Of a DNA stretch of 64,000 bases, positions 1 to 64,000 are shown one piece after another (the stretch's first letter is position 1; each line of letters begins with the position of its first letter). The position numbers and the translations under genes were made by a program. The notes under the pieces were generated by a model, which did not search any database, was not told where the DNA came from, and saw only the letters and a list, made by a program, of their open reading frames with translations. The stretch comes from Daucus carota subsp. sativus (Eukaryota; Streptophyta; Magnoliopsida; Apiales; Apiaceae). The DNA is taken from NCBI RefSeq assembly GCF_001625215.2, contig NC_030383.2:57526949-57590948 (forward strand), given 5' to 3'.

Positions 1-2690
1 TTCTCAAAGCTCCATCGATTATTTTCTGTAGCACTGCTGGAGTCTGTTATATTCAGCCTTTTTACTGCAACAGTCTCACCATTAAACAGTTTGGCCTTGT
101 ACACAGTTCCAAATCCTCCTCTTCCAATGCAGTACCTTTCACTGAAATCTTCAGTGGCTCTCACGATATCACTAAATGTAAACCTCCCTTCTCTTTCCCA
201 AATCAGTGACTTAAAGTTCTTGGAATTGATCGCCTCTAAATCATGTTTCTTGATTTTTTTTTGACATATTAAACATCCAACAATAACAATAGTCCCAGAA
301 ACTAAGAGACTGACCCCTGCAACACTGCCACCAATTATTGATTTTTTACTGGACTTCGATGATTTGAAAGACAAATCCGGACATGGGGACAATCCTTTAG
401 CATCTCCACACAGAAGAGGGTTTCCATTAAAAACTTTTTCCACTGTGTGTGGGAACAAGGGTATAGGGCCAGACAAGTTATTATAAGATAAATCAATAGT
501 GTCCAAACTAATCATGCCCGTAGATAGGGAGGAGGAAATTTTACCTGAGAGCTGATTGTGTGAAAGATTTAAATTTTGCAAAACCTTCAGTTTTGCCAAA
601 TTAGAAGGAATGGTGCCTGAAAGTGAATTGCTACTCAGGTCCAAAGTAATTTGCAACTGAACCAAATTGCCAAGTTCAGATGGTATTACTTCTGAAAAAC
701 TGTTCTGGCTTAAGTTCAGGCTCAATAAGCTCTCACAATTCCCAAGATCTTTCGGTATGCTTCCCTTCAATTTGTTTGAAGACAAATCAAAATAGTTGAG
801 CTTTGATAGTTTGCCTAAACTCTTAGGGATGTCTCCAGTCAAATGATTACGGCTCAAGTTGAATTTCAACAACTGGATCAAATTTCCCATTTCATTCGGA
901 ATCTGACCTGTCAACTCATTCGATTCCAGCTGCAAAATTTGCAAATTCTTTAAGTTTCCAAGCTCAGCTGGGATGGCACCTGAAATTTTGTTCTGTGACA
1001 TTTCCATGTTTGCAAGACTTTCATACTTTCCCCACTTGGAGGATAGTTCACCCGTAAATTTATTGCCGCTCAGAGATATGAAAACAAGATATGGATGAAA
1101 ACCAAATGCTTCAGAAACATTTCCAGAGAACTGGTTTTTATCAAGACGGACTCTACTCAATGTGGAGCACTTTCTCAGGCATGATGGCAGGACCCCTGAA
1201 AAATTGTTTGCAGTTACTGTAATCCATGAAAGGGTTAAACTACTGCACAATCCTTCTGGCAATTTTCCGGAGAATCTGTTGAACGAAAAATTAACAGTGG
1301 ACAGATTGAGATTCTTTTTTCCAAAGTCCTTCGGAAGGCTACCAGAAAACCTGTTATTGTGAAGATGAATTAAGTTCAAGTGACTTAATTCCGCAATTGT
1401 ATCAGGCAGCTCTCCATTAAATTGACAACTTTGGAGATCAAGAGTTTCCAGCTGTGTCAAGTTTCCAATCTCAGGTGGAATAGTTCCACTAAGATTATTG
1501 GAGAACAACTGTAAGAGCACCAATTTGGTGAGCTTTCCTATTGTTGCTGGAATTGAACCTTCTAGATGGTTTCCTGACAAGTCTAATTCCAGAAGCTCTT
1601 TCAAATTTCCAATCTCTCTGGGAATTCTTCCTCTGAATTTATTACTATACAGATACAGGTATGTGAGATTTGTCAACATACCAATTTCAGGAGGAATATT
1701 ACCCGTAAAGGTATTATTTTTCATGTATAGTTCTGTTAACTGAGACCAGTTGCTGATGAAATGTGGTGACAGCTCACCAGAGAGAAAATTGTCTGAAACG
1801 TCGAGTTGGGAAATTTGTGTAAGATTTGAAAACGACAAAGGCAAAGGCCCGGTAAGAGAATTCACAGCCAGAGCCAAGAAGGTGAGCTTGGTGCACAAGC
1901 CAAGCTCAGGAGGAATACTAGAATTCAAATAATTTTCTTTGAGATCAAGAGTTTGAAGCTGCCTAAGTTGACCTATTGAAGAAGGAATTGGCCCTGTGAA
2001 GTTATTCCTTCCTAGGCGAAGTTCTTCTAGCTTGAAAAGCTTGGAAATATTTCTTGGCAGTAAGCCTGTCAACTCATTCCTCGACAAATCAAGAAAAATT
2101 AAGTTCCTTAAATTTATCACATAAAATGGAAATCCGGAAGCAAGCTCATTGTAGTATAAGCTGAGGTATGTCAAAATTGGCATGTCCGAAAACAGAGACC
2201 AGTCTGGACTAGCCAAGTAATTTGAGCCCAAGTCCAAATGTTGCAGCTTCTGAAGATGACTAATTTGGTAAGGAATGGTACCATTTATATAATTGTCGTA
2301 AAAGCTCAAGTACTGAAGCTCTGCCAGGTCTCCAATCCCTCCCGGTATAACGTCTGACAGCAGGTTGTGACTCATGTCCAAAGAACTGAGGTTCGGAAAT
2401 GAACCAAAACTGAAGTGAGCAAGTGTTCCATTAAGGTCTTGACCAGAAACATTGAGCTTCGAAACTGTTCCTGCAGAATTGCAGGTAATGCCAGTCCAGT
2501 TACAAAGGTTTTCGAGACTGCTTGAGGACCAGGAACTGAGAGAAGCAGATGGTAATAAACTGCTCTTCCATTTGACAAGAGCTTCTGCCTCAGTTCTTAG
2601 TGATGGTGTTATTTTTTGTGGAGCTACTGAGATGATCAAAAGAACATGCAGCAGTAGAAAAACAAGTGGATTATGAAGTAAGCTGGCCAT
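1..2690 (-). CDS. MIK2-like LRR receptor kinase, copy A (3' end beyond window)
   Basis: This is a plasma-membrane LRR receptor kinase. The frame opens at the ATG at 2688-2690 and runs without a stop to the window edge, about 896 codons. It has a hydrophobic signal peptide, an LRRNT cap with the paired cysteines of the form CNWTGITC, a long run of LRRs, a second cysteine pair (LCG...CP), a transmembrane segment and the start of the kinase domain including the glycine-rich loop and VAVKRLN. The edge cuts it in kinase subdomain III. It is almost identical to the copy at 19758-23467 (offset 20783) except in the signal peptide, where it is two residues longer and clearly diverged. At the codon where that copy has a stop, this one reads CAA (Gln). 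The family resembles MDIS1-interacting receptor-like kinase 2; the ligand is unknown. It is probably functional, but its last exon is not visible. Confidence 0.9.
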   Translation of the reverse strand, partial: MASLLHNPLVFLLLHVLLIISVAPQKITPSLRTEAEALVKWKSSLLPSASLSSWSSSSLENLCNWTGITCNSAGTVSKLNVSGQDLNGTLAHFSFGSFPNLSSLDMSHNLLSDVIPGGIGDLAELQYLSFYDNYINGTIPYQISHLQKLQHLDLGSNYLASPDWSLFSDMPILTYLSLYYNELASGFPFYVINLRNLIFLDLSRNELTGLLPRNISKLFKLEELRLGRNNFTGPIPSSIGQLRQLQTLDLKENYLNSSIPPELGLCTKLTFLALAVNSLTGPLPLSFSNLTQISQLDVSDNFLSGELSPHFISNWSQLTELYMKNNTFTGNIPPEIGMLTNLTYLYLYSNKFRGRIPREIGNLKELLELDLSGNHLEGSIPATIGKLTKLVLLQLFSNNLSGTIPPEIGNLTQLETLDLQSCQFNGELPDTIAELSHLNLIHLHNNRFSGSLPKDFGKKNLNLSTVNFSFNRFSGKLPEGLCSSLTLSWITVTANNFSGVLPSCLRKCSTLSRVRLDKNQFSGNVSEAFGFHPYLVFISLSGNKFTGELSSKWGKYESLANMEMSQNKISGAIPAELGNLKNLQILQLESNELTGQIPNEMGNLIQLLKFNLSRNHLTGDIPKSLGKLSKLNYFDLSSNKLKGSIPKDLGNCESLLSLNLSQNSFSEVIPSELGNLVQLQITLDLSSNSLSGTIPSNLAKLKVLQNLNLSHNQLSGKISSSLSTGMISLDTIDLSYNNLSGPIPLFPHTVEKVFNGNPLLCGDAKGLSPCPDLSFKSSKSSKKSIIGGSVAGVSLLVSGTIVIVGCLICQKKIKKHDLEAINSKNFKSLIWEREGRFTFSDIVRATEDFSERYCIGRGGFGTVYKAKLFNGETVAVKRLNITDSSSATENNRWSFE

Positions 2691-2734
2691 TAGTGTTTTT
2701 ATATTTGGTTGGAATCTAGTAAGATCTCTTGGGA

Positions 2735-2743
2735 GATTTATAG
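2735..2743 (-). promoter_or_regulatory. TATA box of receptor kinase copy A
   Basis: CTATAAATC on the minus strand lies about 45 bases upstream of the ATG. The same nonamer sits at the same distance in the other receptor copies and in the receptor-like protein genes at 53-64 kb, which supports it as a core promoter element. Confidence 0.6.
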
Positions 2744-3493
2744 TAGTGTGCCTAATGTTAGGCCACAAATATAAATTATTTCTTTGCGGAAGTACCAATT
2801 ACACTAGCTTGACTCTACAGTGAGTCTTCATCAGTGAACTAACAGAGCAATTTCTTGTGTCTACTTTGTGGCACATGTTCATATCAAAAATCAACAAAAA
2901 TTCTGCTTTATAGCTCTTTGTATCATTACAAACATTGATTTATTAAGCACTCAAGAATGTTGACATTACAAAAGCAACGATAACATGGAAAAATCACACA
3001 CCGTTCCGAAATCTCGAATTTCGACCATATTTCATTATCACGAAGAAAAATTTATTACTACCAATATCAACCATTTCTTTCCTCCTTTTTTACATTTCAA
3101 AATGTACCAAATATCGTTTGACATAAAAATCAACTACCCTAGTAAAATTAGCGTTCCCCCTGTCTCATTGAATTGAGTTGTATAAACTTGGTACGCAGGG
3201 TTGGCACGCATTTTAACGCTAGAATATAATTTCAGCTATTGTTTTATTTTATTTTCCAAATATAAATTTATTGTTTGAATTTTTTATAAATGAGTGGAAG
3301 GAGGGAGTATATTTTAGTGACACAAAGATTTATATTTTTTTACATTCCAGGAAATTGTTTTACCCTAATTTTAGGGATCAAGTATCTGATTTCGGGTTTC
3401 CAGTTATAACATATTTAAGAATCAGCAAGTCTTGAATACTCATTGTCAAATATTTACACAAACATACAAACTTATATAGATTCAGGGTTGAGC

Positions 3494-3612
3494 ACGGTCG
3501 GATAGCTTAGGTGGTTAATATCTTATCTTCTGTCGTCCCAATCCTGACAGCTTATCCTTTGTCCTCCCAGATCCTGGTTCGACTCTAACAGCTTACAATT
3601 TATACTCACTTG
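3494..3612 (+). mobile_element. tRNA-derived SINE fragment
   Basis: The segment has a pol III A-box-like stretch (TAGCTTAGGTGGTTAA) followed about 60 bases later by a B-box-like stretch (GGTTCGACTCT). It interrupts sequence that is continuous in the paralogous copies near 10.4, 14.45 and 24.3 kb. Its ends are approximate. Confidence 0.5.
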
Positions 3613-5267
3613 TAATTGTGGATTTGGTCACATGAATAGCTTACTTTTGACAATAAGCTTATTAGGCAGAAAAAAGCATTCTGCAGGAACCTAAAAGCTT
3701 TTTGAAATCTATCCACAATTTTGGGCTGGAAGAATCATGGAAGATTTAAGTGATATGTTCTCATTATGGTTTTTTCATGCTCTTTATATTATATTTTATA
3801 ATAGATATTCACAGTTTTTCTGCCGTAAGGATTGGGGTAGAATTTAACTGATTATTGATTAATATAATAAATAAAATCTCAGAGATGATCTTTAAGTACT
3901 TTTTGTTCTGTTCTCCGAGATGATGCATCTCTGATCAAATATCAGTACTCTGTTCTACATTCAGGTAGTTTAAATTCTGAAACACAATTCGGGAAAAGAA
4001 AGTGTGTTTATTAAATGAGCTAGATATGGCCTACATCATGCCCATGCAGTTTTTGATCATTTATTTAATTGAGCTATTTGGGTTAATGAAACCATGGATT
4101 TCAATAAGCCTCGTCAACAAAAATTTTTATGTTCTTTTATTTTACATTGTATTAGATTTTCTCCTATATACTATTATTTATAGGAGAAAATGCCCACTTT
4201 AACAGAATTTTTAATATGTGGTGTCCAAAATATCACTTTTCGATACAAGTGCCTTTAATATCATATCAAACTCGCATAATCGATATGTGTGTATCAAATT
4301 CAGGTTCTTTTGCTTTTTGCACGTCTCTGCCTTGTTTTGCCCCTCTTGAATCTGAGTTATTCATCCTCTCCATTCATTCACTCTAACATCGTCTTCCAAT
4401 AATGGTTATACATGTGGGTAAACAAATCTCCAGATCTCCTTTTACACACATATACTAATTACCACATTGCCTTAATTTTTTTATTATAAAACATGCGTAT
4501 ACGACAAAACAAATCTGAAACATTAATACATACGCACAGTGTGTATGCGTGTTGTTACAAACTAAGAACATGCACGCATCTCATTTATGCGTGTCCCATA
4601 CACACATTTGCAGATTGCGCATCAGAGTCGTTATTTTGGTCACATTTTATGTACACTGATATTTTGGTCGAGATAAGACGAGAATGAGAGAATATTGACA
4701 TTCATCCTATTTATAGGCATTTGTTGTAACACTCATATCTTTTTAAAATCTAATTTTATTAGAACATGTCCAATAAGATTTGTTAAAATTAGTTGACTAA
4801 ATTGGACCTGATAATTTATAATATTTTCGTTTAACCTATAAGAGCAACTCCAACTATATATGAAAAACTTTTAACTATATATCAAATAAATTTAATTATC
4901 ATAATTGTTCAATATTAATTTACATTCATAGTATTATTTTGACGTATGTTAGAAACATCGATGTTGAATATTTAACAATTATAACTATTTCACATAAAAA
5001 AAATTATAACTAGAATGGGATTGTGTAAGTAATTAATAATTATGCAATATATAACTCTCGAACACATAAATATATTAAAAATATTATTTGAGTTTAGAAG
5101 CTCATGAACTAGTACAAATTTTGAAGCCTAAATATTTTTGCGTCTATTTATAATATAATTCTTATGATGATTTAGACTTATATATCTTACAAATTAGTAG
5201 TTGTTCTAATATTATTGGGATGATCCAAAGTCGAATCCAATATACCCATCACTTCGGCTATCAAATA

Positions 5268-5571
5268 CTCCCTCCGTCCCAATCAATTCTATACAGTTTC
5301 CTTTTTGGAATGTCCCATCATTTCTATACATTCCCAAAATAGCAACTTTTTATAATATAAAACACTACTACACACACTACATTCTCCCACTATCTCCATT
5401 ATATAATAATATATAAAAACACTATTACACCCACTACCTTACTCCACTATCTCAAATCTATTTGGGTCCCACCACTTTACCCACTTTCCATCTAACTTTA
5501 CTCATTTCTTACACTTTTTCTTGGTCTCCGTGTCCGGTCCCAACGTATATAATTCATTGGGACGGAGGGAG
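5268..5571. mobile_element. Stowaway-type MITE
   Basis: The inverted ends CTCCCTCCGTCCCAAT and ATTGGGACGGAGGGAG are flanked by TA on both sides (5266-5267 and 5572-5573). Length is about 304 bases and no coding capacity is seen, as expected for a Tc1/mariner-derived MITE. Confidence 0.85.
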
Positions 5572-6475
5572 TAGTGCTCAATTTGTTAAATATTATAGTT
5601 TGAGTAATAATATGTCACTTTTTTGAATACAGAAGAGAAACCGAGCTGAACAGTGATTCATGAAAACAAAAATGATGCTGAAACTAGATCATAATCGTAT
5701 CAAAATCAATCAGCTTGTTAGGTAGATATTGTCTTGTACTGTTCAATATAAACATAGATAATAGTAAATGGATGTTGTTCGCTTCAAGCCCTCCAAGGCT
5801 CCAACACAGAAAATCTGAACCTGAAGATCAAATTGAAGAAGACGATGATCTCTAAGAAGGCCCAACTGCTCATAGCGAGTCTCATTATAGTGCACGAAAA
5901 TCTTTATCAAGCTTCATCTTCATACATGAAACCTAGCAACAGTTAAATTTTATGTTTTTAATGTAAGTTATCACACCTTCCATGAAAGTTAACAATATTG
6001 TTTCTCTTGCGTTTTATAGGTGCAAGTTTTTTTTCTAGACGGTCTAACCCATTTACATTATAAAAATATTACTTTCGGTAAAAAAAATAATGACGTTACT
6101 TTTACCATGGAAATTGCCACTAAAAAATTGATGGTGGTATACGGTTTTAATATTAATACTTTCTATTCTAAAAATCGGTGATTAATCACGATTAGTCACC
6201 GATTAATTCTTGTTGCATAACTCATCGAACTGATTAATTCTCCGATTAATCACCGATCAATCCGATTAATCTCCGATCTATTTAATTACTCCCCGATTAA
6301 TCTTTGTTCCGTGACTTCACCGATTAAATCCGATTTACACTTTTTACAACACTGTTAATACCAATATATTGTTCTCCCCTTCATTATCAAAAGGCGGACA
6401 TAAGTCAATAATATTGGTAGCTACCAGGTACGTGCTCAAGTTCGCATGGGAGATCAAAGCTTATATACAATTGTT

Positions 6476-6484
6476 TATAAATAG
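6476..6484 (+). promoter_or_regulatory. TATA box of secreted peptide gene 1
   Basis: TATAAATAG lies 54 bases upstream of the ATG in a block of about 100 bases that is conserved before all three peptide genes. Conservation of the promoter block suggests that each copy was duplicated with its own promoter. Confidence 0.65.
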
Positions 6485-6537
6485 ACGCATAAATCAATGG
6501 ATGTAATAAAGATATATATCAGCTAGTACCGGTATAC

Positions 6538-7503
6538 ATGGCTTCATTCTCTAGGGCAAGATTTATTTATTTTATCACAGTGGCTGTTATTATACTGCAG
6601 CTCGTTTTCTCACAAGCAGGTTTGTCTCTTGTTATTATATTTTTTTCCTCCAAAAATATTTATTTTTACTTTCTAAATATTTTTTAAAAATTGTATATGT
6701 ATTTTAAGTGTATTAAAAAATTGTTCTACTTCATTTTATATTAGTATCTTGAATATAAAAGTTTGTATCCATTTTCTTATTAAAGATAAAATTTTAAAAG
6801 TAATATTAAAATATTCTTTTTGATATATGTTTGCTAATAAGAAGATAAATAAAATTAATTAATAATACATCGTGATCTTATCAACTTCCAATAACTATAA
6901 TACAAATATTAAAAAATATATAATATGCAACAAGAAAATATTGCGATATATATACAGACTACTAATCAAATACAAATCAAAAGGAATTGCATTCATTTTC
7001 TTCTATTTTTATAATTTAATAAACAAACACCCTGGAGCTTCTTGTTTACATAAGTAGGGCTTGTTGTTTAGATAAGCATATCCTTAAAAAAACTTATATA
7101 CAATATTATATTTTCATTGTATCGTATGACTTCTTTTTGTAGTCATAAATCATTCATTAAGACAATTTGAGAATTAATCCAATTGAATTCTAATAAAAGA
7201 CATGATATGTTTTGTTAAATATAAAATCTAATAATGTTTGTTTGCAATCGAATCATGTTAAATATATAGTGATTAAATTTGTGTTGTATATAGTGGGATA
7301 AATGAAAATGTAGGTAATATAACTAATTATAATTGGTTTCGAACATTTCAAACTTATAAAATACATTAATAATAATGATTTAATCCTTGTTTTTATCTGC
7401 AGCTGATCAGATAGATAAAGATAAAGATGACAGACATCCTCCTTCTCGACCCGGGCGTAGCCGTGGAGGAGGAAGAGCTCCCCATGCAGCTAATAATGAT
7501 TAA
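6538..7503 (+). CDS. Small secreted peptide precursor 1 (two exons, 60 aa)
   Basis: Exon 1 is 6538-6619 and exon 2 is 7403-7503, joined by a GT-AG phase-1 intron. The product is 60 aa. Exon 1 encodes a signal peptide starting MASFSRARFIYF with a hydrophobic core and a likely cleavage after SQA. Exon 2 encodes an acidic/lysine linker and a C-terminal segment PPSRPGRSRGGGRAPHAAN, rich in Pro, Arg and Gly, ending in ND. There are no cysteines in the mature part, which is typical of post-translationally modified signalling peptides. The tail partly matches the CEP/PIP layout (P-x-x-P-G-x-S-x-G-x-G). The TATA box, intron position, signal peptide and 3' UTR (AATAAA near 7698) are conserved in three copies. 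I do not recognise a named family. A receptor kinase lies upstream on the other strand and a broken NPF transporter downstream. Confidence 0.75.
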
Positions 7504-8449
7504 TAACTCATAAATCATGGTTTACAAGATCCTCGAAGCATATATAGAAATCAATTTATAATACAAAACGGATCATCGTTTCGACTGATCCATTAGTTAA
7601 TTATGTGTTGATTAAAATATTTTAAATATTGCATTTTCTCTTCCCATTTGTATTGAGTTTACTTATTTTTGGTTGTATTGATATTAACGGCTGAAATAAT
7701 AAAGAGCAAGGAATAAAATTGTTACTGTATTGTACCATAAATTAGCTAGGTTTTATACTTCTCTCTAAGGTCATATCAACTGATTAATAAATTTATGTAT
7801 TACTATATAAATCGTATATAATACCAGTGACCGAAGTATGAAGGTGCACTTTCCGAAAAAGAAATATGACATCCTAGAAAATGTTTTTCAACTTTTTGTA
7901 CTTATATTATAGACAAGATTTTTTTAGTACTCCTGAAATTTATACATATTATCTCTAAAATTTATTTTTGACAAGTCACTTAGATTTTTAGATATGAATT
8001 TTGCATGTCGGAGATAATCTTAGTAAAGTAAGGGGTTAGTCCACGATCACAACATGCAGGCAGACAATTATAGTTGTTTTCTTCACCATATATAACACAT
8101 GCCATATAATAAGCCTTGTTGTCGCAGATATTCTTTATACTTATAACTTAAACAATTGATGATAACTAATATATATATAAGCAGCTGCATCTGTAAATTA
8201 CTAGAAAAAACTAAGAAGTGGCGACTATATTCATGAATAAATTGGATACATGTTTTTGTTCTTTTACCAACATGAATATCTAAGAGGGTCAGATTCAGAT
8301 ATAAGAACTCACTTCATTGTGAAACTATGATAAATACAGTTTAACAATGCTACAAGATTCAGTAATATTTATCCCGCATTTCGGCAGAAAGTATCTGCAT
8401 TAAGGAACTGACTTAAATATCTGGATGGTTTATAAAGTTTAAGGTGGAA
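7504..8449 (+). other. Peptide 3' UTR and NPF 5' flank
   Basis: The first 270 bases are the peptide 3' UTR, shared with copies after 16256, 27505 and the relic at 10815. From about 8040 the sequence is NPF 5' flank, shared with 11.95-12.3 and 28.2-28.6 kb. No other gene is seen. Confidence 0.6.
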
Positions 8450-9206
8450 ATGACAATGGAGAAAAAGTAGTTGAAGAGAAAGGGAAGAAGAGTACACTGA
8501 AGATGGAACAGTTGATCTCAAGGGTAATCCTGTGCTGAGATAGAAAACAGCGAGATGGAGAGCTACTTATTTCATTATAGGTATGTCAAAACTGTTAACT
8601 GACCAAATCTTCTGAGAAAACCTCGAGTTGTTGGGAGTATGTCTTAACCAATAATCATATTATATCTCACTGAGTTCTCATATCATGTTAAATTAAAATC
8701 TCAAGATGTTGAGAGGAAGGTTTATCAGAATCATATTATATTTTAATAAAAAACATGTTGCTTATTCACTTATCAGTGAAAAAAATTATATGATTTTATT
8801 TTTTATGTTCATCCAAAAATACTACTTACATGGACGTATGTGGTGAAAATATGTGAAAAAAGTCAAACATGTTATAAAATGATTACAAAGTATTTAAAAG
8901 TATAGTGAAAAGTTAAGTTTTAGCTTGCTACGACAAAAGATAAATGTTTTATCACTATGTTTAATTTCGATAACGATTTGTAGCATATGAAGCATTTGAG
9001 AGGATGGCGTTTTATGGAATCTCGACAAATCTGGTGTTGTATCTATCAAAGAAGCTGCATGAAGGAACTGTAAAATCTTGAAACAATGTCACCAACTGGG
9101 TTGGCACCGTCTGGCTTACCCCCATTCTGGGTGCCTACATAGCCGATGCTCATCTCGGCCGGTACTGGACTTTCATCATTTCAGCCATCATCTATCTCGG
9201 GGTATT
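8450..9206 (+). pseudogene. NPF5-like transporter pseudogene, exons 1-2 only
   Basis: Exon 1 (8450 to about 8581) and exon 2 (8984-9201) match the intact gene at 28626. Exon 1 has a one-base insertion giving an early TAG and a second TAG in the conserved VLRS region. Exon 2 has a TGA where the intact gene encodes the SSNN stretch. Similarity to the NPF gene stops just after the exon 2 donor, and exons 3 and 4 are absent. The copy cannot make a transporter. Confidence 0.85.
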
Positions 9207-9551
9207 AGGCGTCAGAAGGAACCAGGTCATCCACTTGAGACCATTAGGCCTGGTCTGCATGGGGGAACATTTATACTCGTACTTGCACAATCCATGATAT
9301 TTCTAAGCATGGTGTTTAAATCCTAAACAATATATATATCAACTCTAAGACATTTTATCAAGAATTCGCATAAAATCAAAATCAAAATCAAATGTCATCC
9401 ATTAAAATTTAATAATTAAAAACAATCCATTAAAATCTCCGTTGAATACACCCTCCTAAGTTTATATTTTTTTACATTCCACGAAATTGTTTTTATCCTA
9501 ATTTTGGGGATCAAGTATCTGGTTTCTGTTTTCCAGTTATAACATATTTAT

Positions 9552-10302
9552 GTACCAACACTTTAGTACATATTGCCACACTTATAAATATGACCGTGTA
9601 TGATCATATTACTAATTACGATTAAAGTCGGTCGAATATAAAATATGATTGGTTCTTGTCAAACTTGTAAACATGACCACAGTTGGTCCAATTAATAAAT
9701 GCGATCAAAATCGGTCATACCTAGCTTTCAGAGATTCTGAAATATTATGCGGGAAATTTCTCGTTCAAAAAAAAAATATGACCGACTTTATTATTGACCG
9801 ATTCTAGTCAAATATAGCGACGTCGTCATAAATTTTACTAGAGGAAAGTTTTGCCTCCTAAATTTTGTGGGTCCTATTTTATAAATATGACTAGATAAAT
9901 ATAAACGCCATTTGATATAACTTTATCAGTCATATTTAACGACAGTCAAATTTATTTGGCCATATTTACTTTTGACTTATACATTTCTTGATTTGACCTT
10001 AATTATGATATACTCCCTCGGTCACATCAGGTAGTTTACGTTCACTGTTTGCACGTATTTTGAGACTCTTATAAAGTATAGTTTAATAACGTATTTTTAA
10101 GTTTTTTCTTTTTTTGAATATAAGTTTAAACGTCAAACTTTTTTTCAGGATTTTATTTAAAATTAAATATATAATGTAAGTATACTTTACAGGAGTCTTA
10201 AAATGCTGTGTCAAAAAGTAACGTCAACAACTGGTGGGACAGAGGAGTAGCTAATAGTCATATTTGAGACCGGTCGTATTTAACCAGTCACTTTAACCAT
10301 AT
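9552..10302. mobile_element. Inserted element with repeated TATGACCG-type motifs
   Basis: Short motifs such as TATGACCG and GGTCATA recur in both orientations. The paralogous spacer near 14.33-14.38 kb runs continuously across the site, so about 750 bases were inserted here. The class is not clear and the ends are approximate. Confidence 0.4.
10013..10247. mobile_element. Stowaway-type MITE nested in an older insertion
   Basis: The ends CTCCCTCGGTCACATCA and TGGTGGGACAGAGGAG are inverted copies with TA on each side (10011-10012 and 10248-10249). It lies inside the insertion at 9552-10302 and so is younger than it. Confidence 0.7.
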
Positions 10303-10814
10303 TTACGCAAACACGAGGGAGTTAGAGTTCCCCCGCTAAAACAAAAACTTATATGAATTCAGAGTTCAATGTACTGTACATGAATGTGATTCATGTTTGT
10401 TTTGGATTTGGTCACAGAAATAGCGTACTTTTGACAATAAGATTATTATGCAGAAAAAACATGCATTATGCAGGAACCTTGAACCTCTTTTAAATTTATT
10501 CACAATTTCCGGCCCGAAGAATCGGGGAAGAATTTAGGATATATGTTCTCATTATAATTTATAGTTTCATCATATTCTTTCTATGATTAAAGTGATGAAT
10601 GATACTCTTCGGTCCCATTCAAAAAGTAAGAACAATGATGGGACATTCGACATATATAAAATGAGTATACATAGTGAAAAAAAATTGTGGAGTTAGTTAA
10701 ATTTTATAAATTTATAAAATTGTACTATAAGTAAATTTGAATTGAAAAGTATCTAGTGTGATTGGTTGAATTTTAAATTATAAATTTTACTATATATACA
10801 GTAAGTTTTCAAAT

Positions 10815-11060
10815 CATGGTTTACAACATCCTAGCTTGGAGGATAGATACAAATGGAACATCATTTCGACTGAGCCAATTAATTACTCAAGTGTTGGTTA
10901 AAATATATTTAATATGTATTTTTTTCTCGTGCCATATGGATTGAGTTTACTTATTTTTTGTTGTATTGATGTTAACTGTTTGAAATAATAAAGAGCAAGG
11001 ATTAAAGTTGTCACTGTATCATATCGATCCATTAGGTTTTATACTTCCCTAAGATCATAT
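10815..11060 (+). pseudogene. 3'-UTR relic of a fourth peptide gene
   Basis: This stretch matches the 3' UTRs after the three peptide genes, from the ATCATGGTTTACAA segment through AATAAAGAGCAAGG. No exon 1 or exon 2 sequence precedes it. It marks a module copy whose peptide coding part has been deleted. Confidence 0.7.
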
Positions 11061-12297
11061 TGGCTGATTAATAAAATTTGTATATTATAGAAATTGTATT
11101 GATATAATTATACCGGTGACCGAAGCATAAATATGCACCCCCTGCAAAAAAAGAGTCTCTCTATTAATAGACAAGAGTTTGGTAACGGATTGATAAAATT
11201 TATAGATATTATTTATAAAAAAATTCTGACATGTTATGTAAACTTTTAGTTGGGAGTTTTGTAGAGCCGAAAATAATAGGACCTTTTGGCTAAAATTAAA
11301 AAAAAAAAATGACTTCATTTTTAAAATAAAAAAATGAATCTGAAAAGTAAGTCAAAACATGTAAGTGATTAAAGTATTTCGAGAAAAAGTGAAAAGACCC
11401 GAGACAAAAGATAGAGTTCTCATTTTATAATTATTTTTTTTGACTTTAACCGAAAACGGGTAAAAAAAATTATAAACCGACTTCTAATTAATAAAAGAAG
11501 CGGGAAGCATGGACAACCAAACATGCAGGGTGTTATTAGGAGAAATAAAAAATTAATCCACCGTGACAAGACGCAGGCAGACATTATAGTTGTTTTCTTC
11601 ACCATATTTTCTAAGTCGATTCTTAGTTTATAACTTATAAGTTATGATATGAGTTGGTCGGCTATCCCCGTTCAAGGATATTCGACTTGCATGCATAAGC
11701 CATGTCAACATATTATACTCCACAAGTTGTTTTTAAGTTCCGTTGCATGGATTTTGAGATTCTGTCAAATTTTTATTCAAGAAATAAAATTTTAAAAATA
11801 TATTATCAAACTATACTTTCTCAAAATAAGTGTGAGAAAATAATGTAAAGAATCTTTTGGACCGAGGAAGTGTTTATTATCATTTTGAATTCTAGTGAAA
11901 ATTTATAAAAGTATTGATTGTTAAAAAAAAAATAACATGAAAAATATACGATATAACACATGTCATATATAAGTCTTGTTGTGGCAGAGATTTATTATAC
12001 TTAAACAATTGATGATAACTAATATATAAGCAGCTGCATCTGTAAATTACTAGAAAAAACTAAGAAGTGGCGACCATACTCATGAATAAATTGGATTCAT
12101 GTTTTTGTTCTTTTACCAACATGAATATCTAAGAGGGTCAGATTTAGATATAAGAACTCACTTCTTTGTGAAATTTTAATAAATAATACAGTTTAACAAT
12201 GCCACAAGATTCAGTAATTATCCTGCATTTCGGCGAAAAGTATCTGCATTGAGGAACTGGTTTCTTAATCTGGATGGTCAATAGAGTTTAAGGTGAA

Positions 12298-12420
12298 ATG
12301 ACGATGGAAAAAGTTGAAGAGAATGGCAAGAAGAGTGGGGATGAGTACACTAAAGATGGAACAGTTGATCTCAAGGGTAATCCTGTGTTGAGGTTGGAAA
12401 CCGGGAGATGGAGAACTAAG
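12298..12420 (+). pseudogene. NPF exon 1 fragment, fused to antisense receptor sequence
   Basis: The start MTMEKVEENGKK and the conserved DGTVDLKGNPVLR stretch match exon 1 of the NPF gene at 28626, in an open frame. At about 12417-12424, just after GRWRT, the sequence switches to the antisense strand of the receptor kinase first exon and a stop follows within a few codons. Exons 2-4 are missing. Confidence 0.8.
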
Positions 12421-12678
12421 GTTCGGAAATGAACTGAAACTGATGTGAGCAAGTGTTCCACATTAAGGTCCTGACCAGAAAACATTGAGCTTCGAAACTG
12501 TTCCTGCAGGATTGAAGGTAATGCCAGTCCAGTTACAAAGGTTTTCGAGATGGCTTGAGGACCAAGAACTGAGAGAAGCAGATGGTAATAAACTGCTCTT
12601 CCATTTGACAAGAGCTTCTGCCTCAGTTTTTGGTGATGATGTTAGAATTTGTGGAACTACTGAGATGAAAAGAACATG
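12421..12678 (-). pseudogene. MIK2-like receptor kinase 5' fragment, frameshifted
   Basis: This matches the part of the receptor that encodes the LRRNT cap and first LRR. Extra bases near 12460 and 12480 break the reading frame. Similarity ends near 12678, before the signal peptide start. It directly abuts the NPF exon 1 fragment in tail-to-tail orientation. Confidence 0.85.
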
Positions 12679-13789
12679 AAGGTTGGGGCGGGATCCAAAT
12701 CCTATTCTAATCCATCCAAATATAGATCCAAATTCATCCATCCTTATAATATTTATATACTTTGATTTTAAATATTTTAAAAAATGATTAACTAATTTCA
12801 TCATTAATTATAATAATATAATTAACAAATAGACAAAGAAAAAATATTACAAAATAATTCGAAAAAGTTAAAACGGTACATAAAAATAAATTAAAAATAT
12901 TAAAATATTACTTTAAAATATTAATTCTCAGAATTAGTTTATTTTTCTTACAAATGCTCAATTAGTGCATTTCGAAGTTCAAGATGAAAAAATATTTGTT
13001 TTTGATTTTTCTGTAGTGATTGATAAATTGTTGAAATTTTATGTATTTTGAAATTTTATTTATTTTGAAATTTTAATTTATAATTAATCGTTGTTTTATT
13101 TATATTCCAATCTTAATTAATCTATTTTTAATAATATTAACAAAATCATCAAATAATAAAAGTAATAATATTTTAATGTTATAAAATTTTGGATAGTAGT
13201 GATCCAAATTTGGACCAGTACTATTGACTGATCCAAATTTGGATCACTTTTTAGTCCACGATTGGAGTAGTTTGGGCACTGCTCCAAATTTAAATTTTTT
13301 TTAGTGTACCTAATGTTAGGCCACAAATATAAATTATTCTTTGTGAAAATAACATGACACTAGCTTGACTCTACAGTCAGTCTTCATATAGGAACTAACA
13401 GAGCAATTTCTTGCGTCTACTTTTCAAATCAAAAATCAACAAAAATTCTGCTTTATTGCTCTTTGTATCATTACAAACATTGATTTATTAAACACTCGTT
13501 CAGAAACTTCTGGCATTACAAAAGCAACGATTTCTCGCTTCAAATTTCCAAACATGGAAAAATCACACACCGTTCTCGAATTTCGACCACTTTTCATTAT
13601 CACCTAGAAAAATTAATAGAAGTTCCCGGCCATTTTTTTAAACTTTGATATTCTTCCTGATTTTTTACACTTTCAAACTTTACCAAATATAAAAATATTA
13701 TATAGTATAAAAATCAAATGCTCTACTACTTTCCACTATATTATTTTATACATTAAACATCAATCAAAATATAGTTCAGTAAATTAGTA

Positions 13790-14249
13790 CTCCCTCGTCT
13801 CATTGAGTTGTATACTCTTGGGAGTGAGGACTTTGCAGATATTTTAACACTCGAATATAGTTTCATAAATTATTTTATATTTTTCTTTTAAATAAAAATG
13901 TATTCCCTTCATCCCGGCCAATATACATTGGGGGTAGGGACACGGCACAAATTTTAATGCTTCAATAAAGTATAGTTCTGCAACTTATTTTCAAGATTTT
14001 CTTTTTCAGTATAATAATATAACATTTATATTTCTATGAAAAAAGAAAATTTTAAAAATAAGTTATAGAACTATATTTTATAAGAATTTTTAAATACATG
14101 TCAAGCAGTAAAAACAATGTATACAATTGAATAGGACGGAATGAGTAATTTTTAAATTTTATCAAAAAAATTTAAAAAATAAACTATAATATTATATTTT
14201 ATTAAAGTCCTTGTGAAAAATTGTATATAAATCAATGAGACTGAGATGT
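13790..14249. mobile_element. Stowaway-type MITE (outer of a nested pair)
   Basis: The left end CTCCCTCGTCTCATTGAG pairs with the right end TCAATGAGACTGAGATG. TA lies at both borders. Its body is interrupted by a second element of the same class at 13903-14145. Confidence 0.6.
13903..14145. mobile_element. Stowaway-type MITE (inner of a nested pair)
   Basis: The ends TTCCCTTCATCCCGGCCAA and TTGAATAGGACGGAATGAG are inverted relatives flanked by TA. Most of the body is a long inverted repeat that would fold as one hairpin. Confidence 0.6.
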
Positions 14250-14562
14250 TAATGACACTATTTTCCATGGAACTTTTTTACCCTAATTTTAGGGATCAAA
14301 GTATCTGATTTCTGGTTTCCAATTATAACATATGTATCGACAAGTCTTGATTACTCATCGTCAAATATTTATGCAAACATGAGGGAGCTGGAATTCCCCG
14401 GCTAAAATACAAACTTGTACGGATTCAGAGTTCAATGTACTATTATATACAGAATGTGATTCATGTTGTGTTTTGGATTTGGTCACAGAAATAGCATACT
14501 TTTTTGACAGAAATAGCATATTTTTTGACAATAAGCTTATTATGCAGAAAGAACATACATTA

Positions 14563-14927
14563 GAGCATTTTCAATGATGTTGGCTAAAAGTGGTTGGCTA
14601 AATTAGACCACGTTATATAAAATTTGCTTAAATGGTATTGGCTATATTTTAAAATTAGTATGTTATTAATAACTTGATTGTTATAAATAGAATATATCAT
14701 TTCAATATGTTAATATGTTAATGAATGATGCTGAATCATTTTACAGATGCCTATAGGTCTGCAGAGGTTCGACAAATATAGTCAACCTCATCAGGTTGAC
14801 TATATTTATAGACAAGGAGGAATGTCCCATTAGAGTTCATATTTTTTTTAACATATTCTCTATATTTTTTATTTATGATATTTATTTATGATGTTTAGCT
14901 AATGGTTTCATATGGTTGGAGATGCTC
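14563..14927. mobile_element. Tourist/Harbinger-type MITE with TTA target duplication
   Basis: The ends GAGCATTTTCAATGATG and the inverted right end CAACC...GATGCTC are flanked by TTA (14560-14562 and 14928-14930). The paralogous site near 10450-10480 reads straight across with a single TTA, which confirms the insertion and the three-base duplication. Confidence 0.8.
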
Positions 14928-15503
14928 TTATGCAGGAACCTTAAAGGGCGTTTTTTGAAATTATTCACAATTTCCGGCTGGAAGAATTAATGAGGGAAGA
15001 ATTTAGGTGATATGTTCATCGTCTTCTTTGTATTACTTTTTAATATGTATATATATATATATATATAAAAGTTGGGGTAGAACTTAAGTGATTAAAATGA
15101 TAAATGATACGCCTCAGTCTCATTTAAATGTTTACATTTGGGTTGAGTATATGAAAGGTGAAAAGGTAAGTAAAAAATGATGAAAGAATAATAAAAGAGA
15201 GGATAACGGTGGCACCGTTTAATATTTAATGAATAAAATAATTATATATTTAGTGTAAAATATTATGGGGTTAGAAGAATTTTATATTGTAAAATTTTAC
15301 TATGTTTAGATTTTGAATCGAAAAGGAGTGGGTGGTTGAATTTATTATAAAATTTTAATATACTTAATTAATAAGTTTTGAAGTGTTGAAGTGTTTACTT
15401 GTGCGACTAAATATAAAAAGGCGACGAAAGTCAATAATGGTAGTTACCAGGTACGTTCCATTCAAGTTCGCGTGAAGATGGAAAAAGCTTATATACAATT
15501 GTT

Positions 15504-15512
15504 TATAAATAG
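15504..15512 (+). promoter_or_regulatory. TATA box of secreted peptide gene 2
   Basis: TATAAATAG lies 50 bases upstream of the ATG, inside the promoter block shared with the other two peptide genes. Confidence 0.65.
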
Positions 15513-15561
15513 ACGCATAAATCAATGGATCTAATCAAGATATCAGCTTATACTGGTATAC

Positions 15562-16256
15562 ATGGCTTCATTCTCTTGGGCAAGATTTATTTATTTTATT
15601 ATAATGATCGTTATTATACTGCAGTTCGTTTTAAGCCATGCAGTTGCAGGTTTGTCTCCTATCATTGTATTTTTTTTATCTTAAAACTTTTCCTTAATCA
15701 CTTTAATATTTTATAAATTTCTCTTGCATGAGTTTAAAGTGTATTAAAAATACTTTTACTTAATTTTATATTAATTATTAGATAAAAATTTGTATTTGTT
15801 TATTACTAAAAGATAACACTTTAAAATATAACATTAAAATATTAAATTTTTTACATCTTTGTGAAATATGAAAAGATAAATACAATTAATTAATAAGACA
15901 TCGCGATCTTATTAACTTCCAATAACTATACTGCAAATATGTAAAAGTATATAATGATCAATAACTCAGTGGTTAAGAGCTTATCCTTTGTCGTCCCAAG
16001 TCCTGGGTTCCACCTCGCTCACCCCGAAAATTTCCTAGGCTATAGATCATATTTGTCAAAAAAAAAAAAAAAATCCGAACATTTCAGCCTATAAACATAG
16101 AGATTGCATGATAATTGTTTAATCCAATTTTGAACGTTTTTATCTACAGGGAAAGCTGCGAGAGATCCAGGTGACAGACATCCTCCTTCTCGACCCGGGC
16201 CTGGCCCTGGACCAAGAGATCATGACGGTGCACCTATAATTAATAATGGCCCATAA
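15562..16256 (+). CDS. Small secreted peptide precursor 2 (two exons, 64 aa)
   Basis: Exon 1 is 15562-15649 and exon 2 is 16150-16256, with a phase-1 GT-AG intron. The product is 64 aa. The signal peptide starts MASFSWARFIYF and is four bases plus one codon longer at its end (SHAVA) than in the other copies. The mature part keeps the invariant RHPPSRPG core, then diverges to GPGPGPRDHDGAP and a different tail ending NNGP. The intron contains a tRNA-derived SINE with a poly-A tail. The 3' UTR is the conserved family type. A truncated receptor fragment follows on the opposite strand. The reading frame is intact despite strong change in the last 25 residues, so this may be a diverged paralog rather than a dead copy. 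Confidence 0.72.
15958..16072 (+). mobile_element. tRNA-derived SINE in the peptide 2 intron
   Basis: An A-box-like ACTCAGTGGTTAAGAGC and a B-box-like CTGGGTTCCACCTC are followed by a run of about 16 A. Peptide introns 1 and 3 lack it. It shares the CTTATCCTTTGTCGTCCCA stretch with the SINE at 3494, so both are probably one family. Confidence 0.65.
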
Positions 16257-16670
16257 GTCATGATTTACAAGATCCTAGCTCGAAGGATAGAAATCGATTT
16301 ATGACACAAAATGGATCATCATTTCACACAGAGCCAGTTAATTACTTCGGTGTTGGTTAAGATATATTAAATATTGCATTTTTCTCTTCCCATTTGTATT
16401 GAGTTTACATGTTTTTGGTTGTATTGATATTAACTGTTGAAATAATAGAGAGCAAATAATAAAGAGCAAATATTAAATTTGTTATTGTATCATATCAATT
16501 AGGTTTCATACTTCTCTGAGATCCTATTGACTGATTAATAATTTATGTATATTATATAATGAGAAAATAGATTATTTTTTTTACCATCCAACTTATTATT
16601 TATTTAGAATCCTACCACTGAACTATAATTTTTTTCTTTTTTGTCATTAATGATAGGTTCGGATTTTTTT
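16257..16670. other. Peptide 2 3' UTR and AT-rich spacer
   Basis: The family-type 3' UTR extends to about 16.52 kb. The rest is AT-rich, with the motif AGGTTCGGATT that serves as target duplication for the SINE that follows. Confidence 0.5.
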
Positions 16671-17150
16671 ATTTTTTTTTAACGTAGGAACCCGCAGCCG
16701 CTACCCTTCGGGTGCGCACTGGATAAACCCACGAGCTCACGCAATAGCCTGCAAACTACGTGAACCAAGGTAAACCATCCAGGAGGCATAATCACAAATT
16801 CTGCTCCCTTCGGGAGTCGAACCTGTGACCAAGAGGATACATGTCCAAGGTAAACCAGGTAAACCGCACCGTGCGCACTGGATAAACCCACGAGCTCACG
16901 CAATAGCCTGCAAACTACGTGAACCAAGGTAAACCATCCAGGAGGCATAATCACAAATTCTGCTCCCTTCGGGAGTCGAACCTGTGACCAAGAGGATACA
17001 TGTCCAAGGTAAACCAGGTAAACCGCACCTAAGCGCGACAGACTCTGATCCAGGATGCATAATCACAAATTCTGCTCCCTTCGGGAGTCGAACCTGTGAC
17101 CAAGAGGATACATGTCCTCTCTTTAACCAGCTGAACCAACCCTTGCGGGC
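16671..17150 (-). mobile_element. tRNA-derived SINE with internally amplified body
   Basis: On the minus strand the 5' end has an A-box-like TGGTTCAGCTGGTTAAAG and a B-box GGTTCGACTCC, and the 3' end is A-rich. The motif AGGTTCGGATTTTTTT occurs at both borders (16655-16670 and 17151-17167), as a target duplication. The body contains two tandem units of 159 bases (starting at 16712 and 16871), and the B-box region occurs three times. Open frames here are shadows. Confidence 0.75.
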
Positions 17151-17289
17151 AGGTTCGGATTTTTTTTGTCACTAGGTTCGGATTATTTTTTTTTGGACAG
17201 AAACGTTAGGTTCGGATTTGATTATTAACACTATGTCATTATTTTTACCATTATTAAAATATAGTGGTAGTTTGCAATATAATGGTAAT

Positions 17290-17859
17290 TTAATATGTGT
17301 CTATATCTTTATATGTAGTGCTCCTCCTACGTAGTTTATGAGAGTTTGAAATTGGCATGTCCGAAAACAGAGACCAGTCTGGACTAGCCAAATACTTTGA
17401 CCCCAAGTCCAAATGTTGCAGCTTCTGAAGATGACTAATTTGGTAAGGAATGGTACCATTTATATAATTGTCGTAAAAGCTCAAGTACTGAAGCTCTGCC
17501 AGGTCTCCAATCCCTCCCGGTATAACATCTGACAGCAAGTTGTGACTCATGTCCAAAGCACTGAGGTTCGGAAATGAACTGAAACTGAAGTGAGCAAGTG
17601 TTCCATTAAGGTCTTGACCAGAAACATTGAGCTTCGAAACTGTTCCTGCAGAATTGCAGGTAATGCCAGTCCAGTTACAAAGGTTTTCGAGATGGCTTGA
17701 GGACCAAGAACTGAGGGAAGCAGCTGGTAATAAACTGCTCTTCCATTTGACAAGTGCTTCTGCCTCAGTTCTTGGTGATGATGTTAGAATTTGTGGAACT
17801 ACTGAGATGAAAAGAACACTCAGCAGTGAAAAAACTAGTGGACTGTGAAGTAAGGCCAT
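17290..17859 (-). pseudogene. Truncated MIK2-like receptor, signal peptide plus first LRRs
   Basis: The frame starts at the same ATG as the full receptor and encodes a signal peptide, the LRRNT cap (CNWTGITC) and about three LRRs. Similarity stops after the DWSLFSDMP stretch near 17353. The frame then continues for 20 unrelated residues to a stop, for a total of 189 aa. There is no transmembrane segment or kinase. The frame is intact and the promoter flank is retained, although a Stowaway element separates the TATA box from the ATG. If expressed it would give a small secreted LRR protein; it is most simply a 5' gene fragment. Confidence 0.75.
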
Positions 17860-17892
17860 TAGTGTTGGTTTATATTTGGTTGGAATCTAGTA

Positions 17893-18172
17893 CTCCCTCC
17901 GTCTCACCCAATTCTTTACCCTTTCCTTTTTGGGATGTCTCATCCAATTTTTTACATTTCAAAACTTACCAAAAATAGTCAATGGTCCCACCACTTCTCC
18001 ACTTTTCTTTCTTTTTCACACTACTTTTACTCCACTATCTTCTTTTTATACATTAAAAATCAATGAGTCCCACCACTTTACTCACTTTTCTTCCTCTTTT
18101 CCACTACTTTATACATATTCCTTAACCTCCGTGCCCAACCCATTTAATAAGAAATGGGTGGGACGGAGGAAG
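17893..18172. mobile_element. Stowaway-type MITE in the 5' region of the truncated receptor
   Basis: The ends CTCCCTCCGTCTCACCCA and GGGTGGGACGGAGGAAG are flanked by TA. The paralogous sites near 2715 and 23495 read CTAGTAAGAT with no insert, which proves insertion with TA duplication. It is closely related to the element at 62495-62775. Confidence 0.88.
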
Positions 18173-18582
18173 TAAGATTTTCTGGGATTTATAGTAGTGT
18201 ACCTAATGTTAGGCCAAAAATGTAAATTATTTCTTTGTGGAAATAACATTACACTAGCTTGACTTTACAGTCAGTCGTCATAAGTGAAGTAACGGAGCAA
18301 TTTCTGAACATGTCAAAAATCAACGAAAATTCTGCTTTATAGATCTTTATGTCATTACAAACATTGATTTATTAAGCACCGTTCAGAAACTTCTGATGTT
18401 GACATTACAAAAGCAACGACTTCTCACTTTAGATTTTCTGAACATGGAAAAATCACTCACCGTTCCCGGATCTCGAATTTCGACCACTTTGTGTTATCAT
18501 GGGAAAATTAATAGAAAGTCCTGACCATTTCTTTAAACTTTTGATATCCCTTCCAAGTGATATATAGTTTCATAAATTAGTA

Positions 18583-18778
18583 CTCCCTCCATTTCATTGA
18601 TTTGTATATGCTTGGAAGACACGCATTTTGACACTAGAATATAGTTTCATAAAATTATCTAATGTCATAAAAATTTAGTATTTAAATTTTTATTCAAAAA
18701 TTAAAAAATTATAAAACTATATTTTATAGAAACACACTCTGTGAAAAAAACTATATATAAATGAATCGGACGGAGATT
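18583..18778. mobile_element. Stowaway-type MITE
   Basis: The left end CTCCCTCCATTTCATTGAT pairs with the right end AATGAATCGGACGGAG. The body is an AT-rich inverted repeat. The right border is approximate. Confidence 0.55.
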
Positions 18779-18840
18779 TCATGACACTAAATGGGGTGTA
18801 TTCAATTAATATTTTAAAAGATTCTTTTCATTCATGAAAA

Positions 18841-19072
18841 TACATATTTATGTCTTATATGTTCCATTTTCAATCGCAACCAAAATTATAACAAAGTCAT
18901 GAAAGAAGAAGAAAAATTAAACAAAATGTAGGTAGATACTAACAAGATCGAATCGTGGGAACAAATACATATTTATGTGTTATATGTTCCATTTTTAATC
19001 GCAACCAAAATTACAACAAAGTCATGAAAGAAGAAGAAAAATTAAACAAAATGTAGGTAGATACTAAGAAGA
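18841..19072. repeat. Tandem duplication, period 125 bases
   Basis: The units begin with TACATATTTATGT at 18841 and 18966 and differ at only a few positions over more than 100 bases. The duplication is therefore recent. Confidence 0.8.
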
Positions 19073-19356
19073 TCGCAAGCTAACAAGGTTGCGCATGTTC
19101 TGACTCGCATATCTTGCACGTTAAATAGCTTCACTGATTTATTGTCTCCTCCATCTTGTGTGTTGGCGACACTCTTGTCGGATATTTGATTTTAATAAAA
19201 ATCTACTCTATAAAAAAAAAAAAAATCAAACTTGTATATGAACATCACGATCAAAAATTTGGCAAGGACGGCGACTATTTAATGCATCCATCTTACTCTG
19301 TTTTAATCTCTTATGAAATGTTTTTCAGCTTACCACAAAGTATATTCCATAAATTA

Positions 19357-19607
19357 CTCCCTCCTCCTCTTTTACATGTATATTTTGTTTTTCGAAGAGT
19401 CAAAGTGACCAATTTTTGACTAAACATTACAAATTACAATTTTTAAAATTTGAAAGTTGCATATTAAAATAGACTAAATATACTTCCTAATGATATAATT
19501 TTTATTATTTTTCTTAATTATACGATACATGTAAACTTTAGTCAAAATATAGTCAATTTAACTGATCAAAAGTCAAAATATACAAGTAAAAGGGGGGATC
19601 GAGGAAG
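19357..19607. mobile_element. Stowaway-type MITE
   Basis: The ends CTCCCTCCTCCTCTTTTAC and GTAAAAGGGGGGATCGAGGAAG are inverted and flanked by TA (19355-19356 and 19608-19609). Confidence 0.65.
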
Positions 19608-19757
19608 TAACATCTATTATAAAATATAAAACAATATTTTGATACATGTTACTGGATCAAAAACCTATATATAGTGAGTACAAATGAAAAGAGAAATTGT
19701 GCATCACACTCTGTTATAGCCTTATTTTTTTTCTATCCCAAAGCTTAATCAACACCT

Positions 19758-22700
19758 CTAAGCCTTATCATGCAGCTGAACACTTAGTGCTCCGCAAGTC
19801 TGAGTCCTTGTCAGTTGTTGCGCCACAAAACGCATAGTAGGTCGTGACCCTGGTGCATAAAGTGTGCAAGCTAGCAATGCATTAAGAACCACTTTCACTT
19901 CCTCTGCTATTTTGTCTTTTGGAGGTGGAAGCCGGTTGTCAAGTGTTATATCCTTCATGATCAAGTCCTGATCAGTGGCCAAAGTCGTCGAAAGGAGCTC
20001 CGCAGGGTGTCTTCCCATCATTACCTCCAATCCCACCACTCCGAAGCTATAAACATCTGATTTTGTTGTCATAAGCATACAAAAGGATAGTTCTACACAT
20101 GAAACAAAACATGCATGCATGTTATTACACCCAAATGTTTACATTTGGTCTGGGCACGAAAGTTAAGAAAATAAGTAAAGTAAGAAAAGTGAGGATAGTG
20201 GTGGGACCAGTTGATATTTAATAGTATATAGAAAGTATGTATAATGGAGAAAAGTAGTGAGAGCAGTTGATTTTTATATTAGTAAAATTTGAGTATGTTT
20301 GATAAGTTTTGAAATTTATAGAATTGGATGGGACGTCTCAAAAGAAAAGCGTAAAGAAATGGTTGGTACTGACGTGAATTATAATGAGATGAAAAAGATG
20401 CACCTGGTGCCATGTAGCCATAAGACCCTGCAGGCTTAGTCAAGTTTGATGAGTCTGTACTCAACAATCTTGCAGTGCCAAAATCTGAGAGCCGCGGCTC
20501 CAATTCTGTCTCCAGCAAAATGTTATTCAGTGATACGTCCCTATGCACAATAGGTGGAGAGCAGTCATGATGCAGGTAAGAAAGTGCATGAGCCAATCCT
20601 ATAACAATTTTCACTCTTGTATCCCAATTTAAAGCAGAGGCAGCCTCAGGACTATACAATAACTTGCTCAAGCTACCTCTCTCGACAAATTCATATGCCA
20701 AGTAAAGGTAATTGTCTATGGAACAGAATCCATGGAGTTTGATAATATTGCGGTGCCTAACTTCTGTCAGTGCTTGAATTTCATTCTCAAAGCTCCATCG
20801 ATTATTTTCTGTAGCACTGCTGGAGTCTGTTATATTCAGCCTTTTTACTGCAACAGTCTCACCATTAAACAGTTTGGCCTTGTACACAGTTCCAAATCCT
20901 CCTCTTCCAATGCAGTACCTTTCACTGAAATCTTCAGTGGCTCTCACGATATCACTAAATGTAAACCTCCCTTCTCTTTCCCAAATCAGTGACTTAAAGT
21001 TCTTGGAATTGATCGCCTCTAAATCATGTTTCTTGATTTTTTTTTGACATATTAAACATCCAACAATAACAATAGTCCCAGAAACTAAGAGACTGACCCC
21101 TGCAACACTGCCACCAATTATTGATTTTTTACTGGACTTCGATGATTTGAAAGACAAATCCGGACATGGGGACAATCCTTTAGCATCTCCACACAGAAGA
21201 GGGTTTCCATTAAAAACTTTTTCCACTGTGTGTGGGAACAAGGGTATAGGGCCAGACAAGTTATTATAAGATAAATCAATAGTGTCCAAACTAATCATGC
21301 CCGTAGATAGGGAGGAGGAAATTTTACCTGAGAGCTGATTGTGTGAAAGATTTAAATTTTGCAAAACCTTCTGTTTTGCCAAATTAGAAGGAATGGTGCC
21401 TGAAAGTGAATTGCTACTCAGGTCCAAAGTAATTTGCAACTGAACCAAATTGCCAAGTTCAGATGGTATTACTTCTGAAAAACTGTTCTGGCTTAAGTTC
21501 AGGCTCAATAAGCTCTCACAATTCCCAAGATCTTTCGGTATGCTTCCCTTCAATTTGTTTGAAGACAAATCAAAATAGTTGAGCTTTGATAGTTTGCCTA
21601 AACTCTTAGGGATGTCTCCAGTCAAATGATTACGGCTCAAGTTGAATTTCAACAACTGGATCAAATTTCCCATTTCATTCGGAATCTGACCTGTCAACTC
21701 ATTCGATTCCAGCTGCAAAATTTGCAAATTCTTTAAGTTTCCAAGCTCAGCTGGGATGGCACCTGAAATTTTGTTCTGTGACATTTCCATGTTTGCAAGA
21801 CTTTCATACTTTCCCCACTTGGAGGAGAGTTCACCCGTAAATTTATTGCCGCTCAGAGATCTGAAAACAAGATATGGATGAAAACCAAATGCTTCAGAAA
21901 CATTTCCAGAGAACTGGTTTTTATCAAGACGGACTCTACTCAATGTGGAGCACTTTCTCAGGCATGATGGCAGGACCCCTGAAAAATTGTTTGCAGTTAC
22001 TGTAATCCACGAAAGGGTTAAACTACTGCACAATCCTTCTGGCAATTTTCCGGAGAATCTGTTGAACGAAAAATTAACAGTGGACAGATTGAGATTCTTT
22101 TTTCCAAAGTCCTTCGGAAGGCTACCAGAAAACCTGTTATTGTGAAGATGAATTAAGTTCAAGTGACTTAATTCCGCAATTGTATCAGGCAGCTCTCCAT
22201 TAAATTGACAACTTTAGAGATCAAGAGTTTCCAGCTGTGTCAAGTTTCCAATCTCAGGTGGAATAGTTCCACTAAGATTATTGGAGAACAACTGTAAGAG
22301 CACCAATTTGGTGAGCTTTCCTATTGTTGCTGGAATTGAACCTTCTAGATGGTTTCCTGACAAGTCTAATTCCAGAAGCTCTTTCAAATTTCCAATCTCT
22401 CTGGGAATTCTTCCTCTGAATTTATTACTATACAGATACAGGTATGTGAGATTTGTCAACATACCAATTTCAGGAGGAATATTACCCGTAAAGGTATTAT
22501 TTTTCATGTATAGTTCTGTTAACTGAGACCAGTTGCTGATGAAATGTGGTGACAGCTCACCAGAGAGAAAATTGTCTGATACGTCGAGTTGGGAAATTTG
22601 TGTAAGATTTGAAAACGACAAAGGCAAAGGCCCGGTAAGAGAATTCACAGCCAGAGCCAAGAAGGTGAGCTTGGTGCACAAGCCAAGCTCAGGAGGAATA

Positions 22701-23467
22701 CTAGAGTTCAGATAATTTTCTTTGAGATCAAGAATTTGAAGCTGCCTAAGTTGACCTATTGAAGAAGGAATTGGCCCTGTGAAGTTATTCCTTCCTAGGC
22801 GAAGTTCTTCTAACTTGAAAAGCTTGGAAATATTTCTTGGCAGTAAGCCTGTCAACTCATTCCTCGACAAATCAAGAAAAATTAAGTTCCTTAAATTTAT
22901 CACATAAAATGGAAATCCGGAAGCAAGCTCATTGTAGTATAAACTGAGGTATGTCAAAATTGGCATGTCCGAAAACAGAGACCAGTCTGGACTAGCCAAG
23001 TAGTTTGAGCCCAAGTCCAAATGTTGCAGCTTCTGAAGATGGCTAATTTGGTAAGGAATTGTACCATTTATATAATTGTCGTAAAAGCTCAAGTACTGAA
23101 GCTCTGCCAGGTCTCCAATCCCTCCCGGTATAACGTCTGACAGCAGGTTGTGACTCATGTCCAAAGAACTGAGGTTCGGAAATGAACCAAAACTGAAGTG
23201 AGCAAGTGTTCCATTAAGGTCTTGACCAGAAACATTGAGCTTCGAAACTGTTCCTGCAGAATTGCAGGTAATGCCAGTCCAGTTACAGAGGTTTTCGAGA
23301 CTGCTTGAGGACCAGGAACTGAGAGAAGCAGATGGTAATAAACTGCTCTTCCATTTGACAAGTGCTTCTGCCTCAGTTCTTGGTGATGATGTTAGAATTT
23401 GTGGAACTACTGAGATGAAAAGAACACTCAGCAGTAAAAAAACTAGTGGACTGTGAAGTAGGGCCAT
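19758..23467 (-). pseudogene. MIK2-like LRR receptor kinase, copy C, one nonsense codon
   Basis: Exon 1 is 23467-20404 and exon 2 is 20092-19758, joined at phase 1 so that MAP continues as MAPELSF. The total is 1133 codons, the full length for the family. Features: signal peptide (1-25), LRRNT cysteines at 61 and 68, about 24 LRRs, a transmembrane segment near 783-806, glycine loop IGRGGFGTVYKA near 853, Lys875 in VAVK, HRD at 975-977, DFG at 995-997 and the APE glutamate at 1022. All catalytic motifs are present. The only break is TAA at codon 418 (22214-22216), where copy A has CAA. The rest of the frame is undamaged, so the stop is recent or an allele. Unless read through, it would yield a secreted 417-residue LRR fragment. 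The kinase intron contains a decayed Stowaway element. Confidence 0.92.
20133..20392. mobile_element. Decayed Stowaway-type MITE in the kinase intron
   Basis: The stretch AGTTTTGAAATTTATAGAAT followed by TGGGACGTCTCAAAAG is the reverse complement of the left half of the element at 17893. The ends are degenerate and no TA pair can be assigned. Confidence 0.45.
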
Positions 23468-23511
23468 TAGTGTTGGTTTATATTTGGTTGGAATCTAGTA
23501 AGATTTTCTGG

Positions 23512-23520
23512 GATTTATAG
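23512..23520 (-). promoter_or_regulatory. TATA box of receptor kinase copy C
   Basis: CTATAAATC on the minus strand lies 45 bases upstream of the ATG, as in copy A. Confidence 0.6.
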
Positions 23521-25319
23521 TAGTGTGCCTAATGTTAGGCCACAAATATAAACTATTTCTTTGTGAGAAGAACATTACACTAGCTTGACTCTACAGTCAG
23601 TCTTCATAAGGGAACTAACAGAGCAATTTCTTGTGTCTACTTTTTCTTATCAATAATCAACAAAAACTCTGCTTTATAGCTCTTTCTATCATCACAAAGA
23701 TTTATTTATTAAGCACTCTTCAGAAACTTCTGATATTGGTTTCTGGCTTCAGATTTTCTAAACATGGAAAAATCACACACCATTCTGAATCTCGAATTTC
23801 TACCACTTTTTGTTAACATTGAGGAAAATTAGTACTAGATGTCACAACTATTTCTTTACACTTTCGAAACTTATCAAATATAGTTAAATTTTATAACATA
23901 AAAATCAAATTTATACATTAATTATCAATAGGTAGCTGGCACGTATTTTAACGCTAGAATATAGCTTTATAGATTATTTTATTATTTTTCTTCAGAGTAA
24001 ATATTTATTGTTTAAATTTTTTATTCAACAAGAAAAAAATAAAATAAATTATACAACTATATTTTATAGAAGCCTGCGTAAAAAAACGGTGTATAAATGA
24101 GTGGGAGGAGGAAGTATATTTTAGTGACACCAGATTTCTATATTTTTACATTCCACAGAATTGTTTAACCCTAATTTTGGGGATCAAGTATCTGCTTCCT
24201 GGTTTCCAGTTATAACATATTTATGTATCTGCCCAAACTTATATGGATTCAGAGTTCAATGTACTATATATGATGTGATTCATGTTGTGGTTTGGATTTG
24301 GTCACAGCTTACTTTTGACAATAAGCTTATTATGTAGAAAAAAGCATGCATTCTGCAGGAACCTTAAAGCTTTTGAAATTTACACAATTTCCGGCAGGAA
24401 GAATATATCAAGGATTAATTTAGGTGATATGTTCTCATTATAGTTTCTTCATACTCTTTCTATTATATTTTTATAACATATATTCACCATTTTTCTGCCG
24501 TAAGGATTGGGGATAGAATTTAAGTGATTAAAAAATAATATATATAATCTTATTAGAATTGGTATTTAAGTACTTTTGTTCCAGATAATAGATGCATCTG
24601 AACAAATTGCATTGCATTTTTGTCTATGTTAACTTCCGACGAATTCCGTCGTAAGTTATTGGACACAAAAAAATTTGGAAAATTGAAATTACCTCCAAAA
24701 TATATTGAGAAAAGTTGAATTTACCGCCTGCTAACTTAAGAAGTATTCCGTCGTAAGTTTTTGGACACAAATTTTTTTGGAGAATTGATATTACTGCCAA
24801 AATATTTTTGGGGAAAAATTAGAATTTAGCGCCCTGCTAACTTACGACAGATTTTACTTTCCGTCATCAGTTCAATTTTAGTTCCTAGAAATTATTATTA
24901 AAATAATATACCTAGGACATAAACTTTTTAGTCGTAAGCACTTACGACGGATTTTTTATTTCATCGTAAGTTCGGTGTCTGCGCCAAGATTTTATTATTA
25001 AAATAATATACGTACGGCGGAATACATAGTCTTTCGTAAATTTATCTAAATTTACGACGGGAATATCAGTTCCGTAGTAAATTTTTCCGTCGTAAGTTTT
25101 CCGTCGTAAATGACCCATATTGTTGCAGTGTAGTTTAAATTCTGATAATATAGTTGTTTTTTTTTGCCATCCTGATAATATAATTTAAATGAGTTAGATT
25201 TGGATTATATCATGCTCATATACAAATGATCATTTATTTGAATGATCTAGATTTGAAATAATTAAAAATATGATTTCAATAAGACTCATCAACAAAAAGT
25301 TTCTATGTTCTTTTATTTT
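23521..25319. other. Intergenic: receptor 5' flank and spacer
   Basis: No gene is seen. The sequence follows the same order as 2744-4150, ending with the TTCTATGTTCTTTTATTTT stretch where a receptor fragment is inserted. A CACTA-like element interrupts it. Confidence 0.55.
24610..25130. mobile_element. CACTA-like non-autonomous element
   Basis: The right end reads CACTGCAACAATATGGGTCA on the minus strand, and the left end starts CATTGCA, a degenerate match. Sub-terminal repeats of the type TTACGACGGA occur about ten times in both orientations. The paralogous spacer near 3960 lacks it. No transposase is present in the 521 bases. Confidence 0.6.
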
Positions 25320-25491
25320 TGAGATTGCTCGAGGAGCAAGAACTGAGAGAATCAGATGGTAATGAATTGTTCTTCAATTTGACAAGAGCTTCTGCCTCAG
25401 TTCTTGGTGATGATGTTAGAATTTGTGGAACTACTGAGATGAAAAGAACATGCAGCAGTAGAAAAACAAGTGGACTGTGAAGTAAGGCCAT
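25320..25491 (-). pseudogene. MIK2-like receptor kinase 5' fragment
   Basis: The first 57 or so codons match the receptor signal peptide and the start of the LRRNT region (RTEAEALVKLKNN), then the match ends at 25320. Trp and Cys residues of the cap are lost. Its own copy of the 5' flank follows to about 25.8 kb. It is inserted in the spacer between a full receptor and peptide gene 3. Confidence 0.85.
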
Positions 25492-26530
25492 TAGTATTGG
25501 TTAATATATGGTTGGAATCTAGTAAGATTTTCTGGGATTTATAGTAGTGTAGCTAATATTGTTAGGCCACCAAATATAAATTATTTCTTTGTGAAAATAA
25601 CATTAGTTACCCTAGCTTCACTCTACTGTCTGTCTGTCTTCATAAGTGAACGGAGCAATTCTTTGTGTCTACTTTGTGGCACATGCTGCTTTATAGCTCT
25701 TTGTATTATTTCACACATTGATTTGTTAAGCACTCAACAAACTTCTGATGTCAACATTACAAAAGCAAATTTTTTTCTCGCTTCAGATTTTCTGGACATG
25801 GAAAAATCACACACCATTCCTCAATCTCGAATTTCCACAGAGGAAAATTAGTACTCAGTCGGCCGTCCCGTCCTTGCGTTGTATGCGCTTAGGACGGAGG
25901 GCTAATGTTTTTATAGTTTAATAAATCACTTTTTTTCTTTTGAATAAAAATTAAAATGATAAATTTTTATTCGAAAACAGGAAATTTTAAAAATATATTA
26001 TAGAACTATATTTTATAGAAGGTTTAGATTACGAAAACAGTATAAATGGGTGTTTGACGCGTAAATTTTATCCATTTTCTAATTAAATAAACATTTTTAA
26101 ATAATAAAACCGGGTTATAACCGACCGGCTGGCAATCAATTTTGTATACAGAAATAAAACGACAACATTTTTGTCTGAGAAATTATTAAAAATTTGAGAA
26201 AATATACACAAAGACTTAACCGACGGATAGAGGTGTCGGTTATAATATAGACACGTCGGCACTAAAAACTGACCATACTCTTGTCGGTCGGTTAAAATAT
26301 TTATATAGATGCCTTGTCAGCAAGGCAGAACGACATCGTTCTTGGTAAAACCGACCGATTACGTATGGTCAGTTTTATCCCGACACTTTTTTGTTGCCGG
26401 TCGGTTTTATCCTGTTTTTTTAGTGGTTGGTACGTATGAAGTATATTTAGTGACATGAGATTTACTCGTATTACCAGGTACGTTCCATTCAAGTTCGCGT
26501 GAAGATGGAAAAAGCTTATATACAATTGTT
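25492..26530. other. Second receptor 5' flank and MITE-rich spacer
   Basis: No gene is seen. The first 350 bases repeat the receptor 5' flank. A decayed Stowaway-like stretch lies near 25.86-26.06 kb, followed by the palindromic element listed separately and the start of the peptide promoter block at about 26.47 kb. Confidence 0.55.
26107..26420. mobile_element. Palindromic MITE with ACCGACCG ends
   Basis: The left stretch ATAACCGACCGGC and the right stretch GCCGGTCGGTTTTAT form inverted ends, with several internal copies of ACCGAC in both orientations. The superfamily is not clear and the borders are approximate. Confidence 0.45.
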
Positions 26531-26539
26531 TATAAATAG
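26531..26539 (+). promoter_or_regulatory. TATA box of secreted peptide gene 3
   Basis: TATAAATAG lies 87 bases upstream of the ATG. The distance is greater than in copies 1 and 2 because about 35 extra bases (an A-run and a duplicated GATATCAGCTT) lie in the leader. Confidence 0.65.
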
Positions 26540-26625
26540 ACGCATAAATCAATGGATCTAATCAAGATATCAGCTTTTGTCAAAAAAAAATAATAATAAT
26601 AAGATATCAGCTTATACCGGTATAC

Positions 26626-27505
26626 ATGGCTTCATTCTCTAGGGCAAGATTTATCTATTTTATCATAGTGGCCGTTATTATACTGCAGCTCGTTTTAACT
26701 CAAGCAGGTTTGTTTCTTATTATTATATTTTTTTGCCCAAAAATATTTATTTTCTCTTTCTAAATATTTTTAAAATTTTTTATATGTATTCAAGTGTATT
26801 AAAAAATACTTTTACTTCATTTTATATTAGTAATGTGAATATATAAAAGTCTGTATCCGTTTTCTTATATATTAAATGGTAGAATTTTAAAAAATAATAT
26901 TAAAATATTATTTTAATATATGTTTGCGAAATATGAGAAGATAAATAAAATTAATTAATGAGACATGGTGATCTTATCAACTTCTAATAAATATAATACA
27001 AACATTAAAAAAATACATAATTGCACCCACTTTCTTTCATATTTATAATTGAATAAACTCAAACACTCTTGAGCTTGTTATTTAGATAAGCGTATCCTTA
27101 AAAAATTTACATATAATATTTTATTTTCATGCGAGTTTTAATTTTATGACTTTTTTTTAGTCATAAGACTATTTAAGAATTAAATCAATTGAATTCTAAT
27201 AAAAGACACGGTATATTTTGTTGAATATAAAATCTGATGTTTATTTGCACCCGAATCATGTTAAATATATTGTGATTAAATTTGTATGTAGTTGGGATAA
27301 ATGAAAATGTAGATAATGAAACAAATTATAATGAGATTTGGAACATTTCAAATCTATAAAACACAGAGGGTGCATAATAATAATGATTTAATCCTCGTTT
27401 TTATCTGCAGCTGAGTTGGATAAAGATGACAAAAATCCTCCTTCTCGACCCCGGCGTGGCCGTGGAGGAGGAAGAGCTCCCCATGCAGCTAATTATGGCT
27501 CATAA
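26626..27505 (+). CDS. Small secreted peptide precursor 3 (two exons, 58 aa)
   Basis: Exon 1 is 26626-26707 and exon 2 is 27411-27505, phase-1 GT-AG intron, 58 aa. The signal peptide starts MASFSRARFIYF and ends LTQA. The mature part is AELDKDDKNPPSRP followed by RRGRGGGRAPHAANYGS. It shares PPSRP and GGGRAPHAAN with copy 1 but differs in the linker and the last residues. The promoter block, intron position and 3' UTR are those of the family. An intact NPF transporter starts 1.1 kb downstream and a MIK2-like receptor lies 3.2 kb upstream on the other strand, the same order as at 1-9200. Confidence 0.75.
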
Positions 27506-28625
27506 ATCATGCATGGTTTACAAGATCCTCGAAGCATATATAGAAATGGATTTATAATACAAAATGGACCATCATTTCGACTGATCCATTAGTTACTAAT
27601 TAATTAAGTGTTGGTTAAAATATTTTAAATATTGCATTCTCCCTTCCCATTTGTATTGAGTTTACTTACTTTTGGTTGTATTGATATTAACGGTTGAAAT
27701 AATAAAGAGCAAGGAGTACAATTGTTACTGTATTGAACATAAATTAGGTTTTATACTTCTCTAAGGTCACATTGATTGATTAATAAATTTCTGTTTTTAT
27801 GTATTTCATATAACTTATAAATTGTATTGATATAATACCAGTGATTGAAGCATGAAGGTGTACTCTTTGTAAAAAAATGTTAGATATTTTAAAAAATAAT
27901 TTTATAAAATTTGATATCTATATTTATAGATAAGAGTTTTTTACTGGTGAAATTTATACATACTATCTCTAAAATTTATTTTTGACATATCACCTGAACT
28001 TTAAGATACAAATTTTGTAGGGTCGGACAGGGCGTATCTAGCACACAAATGTTAAGGGGCATGAAGCAATTTTTTGAAAAACACCTGTATATTTTTAAAT
28101 TTTTTGGGGGCACTTTCATAATTTTGCAAAATTTAGAATGGTGAAAAAATATAAAAAAATAAATTAGGGGAACAAGTGTCCCAGTGCCTCTTCCTAGATC
28201 GCCCTTAAGGTGGGAGATGATCTTACTGAAGTAAGGGGTTAATCCCCGATCACAACATGCAGGCAAACAATTATAGTTGTTTTCTTCACCATATATATAA
28301 AACATGTTATATAATAAGCCTTGTTGTCGGAGATATTCTTTATACTTAAACAATTGATGATAACTAATATATAAGCAGCTGCATCTGTACATTACTAGAA
28401 AAAAACTAAGTGGCGACTATACTAATGAATAAATTGGATACATGTTTTTGTTCTTTTACCAACATGAATATCTATAAGAACTCACTTCATTGTGAAACTA
28501 TTATAAATACAGTTCAACAATGCTGCAAGATTCAGTTATTATCCTGCATTTCGGCAGAAAGTATCTGCGTTATATATAAGGAACTGATTTCTTGATCTGG
28601 ATGATTAATAAAGTTTAAGGTGAAA
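27506..28625 (+). other. Peptide 3 3' UTR and NPF 5' flank
   Basis: The peptide 3' UTR extends to about 27.75 kb. From 28.2 kb the sequence is the NPF 5' flank shared with 8.04-8.45 and 11.95-12.3 kb. No further gene is seen. Confidence 0.6.
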
Positions 28626-31504
28626 ATGACGATGGAAAAAGTAGTTGAAGAGAATGGAAAGAAGAGTGGGGAGGAGTACACAGAAGATGGAACAGTTGAT
28701 CTCAAGGGTAATCCGGTGCTGAGATCGAATACAGGGAGATGGAGAGCTACTTATTTCATTATAGGTATGTCAAAATTGTCATTGACCGATTCTTTCAAAA
28801 TCTCGAGTTGTTGGGAGGAAGGTCTACTAAAATCATATTATATCTCATGAATCTCGAAGTCTGATATCATGTTAAGTAATTAATTCTCCTAAAATCTCGA
28901 GATGTTGGGAGAAGGATTTATCAGAATCATATTATATTTTAACAAAAAAATGTGATTGACTTATTTCAGGACTCGTGAAAATAGGTGAAAAAAGTCAAAC
29001 GTGTTATAAAATAATCAGAGAGAGCATTTAGTAGTAGAGTGAAAAGTTAAGTTTTAGCTTGCTACGACAGAGGATAAATGTTTTACCATTATGTTTAATT
29101 TCGATAATGATTTGTAGCGTATGAAGCATTTGAGAGGATGGCGTTTTATGGAATCTCGACAAATCTGGTGTTGTATCTAACAAAGAAGCTGCATGAAGGA
29201 ACTGTGAAATCTTCAAATAATGTCACCAACTGGGTTGGCACTGTCTGGCTTACTCCCATTCTGGGTGCCTACATAGCCGATGCTCATCTCGGCCGATATT
29301 GGACTTTCATCATTTCAGCCATCATCTATCTCGGGGTATGAAAGCATATACAGCTCGAAATTATCGTACAACTCTTCAAAGATTGATTTTTTGAATTCGA
29401 GATTGCAGAATAGAATAAAATGAATCAATATTAGAGCTGGATTCCACACATACTTGTGTTACCCGAAAAAAAATGTCCGACAACTTAATCCTAAGTTTTT
29501 GACGGATGCTACACTATCATTCAACGAAAAAATACCTAACTATTTAGTTTTTCTCATTCAGCATTTTTTCGTACAATACTATTATTTATCCCGTGAGTTT
29601 CTTTGCGTAACTTTTTAGCACGTATTTTGAGCCTCCTCTAAAGTATAATTGCATAATAATTTTTTTATTTTTTTCCTCAAATAAAAGTTCAACATTTAAA
29701 TTTTATTAAAAAAATTTTATGAAACTATATTTTATTAAATCTCAAAATACAACCTGCCGGAAAGGAGAAAGCAGTATATATATATGACCTTGACTATGTT
29801 TCATGTTTTCTATTGCTGTGCATTGGCTTAGCATTTGTTATGTAACAGGGCATGTGCTTGCTAACTCTAGTAGTTTCACTAAAATCTCTCCGGCCACCGT
29901 CTTGCGGCGGCGATATAAAAGATGTGAACTGTAACAAACACGCCTCACCATTTCAAGTGGGTATTTTCTACTGTGCACTGTACATAATTGCACTGGGGAC
30001 CGGGGGGACCAAGCCCAATATCTCAACTATGGGTGCAGACCAGTTTGATGAATTTGAGCCCAAAGAAAAAGCCCAAAAGATGTCATTCTTCAATTGGTGG
30101 GTCTTTAGTGTCTTCTTTGGCACACTCTTTGCCAGCACCTTCTTGGTCTACATCCAAGATCATGCAGGCTGGGGACTTGGATATGGGCTTCCCACAATTG
30201 GGCTCTTTTTGTCAATATTGGTGTTTTTAGTGGGCTCACCTTATTATAGACACAAGCCTGCCTCAGGAAGCCCAATTACTAAGATGGCTAGAGTCCTTGT
30301 GGCCACTGTTAGAAAATGGAATGTGGCTGGCCCAAGTGATCCAAAAGAACTTCATGAGTTGAATCTTGATGAATATTCAAAACCTGGAAAATATAGAATT
30401 GACCACTCTGCTTCATTAAGGTCAGATTAATCACTAATTGTGTTGTTTATGGTCTTAATGTTCATTCTTTTGTGTCCATAAGTCATGGTAGTTTAAATTC
30501 TATCTTTTTTAGTTGAAGAAAAAATGAGCATAGAGCGGTTTGGAAGGACTTTTTTTAGATGTCACTGATACGGGAGTCTTGTGCACTGGGTACGACCTCT
30601 CACTCATATATTTTTTTCCCCCAGGATACTAGATAAAGCGGCCGTTGCGGATGGAGTGAGCCCTCCTTGGATGCTATGCACAGTGACTGAAGTTGAAGAA
30701 ACAAAACAAATGGTGAAAATGGTGCCAATTTTGTTGTGTTCATTCTTACCTAGCACCCTGTTAGCTCAGGGACAAACTCTCTTCATCAAGCAAGGTGCCA
30801 CTCTTGTTAGAAGCATTGGCCCTCATTTCGACATTCCTCCAGCATCTCTGATAGCCTTTGTCACAATCTTCATGCTGATCAGTGTCGCGATCTATGATAA
30901 GTTCCTGGTTCCTGCACTACGAAGATACACCAAAAATCCAAGAGGGATCACAATGCTGCAGAGAATGGGAATTGGCCTAGTGATACAAGTCATAATCATG
31001 ATCATTGCTTCCATTAGTGAACGAAAACGCTTAAGTGTGATTAAAGAACATGGTATCACGGAGAAAACTCAGATTGTTCCGTTGAGCATTTTCATATTAC
31101 TTCCTCAATATGGCCTAATGGGGGTGGCTGAAACATTCTGGGAAGTTGGGAGGCTGGAATTCTTCTATGATCAAGCTCCGAAAAGCATGAAAAGCTTCGG
31201 GACAGCCTATTACACAACTAGCTTGAGTATGGGGTATTTTCTCAGCAGTTTTATACTAACAACTGTGGCTAATTTCACTAAAAGGCATGGCCACAAGGGG
31301 TGGATTCTGGACAACTTGAACGTCTCTCGCTTAGACTATTTCTACGCGTTTTATGCTGTTCTCAGCTTTATTAACCTCTTGTTCTTCCTGCTCGCTGCAA
31401 AATACTTTGTTTACAACAAAGAAGACGAATATGCCACATTAGAGCTGGAAAACCTCAAGGATTCTTCTGATAAGAATGCTCTCTTGAAAGATGAAACAAT
31501 GTAG
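28626..31504 (+). CDS. NRT1/PTR family transporter (NPF5.2-like), copy 1
   Basis: Four exons: 28626-28764, 29118-29335, 29849-30420 and 30625-31504, giving 602 aa, the usual family length. This is a proton-coupled MFS carrier with about 12 membrane segments. The ExxER motif (EAFER, residues 49-53), needed for proton coupling in this family, spans the first splice junction. The POT signature GTGGTKPNIS is present in exon 3, and a charged central loop separates the two six-helix halves. The family carries nitrate, di/tripeptides or other small solutes; the closest named relative I recall is Arabidopsis PTR3/NPF5.2, a wound- and pathogen-responsive peptide carrier. The substrate here is inferred only. 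Start: the ATG at 28626 matches the start in the paralog. It lies next to a paralog with identical exon lengths for exons 1-3. Confidence 0.92.
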
Positions 31505-32933
31505 TAAGTATTTTTTCGACAACGATAAAAATATTTATCTGATGTACTCTTCTATCTCACTAAGTACAACTTGTATGCAAGTTCTGATTAATTTTGAAAA
31601 GATCGATTCCCAAGCCCGCACGATTTTATCTTTGGGTCCTCCTAAAAAGTCTCATACTGATGGAGTTCTTTGACGGCTTATAATCAAGACAAATTTTTTA
31701 ATCTTTACGATGTTGGACTTGGTTGACAACACAGATCATACGAGTACTATGTCAGACCTGATTGTTACTGCAACGTATTCAAATTTATTTTATTAAAGTA
31801 TACTACAATGTTATATAGATAATCTGCAATTCTTCTTGATTTAGTCGTAATCAAAGCCTCCAAGCTTAATTTTTCTCCTTAACTGAATTGTCACAGCTTC
31901 TTGCAAGGCGGCAAATTTCATTACTGGCATGCATAAAATGTAAATATCGCGTTTATAATAATAGATTCTGGCCTGAGGATCTTTCTGCATGTCTTATTAG
32001 CCGATTGTTCCTGTCATTTTCAAACTTAAATTGCAGTTGTGGTTGACAGAATAATAAAGAATCGTAACTGTCACAGATGGCGAGATACTTGGGAATAAAA
32101 TTCATACAGGCTAGTGTCAGATTTACGCGTTCTGTTTTGTAATGATCTATGAGAATAAATCGAGCCAGACATGCAATGTCTGGATTCTGGGAAGTAAGGG
32201 CTGAGGTAGAGTGAGTTATCTGCATATATGACTAAGTTTCAGAAAGTTACGGAAGATGTTATAAATTATAATTGTTTGGAACAGTGACAGAACCAGGATT
32301 TTGAAAAAGTCGGAACTGAAACAATAAACTTCAAATTTTGTTGTTTGGAACAGTGACAGAACCAGGATTCTGAAAAAGTCGGGACTGAAACAACAAAACT
32401 TCAAATTTTGTTGATTAGCAAGGGCTCAAAATCAAGTTTTTAACTGATCTTTAACTAAAAGATGACATTATTTATAAAATAAATTCGTCATGGTTTTTTA
32501 AGGTTAGTCGGGGTTTTAGCCTAAACTGACACCCCCTCACTCCCGTCTCCGGTTCCACCCAGGTCCGGTTCATTTTTAGAAGCTAATAAATCCGCGGACT
32601 CTACACGATCCTATTTTGCCATTGTACGTAGATCCTACCCCTGCTCCTTGCTCCAGCAACGATGTTCTGTTGGCGAATAACCCGTTAAGATTCATCAATT
32701 TTCTATTAAGAAGTCGCATTCCATGCCATATGGCCCTATCAATCACTCAGGTAAACAACATATAAGTAAGGATAAGAAAGTATGATTGCAAATACGTTAA
32801 GGCAAGTAGCTCCAGAGAGTTTTCACATCTAGATACTTAATAAATTCCCTATATATAAGAAGCCATTTTAACTGTATTTCGACACTTATTATCCTCTAGC
32901 TTTCGAGCCATCTCTTAGCTAGAATTATCAGAA
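31505..32933. other. Intergenic between the two NPF genes
   Basis: No gene is seen. It contains the 69-base tandem duplication listed separately and the promoter of the second NPF gene, with a TATA-like CTATATATAAG near 32850. Confidence 0.5.
32272..32410. repeat. Tandem duplication, period 69 bases
   Basis: Two units starting TTGTTTGGAACAGTGACAG at 32272 and 32341 differ at a few positions. The unit is not seen elsewhere in the window. Confidence 0.85.
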
Positions 32934-35241
32934 ATGGCAAGAGTAGTAGAAGAGAGCATTGGTGTGGATAACAGAGAGCAGGACTACACACAAGATGGAA
33001 CTGTGGATCTTAAAGGTAGGCCTGTCCTGAGATCGAAAACCGGAAGATGGAGAGCTACTTCCTTCATTGTTGGTAAGTCGCGGATTTCATCTTCTGTCAC
33101 GTCCCTCTAATTAGACCACGTCTCGCTCTTTATGCATGTTTTCATTTCTTTGTAAATTGTAAAACACGATGTTAAGTCAAGTCAAGTGTATACTTGTTAT
33201 CCGCTTGTACTCTGCAACTACGAAGTTATTAAAGAAATTTGAAAATTGTAAGAACGCGAAGTTAAGTCAAGTGTATACTTGTTATCCGCTGGTCTAGAAG
33301 CAACCTCTAATGGAAAAAAGAAGTTATCTTAAGAAAATTTCTATATTTATTTAAAAAAACACCATCTAGAAACATGAATCTGTACTCTGCAACTACGAAG
33401 TTATTAAAGAGATTTGAAATTGATGAAGGCTATGAAATATTCGAGAGGATGGCGTATTATGGAATAGCGACAAACCTCGTGTTGTATCTGACAAGGGAGC
33501 TTCATGAAGGAACTGTGGCTTCTTCCAACAATGTCACCAACTGGGTTGGTACTGTCTGGATGACTCCCCTCATAGGTGCCTACATTGCTGATGCTCATCT
33601 TGGTCGATACTGGACTTTTATCATCGCGTCAGGGATCTATCTTGTGGTATGCAGATATCTGATGATGTGCATTTGAACTATTCTGAAAATTGTTGTGAAT
33701 CTGATTACCATCTTGTAAAACAGGGAATGTGCTTACTCACTCTGGTGGTTTCACTACCATCTCTCCGACCACCAACGTGTGGCCACGGTGTGAAAGAGGT
33801 GGACTGCCTTAAACGAGCCTCGCCTTTCCAGGTGGGAATTTTCTACACTGCATTATACATAATCGCTGTAGGCACAGGGGGGACAAAGCCTAACATCTCA
33901 ACCATGGGAGCAGAGCAGTTTGATGACTTTGAGCCTAACGAAAGAAAGCACAGGCTCTCATTCTTTAACTGGTGGATGTTCAGCATCTTCTTTGGCACTT
34001 TGTTTTCCAACACTTTCTTAGTCTACATCCAGGACAACGTCGGCTGGGCACTTGGCTATGGCCTCCCTACAGTCGGACTCTTCTTGTCAGTAATCATGTT
34101 TATAGTCGGGACTCGTTATTACAGACACAGAACCCCGACTGGAAGCCCTCTGACGAAGATTGCTAGAGTCCTTGTGGCCTCTGCAAGGAAGTGGAACGTT
34201 GTCATCCCGAATGACCCTAAGGAACTTCATGAGTTGAATTTCGATGAGTATTCTAAACCTGGCAAACAGAGGATCGACCACACTGCATCATTAAGGTCTT
34301 TCTCAAGCTCCTAACTTAAAGTTTAATTCGACAGAGTCTCTAAATGTTCTTCTGCAGTGCTAACCATTGATTTTTGTCCATCCTGACACAGGGTTCTAGA
34401 CAAAGCGGCAGTGGCAAATGGTCTGAGCACCCCATGGATGCTCTGCCCAGTGACACACGTCGAAGAAACAAAGCAAATGGTGAAAATGGTTCCGATTTTA
34501 CTGGCAACAATCATACCTAGCACCATGCTGGCTCAAGCCGGGACATTCTTCATCAAACAAGGTGCCACACTTGTTAGGAGCATGGGACCTCATTTCGAAA
34601 TCCCCCCAGCATGTCTGACAGCATTCATCACGATCTTCATGCTGATCACCATCGTAGTCTATGACCGCGTTTTTGTACCAGTGGTTCGACGTTACACAAA
34701 GAATCCCAGGGGCATCACAATGCTGCAAAGAATGGGAACAGGCCTGGTGCTGCATATCATTGTCATGATAACTGCTGCCATATGTGAAAGAAAGCGACTG
34801 CAAGTCGCCAAAGAAAATGGCATCACGGAGAAGAATCAGATTGTTCCATTAAGTATTTTCATTCTACTCCCTCAATTTGCACTGATGGGGGTGGCTGATA
34901 ACTTTCTGGAAGTGGCAAAGCTCGAGCTCTTCTATGACCAAGCACCAGAAAGCATGAAGAGCCTGGGAACGGCCTATTTCTCGACGAGCATAGGACTCGG
35001 ATTTTTCCTTAGCAGTGGCATACTCTCAACTGTGGCTAGTGTCACCAAGAGGAATGGCCGTGAGGGCTGGATTCTAAACAACCTCAACAAGTCTCGTTTA
35101 GACAATTACTACATCTTTTTCGCGGTACTTAGCTTCATAAACTTCCTTTTCTTCCTCGTCGTTGCAAAGTATTTTGTGTACAACAAAGAGACGAGTGAAT
35201 ATTCCAGTACGGAGCTGGAAAAGGTCGTCGATAGCTCTTAG
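32934..35241 (+). CDS. NRT1/PTR family transporter (NPF5.2-like), copy 2
   Basis: Four exons: 32934-33072, 33429-33646, 33724-34295 and 34392-35241, giving 592 aa. Exons 1, 2 and 3 have exactly the same lengths as in the neighbour (139, 218 and 572 bases). The protein has the EIFER proton-coupling motif, the GTGGTKPNIS signature and about 12 membrane segments. The exon 2 acceptor (GAAG before GCTATGAA) has a poor pyrimidine tract but restores the conserved frame. Intron 1 contains internal direct repeats. Codon use is richer in G and C at third positions than in copy 1, suggesting an older split between these two than among the module copies. This gene has no peptide gene or receptor attached. 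Confidence 0.92.
33168..33422. repeat. Direct repeats in intron 1 of NPF copy 2
   Basis: The stretch TACTCTGCAACTACGAAGTT with its following 20 bases occurs at about 33208 and 33381. The stretch GTGTATACTTGTTATCCGCT occurs at about 33187 and 33270. The second copy of the first repeat ends just before the exon 2 acceptor. Confidence 0.75.
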
Positions 35242-35886
35242 AATTCAGACATGTAAGGAAATGTAAGATTGTCAGCTATGGAAGAACACAAGCTTCTGTA
35301 AAGTGTTAACACAATTTCTATATAAAATGCAGTTTGTGTTTCTGTTTCATTCAGACAAATAAAATCAGCAGAAAAATAAACCAAACCGATGTAAAGATGT
35401 ATGCAAACCATGTCCTAACGTAACAGGGAGATCGTTTCAGTGAAAATCCCCAGCTTAGTTCATACACATAAATGATGTGTACATATTTAGGATCATGTGA
35501 AAACAGAGTTCTAGACTCCACTATTGATATGTAAGAGAGACGAGAAGTATACAGTTTCTAAGAAAAGATATCACTGTGCAGCCACCAAACTATATAGCAT
35601 AAAAGAAATCATTTTGCTTCAGACATCTCAACTACGAAAATCGCTGGCCAAGGATCTTAACAAAAGCCTGGCAAAACCAGGAAAGCATTAAACCAGGATA
35701 CCATTACGTCATTATATATAGATAACATTATGTGCCTTAGTCACCGTGATCAAAATTCAAATTAACTAATATTAAGTTCCTCCAATTTATTATCACAAAA
35801 CATTTCATCGACATGACATATAGTTACAAGTGAACAGCTAAGCCTTTTTTCAAGTGCGCTGCTGCTATCAACAGTTTCACCACTTT
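35242..35886. other. Convergent 3' ends of NPF copy 2 and MORF gene
   Basis: The two genes end toward each other. The stretch should hold both 3' UTRs; an AATAAA lies near 35359 on the plus strand. No other gene is seen. Confidence 0.5.
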
Positions 35887-38800
35887 TTATCGTGTGTTTT
35901 GACGTCTGTTATTATAGCGGGTGCGATCATTATATCTTGGTCTGTCCTGAGCTCTTTGAGGTACTGGCTGCACTCTGCGTTCTCTCTCAGGAGACCTTTT
36001 GACAATCTCACCATTTACTAGAAGCTCAGCTGGTAAATCATATCAAAAAAAGAAGTGTGGTTTAGCAGGTGGAAAAAGATGATAAAACCAGAGCACTTTC
36101 AAAGGCAATAAAAACTCGATGTTCATTTAAAATGTTTTTATAATAGAAAATCATACAACATATAGAGAACTTATAAGAAGAATTTTATTGCACAAGGAGC
36201 AAAAACCGCTCTGGCACCTCAATAAAGTATCTGCACATTGTGTGTACATCCTACGGAGCATTATATTATTTTACCAGTGGTTTTAATGATCTTATTGGAT
36301 TCTTTTTAAAAAGAGAAAAGAACAACTTAACTCTATAGATATTCTAGTACGCCAATTTTGATAATAATGGATAACTGGCACGGATATGTAGATAAATTTT
36401 ATATTCAAGTATTCACAAAATAGAGTTCATTCTACTTGGGCATAAAAGCCAAACCCTAAATTCTATGCTATGGTTACCAAACCAGCCAAAGAGAAGATCT
36501 CATGTTTGTCTCCGCCAAGGCTCCACCTCGAACTCCAAAGTTTCGAACAAGCAAACAATCAGGTGTTGTCAATTTCCTTCGCTATAATACTATAGTATGC
36601 TTTGGGCATATAGAATAGGTTACAGAGTGGCACCACCAGAACTAAGTTTTGTAAGTCGCGTAGTACTGATAGATAAATGTGATGCTTCTAAAAACAACAC
36701 GTAAATAGAGCCTTATTCAAGTGAATGAAAAGCAAGTGGATTAAGATATATATCCTTCTGTCGTGTTCTCTTCAGATTCAAAAAATGAAAGTGGCAAGTT
36801 ACTAGTGATTTAGCAAAAAGCATACAATATAGCAGGAATACGCAAGATACACAAACAAAATAACACGAAGTATAATATGTAGACTTAGCATACCTCCATA
36901 GTCCTTGTTCTCAGCATCGACATAGGAATCAGGAAGCACAAAGAGAACACCAGGCAGACCTGTTTAATGCATGAAAACAAGTAACATCAAGAATGAAATT
37001 AAAGTAAACATAACAAGCAGCCACAGGCCAAAATACGGAAAATAAGTAAAATTACAGACCTTCAAGCTTATTGGATGTCTCCTCATCAATCTCACATCCA
37101 AACCCAAAATATCTTTCACAAGAAACATTGTAAATCTTCTTCTTTGCCTCCTCTTCACTAGTAAGTCAAACATGCCATAACATTAAGCCAAGTCATAAAG
37201 TTCAAAACATGATGGTTAATGATTACACAATCATACATATACAGAATTTGATCATAGGTTTAATTTGTTCTGAATAAAAGTTTATCTATACATCCTTTCC
37301 GAAGACAAGCTCATTTTGATTTTAACAAATGATAAGCAGGGAAGGGGTGTTAATAGAATTTCAAATAAAGAGCAAAAAACCAATACATGTATTAACAGAG
37401 CTCACATAAGTCTTGAAGTTGAGCTTTCTAGCAATCCTTGAAATATAATGCATCTTTATACATGATTGATGATCCTCAATCAGAGAGAAGTAACTTTACA
37501 ACTGGAAAAAGGCTGTATCTTTATCCCATAGACCCATACACCTCCACAGAGGGGTTAAAACTTGTCAAGTTATATGTGAGCTACTCGAGCTCTTGTAAGA
37601 TAATTGAATTCTACTAAAGAGGAATCGAGCTCCGGCATCACATAAATCAGCTCAAACGAAGAGCTCTGTTTTCCCATCATTTACTAAATCACAGATACAA
37701 GCTTATATACATAAATTTCTCAAATTAATTTGTTTTGACCATGCTTGATCCACTCAAAACTATCAGGTTGAAGCTTGCGCTCCAGCTGGACGTGTTAGCA
37801 GAATACTGCAAGCTCAAGTTATCAACTCTCGAACTGTGAAGTTCTCAATAGGCTCATTATCAATCTCAAACGTGCTTAATAAAGCTCAATTTCACTACAT
37901 TACCACCACTATCAAACATCAAGAATTCTCTCCTAGTGCATCAAGTCCTCACAACATAAAACACACTCTTAGATAAACAAAGAGTATTTAACAATCAACA
38001 CACCTCAAGCAACCTTAGCTAGTTAACAAAATATAAGCACCAGTTCTATCGATTATTCATAATTGGGTTTGTCTAGTGTGTGCCCATGGGCACATGTTAA
38101 GCACTAAAATTTATAGAATTGGAGGGTTTTGATTGGTGTGGTTGGTGTAAATGCAGGGGGTGCACCATTATTAAAGAAGGTTAAGCCAATAGAAACCATC
38201 TAAATTCATCAATTTTTGTGCTTAGTGTGTGCCCATGGGCACACCATAGAAAAACCGTTCATAATTTAATAATTTTCTCGGTCCCAAGAACATTGCATTT
38301 TTAACCTAGAAACCAATATCTCGATAAATGAATACAATTCTTGAGTTTAAAGTCAATCAATTGTACCTTCCAGTAAACTCCACAGGGGTTTCAATATAAC
38401 ACTATATAATAGTATCAATAAATAATTTTTCCAGTCCTAAAGACGATGCATTTTTAACATATAATCTCTATAAATGAATAAAGTTCTCGAGTTTGAGTCC
38501 ATCAATTATACCTTCAAAGCACTTCTGCAAGGGTTTGGATATAAGATATAACACTAAAAAAAGTGACTAACTATAACACTAGATAATATCTACAAATTAA
38601 TTTTTCCCCGTCCTAAAGACGATGCATTTTTAACATATAATCTCGTTAAATTAATAAAATCCTCAAGTTCAGGCTCAATCAATTATACCTTCCAAGCACT
38701 TTTGCAAGGGTTTCAATATAACATTTAATCATCTGATCCTTAGTAGCCCCTTCTCCGCCGGGCTTATCCATCACAATCAACCAATGCTCATAATCACAGC

Positions 38801-39089
38801 CCGGAAACAACGGCGCCATCTCCGTAGGTGGTCTATCACTATACCCCCCACTTCCCGAGTTCAACGGCGAGTACGCGCCGCCGGAACGGTTAACCCTGCA
38901 CCTAATGAAGCTATGGCGAAGTGGGGTCGGCGCGTGGAGCTTGTGGGCCAGAGTGAAAGTTGCACGCGCCGGGCGCGTGAAGCCTGGGAGAGGTGGGGAG
39001 GTGGAAAAGAGGCGCTTGGGGATGGATAAAAGGGTGGGGGAGATTGATCGGACGGTCATGATTGATCGGAGAACGGGGGTTGAGGCCAT
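35887..39089 (-). CDS. Plastid RNA-editing factor, MORF2/MORF9-like
   Basis: Four exons: 39089-38689, 37157-37060, 36959-36894 and 36029-35887, joined in frame to 235 aa. An N-terminal plastid-type transit region rich in Ser, Arg and Pro (about 1-75) precedes the MORF/RIP domain with [19 protein letters not shown], the [13 protein letters not shown] stretch and [14 protein letters not shown]. The tail is rich in Arg, Gln and Asn. MORF proteins bind PPR editing factors and are needed for C-to-U editing of organelle transcripts; MORF2 and MORF9 act in plastids. The length fits MORF9 or MORF2 and I cannot separate the two with certainty. Intron 1 contains a MITE and two extra copies of the exon 1 3' end. 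Confidence 0.93.
38074..38255. mobile_element. MITE with TGTGCCCATGGGCACA palindromic ends
   Basis: Both ends carry TGTGCCCATGGGCACA followed inward by TTAAGCACTAAAATTT and its inverted match. It lies inside intron 1 of the MORF gene. The superfamily is not assigned. Confidence 0.6.
38282..38700 (-). repeat. Tandem triplication spanning the MORF exon 1 splice donor
   Basis: A unit holding the last bases of exon 1 and its donor (GAAG before GTATAAT on the minus strand, cut at 38688/38689) recurs at about 38511 and 38366, giving periods of 177 and 145 bases. The copies share flanking stretches such as GATGCATTTTTAACATATAAT. Only the first copy is joined to an open exon 1. Confidence 0.75.
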
Positions 39090-40233
39090 TCTTGGCGATA
39101 AAATGAAGGTTTGGTGTGTGCGGGTAAGTATAGGAGATGGTTTTTTAGGTTTTAGTTCTTGGATTGGATAGTGTGAGTTTGCAGTCTTCTTCTTCTCCTA
39201 TATGTATGAAATTTCGAAATTTTGATTTAGAAATTTAGAATTTTCTATAAATATATATATTTGTTGCATAAAAAGTTTTCTTTTAATAGGATGAAAAATA
39301 ATATATAGTGAGAAAAGATTTAGCTGAGTTTTGTTAGCTGATAATAAAAAAGAGTAATGCCATGAAACTCAAATATATCTTCCAAATCTTTCTCAAATAA
39401 TGTGACATTACATATATTTTTCAAAAAAAATTATCAAATAACAAAGGAAATAAATTTTGTACTGATAATGTTTTAATATAAATTTATTACTTATTCTGTT
39501 ATCTAGGTCCGCCTAATATTAAGTTAGGCTGCAAAATTGAATTTCTTTTTCTTGATGAATTATGTGTTCTGAGGCATATCAAGTGTTTCGCAACATTTCC
39601 TTGCTAAAAAAAGAGTGTTTTCGCAACATTTACAAAGTCAGAGAATTCGATCATTTATTGAGTGAGATTTACAAATTATTTTTTATTGTTATTAATCCAT
39701 TTTAGTGAGTTCATATGAACTTTTTTTTACTGCAAAAATCAAGTTAAAAGTTTCATTATAATAGTAGTGATATTCTGATCTCTCGTCTATAAAATCTTCT
39801 TCAAATTGTTCAAGAAACAATTTTGAAAAAACATGGCAGAACATTTCTGCTATAACAGGAGCTTTCACGAAAACAGCCTCTTCATGCTCGGAGGAGTGCA
39901 AGGTATGCATATATATACCTGTCTCTCTACCCCGGTAAGCTCAGAGTGCATCAGTCATCTGATTTCTTCGGTCCGGTTTGGTTTAAAAAAGAAAAATTGC
40001 TTAGTAAACTTGTGAAACTGATGTCAACATGAACCATTACCAAGATCACCAATTTATTGTTCACAATCTGAAACATTACCAATGAAGAACTTTTGACAAA
40101 CTAACGAATCACAGCTAATAACAGATATTGTACTTGAAGCAAGCATAACAGATAATGTATGAACCGGGAAAATTGATCCCCAAAAGGAAACATGCTTCTA
40201 CAATGAAGAACTCAGACTTGCAAAAGCACCTCC
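39090..40233. other. Intergenic between MORF and RhoGDI genes
   Basis: It holds the MORF promoter side and the RhoGDI 3' side. A 72-codon open frame at 39692-39910 on the minus strand has no recognisable domain and I do not call it a gene. Confidence 0.45.
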
Positions 40234-42200
40234 CTAGCATCGCTTTTTTATTTCAAAGGAATAGTTGAGCTCCATATGACATCTTTTGTCGTCATCTTCA
40301 AACTGCAGGAACGATTAAATCAGAGGATGAAAGAGAGTTGAACATGTAGTGTTATAGGCGTATTTTAAAAGCATCTGATCAAGTACGTAATAGAAGTTGA
40401 AGTTTGACACACCAAGTCCATATACATGATTATTTTACAACATATCCTTTATCTTGTAATCAGCTTCTCTATACATGTAGTGCATATTATTATTAATGGT
40501 ATTCGACATCTGAGTGTTTATCTGGAGAGTTTCAGCAGAGTGATTCATTGTGTTCGGGTACTTCATAGATTCACTAACAGAAATTCTTAACTTCAAGAAC
40601 TTTACCTTGAGCTTTGCAGTGTATACCCCTCTTGCAAGCACACCAGATGGAGTAGTTTCCTCTTCTAAGGTATGTACATACGGCTCTCGTTGTGGAGCAA
40701 ATGTTCCCAACATTCCTTTGCTTCGATCAACTGATATCAATTTACGAGGAACATATAAGCCGGAAATTTTAAATAAAGGAAACAAAGGACAGTCCAAAAC
40801 TGTAGCCCAGAGGAAGTTGGTTCATAACTTAAATGACATAAAAATAAATTTATCTTTGCGTCATCATATAAGGAATAGCATCCATATTATATTATAAAGG
40901 ATATAACCTGTGCTAAAAAAGCTGAAAAGAGAAGCACCGTCATAGTAACACAGTTTCAAACCGGAAACAGAAGCATTTGGTTGGGACCAATCTACCCCAG
41001 GTTGTTCAATATACATCATTGTATCGTGACTACAGTTACTAGTGTGGAAGTCACTTAGATAGAGCTCGGTACAACAAAGGTTCTTAGTCTCTTTGAGAGT
41101 CGTAAACTAATAAGGTAAACGGTTCAATTGGCTGCAAAAAGTAAAACCCCGACATATCAAAAATAACATCACTAACAAGAAGAAATCAGATCATAAACCT
41201 TGAATTCCTCCCTTCCATACTGCATTTGTATAGGTCAAGCCAGAGACAATGTTGTGCAGTACCGTGAACGTTAACTTAAGCCGGTATTCAGATCCTTCCT
41301 TGAGTGTAAAGAGGGGTTGACCATTCTGAATTTTTTCGACAGGCAAAGGAGTAATAATCTCTCCAAAGTCATCGGAAAGAATTCCAATGGAGTGGAATGT
41401 GACCTCAGGGTCCATTTGTCCTAACAAAGCAATAAACATAATCATGAACATGTACAGATTAGCGAGCTGAGCAAACAGTCTTTGCAACTGGTAAGCAAAA
41501 ATCTAAGTACAGACCATTCAAATCGCTTTCAACACAGCCAAGTAATTGTTCTTTCCATCTCTTCAAGCTTTCATCATCCTGAAAAAAGTTATAAACCCCG
41601 AAGAGATACAAATGTCAAATGGTTAACACAAAGCAACTGAACTTCTAAAACTAAATCCTAAAAGTTCCCATGTGGCAAAAAAGAACAAACGAAGGATTCA
41701 TCGACAAATCCTTGCTCCCCTCCCCATATACCCGAAAAAAGAGAGGACAAGCTGCTACATATCAAATTCATTGGATTCAACATCCAAATTGACAATGTGG
41801 CTGCTAAAATGCTGAATTTACACAGAACAAGATTACACATTAGGCACAACAAGCTAAAACCATTAATTTTTTTTGTAAGAGGGCTATATCACCTAACATC
41901 AAAGAAGTAATTAAATGAAATTACACACAGAACCAATAATCAAAAGAAGAATATAAAAAAGGCCCTTGTAGCTATTTACTATCAAATCAAACAAGTAGAA
42001 TGAAGATCACTAATTGAGTTCAAAGAAACCATGAAAACCTTGTCTTTTTCAAGCTGATCTTTGAGAGGAACAGGAGGAGCAGGAACAAAATCACCAATAA
42101 TCTCATTTCTTTCAACATCTTCTCCTTGATCATCACCATCAACAACAAAAAAAGACTTCTCAGATGACTGTCCTGCCTCTTCTCTCTTCCCACCCTCCAT
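40234..42200 (-). CDS. Rho GDP-dissociation inhibitor
   Basis: Five exons: 42200-42039, 41578-41515, 41420-41199, 40730-40606 and 40302-40234, joined to 213 aa. RhoGDI holds prenylated ROP GTPases in the cytosol and restricts where they act on membranes, as in root-hair and pollen-tube tip growth. The acidic N-terminal arm is followed by KRWKEQLLG and the immunoglobulin-like lipid-binding domain with FTLKEGSEYRLKLTF, IVSGLTYTNAVWKGG, LGTFAPQREPYVH, EETTPSGVLARGVYTAK and the C-terminal YSFEIKKRC. The protein is slightly shorter than the Arabidopsis members (about 240 aa) because the N-terminal arm is short. The ATG is followed by MEGGKREE; an upstream in-frame start is not seen. The leader contains a CT microsatellite. 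Confidence 0.94.
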
Positions 42201-42250
42201 CTCTCTCTCTCTCTCTGCAAGATAGCAAAAATCTCTCTCTCTCTCTCTGC
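42199..42250 (-). repeat. CT/GA microsatellite in the RhoGDI leader
   Basis: Two runs of about nine CT units each, separated by about 17 bases, lie directly upstream of the RhoGDI start codon. On the coding strand they read GA, a common feature of plant 5' leaders. Confidence 0.8.
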
Positions 42251-43153
42251 TTAACCTCCCTCTCTCTTACACAACAGCATAAACAAACTCAATTTTTCAG
42301 ACATTAAAGAACCCTTTACTCAATTAAAAGAAAGTAAATTTTTGTGGGGTCATTCTGAACTGTGTGCCTCTGTGGGGATGTCTTTTAGTGTGTGTTTCTA
42401 GTACTTTTGTCTTCTTGGGGACTGTGTAAAATGTCAAAGTAGATTTGGGAAGTAGATCAAATGTTTCAGACAGGGACTTTTCATTCCTGGTGAGCCCATT
42501 TTGAACTTGGTATATTACTATGTGTTTTAAATTTAAAAATTTTCGATTCAAAAAATTTTAGTTAGGATATTAAAATAATTTAACGAATTATTTATTATAT
42601 TTTTGATATGTTAAAAGTTTCTAATTTATATAAAAAATTTGATAAATTATATGTAAATTCTGAATCGGCAGGTTAATCGATTAATTCTAATTTGTTTTAC
42701 TGTAAATGCACTATACATGCTTATATTTTGGACATGACACCACTTATAATATTTAAATATATCTAATTAAAATACCGAACTTTGAAAAGAAAATTTTATT
42801 AGAAAGAAATTGATGAAATGAGATCATAAAAAAAACTCAATTATGTACACAATTTCTTTTTCTACATGAAAATAATACTAATATTATCTATTGTATTATA
42901 AATTGACATATTTAGACACGTACTCCTCCTGTTCGAAATATCAAATACACAAATACACCCCCTCGATTTATTATTGAAATGGGGCCAACAGTGGTAGAAT
43001 AAACTATATATTAACACTTCCTGTACAAATGCAGAACCAGTACTAACACTATATTTCTTTATTCTTTAGAATGGATCAATGTCATTGCACTTCTATAACT
43101 CCTGCTCGTGTAAGAATTAGGTCAAATCATATCTTCTGTTAAACTGGAAAATA
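42251..43153. other. Intergenic between RhoGDI promoter and NPGR 3' end
   Basis: It is AT-rich and I see no gene or clear repeat. The first part is the RhoGDI upstream region. Confidence 0.45.
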
Positions 43154-46100
43154 TCATCTGAAAGGCTCGACAGGTGCGGTGTCCTCCAGAAGCGTAGCAG
43201 CCTCAAAACATTCAGCGGCTTCTAGTGCAAATGCAGCACCCTGGTCTTTGTAAAACAGGCCAAGATTATACCATGCAGAGTAGTTCATTCTGTCGAGCCG
43301 CACAGCCTCTGTCAGTAAGCTTCTGACATTTGGCAGTGATCGTTCACCAGACTGTCTGAGAACCACAGCCATCGAAACAAGACTTGGGACATGTGATGAA
43401 TCAATATCTAATGCAATTGCAAAAGCTTTTAGAGCTTCTTCGTGGAGACCCTTTGCTTCATAAAGCGCACCTGAAAAAGTAAACTTGCGTTACATCGTTG
43501 TGGAAGGACTTCTAAGTTTTAGTACAGAGTTTGAAAGTAAATATCCTCATTTTTTTTATCCATAGCATTTCACAGTTCAAACACAAATACGGACGAACCA
43601 TTATATACTATTTCACTAATCAATTAGAAGATAAAAAGAGCCATTAATTTAATTAATGATATGCATACCAGTGGCATGCCATCTAGATGCAGAATATGTT
43701 TTTATGGCCTTTGATTTCGAAAGACAAATCTCGGCATCACGCCACTTTGACAAGCCTATATATACAAAAGCTAGATCGTGCCACGTTTCCAACTCTAAAC
43801 TCCTACTACGATTTGCAGCATCCTGTCCAATCAGTAGATGAAGAGTTATAATAATCTTCCAAGACACAAAAAAAATTCAAACCAATTATTCTAGAAGTGA
43901 ATGGAAAAAGTATAATAACTCAAAAACGAAGATTTTTTGAAACTACTTAAAAACGAAGCGAAATAAACTCAGTGAAGGGTTAAGAGCAGGGTATTAGAAT
44001 TAGATGCCAAAGGACGCTGACATACACATACTCTGGAGCTACAAAGAAGTTACCTACCTCATGAAGCTTTTTCTCATGTTCATAGCTTTTACTATGAATT
44101 TGAAGAACAGCAAGAAGTTGAGTGTATGTTTCAATAGCATTTTTTAATTTACCCTGTTCTATTTGGACTTTAGCTTTAAGTCGCAACAGTTCTGCTTGAT
44201 CCCACTTCTGTGTCTGCTCTAGTGCTGCATTGACAATTGTTTCGGCATCATCTAGTCGCCTTTGAGCAGATAATATCTTAGCCACCAACAGCCACCCTGA
44301 AATATTAGACCCTCCTTCCAATTTAAGCAGGGACTTCGCATAGTGAAGTGCAGGAACTAGTTTCCTCTGCTGGGCATATTCTAAACTGAGATTATAAACA
44401 ACACTGGGGTTGCTTAGATTTGTCATGCTAACAGCTGTTTCCAGGGAATGGAGTGCTTCAGACTGTTTCATAGTTCTCTCAGAATCTGTCAGAGATAAAC
44501 TAGATTGTGCTGCAAGTGAAATGCCGAGTAGAGAGTTGGCAACACCAACCATCTGATCACATCCGCCTTTCAAATTCTCTATGGCTCTGAAGGCAAATTT
44601 TGCACCATCCTCATAACTATCGCTCTTGCTGGAGATCTTGGAAGCTATTAATAATGACGGCACGTGATTTGGATCCTCACTACTATGCAACAATTTTCTC
44701 AACAAATTTAAGGCACTAATATCATCTCCTTCCCCATGGTAACAGAGGGCTAGTGTGTAGTACATTTCTTTCCGATCAATGACTCCAGGAAGCAATTCTT
44801 CTAGTTTATTAGCCAAAGCCATTCCTCCTCCACAAAGAGATAAAGCATACTGTAGGTGATACAAAATTGATGGGTCCCACTCAATTATTTTTAGAGATAT
44901 TTTTTTTAGTAATATCACTAACAAAAGAATAGCCTCCTCCATGTTATTTTTAGGGACAAACGAACTATCCATTTGGGAACGAAGGGTTGGAGGACTAGCT
45001 TCTTCACCACTATACAGAAGAAAAGTGGCAAACTCTTTTTCTATTTTAGCTACAGTTCCTGCCTTTAGGTTCCAGTGAAAGAGAAGAGCCCGCCGATATG
45101 ACAAGATAGCTTCACGAGGAGAGTCAGCCAGTTTCCACAACTCTGGAAGCAACTCAACCGCATTATTAAGTGTTTCCTGCAATTTAGAGTCAGCACCAAA
45201 GTTTTCAGGAAAACCTGTAGGTAATGAAGATTCAACAATATCCAGAATAACTGTGCATGATTGAGCAGCCTCTGCAAAAGAGAGCAAGAATCACATAAGC
45301 TTTCGAATTGAGGTTATCTGGTACAAATAATTTTGAAATAACTGTCTTTACTACCAATGCATGACCATTTATTGCGAGTAAATGAAGCCACAGAGGAAGA
45401 GATTTATCCTAATCATTTATTCACATACAAAAGAAACTCTATACGTTACCCTGATTCTTCAATTTTAACTATGTACCCATGGCGGACACTCGACACTCGG
45501 ACATAGGTATGACATTCTACACTTCATTTCAAGCCAAAACATGCAAACTTCTAAAAATATCACCAAGTCCAACACTTGGACATGCATCCATATTGGACAG
45601 TTCCAGAGTCTGGGTAACATAGCAAGAAAACAACCCTGAGTAGTAAACTAATGGACTGCACATGGTTCATGGGACATATTGCACACCTACAAGTCAACAC
45701 TGATCATTCTATGACATGCGTGGACACCTATAGCCCTTTATTAGCAAGTACATCTTTTGCCATTGGGAGACAACACGGTACTCAGTGAGGGATAGTTAAA
45801 ACAACCCCACAACTTATTGTTTAAATCTACTGTTGCCTTCCAGTTAGATATTGACAATAGTAGCTTGGATTGGGGTTAAGATTGAGAAATCTGTTCTGGA
45901 CCCAAACAATTTTATATTAGAACCTAGTCAATAAGAAATGCTTCATACTTACTCTTGATTGCCTGTATATTATTACAGTTCCTAAGTTGATTTCACTAAT
46001 GCTGGTAATTTGATGGACTTAAGCTTATATATTATGTGAAGAAGCTATCTTTTGGCTGAACTCAATGCAGCAATAAGTCGGATATGGTATATACTGTCTA

Positions 46101-47317
46101 ATAGACGTAGATGGACATTTATAGCTGATAATCAATGTGCTATAACACAAATAACCAATCTAGGATAGTTGGCCACAATATACACAATGTACAATACGCA
46201 ATCTTCAACTGGTATTCCACCGGTTAAATATGGCCTTTTTTTTCAATATTGATGATTTGGTGTACTCTTGTGATATTTAGGTTATTTTTGTCAATAATTC
46301 TCTAATAAACTAATATGGCCAACAAGTAAACGTAAGAAACCCAACCTTCTTACTTAATTTTACGAACTCTTTATGGTATGAAAGGAAAGAAGAATAATTT
46401 AGTACAACACAGTTGAATTCAAAAAGCGATAAAAAATACAAAGCACAGTGCACAGTTCTACTTCTCAAGCATTTTGAATTTCCGATATATATCAACTTTA
46501 TTAAAAATTTAAAATTGATGATAAGTTCTCATAAACTTTGCAGAGAAAATTACCAGAATTAGCATAATAAACTGATACTACATCCAAAATTACCTTTATA
46601 CCTTCCTAAGATTTGCAACGATTTTGTTTTCAGAAGAACAGCTTCCAGGAGCAGACTGACAGCATGTATGGACATTGGCGGGCTAGCATAATTATGTGAG
46701 CGTCGTTTACGAGTCTCCACTTTTGCCACTTTTGCAGTAAGGGTTGCTTTCATTTTTGGCGTAACTGCAGCAATATCTATTCCTTCAAACACATGTAGTG
46801 CAGCTTCTATGTTTCCTTTCTGATACTCAAACCTTCCTAGCAAAGCTCTTGCTTCCTAAAAAAGTGCACATAAGATAAACAAGGACAACGTGAAAGATGA
46901 GTAACAAGAAGAATAATGTGAAAGAATAGAAGAACAAAAATATGGAAGAAACTAAAAGAAAAAATCTAACAGTAATTGGAAAAGAATGTAATTACTAAAA
47001 GAAGTGTTCAGGTAATAAAGAGATCTTGGAGCGGAACTGCAGAGAGAAAGCACCTCGTAATTCAAAGAACCATTCTCCCGCAGAGATAATTCAGCTTCCT
47101 CAATATTGCTAGTATCTGGTTCCTGTTCAGCGTCAATATCTCGAGCTGAGTGCACACTTGTTGAATAATCCCTTGTAGCTAATGATTCAGATGAAGAGAT
47201 CATTTCATCTGATTTTAATTGCTCCCCTGATTGGAGGCACTTCATAAATGCTTTGAGTCTTTTAGTTATTCTTGTTTTTCCCTGTCCCTGTTCCTTTATC
47301 TGATTCTTATTCTTCAT
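43154..47317 (-). CDS. Tetratricopeptide protein, NPG1-related (NPGR-like)
   Basis: Five exons: 47317-47054, 46855-46594, 45271-44058, 43822-43669 and 43470-43154, joined to 736 aa, close to the length of Arabidopsis NPGR proteins (about 740). Known members bind calmodulin, and NPG1 is needed for pollen germination; some act with PI4K complexes at the plasma membrane. The N-terminus is basic (MKNKNQIKEQG, then KRLKAFMKC), then EARALLGRFEYQKGN begins a helical TPR solenoid. C-terminal TPRs include WHDLAFVYIGLSKWRDAE, GALYEAKGLHEEALKAF and YSAWYNLGLFYKDQG. The start is the first in-frame ATG of the first coding exon. A non-coding leader with its own intron probably extends to about 48.1 kb. Introns 1 and 2 are AT-rich with no gene seen. 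Confidence 0.92.
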
Positions 47318-50238
47318 TATTAGGATTCACCCTTCAGGACAAACTTTAACAATAAGAACATGAGGTGAAAAACTTAATGACAGATCAGAAACTATTGTAG
47401 TCCAAAATGCAAAAGGCAGTTAAATGATTGAGAACATGAACGCCGCCTATAACTAAAATCATCAACCAGTCGATCTAATCAACTATGATTAGACCAATTC
47501 ATTAACTTTAAAAGCAAACCCAATTCTGCGGCTATCAATCACAACGATCAAAAGTTTCTATTACTAAACTAACAAGTCATCGACATAAAAGCCAACCCAG
47601 TTCTGCGCTATCCGGTCACCAAGATTGAAACTTTCTATTACTAAACTAACAATTCATCATCTAATACGTAAACCAGATTCAGAAATCCACAATATGAAGA
47701 AAACAATATCATACCAAGTGCATAAGACTCCGGCAACAGCCGGGTCAAGGCATATCCAATATAGACAACATTTAGCATTACTTTAATCTTCCACAAACAG
47801 ACTATCTACCAGGTTTGATCCATATCATAGCCAATAGCAATTACACACTTGATCATCGCATTTAGCACGGCCTTTCAATCAAAAACTCTATAGAACTACC
47901 CAATTCAACCTAAAAACCAAAGAAATCACCCAAAATTCACCTAATTCACAAACCCAACTTAAACCTTCTCTTACAAAAACTACCAACGAATTCAAGAAAC
48001 CCAACTCAAATCAAACACAAAAAACCATAAAAACACAAATTTAACATCATATCAACAAACCCATGATCAAGAATGAGATAATTCACCTTGTTTTGCACCA
48101 GAGAGAGCAGACACAGACACAAAATAAAGAAACCACAATGCCCATTTGCTCTGCAATCAAAAGGTCATCACTTTATTCTCAAGAATCAAACAAGAAGTTT
48201 CAAAGATTTGTTCTTTTCTTCTGCTTCACTTCTCTTGATTTTTTCTTTTTTACTATTAGCTTATGAAATGGATAAAATCAGAGGAGCCCAGATGATGAAG
48301 TTGACAAATTGAGGTATTGGATTAAAAAATAATTATGGTAAATTGAAGTCCATGGAGTTTAATTGATTTTATGAGAAGCATTTGACTTGTGTCCATGGAG
48401 GATTTGACATGTAGATATATACTGTGATATTTTCTCTTATTTTATTTCATTTCATGTTTTCGAAAATACTTTCAAAAAAGATCGATAAATAAAATGGGTA
48501 AGAGGATAATTTTAAGTATCTATTCAAAAAAATTTAATGGAATATTTGTCAGGATAATAGGAGTAAATTATTAAATTCATCATTTGATTATCTAATTGTG
48601 TTGGAGGAGTCATATTTTTGAGTCTTCTAAATCATATGTTTTATTACTAAGTAAAAAAATAAATTTATTTCAATTTAAATAAAATTTATCAATAATTTAT
48701 AAGAGCTTGTAATATATTGATTAATTAATACTTCATTTGTTTCCCAATTATTGATTGGCCTACATTTTACGATCAAATTTTAACTATAATTTATTATTTT
48801 AGAATTCAAAATATGAAAGATTATAATTAAAATAATAATACATATATCTTTTAATAATATAAATTTATACCTTTTCAGATTGAAAATTATATATTATGAA
48901 TGTATAATATATATGATAAAAAAAAATTAATTAAAAACACATAATCGATGAAATATATGTCAACTGAGTTTATCTATTTTCGTGGCAGATATAGTGGGCG
49001 TTTTCGCAACAATTAATTTTAAGCCGAATTTCTCGATTTATAAGTTAGAAACACTTATTCGTATTGTTTGTATAAAAAGTCAAAAAACACTTCTAAAAAG
49101 TTAGGAATGTTAACTTTTGTTTCAGGACTTTAACTTATTTTCCAAACACTTTAATCACTTATAAGTCTTATCTTATTTTCAACTTCTACTCCACTTATTT
49201 ATTTTAAGATATTTTAAACCCACCCAAACGGCCCATATTCTTCCTAATCAGGAGGCCACAAATGAAAATTATATCTTTAGGGTGAGTAGACTTGTTTAGG
49301 AGGATGAGACTTACAAACTTGAAGTTTATTATTAGAGAACGCCAGAATAGAAATTCGAAGTATGTGGAAAGCACTAGCACATGGATTAATCATAGCAGAT
49401 GTGGATGGATCATTGTCAAATGACAGTTGGGTATTGCATGTTTTTTGCAAAAATTATGATGGGAAGATTTTTTCAGTCATTAGACGAGTCGAAGCATGTT
49501 GCAGAAAGAAAAGACTCCGGGATTCTGTGTTCTGAGGACAGTTTGGATGTTCGGATCATAATTAACAAGTCTGGTTCGAAAATTGAAAACTTAAGTCATA
49601 TGTTATGTTAATAAGAATCTCTTATTTGATGGGTAAATCAATCACTTCTGATATTAAAAATTTTAAATTTTTATGATTAATACTACTTGCTCACACGATA
49701 CTTATTCATATACTTTCAATTTCTATACTACTCATTCATATATTCTCCATTTCCATGTTACTCATTTTCATTCCCGATTTTAATTTTCATCTCACCCATA
49801 ATCAAACAACCCCTTATCTATGTGTTTGTACAAAAGTACTCTGACATGTCTAGCGAGTCCGACTCTTGATAGAAATATTATATAGCTCAAAATACACAGT
49901 GTCTCCAACTCTTGGTTATATGACTCAAATAAGTATATTTTAGGCATAATAATTTGACATAGAGAATAAACAATATAAAAAAAATTAGCATCACTTTAAT
50001 TTTATTCTAATGCATACATGACGCAACAACATAATGATCTTGTTAAACAATGAGTTATTAAGAATAAATTGAAAATAATGGGCTTACTCATCTAAGTAAA
50101 AAAAAAAACCGATCAAATCACTTTTCCATTTTATAATGCCCTAAAGCTTCTACTTGCAAACTGATCTGATCAACTAGCAATTATAATTTAAAATAAGTAT
50201 TTAAGTAGTGAAAATGTGAGACGTTTCATGTGCATTAC
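47318..50238. other. NPGR leader region and repeat-rich spacer
   Basis: The first 800 bases are probably the NPGR 5' leader and leader intron. The rest is AT-rich with a hAT-like MITE. A 70-codon frame at 49399 on the plus strand has no recognisable domain. Confidence 0.45.
48992..49238. mobile_element. hAT-like MITE
   Basis: The left end GGGCGTTTTCGCAACAATT and the right end ACCCAAACGGCCC are inverted relatives, and the body has AT-rich inverted stretches such as CACTTATTCG and CACTTATAAG. Target duplication is not clear. Confidence 0.4.
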
Positions 50239-50511
50239 TCATTCCTCTCTCTCCCTGCTAAAAACCGCCCTGCACAAACATCGCTTGCAAAGGCGTGGAG
50301 TGATGCTGATGATTTCTTTGCGCCCGTTCTTGCCGTCGCCGGAGACAACGACGGCGTCGGAAGTGAAGGTTTCGGTGGCGGCGATTGAGGAGCACGCGAT
50401 GTTTTGAGGAAAACGACGGCGTTTTGGCTTGGGCAAGGAGGTGGTGGTGAATAAACGATTGCGAAATTGTGGGAAAGAATTGACGCAACGGCACGCCAAC
50501 GAGCTAGCCAT
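50239..50511 (-). pseudogene. 5' fragment of a plastid O-methyltransferase-like gene
   Basis: The frame starts MASSLACRCVNSF and has a transit-type region rich in Ser, Thr and Arg, then GRKEIISITPRL. The last stretch recalls the start of the catalytic domain in plastid members of the caffeoyl-CoA O-methyltransferase-like family, where TPRLYDY follows. Here the sequence diverges after TPRL near 50296 and the frame ends after 90 residues. No catalytic motif follows on this strand nearby. I read it as a gene fragment, possibly moved by a transposon. The family call rests on memory of one short motif. Confidence 0.4.
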
Positions 50512-51039
50512 GTTGAAGGATTTACAAGCCTCAGTGGCTATTGTTTCATTCTGATGGATATTCTGTTATTAGCTCTCTCTGGATCAATCTTCGGTAGTCA
50601 AACACAGGAGCGCCTTACAATCAAGTCATATGAGATTATCTCAACCAAGGCGTAAAAAGATAATCAGGGATGTTGTTTTTACAAGCATACATATGAATAT
50701 TAAACATCACATCTTTCTTTTAGTTTTTGCCGTTATGTGTATCTATCTTTTGTTTTTCATTTTTATTTTGCAGATTGGGTTTATTTTCAATCACCGTGGT
50801 GATTTGTGTTTGGAGCTTCTTGCACAATAAGATCGTAACATCCGTAGTGGTGGTGGTGATGTGTATCTATCTTAATTATGGGTTTTTAGTACCATTTATG
50901 GCGACCATAATTGGGGCGTTTATGGCCCATAGAGGCATTTAAGAGCCATAATGTTGATTCATTTATGTCTTTATTTTAAAAAAATTCAAATTTACTAATA
51001 TTTCTTTTATTCGATTTTGTCTTATTTTCAGGATGTTTT

Positions 51040-51412
51040 GAAAAAGAATGTAAGAATTTATTAAGGCTGTTTCCGAGAAGACGCGAACCTTGGTGTACAA
51101 GACAGTTGAGCTACAAACATAGAAGACATCATTTTTAGTATATAATCAGATGTAATTTTTGTAGGGTACTCTTTTTCCCCTTGAGTTTTTTCCCATAGGG
51201 TTTTGCTCTTGAGGGGTTTTAACGAGGTCCTTTTTTTGTGGGTTATCTCTTCTGACTTGAAAGGCTATGTTATCTAAGCTTCCGGAGTATTTACATACTT
51301 TCGGTTAGATGATATACCTTCTTGAACGAAGGAAACTCTGTCCATCCGGATTTGTATATTTCTTTCTTGGTATAATACAACCGTCTTATGACAAAAAAAA
51401 AAAAACAAAAAA
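51040..51412 (+). mobile_element. LINE-like 3' end with poly-A tail
   Basis: The motif GGGTTTTGCTCTTGAGGGG and TTTTAACGAGGTCC is typical of transcribed ends of plant retroelements, and the segment ends in a long A-rich run after TCTTATGAC. No coding part is attached. A Copia-type LTR remnant is the alternative. Confidence 0.4.
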
Positions 51413-52134
51413 AAAACCAAAGTTAATTTTGCTTAATCATCTTTCATATCATTAGTGCCTAACTGCCTATCTTTGGGGACAACATTAACTTGACTTGCTA
51501 AAAAATTCCATTATAAATTTTCTATATCTCCCAAAAAAACTGTAGCAACCAAGCATATAAAAATAAATGACTGCATTTCATGCAAACAATAATCAAAATC
51601 AACAATTACAATTGAAAGCAACTTCATTTATTTTTCATAAAATGTTGTCTTAAGTTGTATTTGATTCAAACTGTACAAAAAAAGTTGCATCGATTTGTAT
51701 TTAGTTGCCGACTATATTTTCACAAATATTTTCAGATTTTTGTAAAATTATAAAATAACTTAACAAAAAAAAACTAATATTTTTTTTAATAAAATTCCTA
51801 AAATACATATGGGTAGATATGAAGAATATTACATACATTCAAAACTTTTTAACATATCTGAAACTATAAAAATAACTCATTTAATATTGAAACTCAAGAC
51901 TCATCTTATTCCATGTTTAAGATTTTCTTGATCATGCTTATTAATATCATACGAAACTCTACCTTCTGATTTCACTTCTCATGAACTTTGATCTCTAACA
52001 CGCTCATAGTGGGTTAATATTCTATTTGATTGTGTTCGTAAAGCAAATTCAGGTCCTGGTTTCCTCTGTTATACTGTATCATATTATATTATATGATTCA
52101 TATTCAACAGGCTTAAGAAAGTTTGAACAAGTGG

Positions 52135-52350
52135 TCTTGTTCCCGAGTTTTTTTAGGAGAGAAAGCAAGTGAATGTAAATGAAAGCAAGTGTGTTTTCAC
52201 TTTCATCCCACTTTTGGAGTGAAATTATACTATTTTTGCACTCACTTTCACTTGCTTTCATCTCTTTAAAAAACTCGGGAGCACGCATAGGAGTGAAAGT
52301 TAGATAACTTTACTTCCTATTTACTTGATTTCCTCCTATTTTAAAACTCG
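52135..52350. mobile_element. Palindromic MITE with CCCGAGTTTT ends
   Basis: TTCCCGAGTTTTTTTA at the left matches inverted AAAAAACTCGGGAGCA near 52268-52285 and AAAACTCGGGAGCAGGG at the right. The internal part contains inverted copies of AAAGCAAGTGAA. It may be one element with a duplicated right end. Confidence 0.55.
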
Positions 52351-52829
52351 GGAGCAGGGTGTTAGAAACTGACAGAACTGATCTAGATAACGTAGTCCTT
52401 GCTTTGTGTTTTATTACAAATTAACTAAGAACAGTGAAAAGAATAAGAATAAAGTAGCTTGACTTGACCTTTGAGGATACTAAACCAGATGGTTGGGCTC
52501 ACTTTGATCTAAAAGAAACTTTATTAGTTTTCGTAAGTCTGTGGTTAATTTAATCAGGTGAGAGTAAATCAAACGTCAGGTGATAGTCACCATGTACAGA
52601 TGTTTATTTCATACCTCCAAGATTTCTTGTAAAAAAATTTACTTTCTGCAATATTTTCTTAAAAGAACTCAATATAAACGGAGTTCTGAGTCTGCATTTT
52701 GAAAATCTTAAGTCGTTCATGATGGCCTTTTATTTATTGAAAAAAGGTACTGGATATCATAAATTGAAGTTCAAATGTCCTCAACATCAGATTCTGAAAA
52801 AATGACTCTGAATACCACTCTAACATGCT

Positions 52830-52985
52830 ATATCATGTAGCGTTAGAATACAAGGATAGAACGCTACATGATGTAGCGTTCTGAGAGTGATTTTACATGG
52901 GCTTGAGTTTGAAACGCTAGATAAAGTAACGTTATAACCTAACGTTACATTATCTGCTGTTAGATTATGTAACACTATAAAGTGA
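52830..52985. repeat. Short palindromic repeat cluster (AACGCTAC type)
   Basis: AACGCTACATGATGTAGCGTT is a near-perfect palindrome, with further copies of GTAGCGTT and AACGTTA in both orientations across about 150 bases. It would fold into hairpins. It could be a small MITE. Confidence 0.5.
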
Positions 52986-53345
52986 GATTTGGGGTCATAT
53001 TTTGCCGATCTGATATTTGAGGAATTATTGCTTGAAATTCTGATACTCAGGCCAATACCCTTTTTTATTAGCAAAAGATTTTAAAATGTTAAGTCCTTCC
53101 TGCTGGTTTGTTTTATGGGGAAGAAAAACTAGCTAGACTTGACATTTGGAGCTATCAAGCAGATTTTCAGGGTCACTTTGTTCTAAATAAGCTATGCTAA
53201 TCTTTCCAAAGCAGATCGAAAGAAGCTACATTTAAATTTCCTGGAGAAACATTGTACCTAGTATTCACACTTAAGGACCGACTAAATTTGTTACTGTAAT
53301 AATCTCAGCTCCCTGCTGTATGAACAGCTGCACGTACCCTAACTA

Positions 53346-53354
53346 CTATAAATC
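53346..53354 (+). promoter_or_regulatory. TATA box of receptor-like protein gene 1
   Basis: CTATAAATC lies 41 bases upstream of the ATG, the same nonamer and spacing as in the MIK2-like receptor kinases. Confidence 0.6.
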
Positions 53355-53394
53355 AATGATATATGTTACTAGGTACTCAACAAAGTAACCAAGC

Positions 53395-55926
53395 ATGGGA
53401 ATAATTGACAGGCCTCTCGCTCTTGTTCTATTCCTTGTTCTTTTCATTTTTCCACTAAATATAACATCATCCGCAAAAACTGAAGCACAAGCCCTTGTCA
53501 GATGGAAGAACACTTTATTATCATCTTCTTCACTCCATTCTTGGCACCTAAACAATCTCCAAAACCTTTGTAACTGGACTGGCGTTACCTGCAATACTGC
53601 AGGGACTGTTTCTAAGCTCATTATTACGGGGAAAGGAATCAATGGAACACTGGCGCACTTCAATTTCTCTTCATTTCCAGACCTCACCTATTTGGACTTG
53701 AGCAGCAACGATTTTTCAGAGAGTATACCAGTCGAGATTGGAAATCTAAAACAGCTTCAGTTCCTAAGCTTGGATTCCAACTATCTTAGTGGTATTGTTT
53801 CTACCAAATTATTAATATTTAGAATTTATAACTTTTGAAATGCCGAATATTTGACATAATATACAACTTCTAAATTTGTTTTATAAATAATTTGCAGGAA
53901 GTATTCCATCTTCTGTAGGTCAACTCACTGAGCTTCAAGAACTATATCTGGGGAAAAATTATTTGAATTCTAGTATTCCTACAGAGCTTGGATTTTGTAC
54001 CAAGCTCCATGTCTTGGTTCTAGCTGTGAATTCTCTTACCGGGCCTCTGCCTGCGTCCTTTGAAAACCTGACACGGATATCTGAATTATCTCTATCAGAT
54101 AATTATCTTACCGGTGAGCTCTCACCTCATTTCTTCAGAAACATGAGGCAGTTGGAGATTCTAGACCTGTCAAATAACACTTTAGCAGGTTCAATTCCAA
54201 AAACAATCGGGAACCTCACCAAATTGACATCCTTATCTTTCAACTCCAACAATCTTAGTGGAATTATTCCGCCTGAGATCGGGAACTTAGCACTGCTGGA
54301 AGTTCTTGAACTCCAGAATAACCATTTAAATGGAGAAGTGCCTGATTCCATTTCAGAATTAAGTAACTTGGCGATACTTTTCCTTTATTCCAATAAGTTT
54401 TCTGGCAGCATTCCCAAGGATTTGGGGGGAAATAGTACAAAGTTGTATTATGTTAATTTGTCGAAGAACAATTTTTCTGGTAAGCTTTACAAGGCATTAA
54501 CTGTTAAGCCTACCATTAATTTCTTTACCGTGTATGAATTATATTGCGCCACTTGCATTCCTAACTTACTTTACAGTGCATTTGCAATAAACACTTTGCA
54601 TCCCTAACTTTGAAATGACCTTATCCCCATACTTTGGCATGCATAATGCCTTGTTATTTTTGTTCTGTCAAGTAGCTTAAGTGGAGCTCTTTTAAAAAGA
54701 GAAATGATATAAGGCCCCTTCTACAGAGACTGGCACAGTATTAATCACTTTTACTTTTTGACAGGAGAAATTCCTAGCACACTTTGCAAAGCAACATTCC
54801 TTCAGCTCCTTGATTTTTCATTTAACAGCTTAAGCGGAGAACTTCCACGCTGTTTGGGAGATTCCAACATTAATCTCTCTATATTGGATGTTCACAAAAA
54901 TCAACTACAAGGGACAATACCAGATACCTTCACAAAGAGTTGCCAACTGACAACTTTTGACATATGCAGTAACAAGTTTGAAGGATCCATACCCCTAGCA
55001 TTGGCCAACTGTAAGCACTTACAGATTCTTGATTTTGGAGACAATGATTTAAGCGACACATTTCCATCATGGTTATTTACTCTTTCAGAGCTACAAATCA
55101 TTATCTTACGATCAAATAGGCTTCATGGTAAGTTAAGTGTTAGCAAGATGGACCATCCATTCCCCAATGTGCGAATCATGGATATGTCTCACAATCAATT
55201 CAGTGGCAACCTGCCAATTAATTTTCTTGACAATTTTAAAGTTGTGATGGATTTAAGTGAAAAGTTTTTTGGGCATGTGAGAATCAGGGACTCATACTAT
55301 GAAGCTTCTGTTTCCTTAACAATTAAAGGACGTGATTATGAAGTGAAAAGAATACTCAATTTAACCACAAGTATAGATTTATCAAGCAACAAGTTTGATG
55401 GAGAAGTTCCACATGGAGAACTTAAATTACTCCGGCTGCTCAACCTTTCTCATAACAGCTTTACAGGCCGTATACCATCCTCGTTGGGAAACATGAGGTC
55501 CCTTGAATCTTTAGATTTCTCTTCAAACCAATTAACAGGTATAATACCTCGGCAGTTGACTAGTCTGACATTTCTTTCAACCTTGAACCTTTCAGAAAAC
55601 CTTCTTACTGGAGCTATTCCACATGGAAGCCAATTTGACACCTTCAATAATGATTCATTTATGGGTAACTTGGACTTGTGTGGAGTCCCTTTGACAAAGA
55701 TATGCAAAGATGATGAGTTGCCAACACAAGAAGTTGATGATGTTGGTGTTGATTGGTTTGATTGGCAAATGATTCTAATAGGGTATGGAAGTAGATTGGA
55801 AGTGGATTGGTATGCGGATTGTCCATGGGATATCTTGTTTTCTCAACTTTTAAGCCTCAACGGTTTGTGATATTCATTGAAAGAGTTCAACAAAAATTGG
55901 TCCAAAGATGCACGAAGAACTCTTGA
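53395..55926 (+). pseudogene. LRR receptor-like protein 1, membrane anchor lost by frameshift
   Basis: Three exons: 53395-53791, 53898-54479 and 54765-55870, both introns phase 1, giving 694 aa in the present frame. Exons 1 and 2 encode a signal peptide, LRRNT cap (CNWTGVTC) and LRRs like those of the MIK2-like kinases. Exon 3 encodes the Cf-type C-terminal part: GEIPSTLCKAT, an island domain with YYEASVSLTIKGRDYE, four final LRRs and the FMGNLDLCGVPLT cap. An 11-base tandem duplication (55787-55797 and 55798-55808) shifts the frame exactly at the transmembrane segment, so the protein ends early at 55870. The original anchor and tail remain readable in the other frame to the stop at 55924-55926. 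The product would be secreted or dead. Confidence 0.85.
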
Positions 55927-57276
55927 GCAAGTGTGAAAACAAATATTAAATTGAAGGAAACAATTGAATTAGAATTAAGTATATAAGTTTGCTAAAACCC
56001 TTGATCATTAAAAATGTAATTATGAAGAACGCATTCTTCATTGTTGTTAGGGAGATGTAGCTATTCTTATTTGACAAAATTCAAAAAAAAAAAAAAAATT
56101 GTATCTTAGTCTTTAAAATTTCAGCTTCGAATTACAGAAATATTCACTATTTGGGTATTTTAAGAGCATGAATATAATCAGAACACGGGTCATTCCGCAG
56201 ATGCAACTGCGCGCTAAAGCCTTCCTGGTAACTACAGCAAGTAGTAGCATTATTTATGTAATCGATGATCAATAAAATTAACCCGAACTTCTTCGATGAA
56301 CAAAATAATCCATATTTTTAGTATCAAAACATCCTTATGAATAGTTATGATCTTATTCTACTGTCCAACTGTAATATTGTAGCTATCAGTTGTTTAAGAT
56401 GAGAGGGATCATCAATAAATTTGCTAACACGCTCATAGTAGGTTACGTTTTTAATTGGATTTTGTTCATAAAGCAAATCCAGGACCTGGTCTCCTTTTTG
56501 CCACTCTTTGGTTGAATTCGGTACCAATTAATGTATTCCTAAAGAAAAAACTTCTACTGAGAACAGAGAAATCAGCATCCCTCATTTACGAATTTCCCCC
56601 AAAAAAGTGACAGTAAATCAAATGTTAGGCGACAGACAACATATAGAGATGTTAATTAATACTTTTAAGAGAGTTCTGCCCCCATATAACTCCATAGGGC
56701 AGCGAGGAGCTTGTTGTGGAAATTACCAAGATTTGCTTAGGTAACTAAAGTTTTTGAGGCTTTTCCAACCTTCTCAAAACCTGTACTCAAACTGACAAAT
56801 GGGTAGCTAGGAATCAGAGTCTCCAACGAGTTCAAAGCCGCTTACTTGAGGTGCTAAACTCTTTAATTTCCATTCATTACAAAGTCCCCCCACTCACACA
56901 GATCCAGGAAGAACCTTTCATTTTTTAATTTGTTATAGTGGGTTATTTATTTATTAGATTTGTTAGTAAAGTAAATCCAGGACCTGGTCTTCTTTTCGAG
57001 ACTATATGATTCCTAAAAACATAGAAAGTAGGAACATGTATATAGAATTAACAACAGAAATAATCAATATGAAGTCCTTGCTTTGTGTTTTAATAAAGTT
57101 CTTGTTGATAAACTCTAAGTCTGATTAGCTTTAGTGCTACCAGTCATTGCCAACAAGTTTGCTCCCTGTTTTATTATTAGCTAAAAGCAAAAGTAGCTTG
57201 AAGTGCCATTTCCTGGAAAAAACTGATATTAATCAAGCGCAGAGCAAACACTGGGCCTTCAGTTCACATGCGAGGT
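55927..57276. other. Spacer between RLP genes 1 and 2
   Basis: It contains the reading-frame fragment at 56345-56527 and stretches (56575-56760, 56930-57010) that are repeated before the third gene at 60515-60690 and 62815-62895. These show that the RLP genes were duplicated with their upstream spacer. Confidence 0.6.
56345..56527 (-). pseudogene. Unidentified reading-frame fragment repeated in the RLP array
   Basis: The 60-codon frame includes EWQKGDQVLDLLYEQNP and YYERVSKFIDDPSHL, a composition that looks like real protein. I do not recognise the family. Shorter, decayed copies of the same stretch lie near 51990-52060, 56935-57010 and 62820-62890, always upstream of a receptor-like protein gene. 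It is probably one exon of a gene that was co-duplicated with the array. Confidence 0.45.
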
Positions 57277-57285
57277 CTATAAATC
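57277..57285 (+). promoter_or_regulatory. TATA box of receptor-like protein gene 2
   Basis: CTATAAATC lies 46 bases upstream of the ATG, within a block of about 80 bases that is nearly identical before gene 3. Confidence 0.65.
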
Positions 57286-57330
57286 CCATAGTCTGTTACT
57301 CCACAATATACAGGAACGGAGTATACAATC

Positions 57331-60246
57331 ATGGGAACATTTAACAAGCCTCTTCTTCTTGTACTTTTCCTTGTTGTTTTCATTTCTATACTTCCACTAA
57401 ATATAGTATCATCACCAACCACCCAAGGAGAAGCCCTTGTCAAATGGAAGGACACTTTATTTGACTCTTCTCCACTCAATTCTTGGTCTTTAAACAATCT
57501 CAGTAACCTTTGTAATTGGACTGGCATTACCTGCAATACCGAAGGAACAGTTTCCAAGCTCCAAATTTACGATCAGGGAATCTCTGGAACACTTGCTCAC
57601 TTCAACTTCTCCTCATTTCCAAGCCTCACTTCTTTGGCCATGAGCTACAACAACTTATCAGGTAGTATACCGGTAGATATTGGAAATGCAACACAACTTC
57701 AGCGCTTGGATCTCAGCTTCAACAATCTTGATGGTAACTTTCCTTACTAAATTAGTCATCTCCAGTAGTTACAATATACTACAAGATATCATATTTGTAT
57801 TTCCTTTAGTACAGGTCATTCACAGAGTCGTAATTAAAATAAAGCTGTATATATTCATTCTCTCACCATATGCTACTTAAAGTTGTTAATTCGTTTAATG
57901 ATTCCTTTGCAGGGAATATTCCTTCCTTCATAGATCAACTTACAGAGCTTCAACAACTTGATCTCAGTTTTAACAATTTGAACTCTAGTATTCCTCCTGA
58001 GCTTGGGTTGTGTACCAAGCTCAATGCCTTGAATCTATCTGGTAATTCTCTTACTGGGCCTCTGCCTTACTCCTTTTCGAATCTAACCCGGATTTCTGAA
58101 CTATCCCTATATGAGAATCATCTTTCTGGTGAGCTCTCCCCTCAACTCTTCACCAAATGGACTGAGTTAACTTCACTGGATATGAGGTACAGTGGCTTCA
58201 GTGGTAATATTCCTTCTGAAATTGGTATGTTGAGAAATCTTACATCCCTCGATCTAACTGGAAATGATCTTGAAGGAACAATTCCCAAAGAGATAGGTAA
58301 CTTGAATCAGCTCCAGATATTATACTTGTCAGAAAACCATCTAGAAGGTTCAATTCCTGCAACAATCGGGAACCTGGCCAAATTGGAATCCTTATTTCTG
58401 TACAATAATAATCTAAGTGGAACTATTCCACCCGAGGTTTCGAACTTAACACTGCTTGAATATCTTGATCTCGGCAACAACCAATTGACAGGAACTATTC
58501 CACATGATATTGGACGCTTGATAAATCTGACGTATCTTGATCTCAGCAACAACCAATTGAATGGAATTATACCACTGGAGATTGGGAACTTCACATTGCT
58601 CCAATATCTTCAACTCGAAAATAATCAATTGGTCGGAGAGCTGCATGATTCAATTTCTCATTTAACTATGTTGAGAAAACTTGGCCTTTCTTTCAATAGG
58701 TTTTCTGGCAGCATTCCTACCGACTTTGGGAAATATACCCCCAACTTGTCTCACATGAATTTATCTGGGAATAACTTTTCTGGTAAGCTCTCCAACTTTT
58801 TCACCTGTTAATATTTTACAAATTCAAGTATAAGGTGTTATGTTGGCCAATTTTAACTTGTCTCACATGAATTTATCTGGGAATATAAGATGGAATCATG
58901 GAATGATAATTTTATCCAATCTTTTTTTTATCAAATTGACAGGAGAATTTCCCCAAACACTTTGCAAAGCGACATCTCTTCAGGTTCTCGATCTGTCAAG
59001 TAATGAATTAAATGGTTCACTTCCCGGCTGTCTAGGAAATCTTAACAAGACTATAGTAGTCAATCTCAGTAAGAATAAATTTAAAGGGACAATGCCAATG
59101 TTTTGTACGACAAACATTGCGATTCTTGATTTGTCAAGTAACATGTTAAGCGGTGCACTTCCACGTTGTTTGTTCACATATACAAACATTAAGCTTATCA
59201 TACTTGATCTTCATGATAATCAATTTCAAGGGACAATACCCCAAATCATCGGAAACTCATGTGAATTGACTACTTTCAACATCAACAACAATCACATTGA
59301 AGGATCAATACCCTTGGGCTTGGCCAATTGTAAGCTGTTACAAATTCTAGATCTTGGAAACAACAAAATAAAGGATTCTTTTCCATCATGGCTGCCGACT
59401 CTTCCACAGCTACAAATTCTAGTCTTGCGGTCAAACAGATTTCATGGTAACTTGAGTGTTAAAATGACAGAGCGACCATTCTCCAAACTGCGCATCATGG
59501 ATCTCTCTCACAATCAATTTAGTGGGAATCTACCAATCAACTTTTTTGATAATTTCAAACTCATGGCTAACTCTGATCGAAGAGTTGGTATAAATACCAG
59601 TTTCACAATCGGTTTGTATTACGAAGCTTCTACTTCGCTAGTTGTCAAAGGAATGGAGCTTGAAGTGAAAAAAATTCTCTATATATACACAAGTATAGAT
59701 TTATCAAGCAACGAGTTTACCGGAGAAGTTTCAGAGGTCATTGGCGAATTTAAATCACTTCGGCTGCTCAACCTCTCTCATAACAGTCTTACGGGCCATA
59801 TCCCATCCTCATTGGGAAACATGAGTCTCCTTGAATCTTTAGATTTCTCTTCAAATCGAATGACAGGTATGATTCCTCGGCAATTGAGTACTTTGGAATT
59901 TCTTTCAACCTTGAACCTTTCAACCAACAATCTTTCTGGAGAAATTCCACAAGGCAGGCATTTCGATACTTTTACTAAAGATTCATTCCTAGGCAACTTG
60001 GCGTTGTGTGGAGCTCCTGTGACAAAGAAATGCAAAGATGATGAGTTTCCACCACGAGAAGCTGATGACGATGTTGACTATATTTGGTTTGATTGGAAAA
60101 TGATACTGATCGGGTATGGAATAGGATTGGTATGCGGATTGTCCACAGGATACATTGTTTTTACAACATTAAAGCCTTGGTGGTTTGTGAGTATCATTGA
60201 AAGAGCTCAGCATAAACTGATCAGGAGATTGATGATGAACACTTAA
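57331..60246 (+). CDS. LRR receptor-like protein 2 (kinase-less, Cf-type C-terminus)
   Basis: Three exons: 57331-57733, 57913-58782 and 58943-60246, both introns phase 1, giving 858 aa. It has a signal peptide, LRRNT cap with CNWTGITC, a long LRR domain, a non-LRR island containing YYEASTSLVVKGMELE, final LRRs, the cap LALCGAPVTKKC, an acidic stretch (READDDVDY), one transmembrane helix with GxxxG motifs (GLVCG, GLSTG) and a short basic tail ending RRLMMNT without kinase. Such proteins signal through the adaptor kinase SOBIR1 and BAK1, and many detect pathogen or cell-wall molecules. Its ligand is unknown. Exons 1-2 are MIK2-like and exon 3 is Cf-like. Intron 1 starts with former coding sequence, and intron 2 repeats about 35 bases of exon 2 (58844-58884). 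Confidence 0.9.
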
Positions 60247-61061
60247 ACCACATTTTCCACACTGTACTGAATTAATTGTCGCCACTCCAAATAAATTTGT
60301 TCTGTTTCAGTATGTTCGCTTTCATTATAAAAAGATAAACATGCAAGTTTATCAGTGTGCATAACTGAAGTGACAAATATAAGTATGTCAAGTGCCAAAA
60401 ATATCTAGATTCTACTATCCAACTGTAATTTGTAGCTATCAGCTGTGTTTAAGATGAGATATTATATGATTCATTATCCTAAAAGAAAATCTTCTGCTGA
60501 GAACATAGAAATCAGCATCCCTCATTTACGAGTCTACCAAAAAAGTGAGAGTAAATCAAACGTTGCGCGACAGTCAGAGATGTTGTTTATCAATACCTTT
60601 AATAGAGTCTTGCCCCCCTATTACTGCATATGGCAGCGAGGAGCTTGTTGTGGAACGTACCAAGATTTGCTTAGGTAACTAAAGCTTTTGAGGCTTTTGC
60701 AACCTTTCTCAAAAACTGTACTAAAAAAAACAAACGGGTAGCTAGGGTTCAGAGTCTCTTGCAAGTTCAATGCGACTAACTTGAGGGTAGACTCTTTAAT
60801 TTCCATCCATTACGTAGATCCGGGAAGAACCTTTCATTTTTTGAAAGTATTACAAGTTAATGGACGAACCTTTTTGTTCTCATTCATAATTACAGGGTTA
60901 TAGTGGGTGTGTTAGTAACGAAAATCCAGTAAAATTGAAAGACTGTAAGTCTGCGTAGCATTAGTGCTTCATGCCCATTGCTAACTAGCAAGTCTTTGCT
61001 CCCTGTTTTATTATTAGCTAAGAACTGAGCATGTCAAGTGTCAAGAATGTATAAATCCATA

Positions 61062-61313
61062 CTCCCTCTGTCCCATTTAATTCTATACGTTTCTTTTTCA
61101 CTGCTCGACACGCACTTCAATGCTCTTGTAAAATGTGGTTCTATAACTTATTCTTAAAATTTTCTTTTTCTGAATAAAAATATAACATTCAAACTTTTAT
61201 TCAGAAAAAAAAAAATCTTAAGAAAAAGTTATAGAACTATACTTTATAGGAGCATTAAAGTACGTGTCACGTCCCCGTCGCCCAATGTATAAAACTCAAG
61301 AGAACGGAGGGAG
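61062..61313. mobile_element. Stowaway-type MITE with long hairpin body
   Basis: The ends CTCCCTCTGTCCCATTTAA and GAGAACGGAGGGAG are flanked by TA. Inside, TAACTTATTCTTAAAATTTTC and its inverted match give a long hairpin. Confidence 0.75.
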
Positions 61314-62494
61314 TAGCTTTTTAGGTGCTACAAAAACAACTGGAGATTAAAAACAAAAGTTAATCTAAAACTCTGTTTAGTTGGGAAAATGTTTTTCTTC
61401 ATTTCTTTTCTTGAAGATGATGTTCACAGTTTTTTTTCCCTATTTGACTGTTCTGCTTCCTACTAGATATGAATCATTCTGTACCAGACCAGATAAGCAA
61501 TTGATGGAAGATGGAAATTATTATATACATCAAATAGTAAGGAAAATGGACAGTGATAACACATAAGCCCTTTGCTTCCCAACTCTCCCCATTCTCTTCA
61601 ACCGCACCATTTTCCTCGCTAGAACTTCTTAATTGTTGCTCTAATGCGCATATACAGGCCAATGGTCTTCATTCGACTTTGGCCCTCCAACTCTTAATCG
61701 CTTTACATGTCATTCTTTGCCCTTCACTGGGGAAAGTGCCCACTTCAATAGCTCCTGCTTCAAAAATGATACTCCAGACGTGTCTCAGTCCATGTTTAAG
61801 ATTTTGTTGGACGTGCTTATACAAATCTTGCAAATCATATTTAATTAATCAATATTTTATATCACTTTAACTAACCATTATAGTGAACCTGATGCTCTAA
61901 TGTAGACTTTTAGCCAAGGTATTTTCATGATAGGAGATGCTCTAACACAGACAAATGTGATAAGTTATTTGCTGCTAGTTTGCTGAATTCTCATCACTAA
62001 TATGTACCTTGCTTTCATTTGATTTCGGTTATAAATCAAATTTCCGGAATAACCCGAAATTATATTTTTAGATCGGTTACAAAACTGAAACATGAGCTGT
62101 GATCTCTCACCCACCAAAGACCTTGTGAAGTCAAGCCAGTGTAGTGGGACTAAAGCAATTATTTCTGCAAGAATACTTTTCTCCGCAGTTCTCAGGGCAG
62201 CTTCATCTTTCATGTCACTAGTCTCCAGGTTTCTTTGTCGGGCATCATTGACTTGACTCTATAAGTCTTTGCTTCTTGTTTTATTATGAGCTATAAGGAA
62301 AAGCAAAAGTAGTGGGTCAACATTCTTTACATCTGCTACATCTTCCAGACCCAGTAATACAGGAACATCTTCCACAAGATACTATGCTGTACTGGCCCAA
62401 CTCTCATGTTTACAGCTCTGATTATCTACCAAACTTATGAGCTAATAAATCAAGTCATGCCAGCTTTGACTAAAGAGAAAACACTAGCCATATA

Positions 62495-62775
62495 CTCCCT
62501 CCGTCTCACCCATTTCTTTACACTTTCTTTTTTTGGGTGTCCCATCCAATTCTTTACATTTCAAAACTTACCAAAAATAGTAAATGTGTCCCACTACTTC
62601 TTCACTTTTTTTTCCTTTTCACACTACTTTTACTCCACTATCTTCTTTTTATACATTAAAAATTAATGGGTCCCACCACTTTACCCACTTTTCTTCCTCT
62701 TTTCAACTATTTTATTCATATTCCTTAACCTCCGTGCCCAACCCATTTGATAAGAAATGGGTGGGACGGAGGGAG
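62495..62775. mobile_element. Stowaway-type MITE, sister of the one at 17893
   Basis: The ends CTCCCTCCGTCTCACCCATT and AATGGGTGGGACGGAGGGAG are flanked by TA (62493-62494 and 62776-62777). The body is very similar to the element at 17893-18172, so this family moved recently. Confidence 0.88.
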
Positions 62776-63121
62776 TATAATTTAACGATCATGGAAGAAC
62801 CTTTCAATATTTGATTTGTTATAGTGGGTTATTTGTTTATTGGATTTGTTAGTAAAGTAAATCCAGGACCTGGTCTCCTTTTCTAGACTATATGATTCCT
62901 AAAAAACATAGAAAGTAGGAACGTGTATATAGAATTAACAGCAGAAATGTGACTGAACTAACGTAAATTAATATAAAGTCCTTACTTTGTGTTATTTAAA
63001 GTTCTTGTCGAAAAACAGTAAGTCCGCGTAGCAAAAGCAGCTTGAACAGCCATTTCAAGGAAAGTCACTGAGAGTAATCAGTTGCAGAGCAAACCCTTGG
63101 CCTTCAGTTCACATGTGAGTT

Positions 63122-63130
63122 CTATAAATC
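63122..63130 (+). promoter_or_regulatory. TATA box of receptor-like protein gene 3
   Basis: CTATAAATC lies 46 bases upstream of the ATG, in the promoter block shared with gene 2. Confidence 0.65.
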
Positions 63131-63175
63131 CCATAGTATGTTACTCCACAAAATACAGGAACGGAGTAAACAATC

Positions 63176-64000
63176 ATGGGAATAGTTAACAAGTCTCTTC
63201 TTCTTGTACTATTCCTTGTTGTACTTCCACTAAATATAGTATCATCACCAACCACCCAAGGAGAAGCCCTTGTCAAATGGAAGGACACTTTATTCAGCTC
63301 TTCTTCACTCAATTCTTGGTCTTCAAACAATCTCAGTTACCTTTGTAATTGGACTGGCATTACCTGCAATACTGCAGGAACAGTTTCTGAGCTCAACATT
63401 TACTATCTAAGAATCTCTGGAACACTTGCTCACTTCAACTTCTCCTCATTTCCAAGTCTCACTTATTTGGACATGAGCGGCAACAACTTATCAGGCAGTA
63501 TACCAGTAGATATTGGAAATGCAACACAACTTCAGCACTTGGATCTCAGCAGCAACAATATAGATGGTAACATTCCTTACTAAATTAGTCATGTCCAGAA
63601 GTTACAAAAAAATCAGAGTTGTATTTCCCGGAGTCGCAATTAAAATAAAGTTGTTTATTTGTTTGATGATTCCTTTGCAGGGAATATTCCCTCCTTCATA
63701 GGTCAACTTACGGAGCTTCAAGAACTTGATCTTGGTGATAACAATTTGAACTCTAGCATTCCCCCTGAGCTTGGGTTGTGTACCAGGCTCAATGTCTTGT
63801 CTCTATCTCATAATTCTCTTGCTGGGCCTCTGCCTTACTCCTTTTCGAATCTAACCCAGATTTCTGAACTATACCTAGATGACAATTATCTTTCTGGTGA
63901 GCTCTCCCCTAATCTCTTCACCAAATGGACCGAGTTAAAATTACTGCACATAGGAGGCAATGCCTTGAGTGGTAATATTCCTTCTGAAATTGGTATGTTG
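63176..64000 (+). CDS. LRR receptor-like protein 3 (3' part beyond window)
   Basis: Exon 1 is 63176-63566 and exon 2 starts at 63681 and is open to the window end, with a phase-1 intron. The signal peptide and LRRNT cap (CNWTGITC) are followed by LRRs close to those of gene 2. Without splicing, the frame would stop after 135 residues at the TAA in NIPY-stop. The island, anchor and tail cannot be judged. The spacing and promoter match gene 2, so it is a tandem duplicate. Confidence 0.85.

Follow-up and report, generated by a model that had tools for sequence, protein, structure and literature searches.

Genes that lie together and have been copied together do not necessarily work together, and the question raised by this stretch of carrot DNA is whether its neighbouring genes are also partners. 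The stretch analysed, referred to here as the window, comprises 64,000 nucleotides of Daucus carota subsp. sativus (C3:57526949-57590948; 441-Mb genome, 11 contigs). Negative coordinates denote positions to the left of the window. The original prediction described a receptor kinase on the minus strand, a small secreted peptide on the plus strand and an NPF transporter on the plus strand, found in this order at 1-9.2 kb and again at 19.8-31.5 kb, and suggested that the three form a functional unit. Self-BLAST of the window reveals these repeats: the receptor kinase interval 1-3133 (-) matches 20784-23908, the peptide interval 6422-8012 (+) matches 26472-28027 and the NPF interval 8007-9205 (+) matches 28210-29339. 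Partial versions had been proposed at 10.8-12.7 and 13.3-17.9 kb. Both were recovered, the former as segments 10811-11152, 11951-12418 and 12412-12681, the latter as 13294-13651, 15412-16559 and 17349-17892. The spacers between repeated genes were copied along with them, giving shorter matches of approximately 77-88% identity. Features are located in table 1.

Table 1. Features of the home locus and of the second cluster. Plain numbers are window coordinates; the prefix C3 marks contig coordinates.
Feature	Position	Strand	Description	Basis
Peptide F'	-43967	+	intact	
Peptide J	-42663	+	intact	
Peptide K	-39526	-	intact	
Decayed peptide copy	-22.4 kb		exon 2 equals that of D, exon 1 broken	
Peptide G	-18165	+	intact	
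Peptide F	-16529	+	intact	
Peptide I	-14554		decayed, start lost	
Peptide H	-13818	+	intact	
Peptide D	-8657	-	intact	
Peptide E	-7649		decayed, start lost	
RK1	1..2690	-	MIK2-like LRR receptor kinase, N-terminal part of exon 1, ATG 2690	open frame and relatives
Peptide A exon 1	6538..6619	+	signal-peptide-like	two-exon model
Peptide A exon 2	7403..7503	+	PPSRPGRSRGGGRAPH...	two-exon model
NPF copy 1	8450..9204	+	relic, exons 1-2 with stops	
Peptide-unit relic	10811..11152	+	3' part and downstream flank	self-BLAST
Third NPF copy	12298..12417	+	exon 1 relic only	
Receptor kinase fragment	12412..12681	-	5' fragment	self-BLAST
Peptide C exon 1	15562..15649	+		two-exon model
Peptide C exon 2	16150..16256	+	HPPSRPGPGPG...	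two-exon model
Receptor kinase fragment	17349..17892	-	5' fragment	self-BLAST
RK2	19641..23467	-	receptor kinase copy, ATG 23467	in-frame stop; kinase exon 2 near 19.8-20.1 kb
Receptor kinase fragment	25316..25524	-	5' fragment	self-BLAST
Peptide B exon 1	26626..26707	+		two-exon model
Peptide B exon 2	27411..27505	+	PPSRPRRGRGGGRAPH...	two-exon model
NPF-B	28626..31504	+	four exons, apparently intact	PF00854 on exons 3 and 4
NPF-C	32934..35241	+	tandem neighbour, not accompanied by a receptor or peptide copy of its own; looks intact	
Peptide G'	C3:62694376	-	complete model; 88-96% identity to G per exon match	
Peptide M	C3:62704276	-	intact	added by local scan
Peptide N	C3:62750344	+	complete model	
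Peptide O	C3:62756711	+	match only, E 0.25	

MIK2 is an immune receptor of Arabidopsis that perceives SCOOP peptides with a BAK1/SERK co-receptor. Database relatives of the carrot receptor RK1 are plant kinases, several of them named MDIS1-interacting receptor like kinase 2-like, with 34-57% identity among the best 120 listed. MIK2 chains are among its best PDB sequence matches, ranked below GSO1. A MIK2-like protein of Capsicum is 55% identical to RK1 over 1099 aligned columns, kinase included, and has several repeats that RK1 lacks. As relatives are so annotated across the LRRs, the membrane segment and the kinase, RK1 is classed by sequence similarity as MIK2-like, a group for which we take LRR-XIIb to be the subfamily label. 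Its frame is open and reaches -465; a kinase exon 2, plausible by translation, lies at about -1050 to -660. A frameshift in RK1 was considered and rejected, as the open frame merely leaves the window at its left edge. Exon 1 of RK2 contains a premature in-frame stop at 22214-22216.

A genome search with RK1 residues 1-337 gave at least 132 matches at E values up to 1e-20, with 119 of 1641 candidates scored. These include a receptor cluster, here called cluster 2, at C3:62.698-62.779 Mb with 59-76% identity in individual stretches, and further relatives at positions such as 12.08, 56.68 and 58.82 Mb. The relative at C3:12074120-12077774, some 45 Mb away, is close to RK1 (84-92% DNA identity) and has its frame in pieces. 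A large array of divergent MIK2-like LRR genes, approximately 40-55% identical to RK1, occupies C3:63.06-63.48 Mb. LRR proteins that join a MIK2-like N-terminal part to a receptor-like-protein C-terminal part are encoded in the window at 53389-55870 and 57292-60246, and again at 63170-~66080 and ~82.4-86.7 kb towards and within the right flank. A piece of the same kind, C3:62750906-62753180, is found in cluster 2, flanked by peptide N and a receptor-kinase fragment. No kinase was found within the frames inspected for these pieces. The right flank also carries direct copies of 4526 bp at 68047-72572 and 74439-78964 with 100% identity, which point either to a duplication that happened very recently or to one introduced by the assembly. 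A 290-bp repeat of about 92% identity, perhaps a small transposon, adjoins receptor fragments in both clusters (window 17891-18180 and 62493-62783; C3:62705041-62705329).

The small peptide genes form a family, for which no name was found; at least 13 of its members are intact two-exon genes. Scans of the home region covered 253.9 kb, the window included. Ten intact genes lie within 71 kb, from -44.0 to 27.5 kb, and most family copies are outside the window; three more (G', N and M) are found at the second locus, 5.1 Mb away. In 12 of the 13 models, exon 1 measures 70-88 nt and exon 2 from 95 to 215 nt; all 13 open models have the intron in phase 1 and share the same splice sites. The encoded precursors are 58-98 aa long. 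Exon 1 supplies signal-peptide-like starts such as MASSSLARFVYFIIVIMIIYQFALTHA, with a hydrophobic N-terminus that ends, as judged by eye, in an A-type site. Exon 2 is often Pro/Gly-rich at its end (H, DPPHSPRPGYGGKGH; D, NPPHSPWPGIGGKN; C, HPPSRPGPGPG; G, FKPRPSPNPIQDHGPSGRG). Elsewhere in the 253.9 kb, exon-1 queries returned nothing beyond short matches with E values of 0.14 and above. Pfam gave no families for seven of the 13 members (A, D, G, H and K at E up to 10; M and N up to 0.01), and a word-based protein database search found no relatives of peptides A and G. The latter absence is weak evidence, because the search needs shared words and no Apiaceae were noticed among the matches listed for the receptor.

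Cluster 2 was covered at 62.689-62.7088 and 62.7465-62.7564 Mb. Genome-wide queries with five home peptides matched 11 separate places away from the home cluster once overlaps were merged (A 0, K 1, D 3, G 10, F 0 per query). Three of these lie at 62.694-62.757 Mb, beside the second group of MIK2-like receptors; the other eight are matches only, at E 0.17-5.6, one of them with five stops. By our own arithmetic, uniform placement would put three of 11 places in cluster 2 with a probability of order 1e-9, a figure weakened by jointly duplicated blocks, which violate the assumption of uniform placement. Each of the four peptide places found in cluster 2 sits downstream of a same-strand receptor-kinase exon, at 2.0 kb (G'), 1.5 kb (N), 3.9 kb (M) and, for the match O, about 1.9 kb. 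Peptide M is not independent evidence of linkage, because it was found by a local scan inside the receptor region; as a genome query it matched only itself. The home cluster has no such fixed layout: RK1 and RK2 each have a divergently oriented peptide gene 3-4 kb upstream (A and B respectively), and the only copies 3' of RK1 on its strand are D and the decayed E. No convincing peptide was found near the lone receptor relatives at 12.08 and 56.68 Mb (12.069-12.0888 and 56.676-56.6859 Mb read), where the best match, at E 0.007, is interrupted by a stop. A transposase-bearing stretch, presumably TNP2/CACTA-like, occurs close to peptide genes in each cluster, and its two copies match at 99.4% identity over 2.7 kb (C3:62689000-62691698; -51810 to -54495).

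The joint presence of peptides and receptors in a second cluster is what a ligand-receptor locus would predict. Our main reading, to which we assign a probability of roughly 0.4, is that the locus is a birth-and-death cluster in which MIK2-like LRR receptor kinases are mixed with fast-evolving two-exon peptides that are perceived by their neighbours. Receptor and peptide genes interleave, and copies of unequal age stand intact or decayed beside one another. The following mechanism is proposed. (i) Exon 1 would provide a signal-peptide-like stretch. (ii) Exon 2 would encode a short pro-region and a Pro/Gly-rich C-terminal part to be released outside the cell. (iii) The peptide genes would be expressed and their products secreted and processed. 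(iv) By analogy with MIK2, neighbouring MIK2-like receptors may perceive the peptides together with a BAK1/SERK co-receptor. (v) Ligand and receptor copies would arise, diverge and die together. It is a slightly more tentative proposal that these genes, at least 13 in number, constitute an interleaved, lineage-specific phytocytokine-like family perceived by the adjoining MIK2-like receptors, a pairing that we infer. The peptides are reasonable candidate signals for those receptors.

The most serious alternative, which we rate a little below an even chance, is that the two gene types merely travelled together. An ancestral block would have held both, and the peptides would be genuine secreted products that act through unrelated receptors (PIP/CEP/IDA-like, for example) or in defence. 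G and G' share about 2 kb of flank extending to the 3' end of the neighbouring receptor, which indicates that blocks carrying both gene types moved together. Several peptides point away from the nearest receptor, and proline-rich ends such as HGPSGRG resemble the PSGP core, a feature that the accessible part of one recent study attributes to CLE, CTNIP, PIP, CEP and IDA peptides (PMC11331138). Against this stands the layout of cluster 2, where all four peptide places (three read, one match only) are 3' of a same-strand receptor exon and have several distinct receptors as neighbours, not a single block. Tandem duplication had been conceded from the outset as a plain cause of linkage, and this point holds: linkage inherited with a block still accounts for the pattern, with no need for binding.

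It is improbable, though less so than the readings discussed further below, that the peptide frames are non-functional, that is, non-coding or dead sequence within a decaying tandem array. Divergence of both exons combined is lower than that of the intron in all five pairs compared (exon/intron, %: A-B 10.3/15.4; A-C 25.6/35.6; B-C 21.5/36.0; G-G' 3.3/4.5; F-F' 2.1/10.0). The difference comes mostly from exon 1, which is strongly conserved. Exon 2 by itself diverges nearly as fast as the intron in four of the five pairs, F-F' being the exception; for A-B, A-C and B-C, exon 2 is no better conserved than the 3' flank. Values of dN/dS, calculated from few sites, are near 1 in several pairs (A-B 0.88, G-G' 0.48, F-F' 1.09, A-C 0.66, B-C 1.09, D-H 0.61). 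Loss of the start codon or breakage of exon 1 in E, I and the -22.4 kb copy also fits decay, as does the failure to find database relatives of A and G. The shared intron phase and splice sites of 13 open two-exon models speak against it, as does the conservation of exon 1. In a rough simulation of exons alone, with sites treated as independent, rates taken from introns and indel lengths <=30, the chance of an open frame surviving intron-like decay was 0.04, 0.017, 0.014, 0.06 and 0.17 for five non-independent pairs; a strict version gave 0.02 for A-B. All eight coding indels are multiples of three, a test that is partly circular because the models were chosen for open frames. Peptides A, B and C are complete, in contrast to the broken NPF copy 1 and RK2, though peptides are short targets for damage. 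Coding constraint on the family is weak and its loss is possible; on a fair reading the genes are coding, the signal peptide being under constraint and the second exon evolving fast.

The unit of receptor, peptide and NPF transporter first proposed is now very unlikely to be a functional module, although its gene order is repeated within the window. The three genes do not appear to have been copied in a single event. The receptor block -1143..3133 is 96.6% identical to 19641..23908, whereas identity is 76.5% for the peptide block and 81.1% for the NPF block. Receptor exon 1 gives dS 0.027 and dN 0.008 between RK1 and RK2; the corresponding values for peptides A and B are 0.14 and 0.12, with the 15.4% intron divergence noted above. 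Receptor and peptide divergence therefore differ approximately fivefold and allow no single duplication date, and a single co-duplication of all three genes was rejected. The closer similarity of the receptor copies reflects either homogenization by gene conversion or a later, second receptor duplication. PF00854 scores above the cut-off on exons 3 and 4 of NPF-B, and a genome search finds NPF-B and NPF-C, which places these genes in the NPF (POT/PTR2) family. NPF copy 1 is a pseudogene: exons 1 and 2 contain stops and exons 3-4 were not found, so it was rejected as a transporter gene. The third copy is reduced to one exon, NPF-C stands alone, and no NPF gene of cluster 2 is among the 117 genome matches listed (105 of 192 candidates scored). 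The NPF genes look like bystanders caught in some of the duplications, outside the peptide-receptor system. What survives of the proposed unit is its receptor and peptide part, which cluster 2, 5.1 Mb away, has strengthened.

Least credible of all is a Brassicales-type SCOOP-MIK2 pair outside that order: a MIK2-like receptor does stand beside tandem, divergent two-exon peptide genes, and SxS occurs in two of 13 second exons (SxS or SxT in six of 13), but at no shared place, RK1 has K, Y, D, S and Q where the SxS pocket of MIK2 has D246, N268, S292, H294 and H316 (none of five kept, in a hand-read alignment in which a slip of a whole repeat is possible), and PROSCOOPs and MIK2 are found in Brassicales only according to the accessible part of the source, so that identity with SCOOP-MIK2 was rejected on the pocket residues and the scarcity of SxS (Snoeck et al. 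2024, PMC11331138).

The preferred reading, of peptides perceived by neighbouring MIK2-like receptors, would have consequences beyond this locus. The MIK2 group includes a known peptide receptor, and MIK2-like receptor kinases occur widely in the plant matches listed, yet SCOOPs are confined to Brassicales in the available text of PMC11331138. If the reading is true, carrot would hold a second ligand system for the MIK2-like group after SCOOP-MIK2, and genomic neighbourhood would indicate which ligand an orphan receptor perceives. To our knowledge, SCOOPs are the only ligands established for this group. A peptide family beside receptors in two clusters yields a short list of candidate ligand-receptor pairs and offers neighbourhood as a route to finding ligands.

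Among titles and opening lines of abstracts on linked peptide-receptor clusters, MIK2-like receptors of Apiaceae and carrot phytocytokines, nothing concerned this locus. Several known systems invite comparison. Receptors of PIP, CEP, IDA, CTNIP and CLE peptides belong to other LRR subfamilies. Like those ligands, the carrot peptides derive from short precursors that are probably secreted, with Pro/Gly/Ser-rich C-terminal ends (as judged by eye). Some members end in GPSGRG or GGKGH, which recalls the ends of these peptides; a seven-member alignment contains no strict shared C-terminal core, the ends being Pro/Gly-rich. The S-locus SRK-SCR system of Brassicaceae self-incompatibility, as outlined in the material available, likewise keeps receptor kinase and secreted peptide genes tightly linked. 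It differs in receptor class and in its cysteine-rich SCR, whereas 11 of the 13 second exons here are without cysteine and the carrot cluster is multi-copy. In SCOOP/MIK2, the accessible part of the source reports that the first 14 PROSCOOPs occupy two loci and are similar in intron-exon structure, and describes no linkage to receptors, unlike the peptide genes here, which stand among receptors (PMC11331138). In the features that source does describe, the carrot locus resembles this Brassicales system: a MIK2-like receptor, tandem, short and divergent secreted precursors, a shared intron-exon plan and fast turnover.
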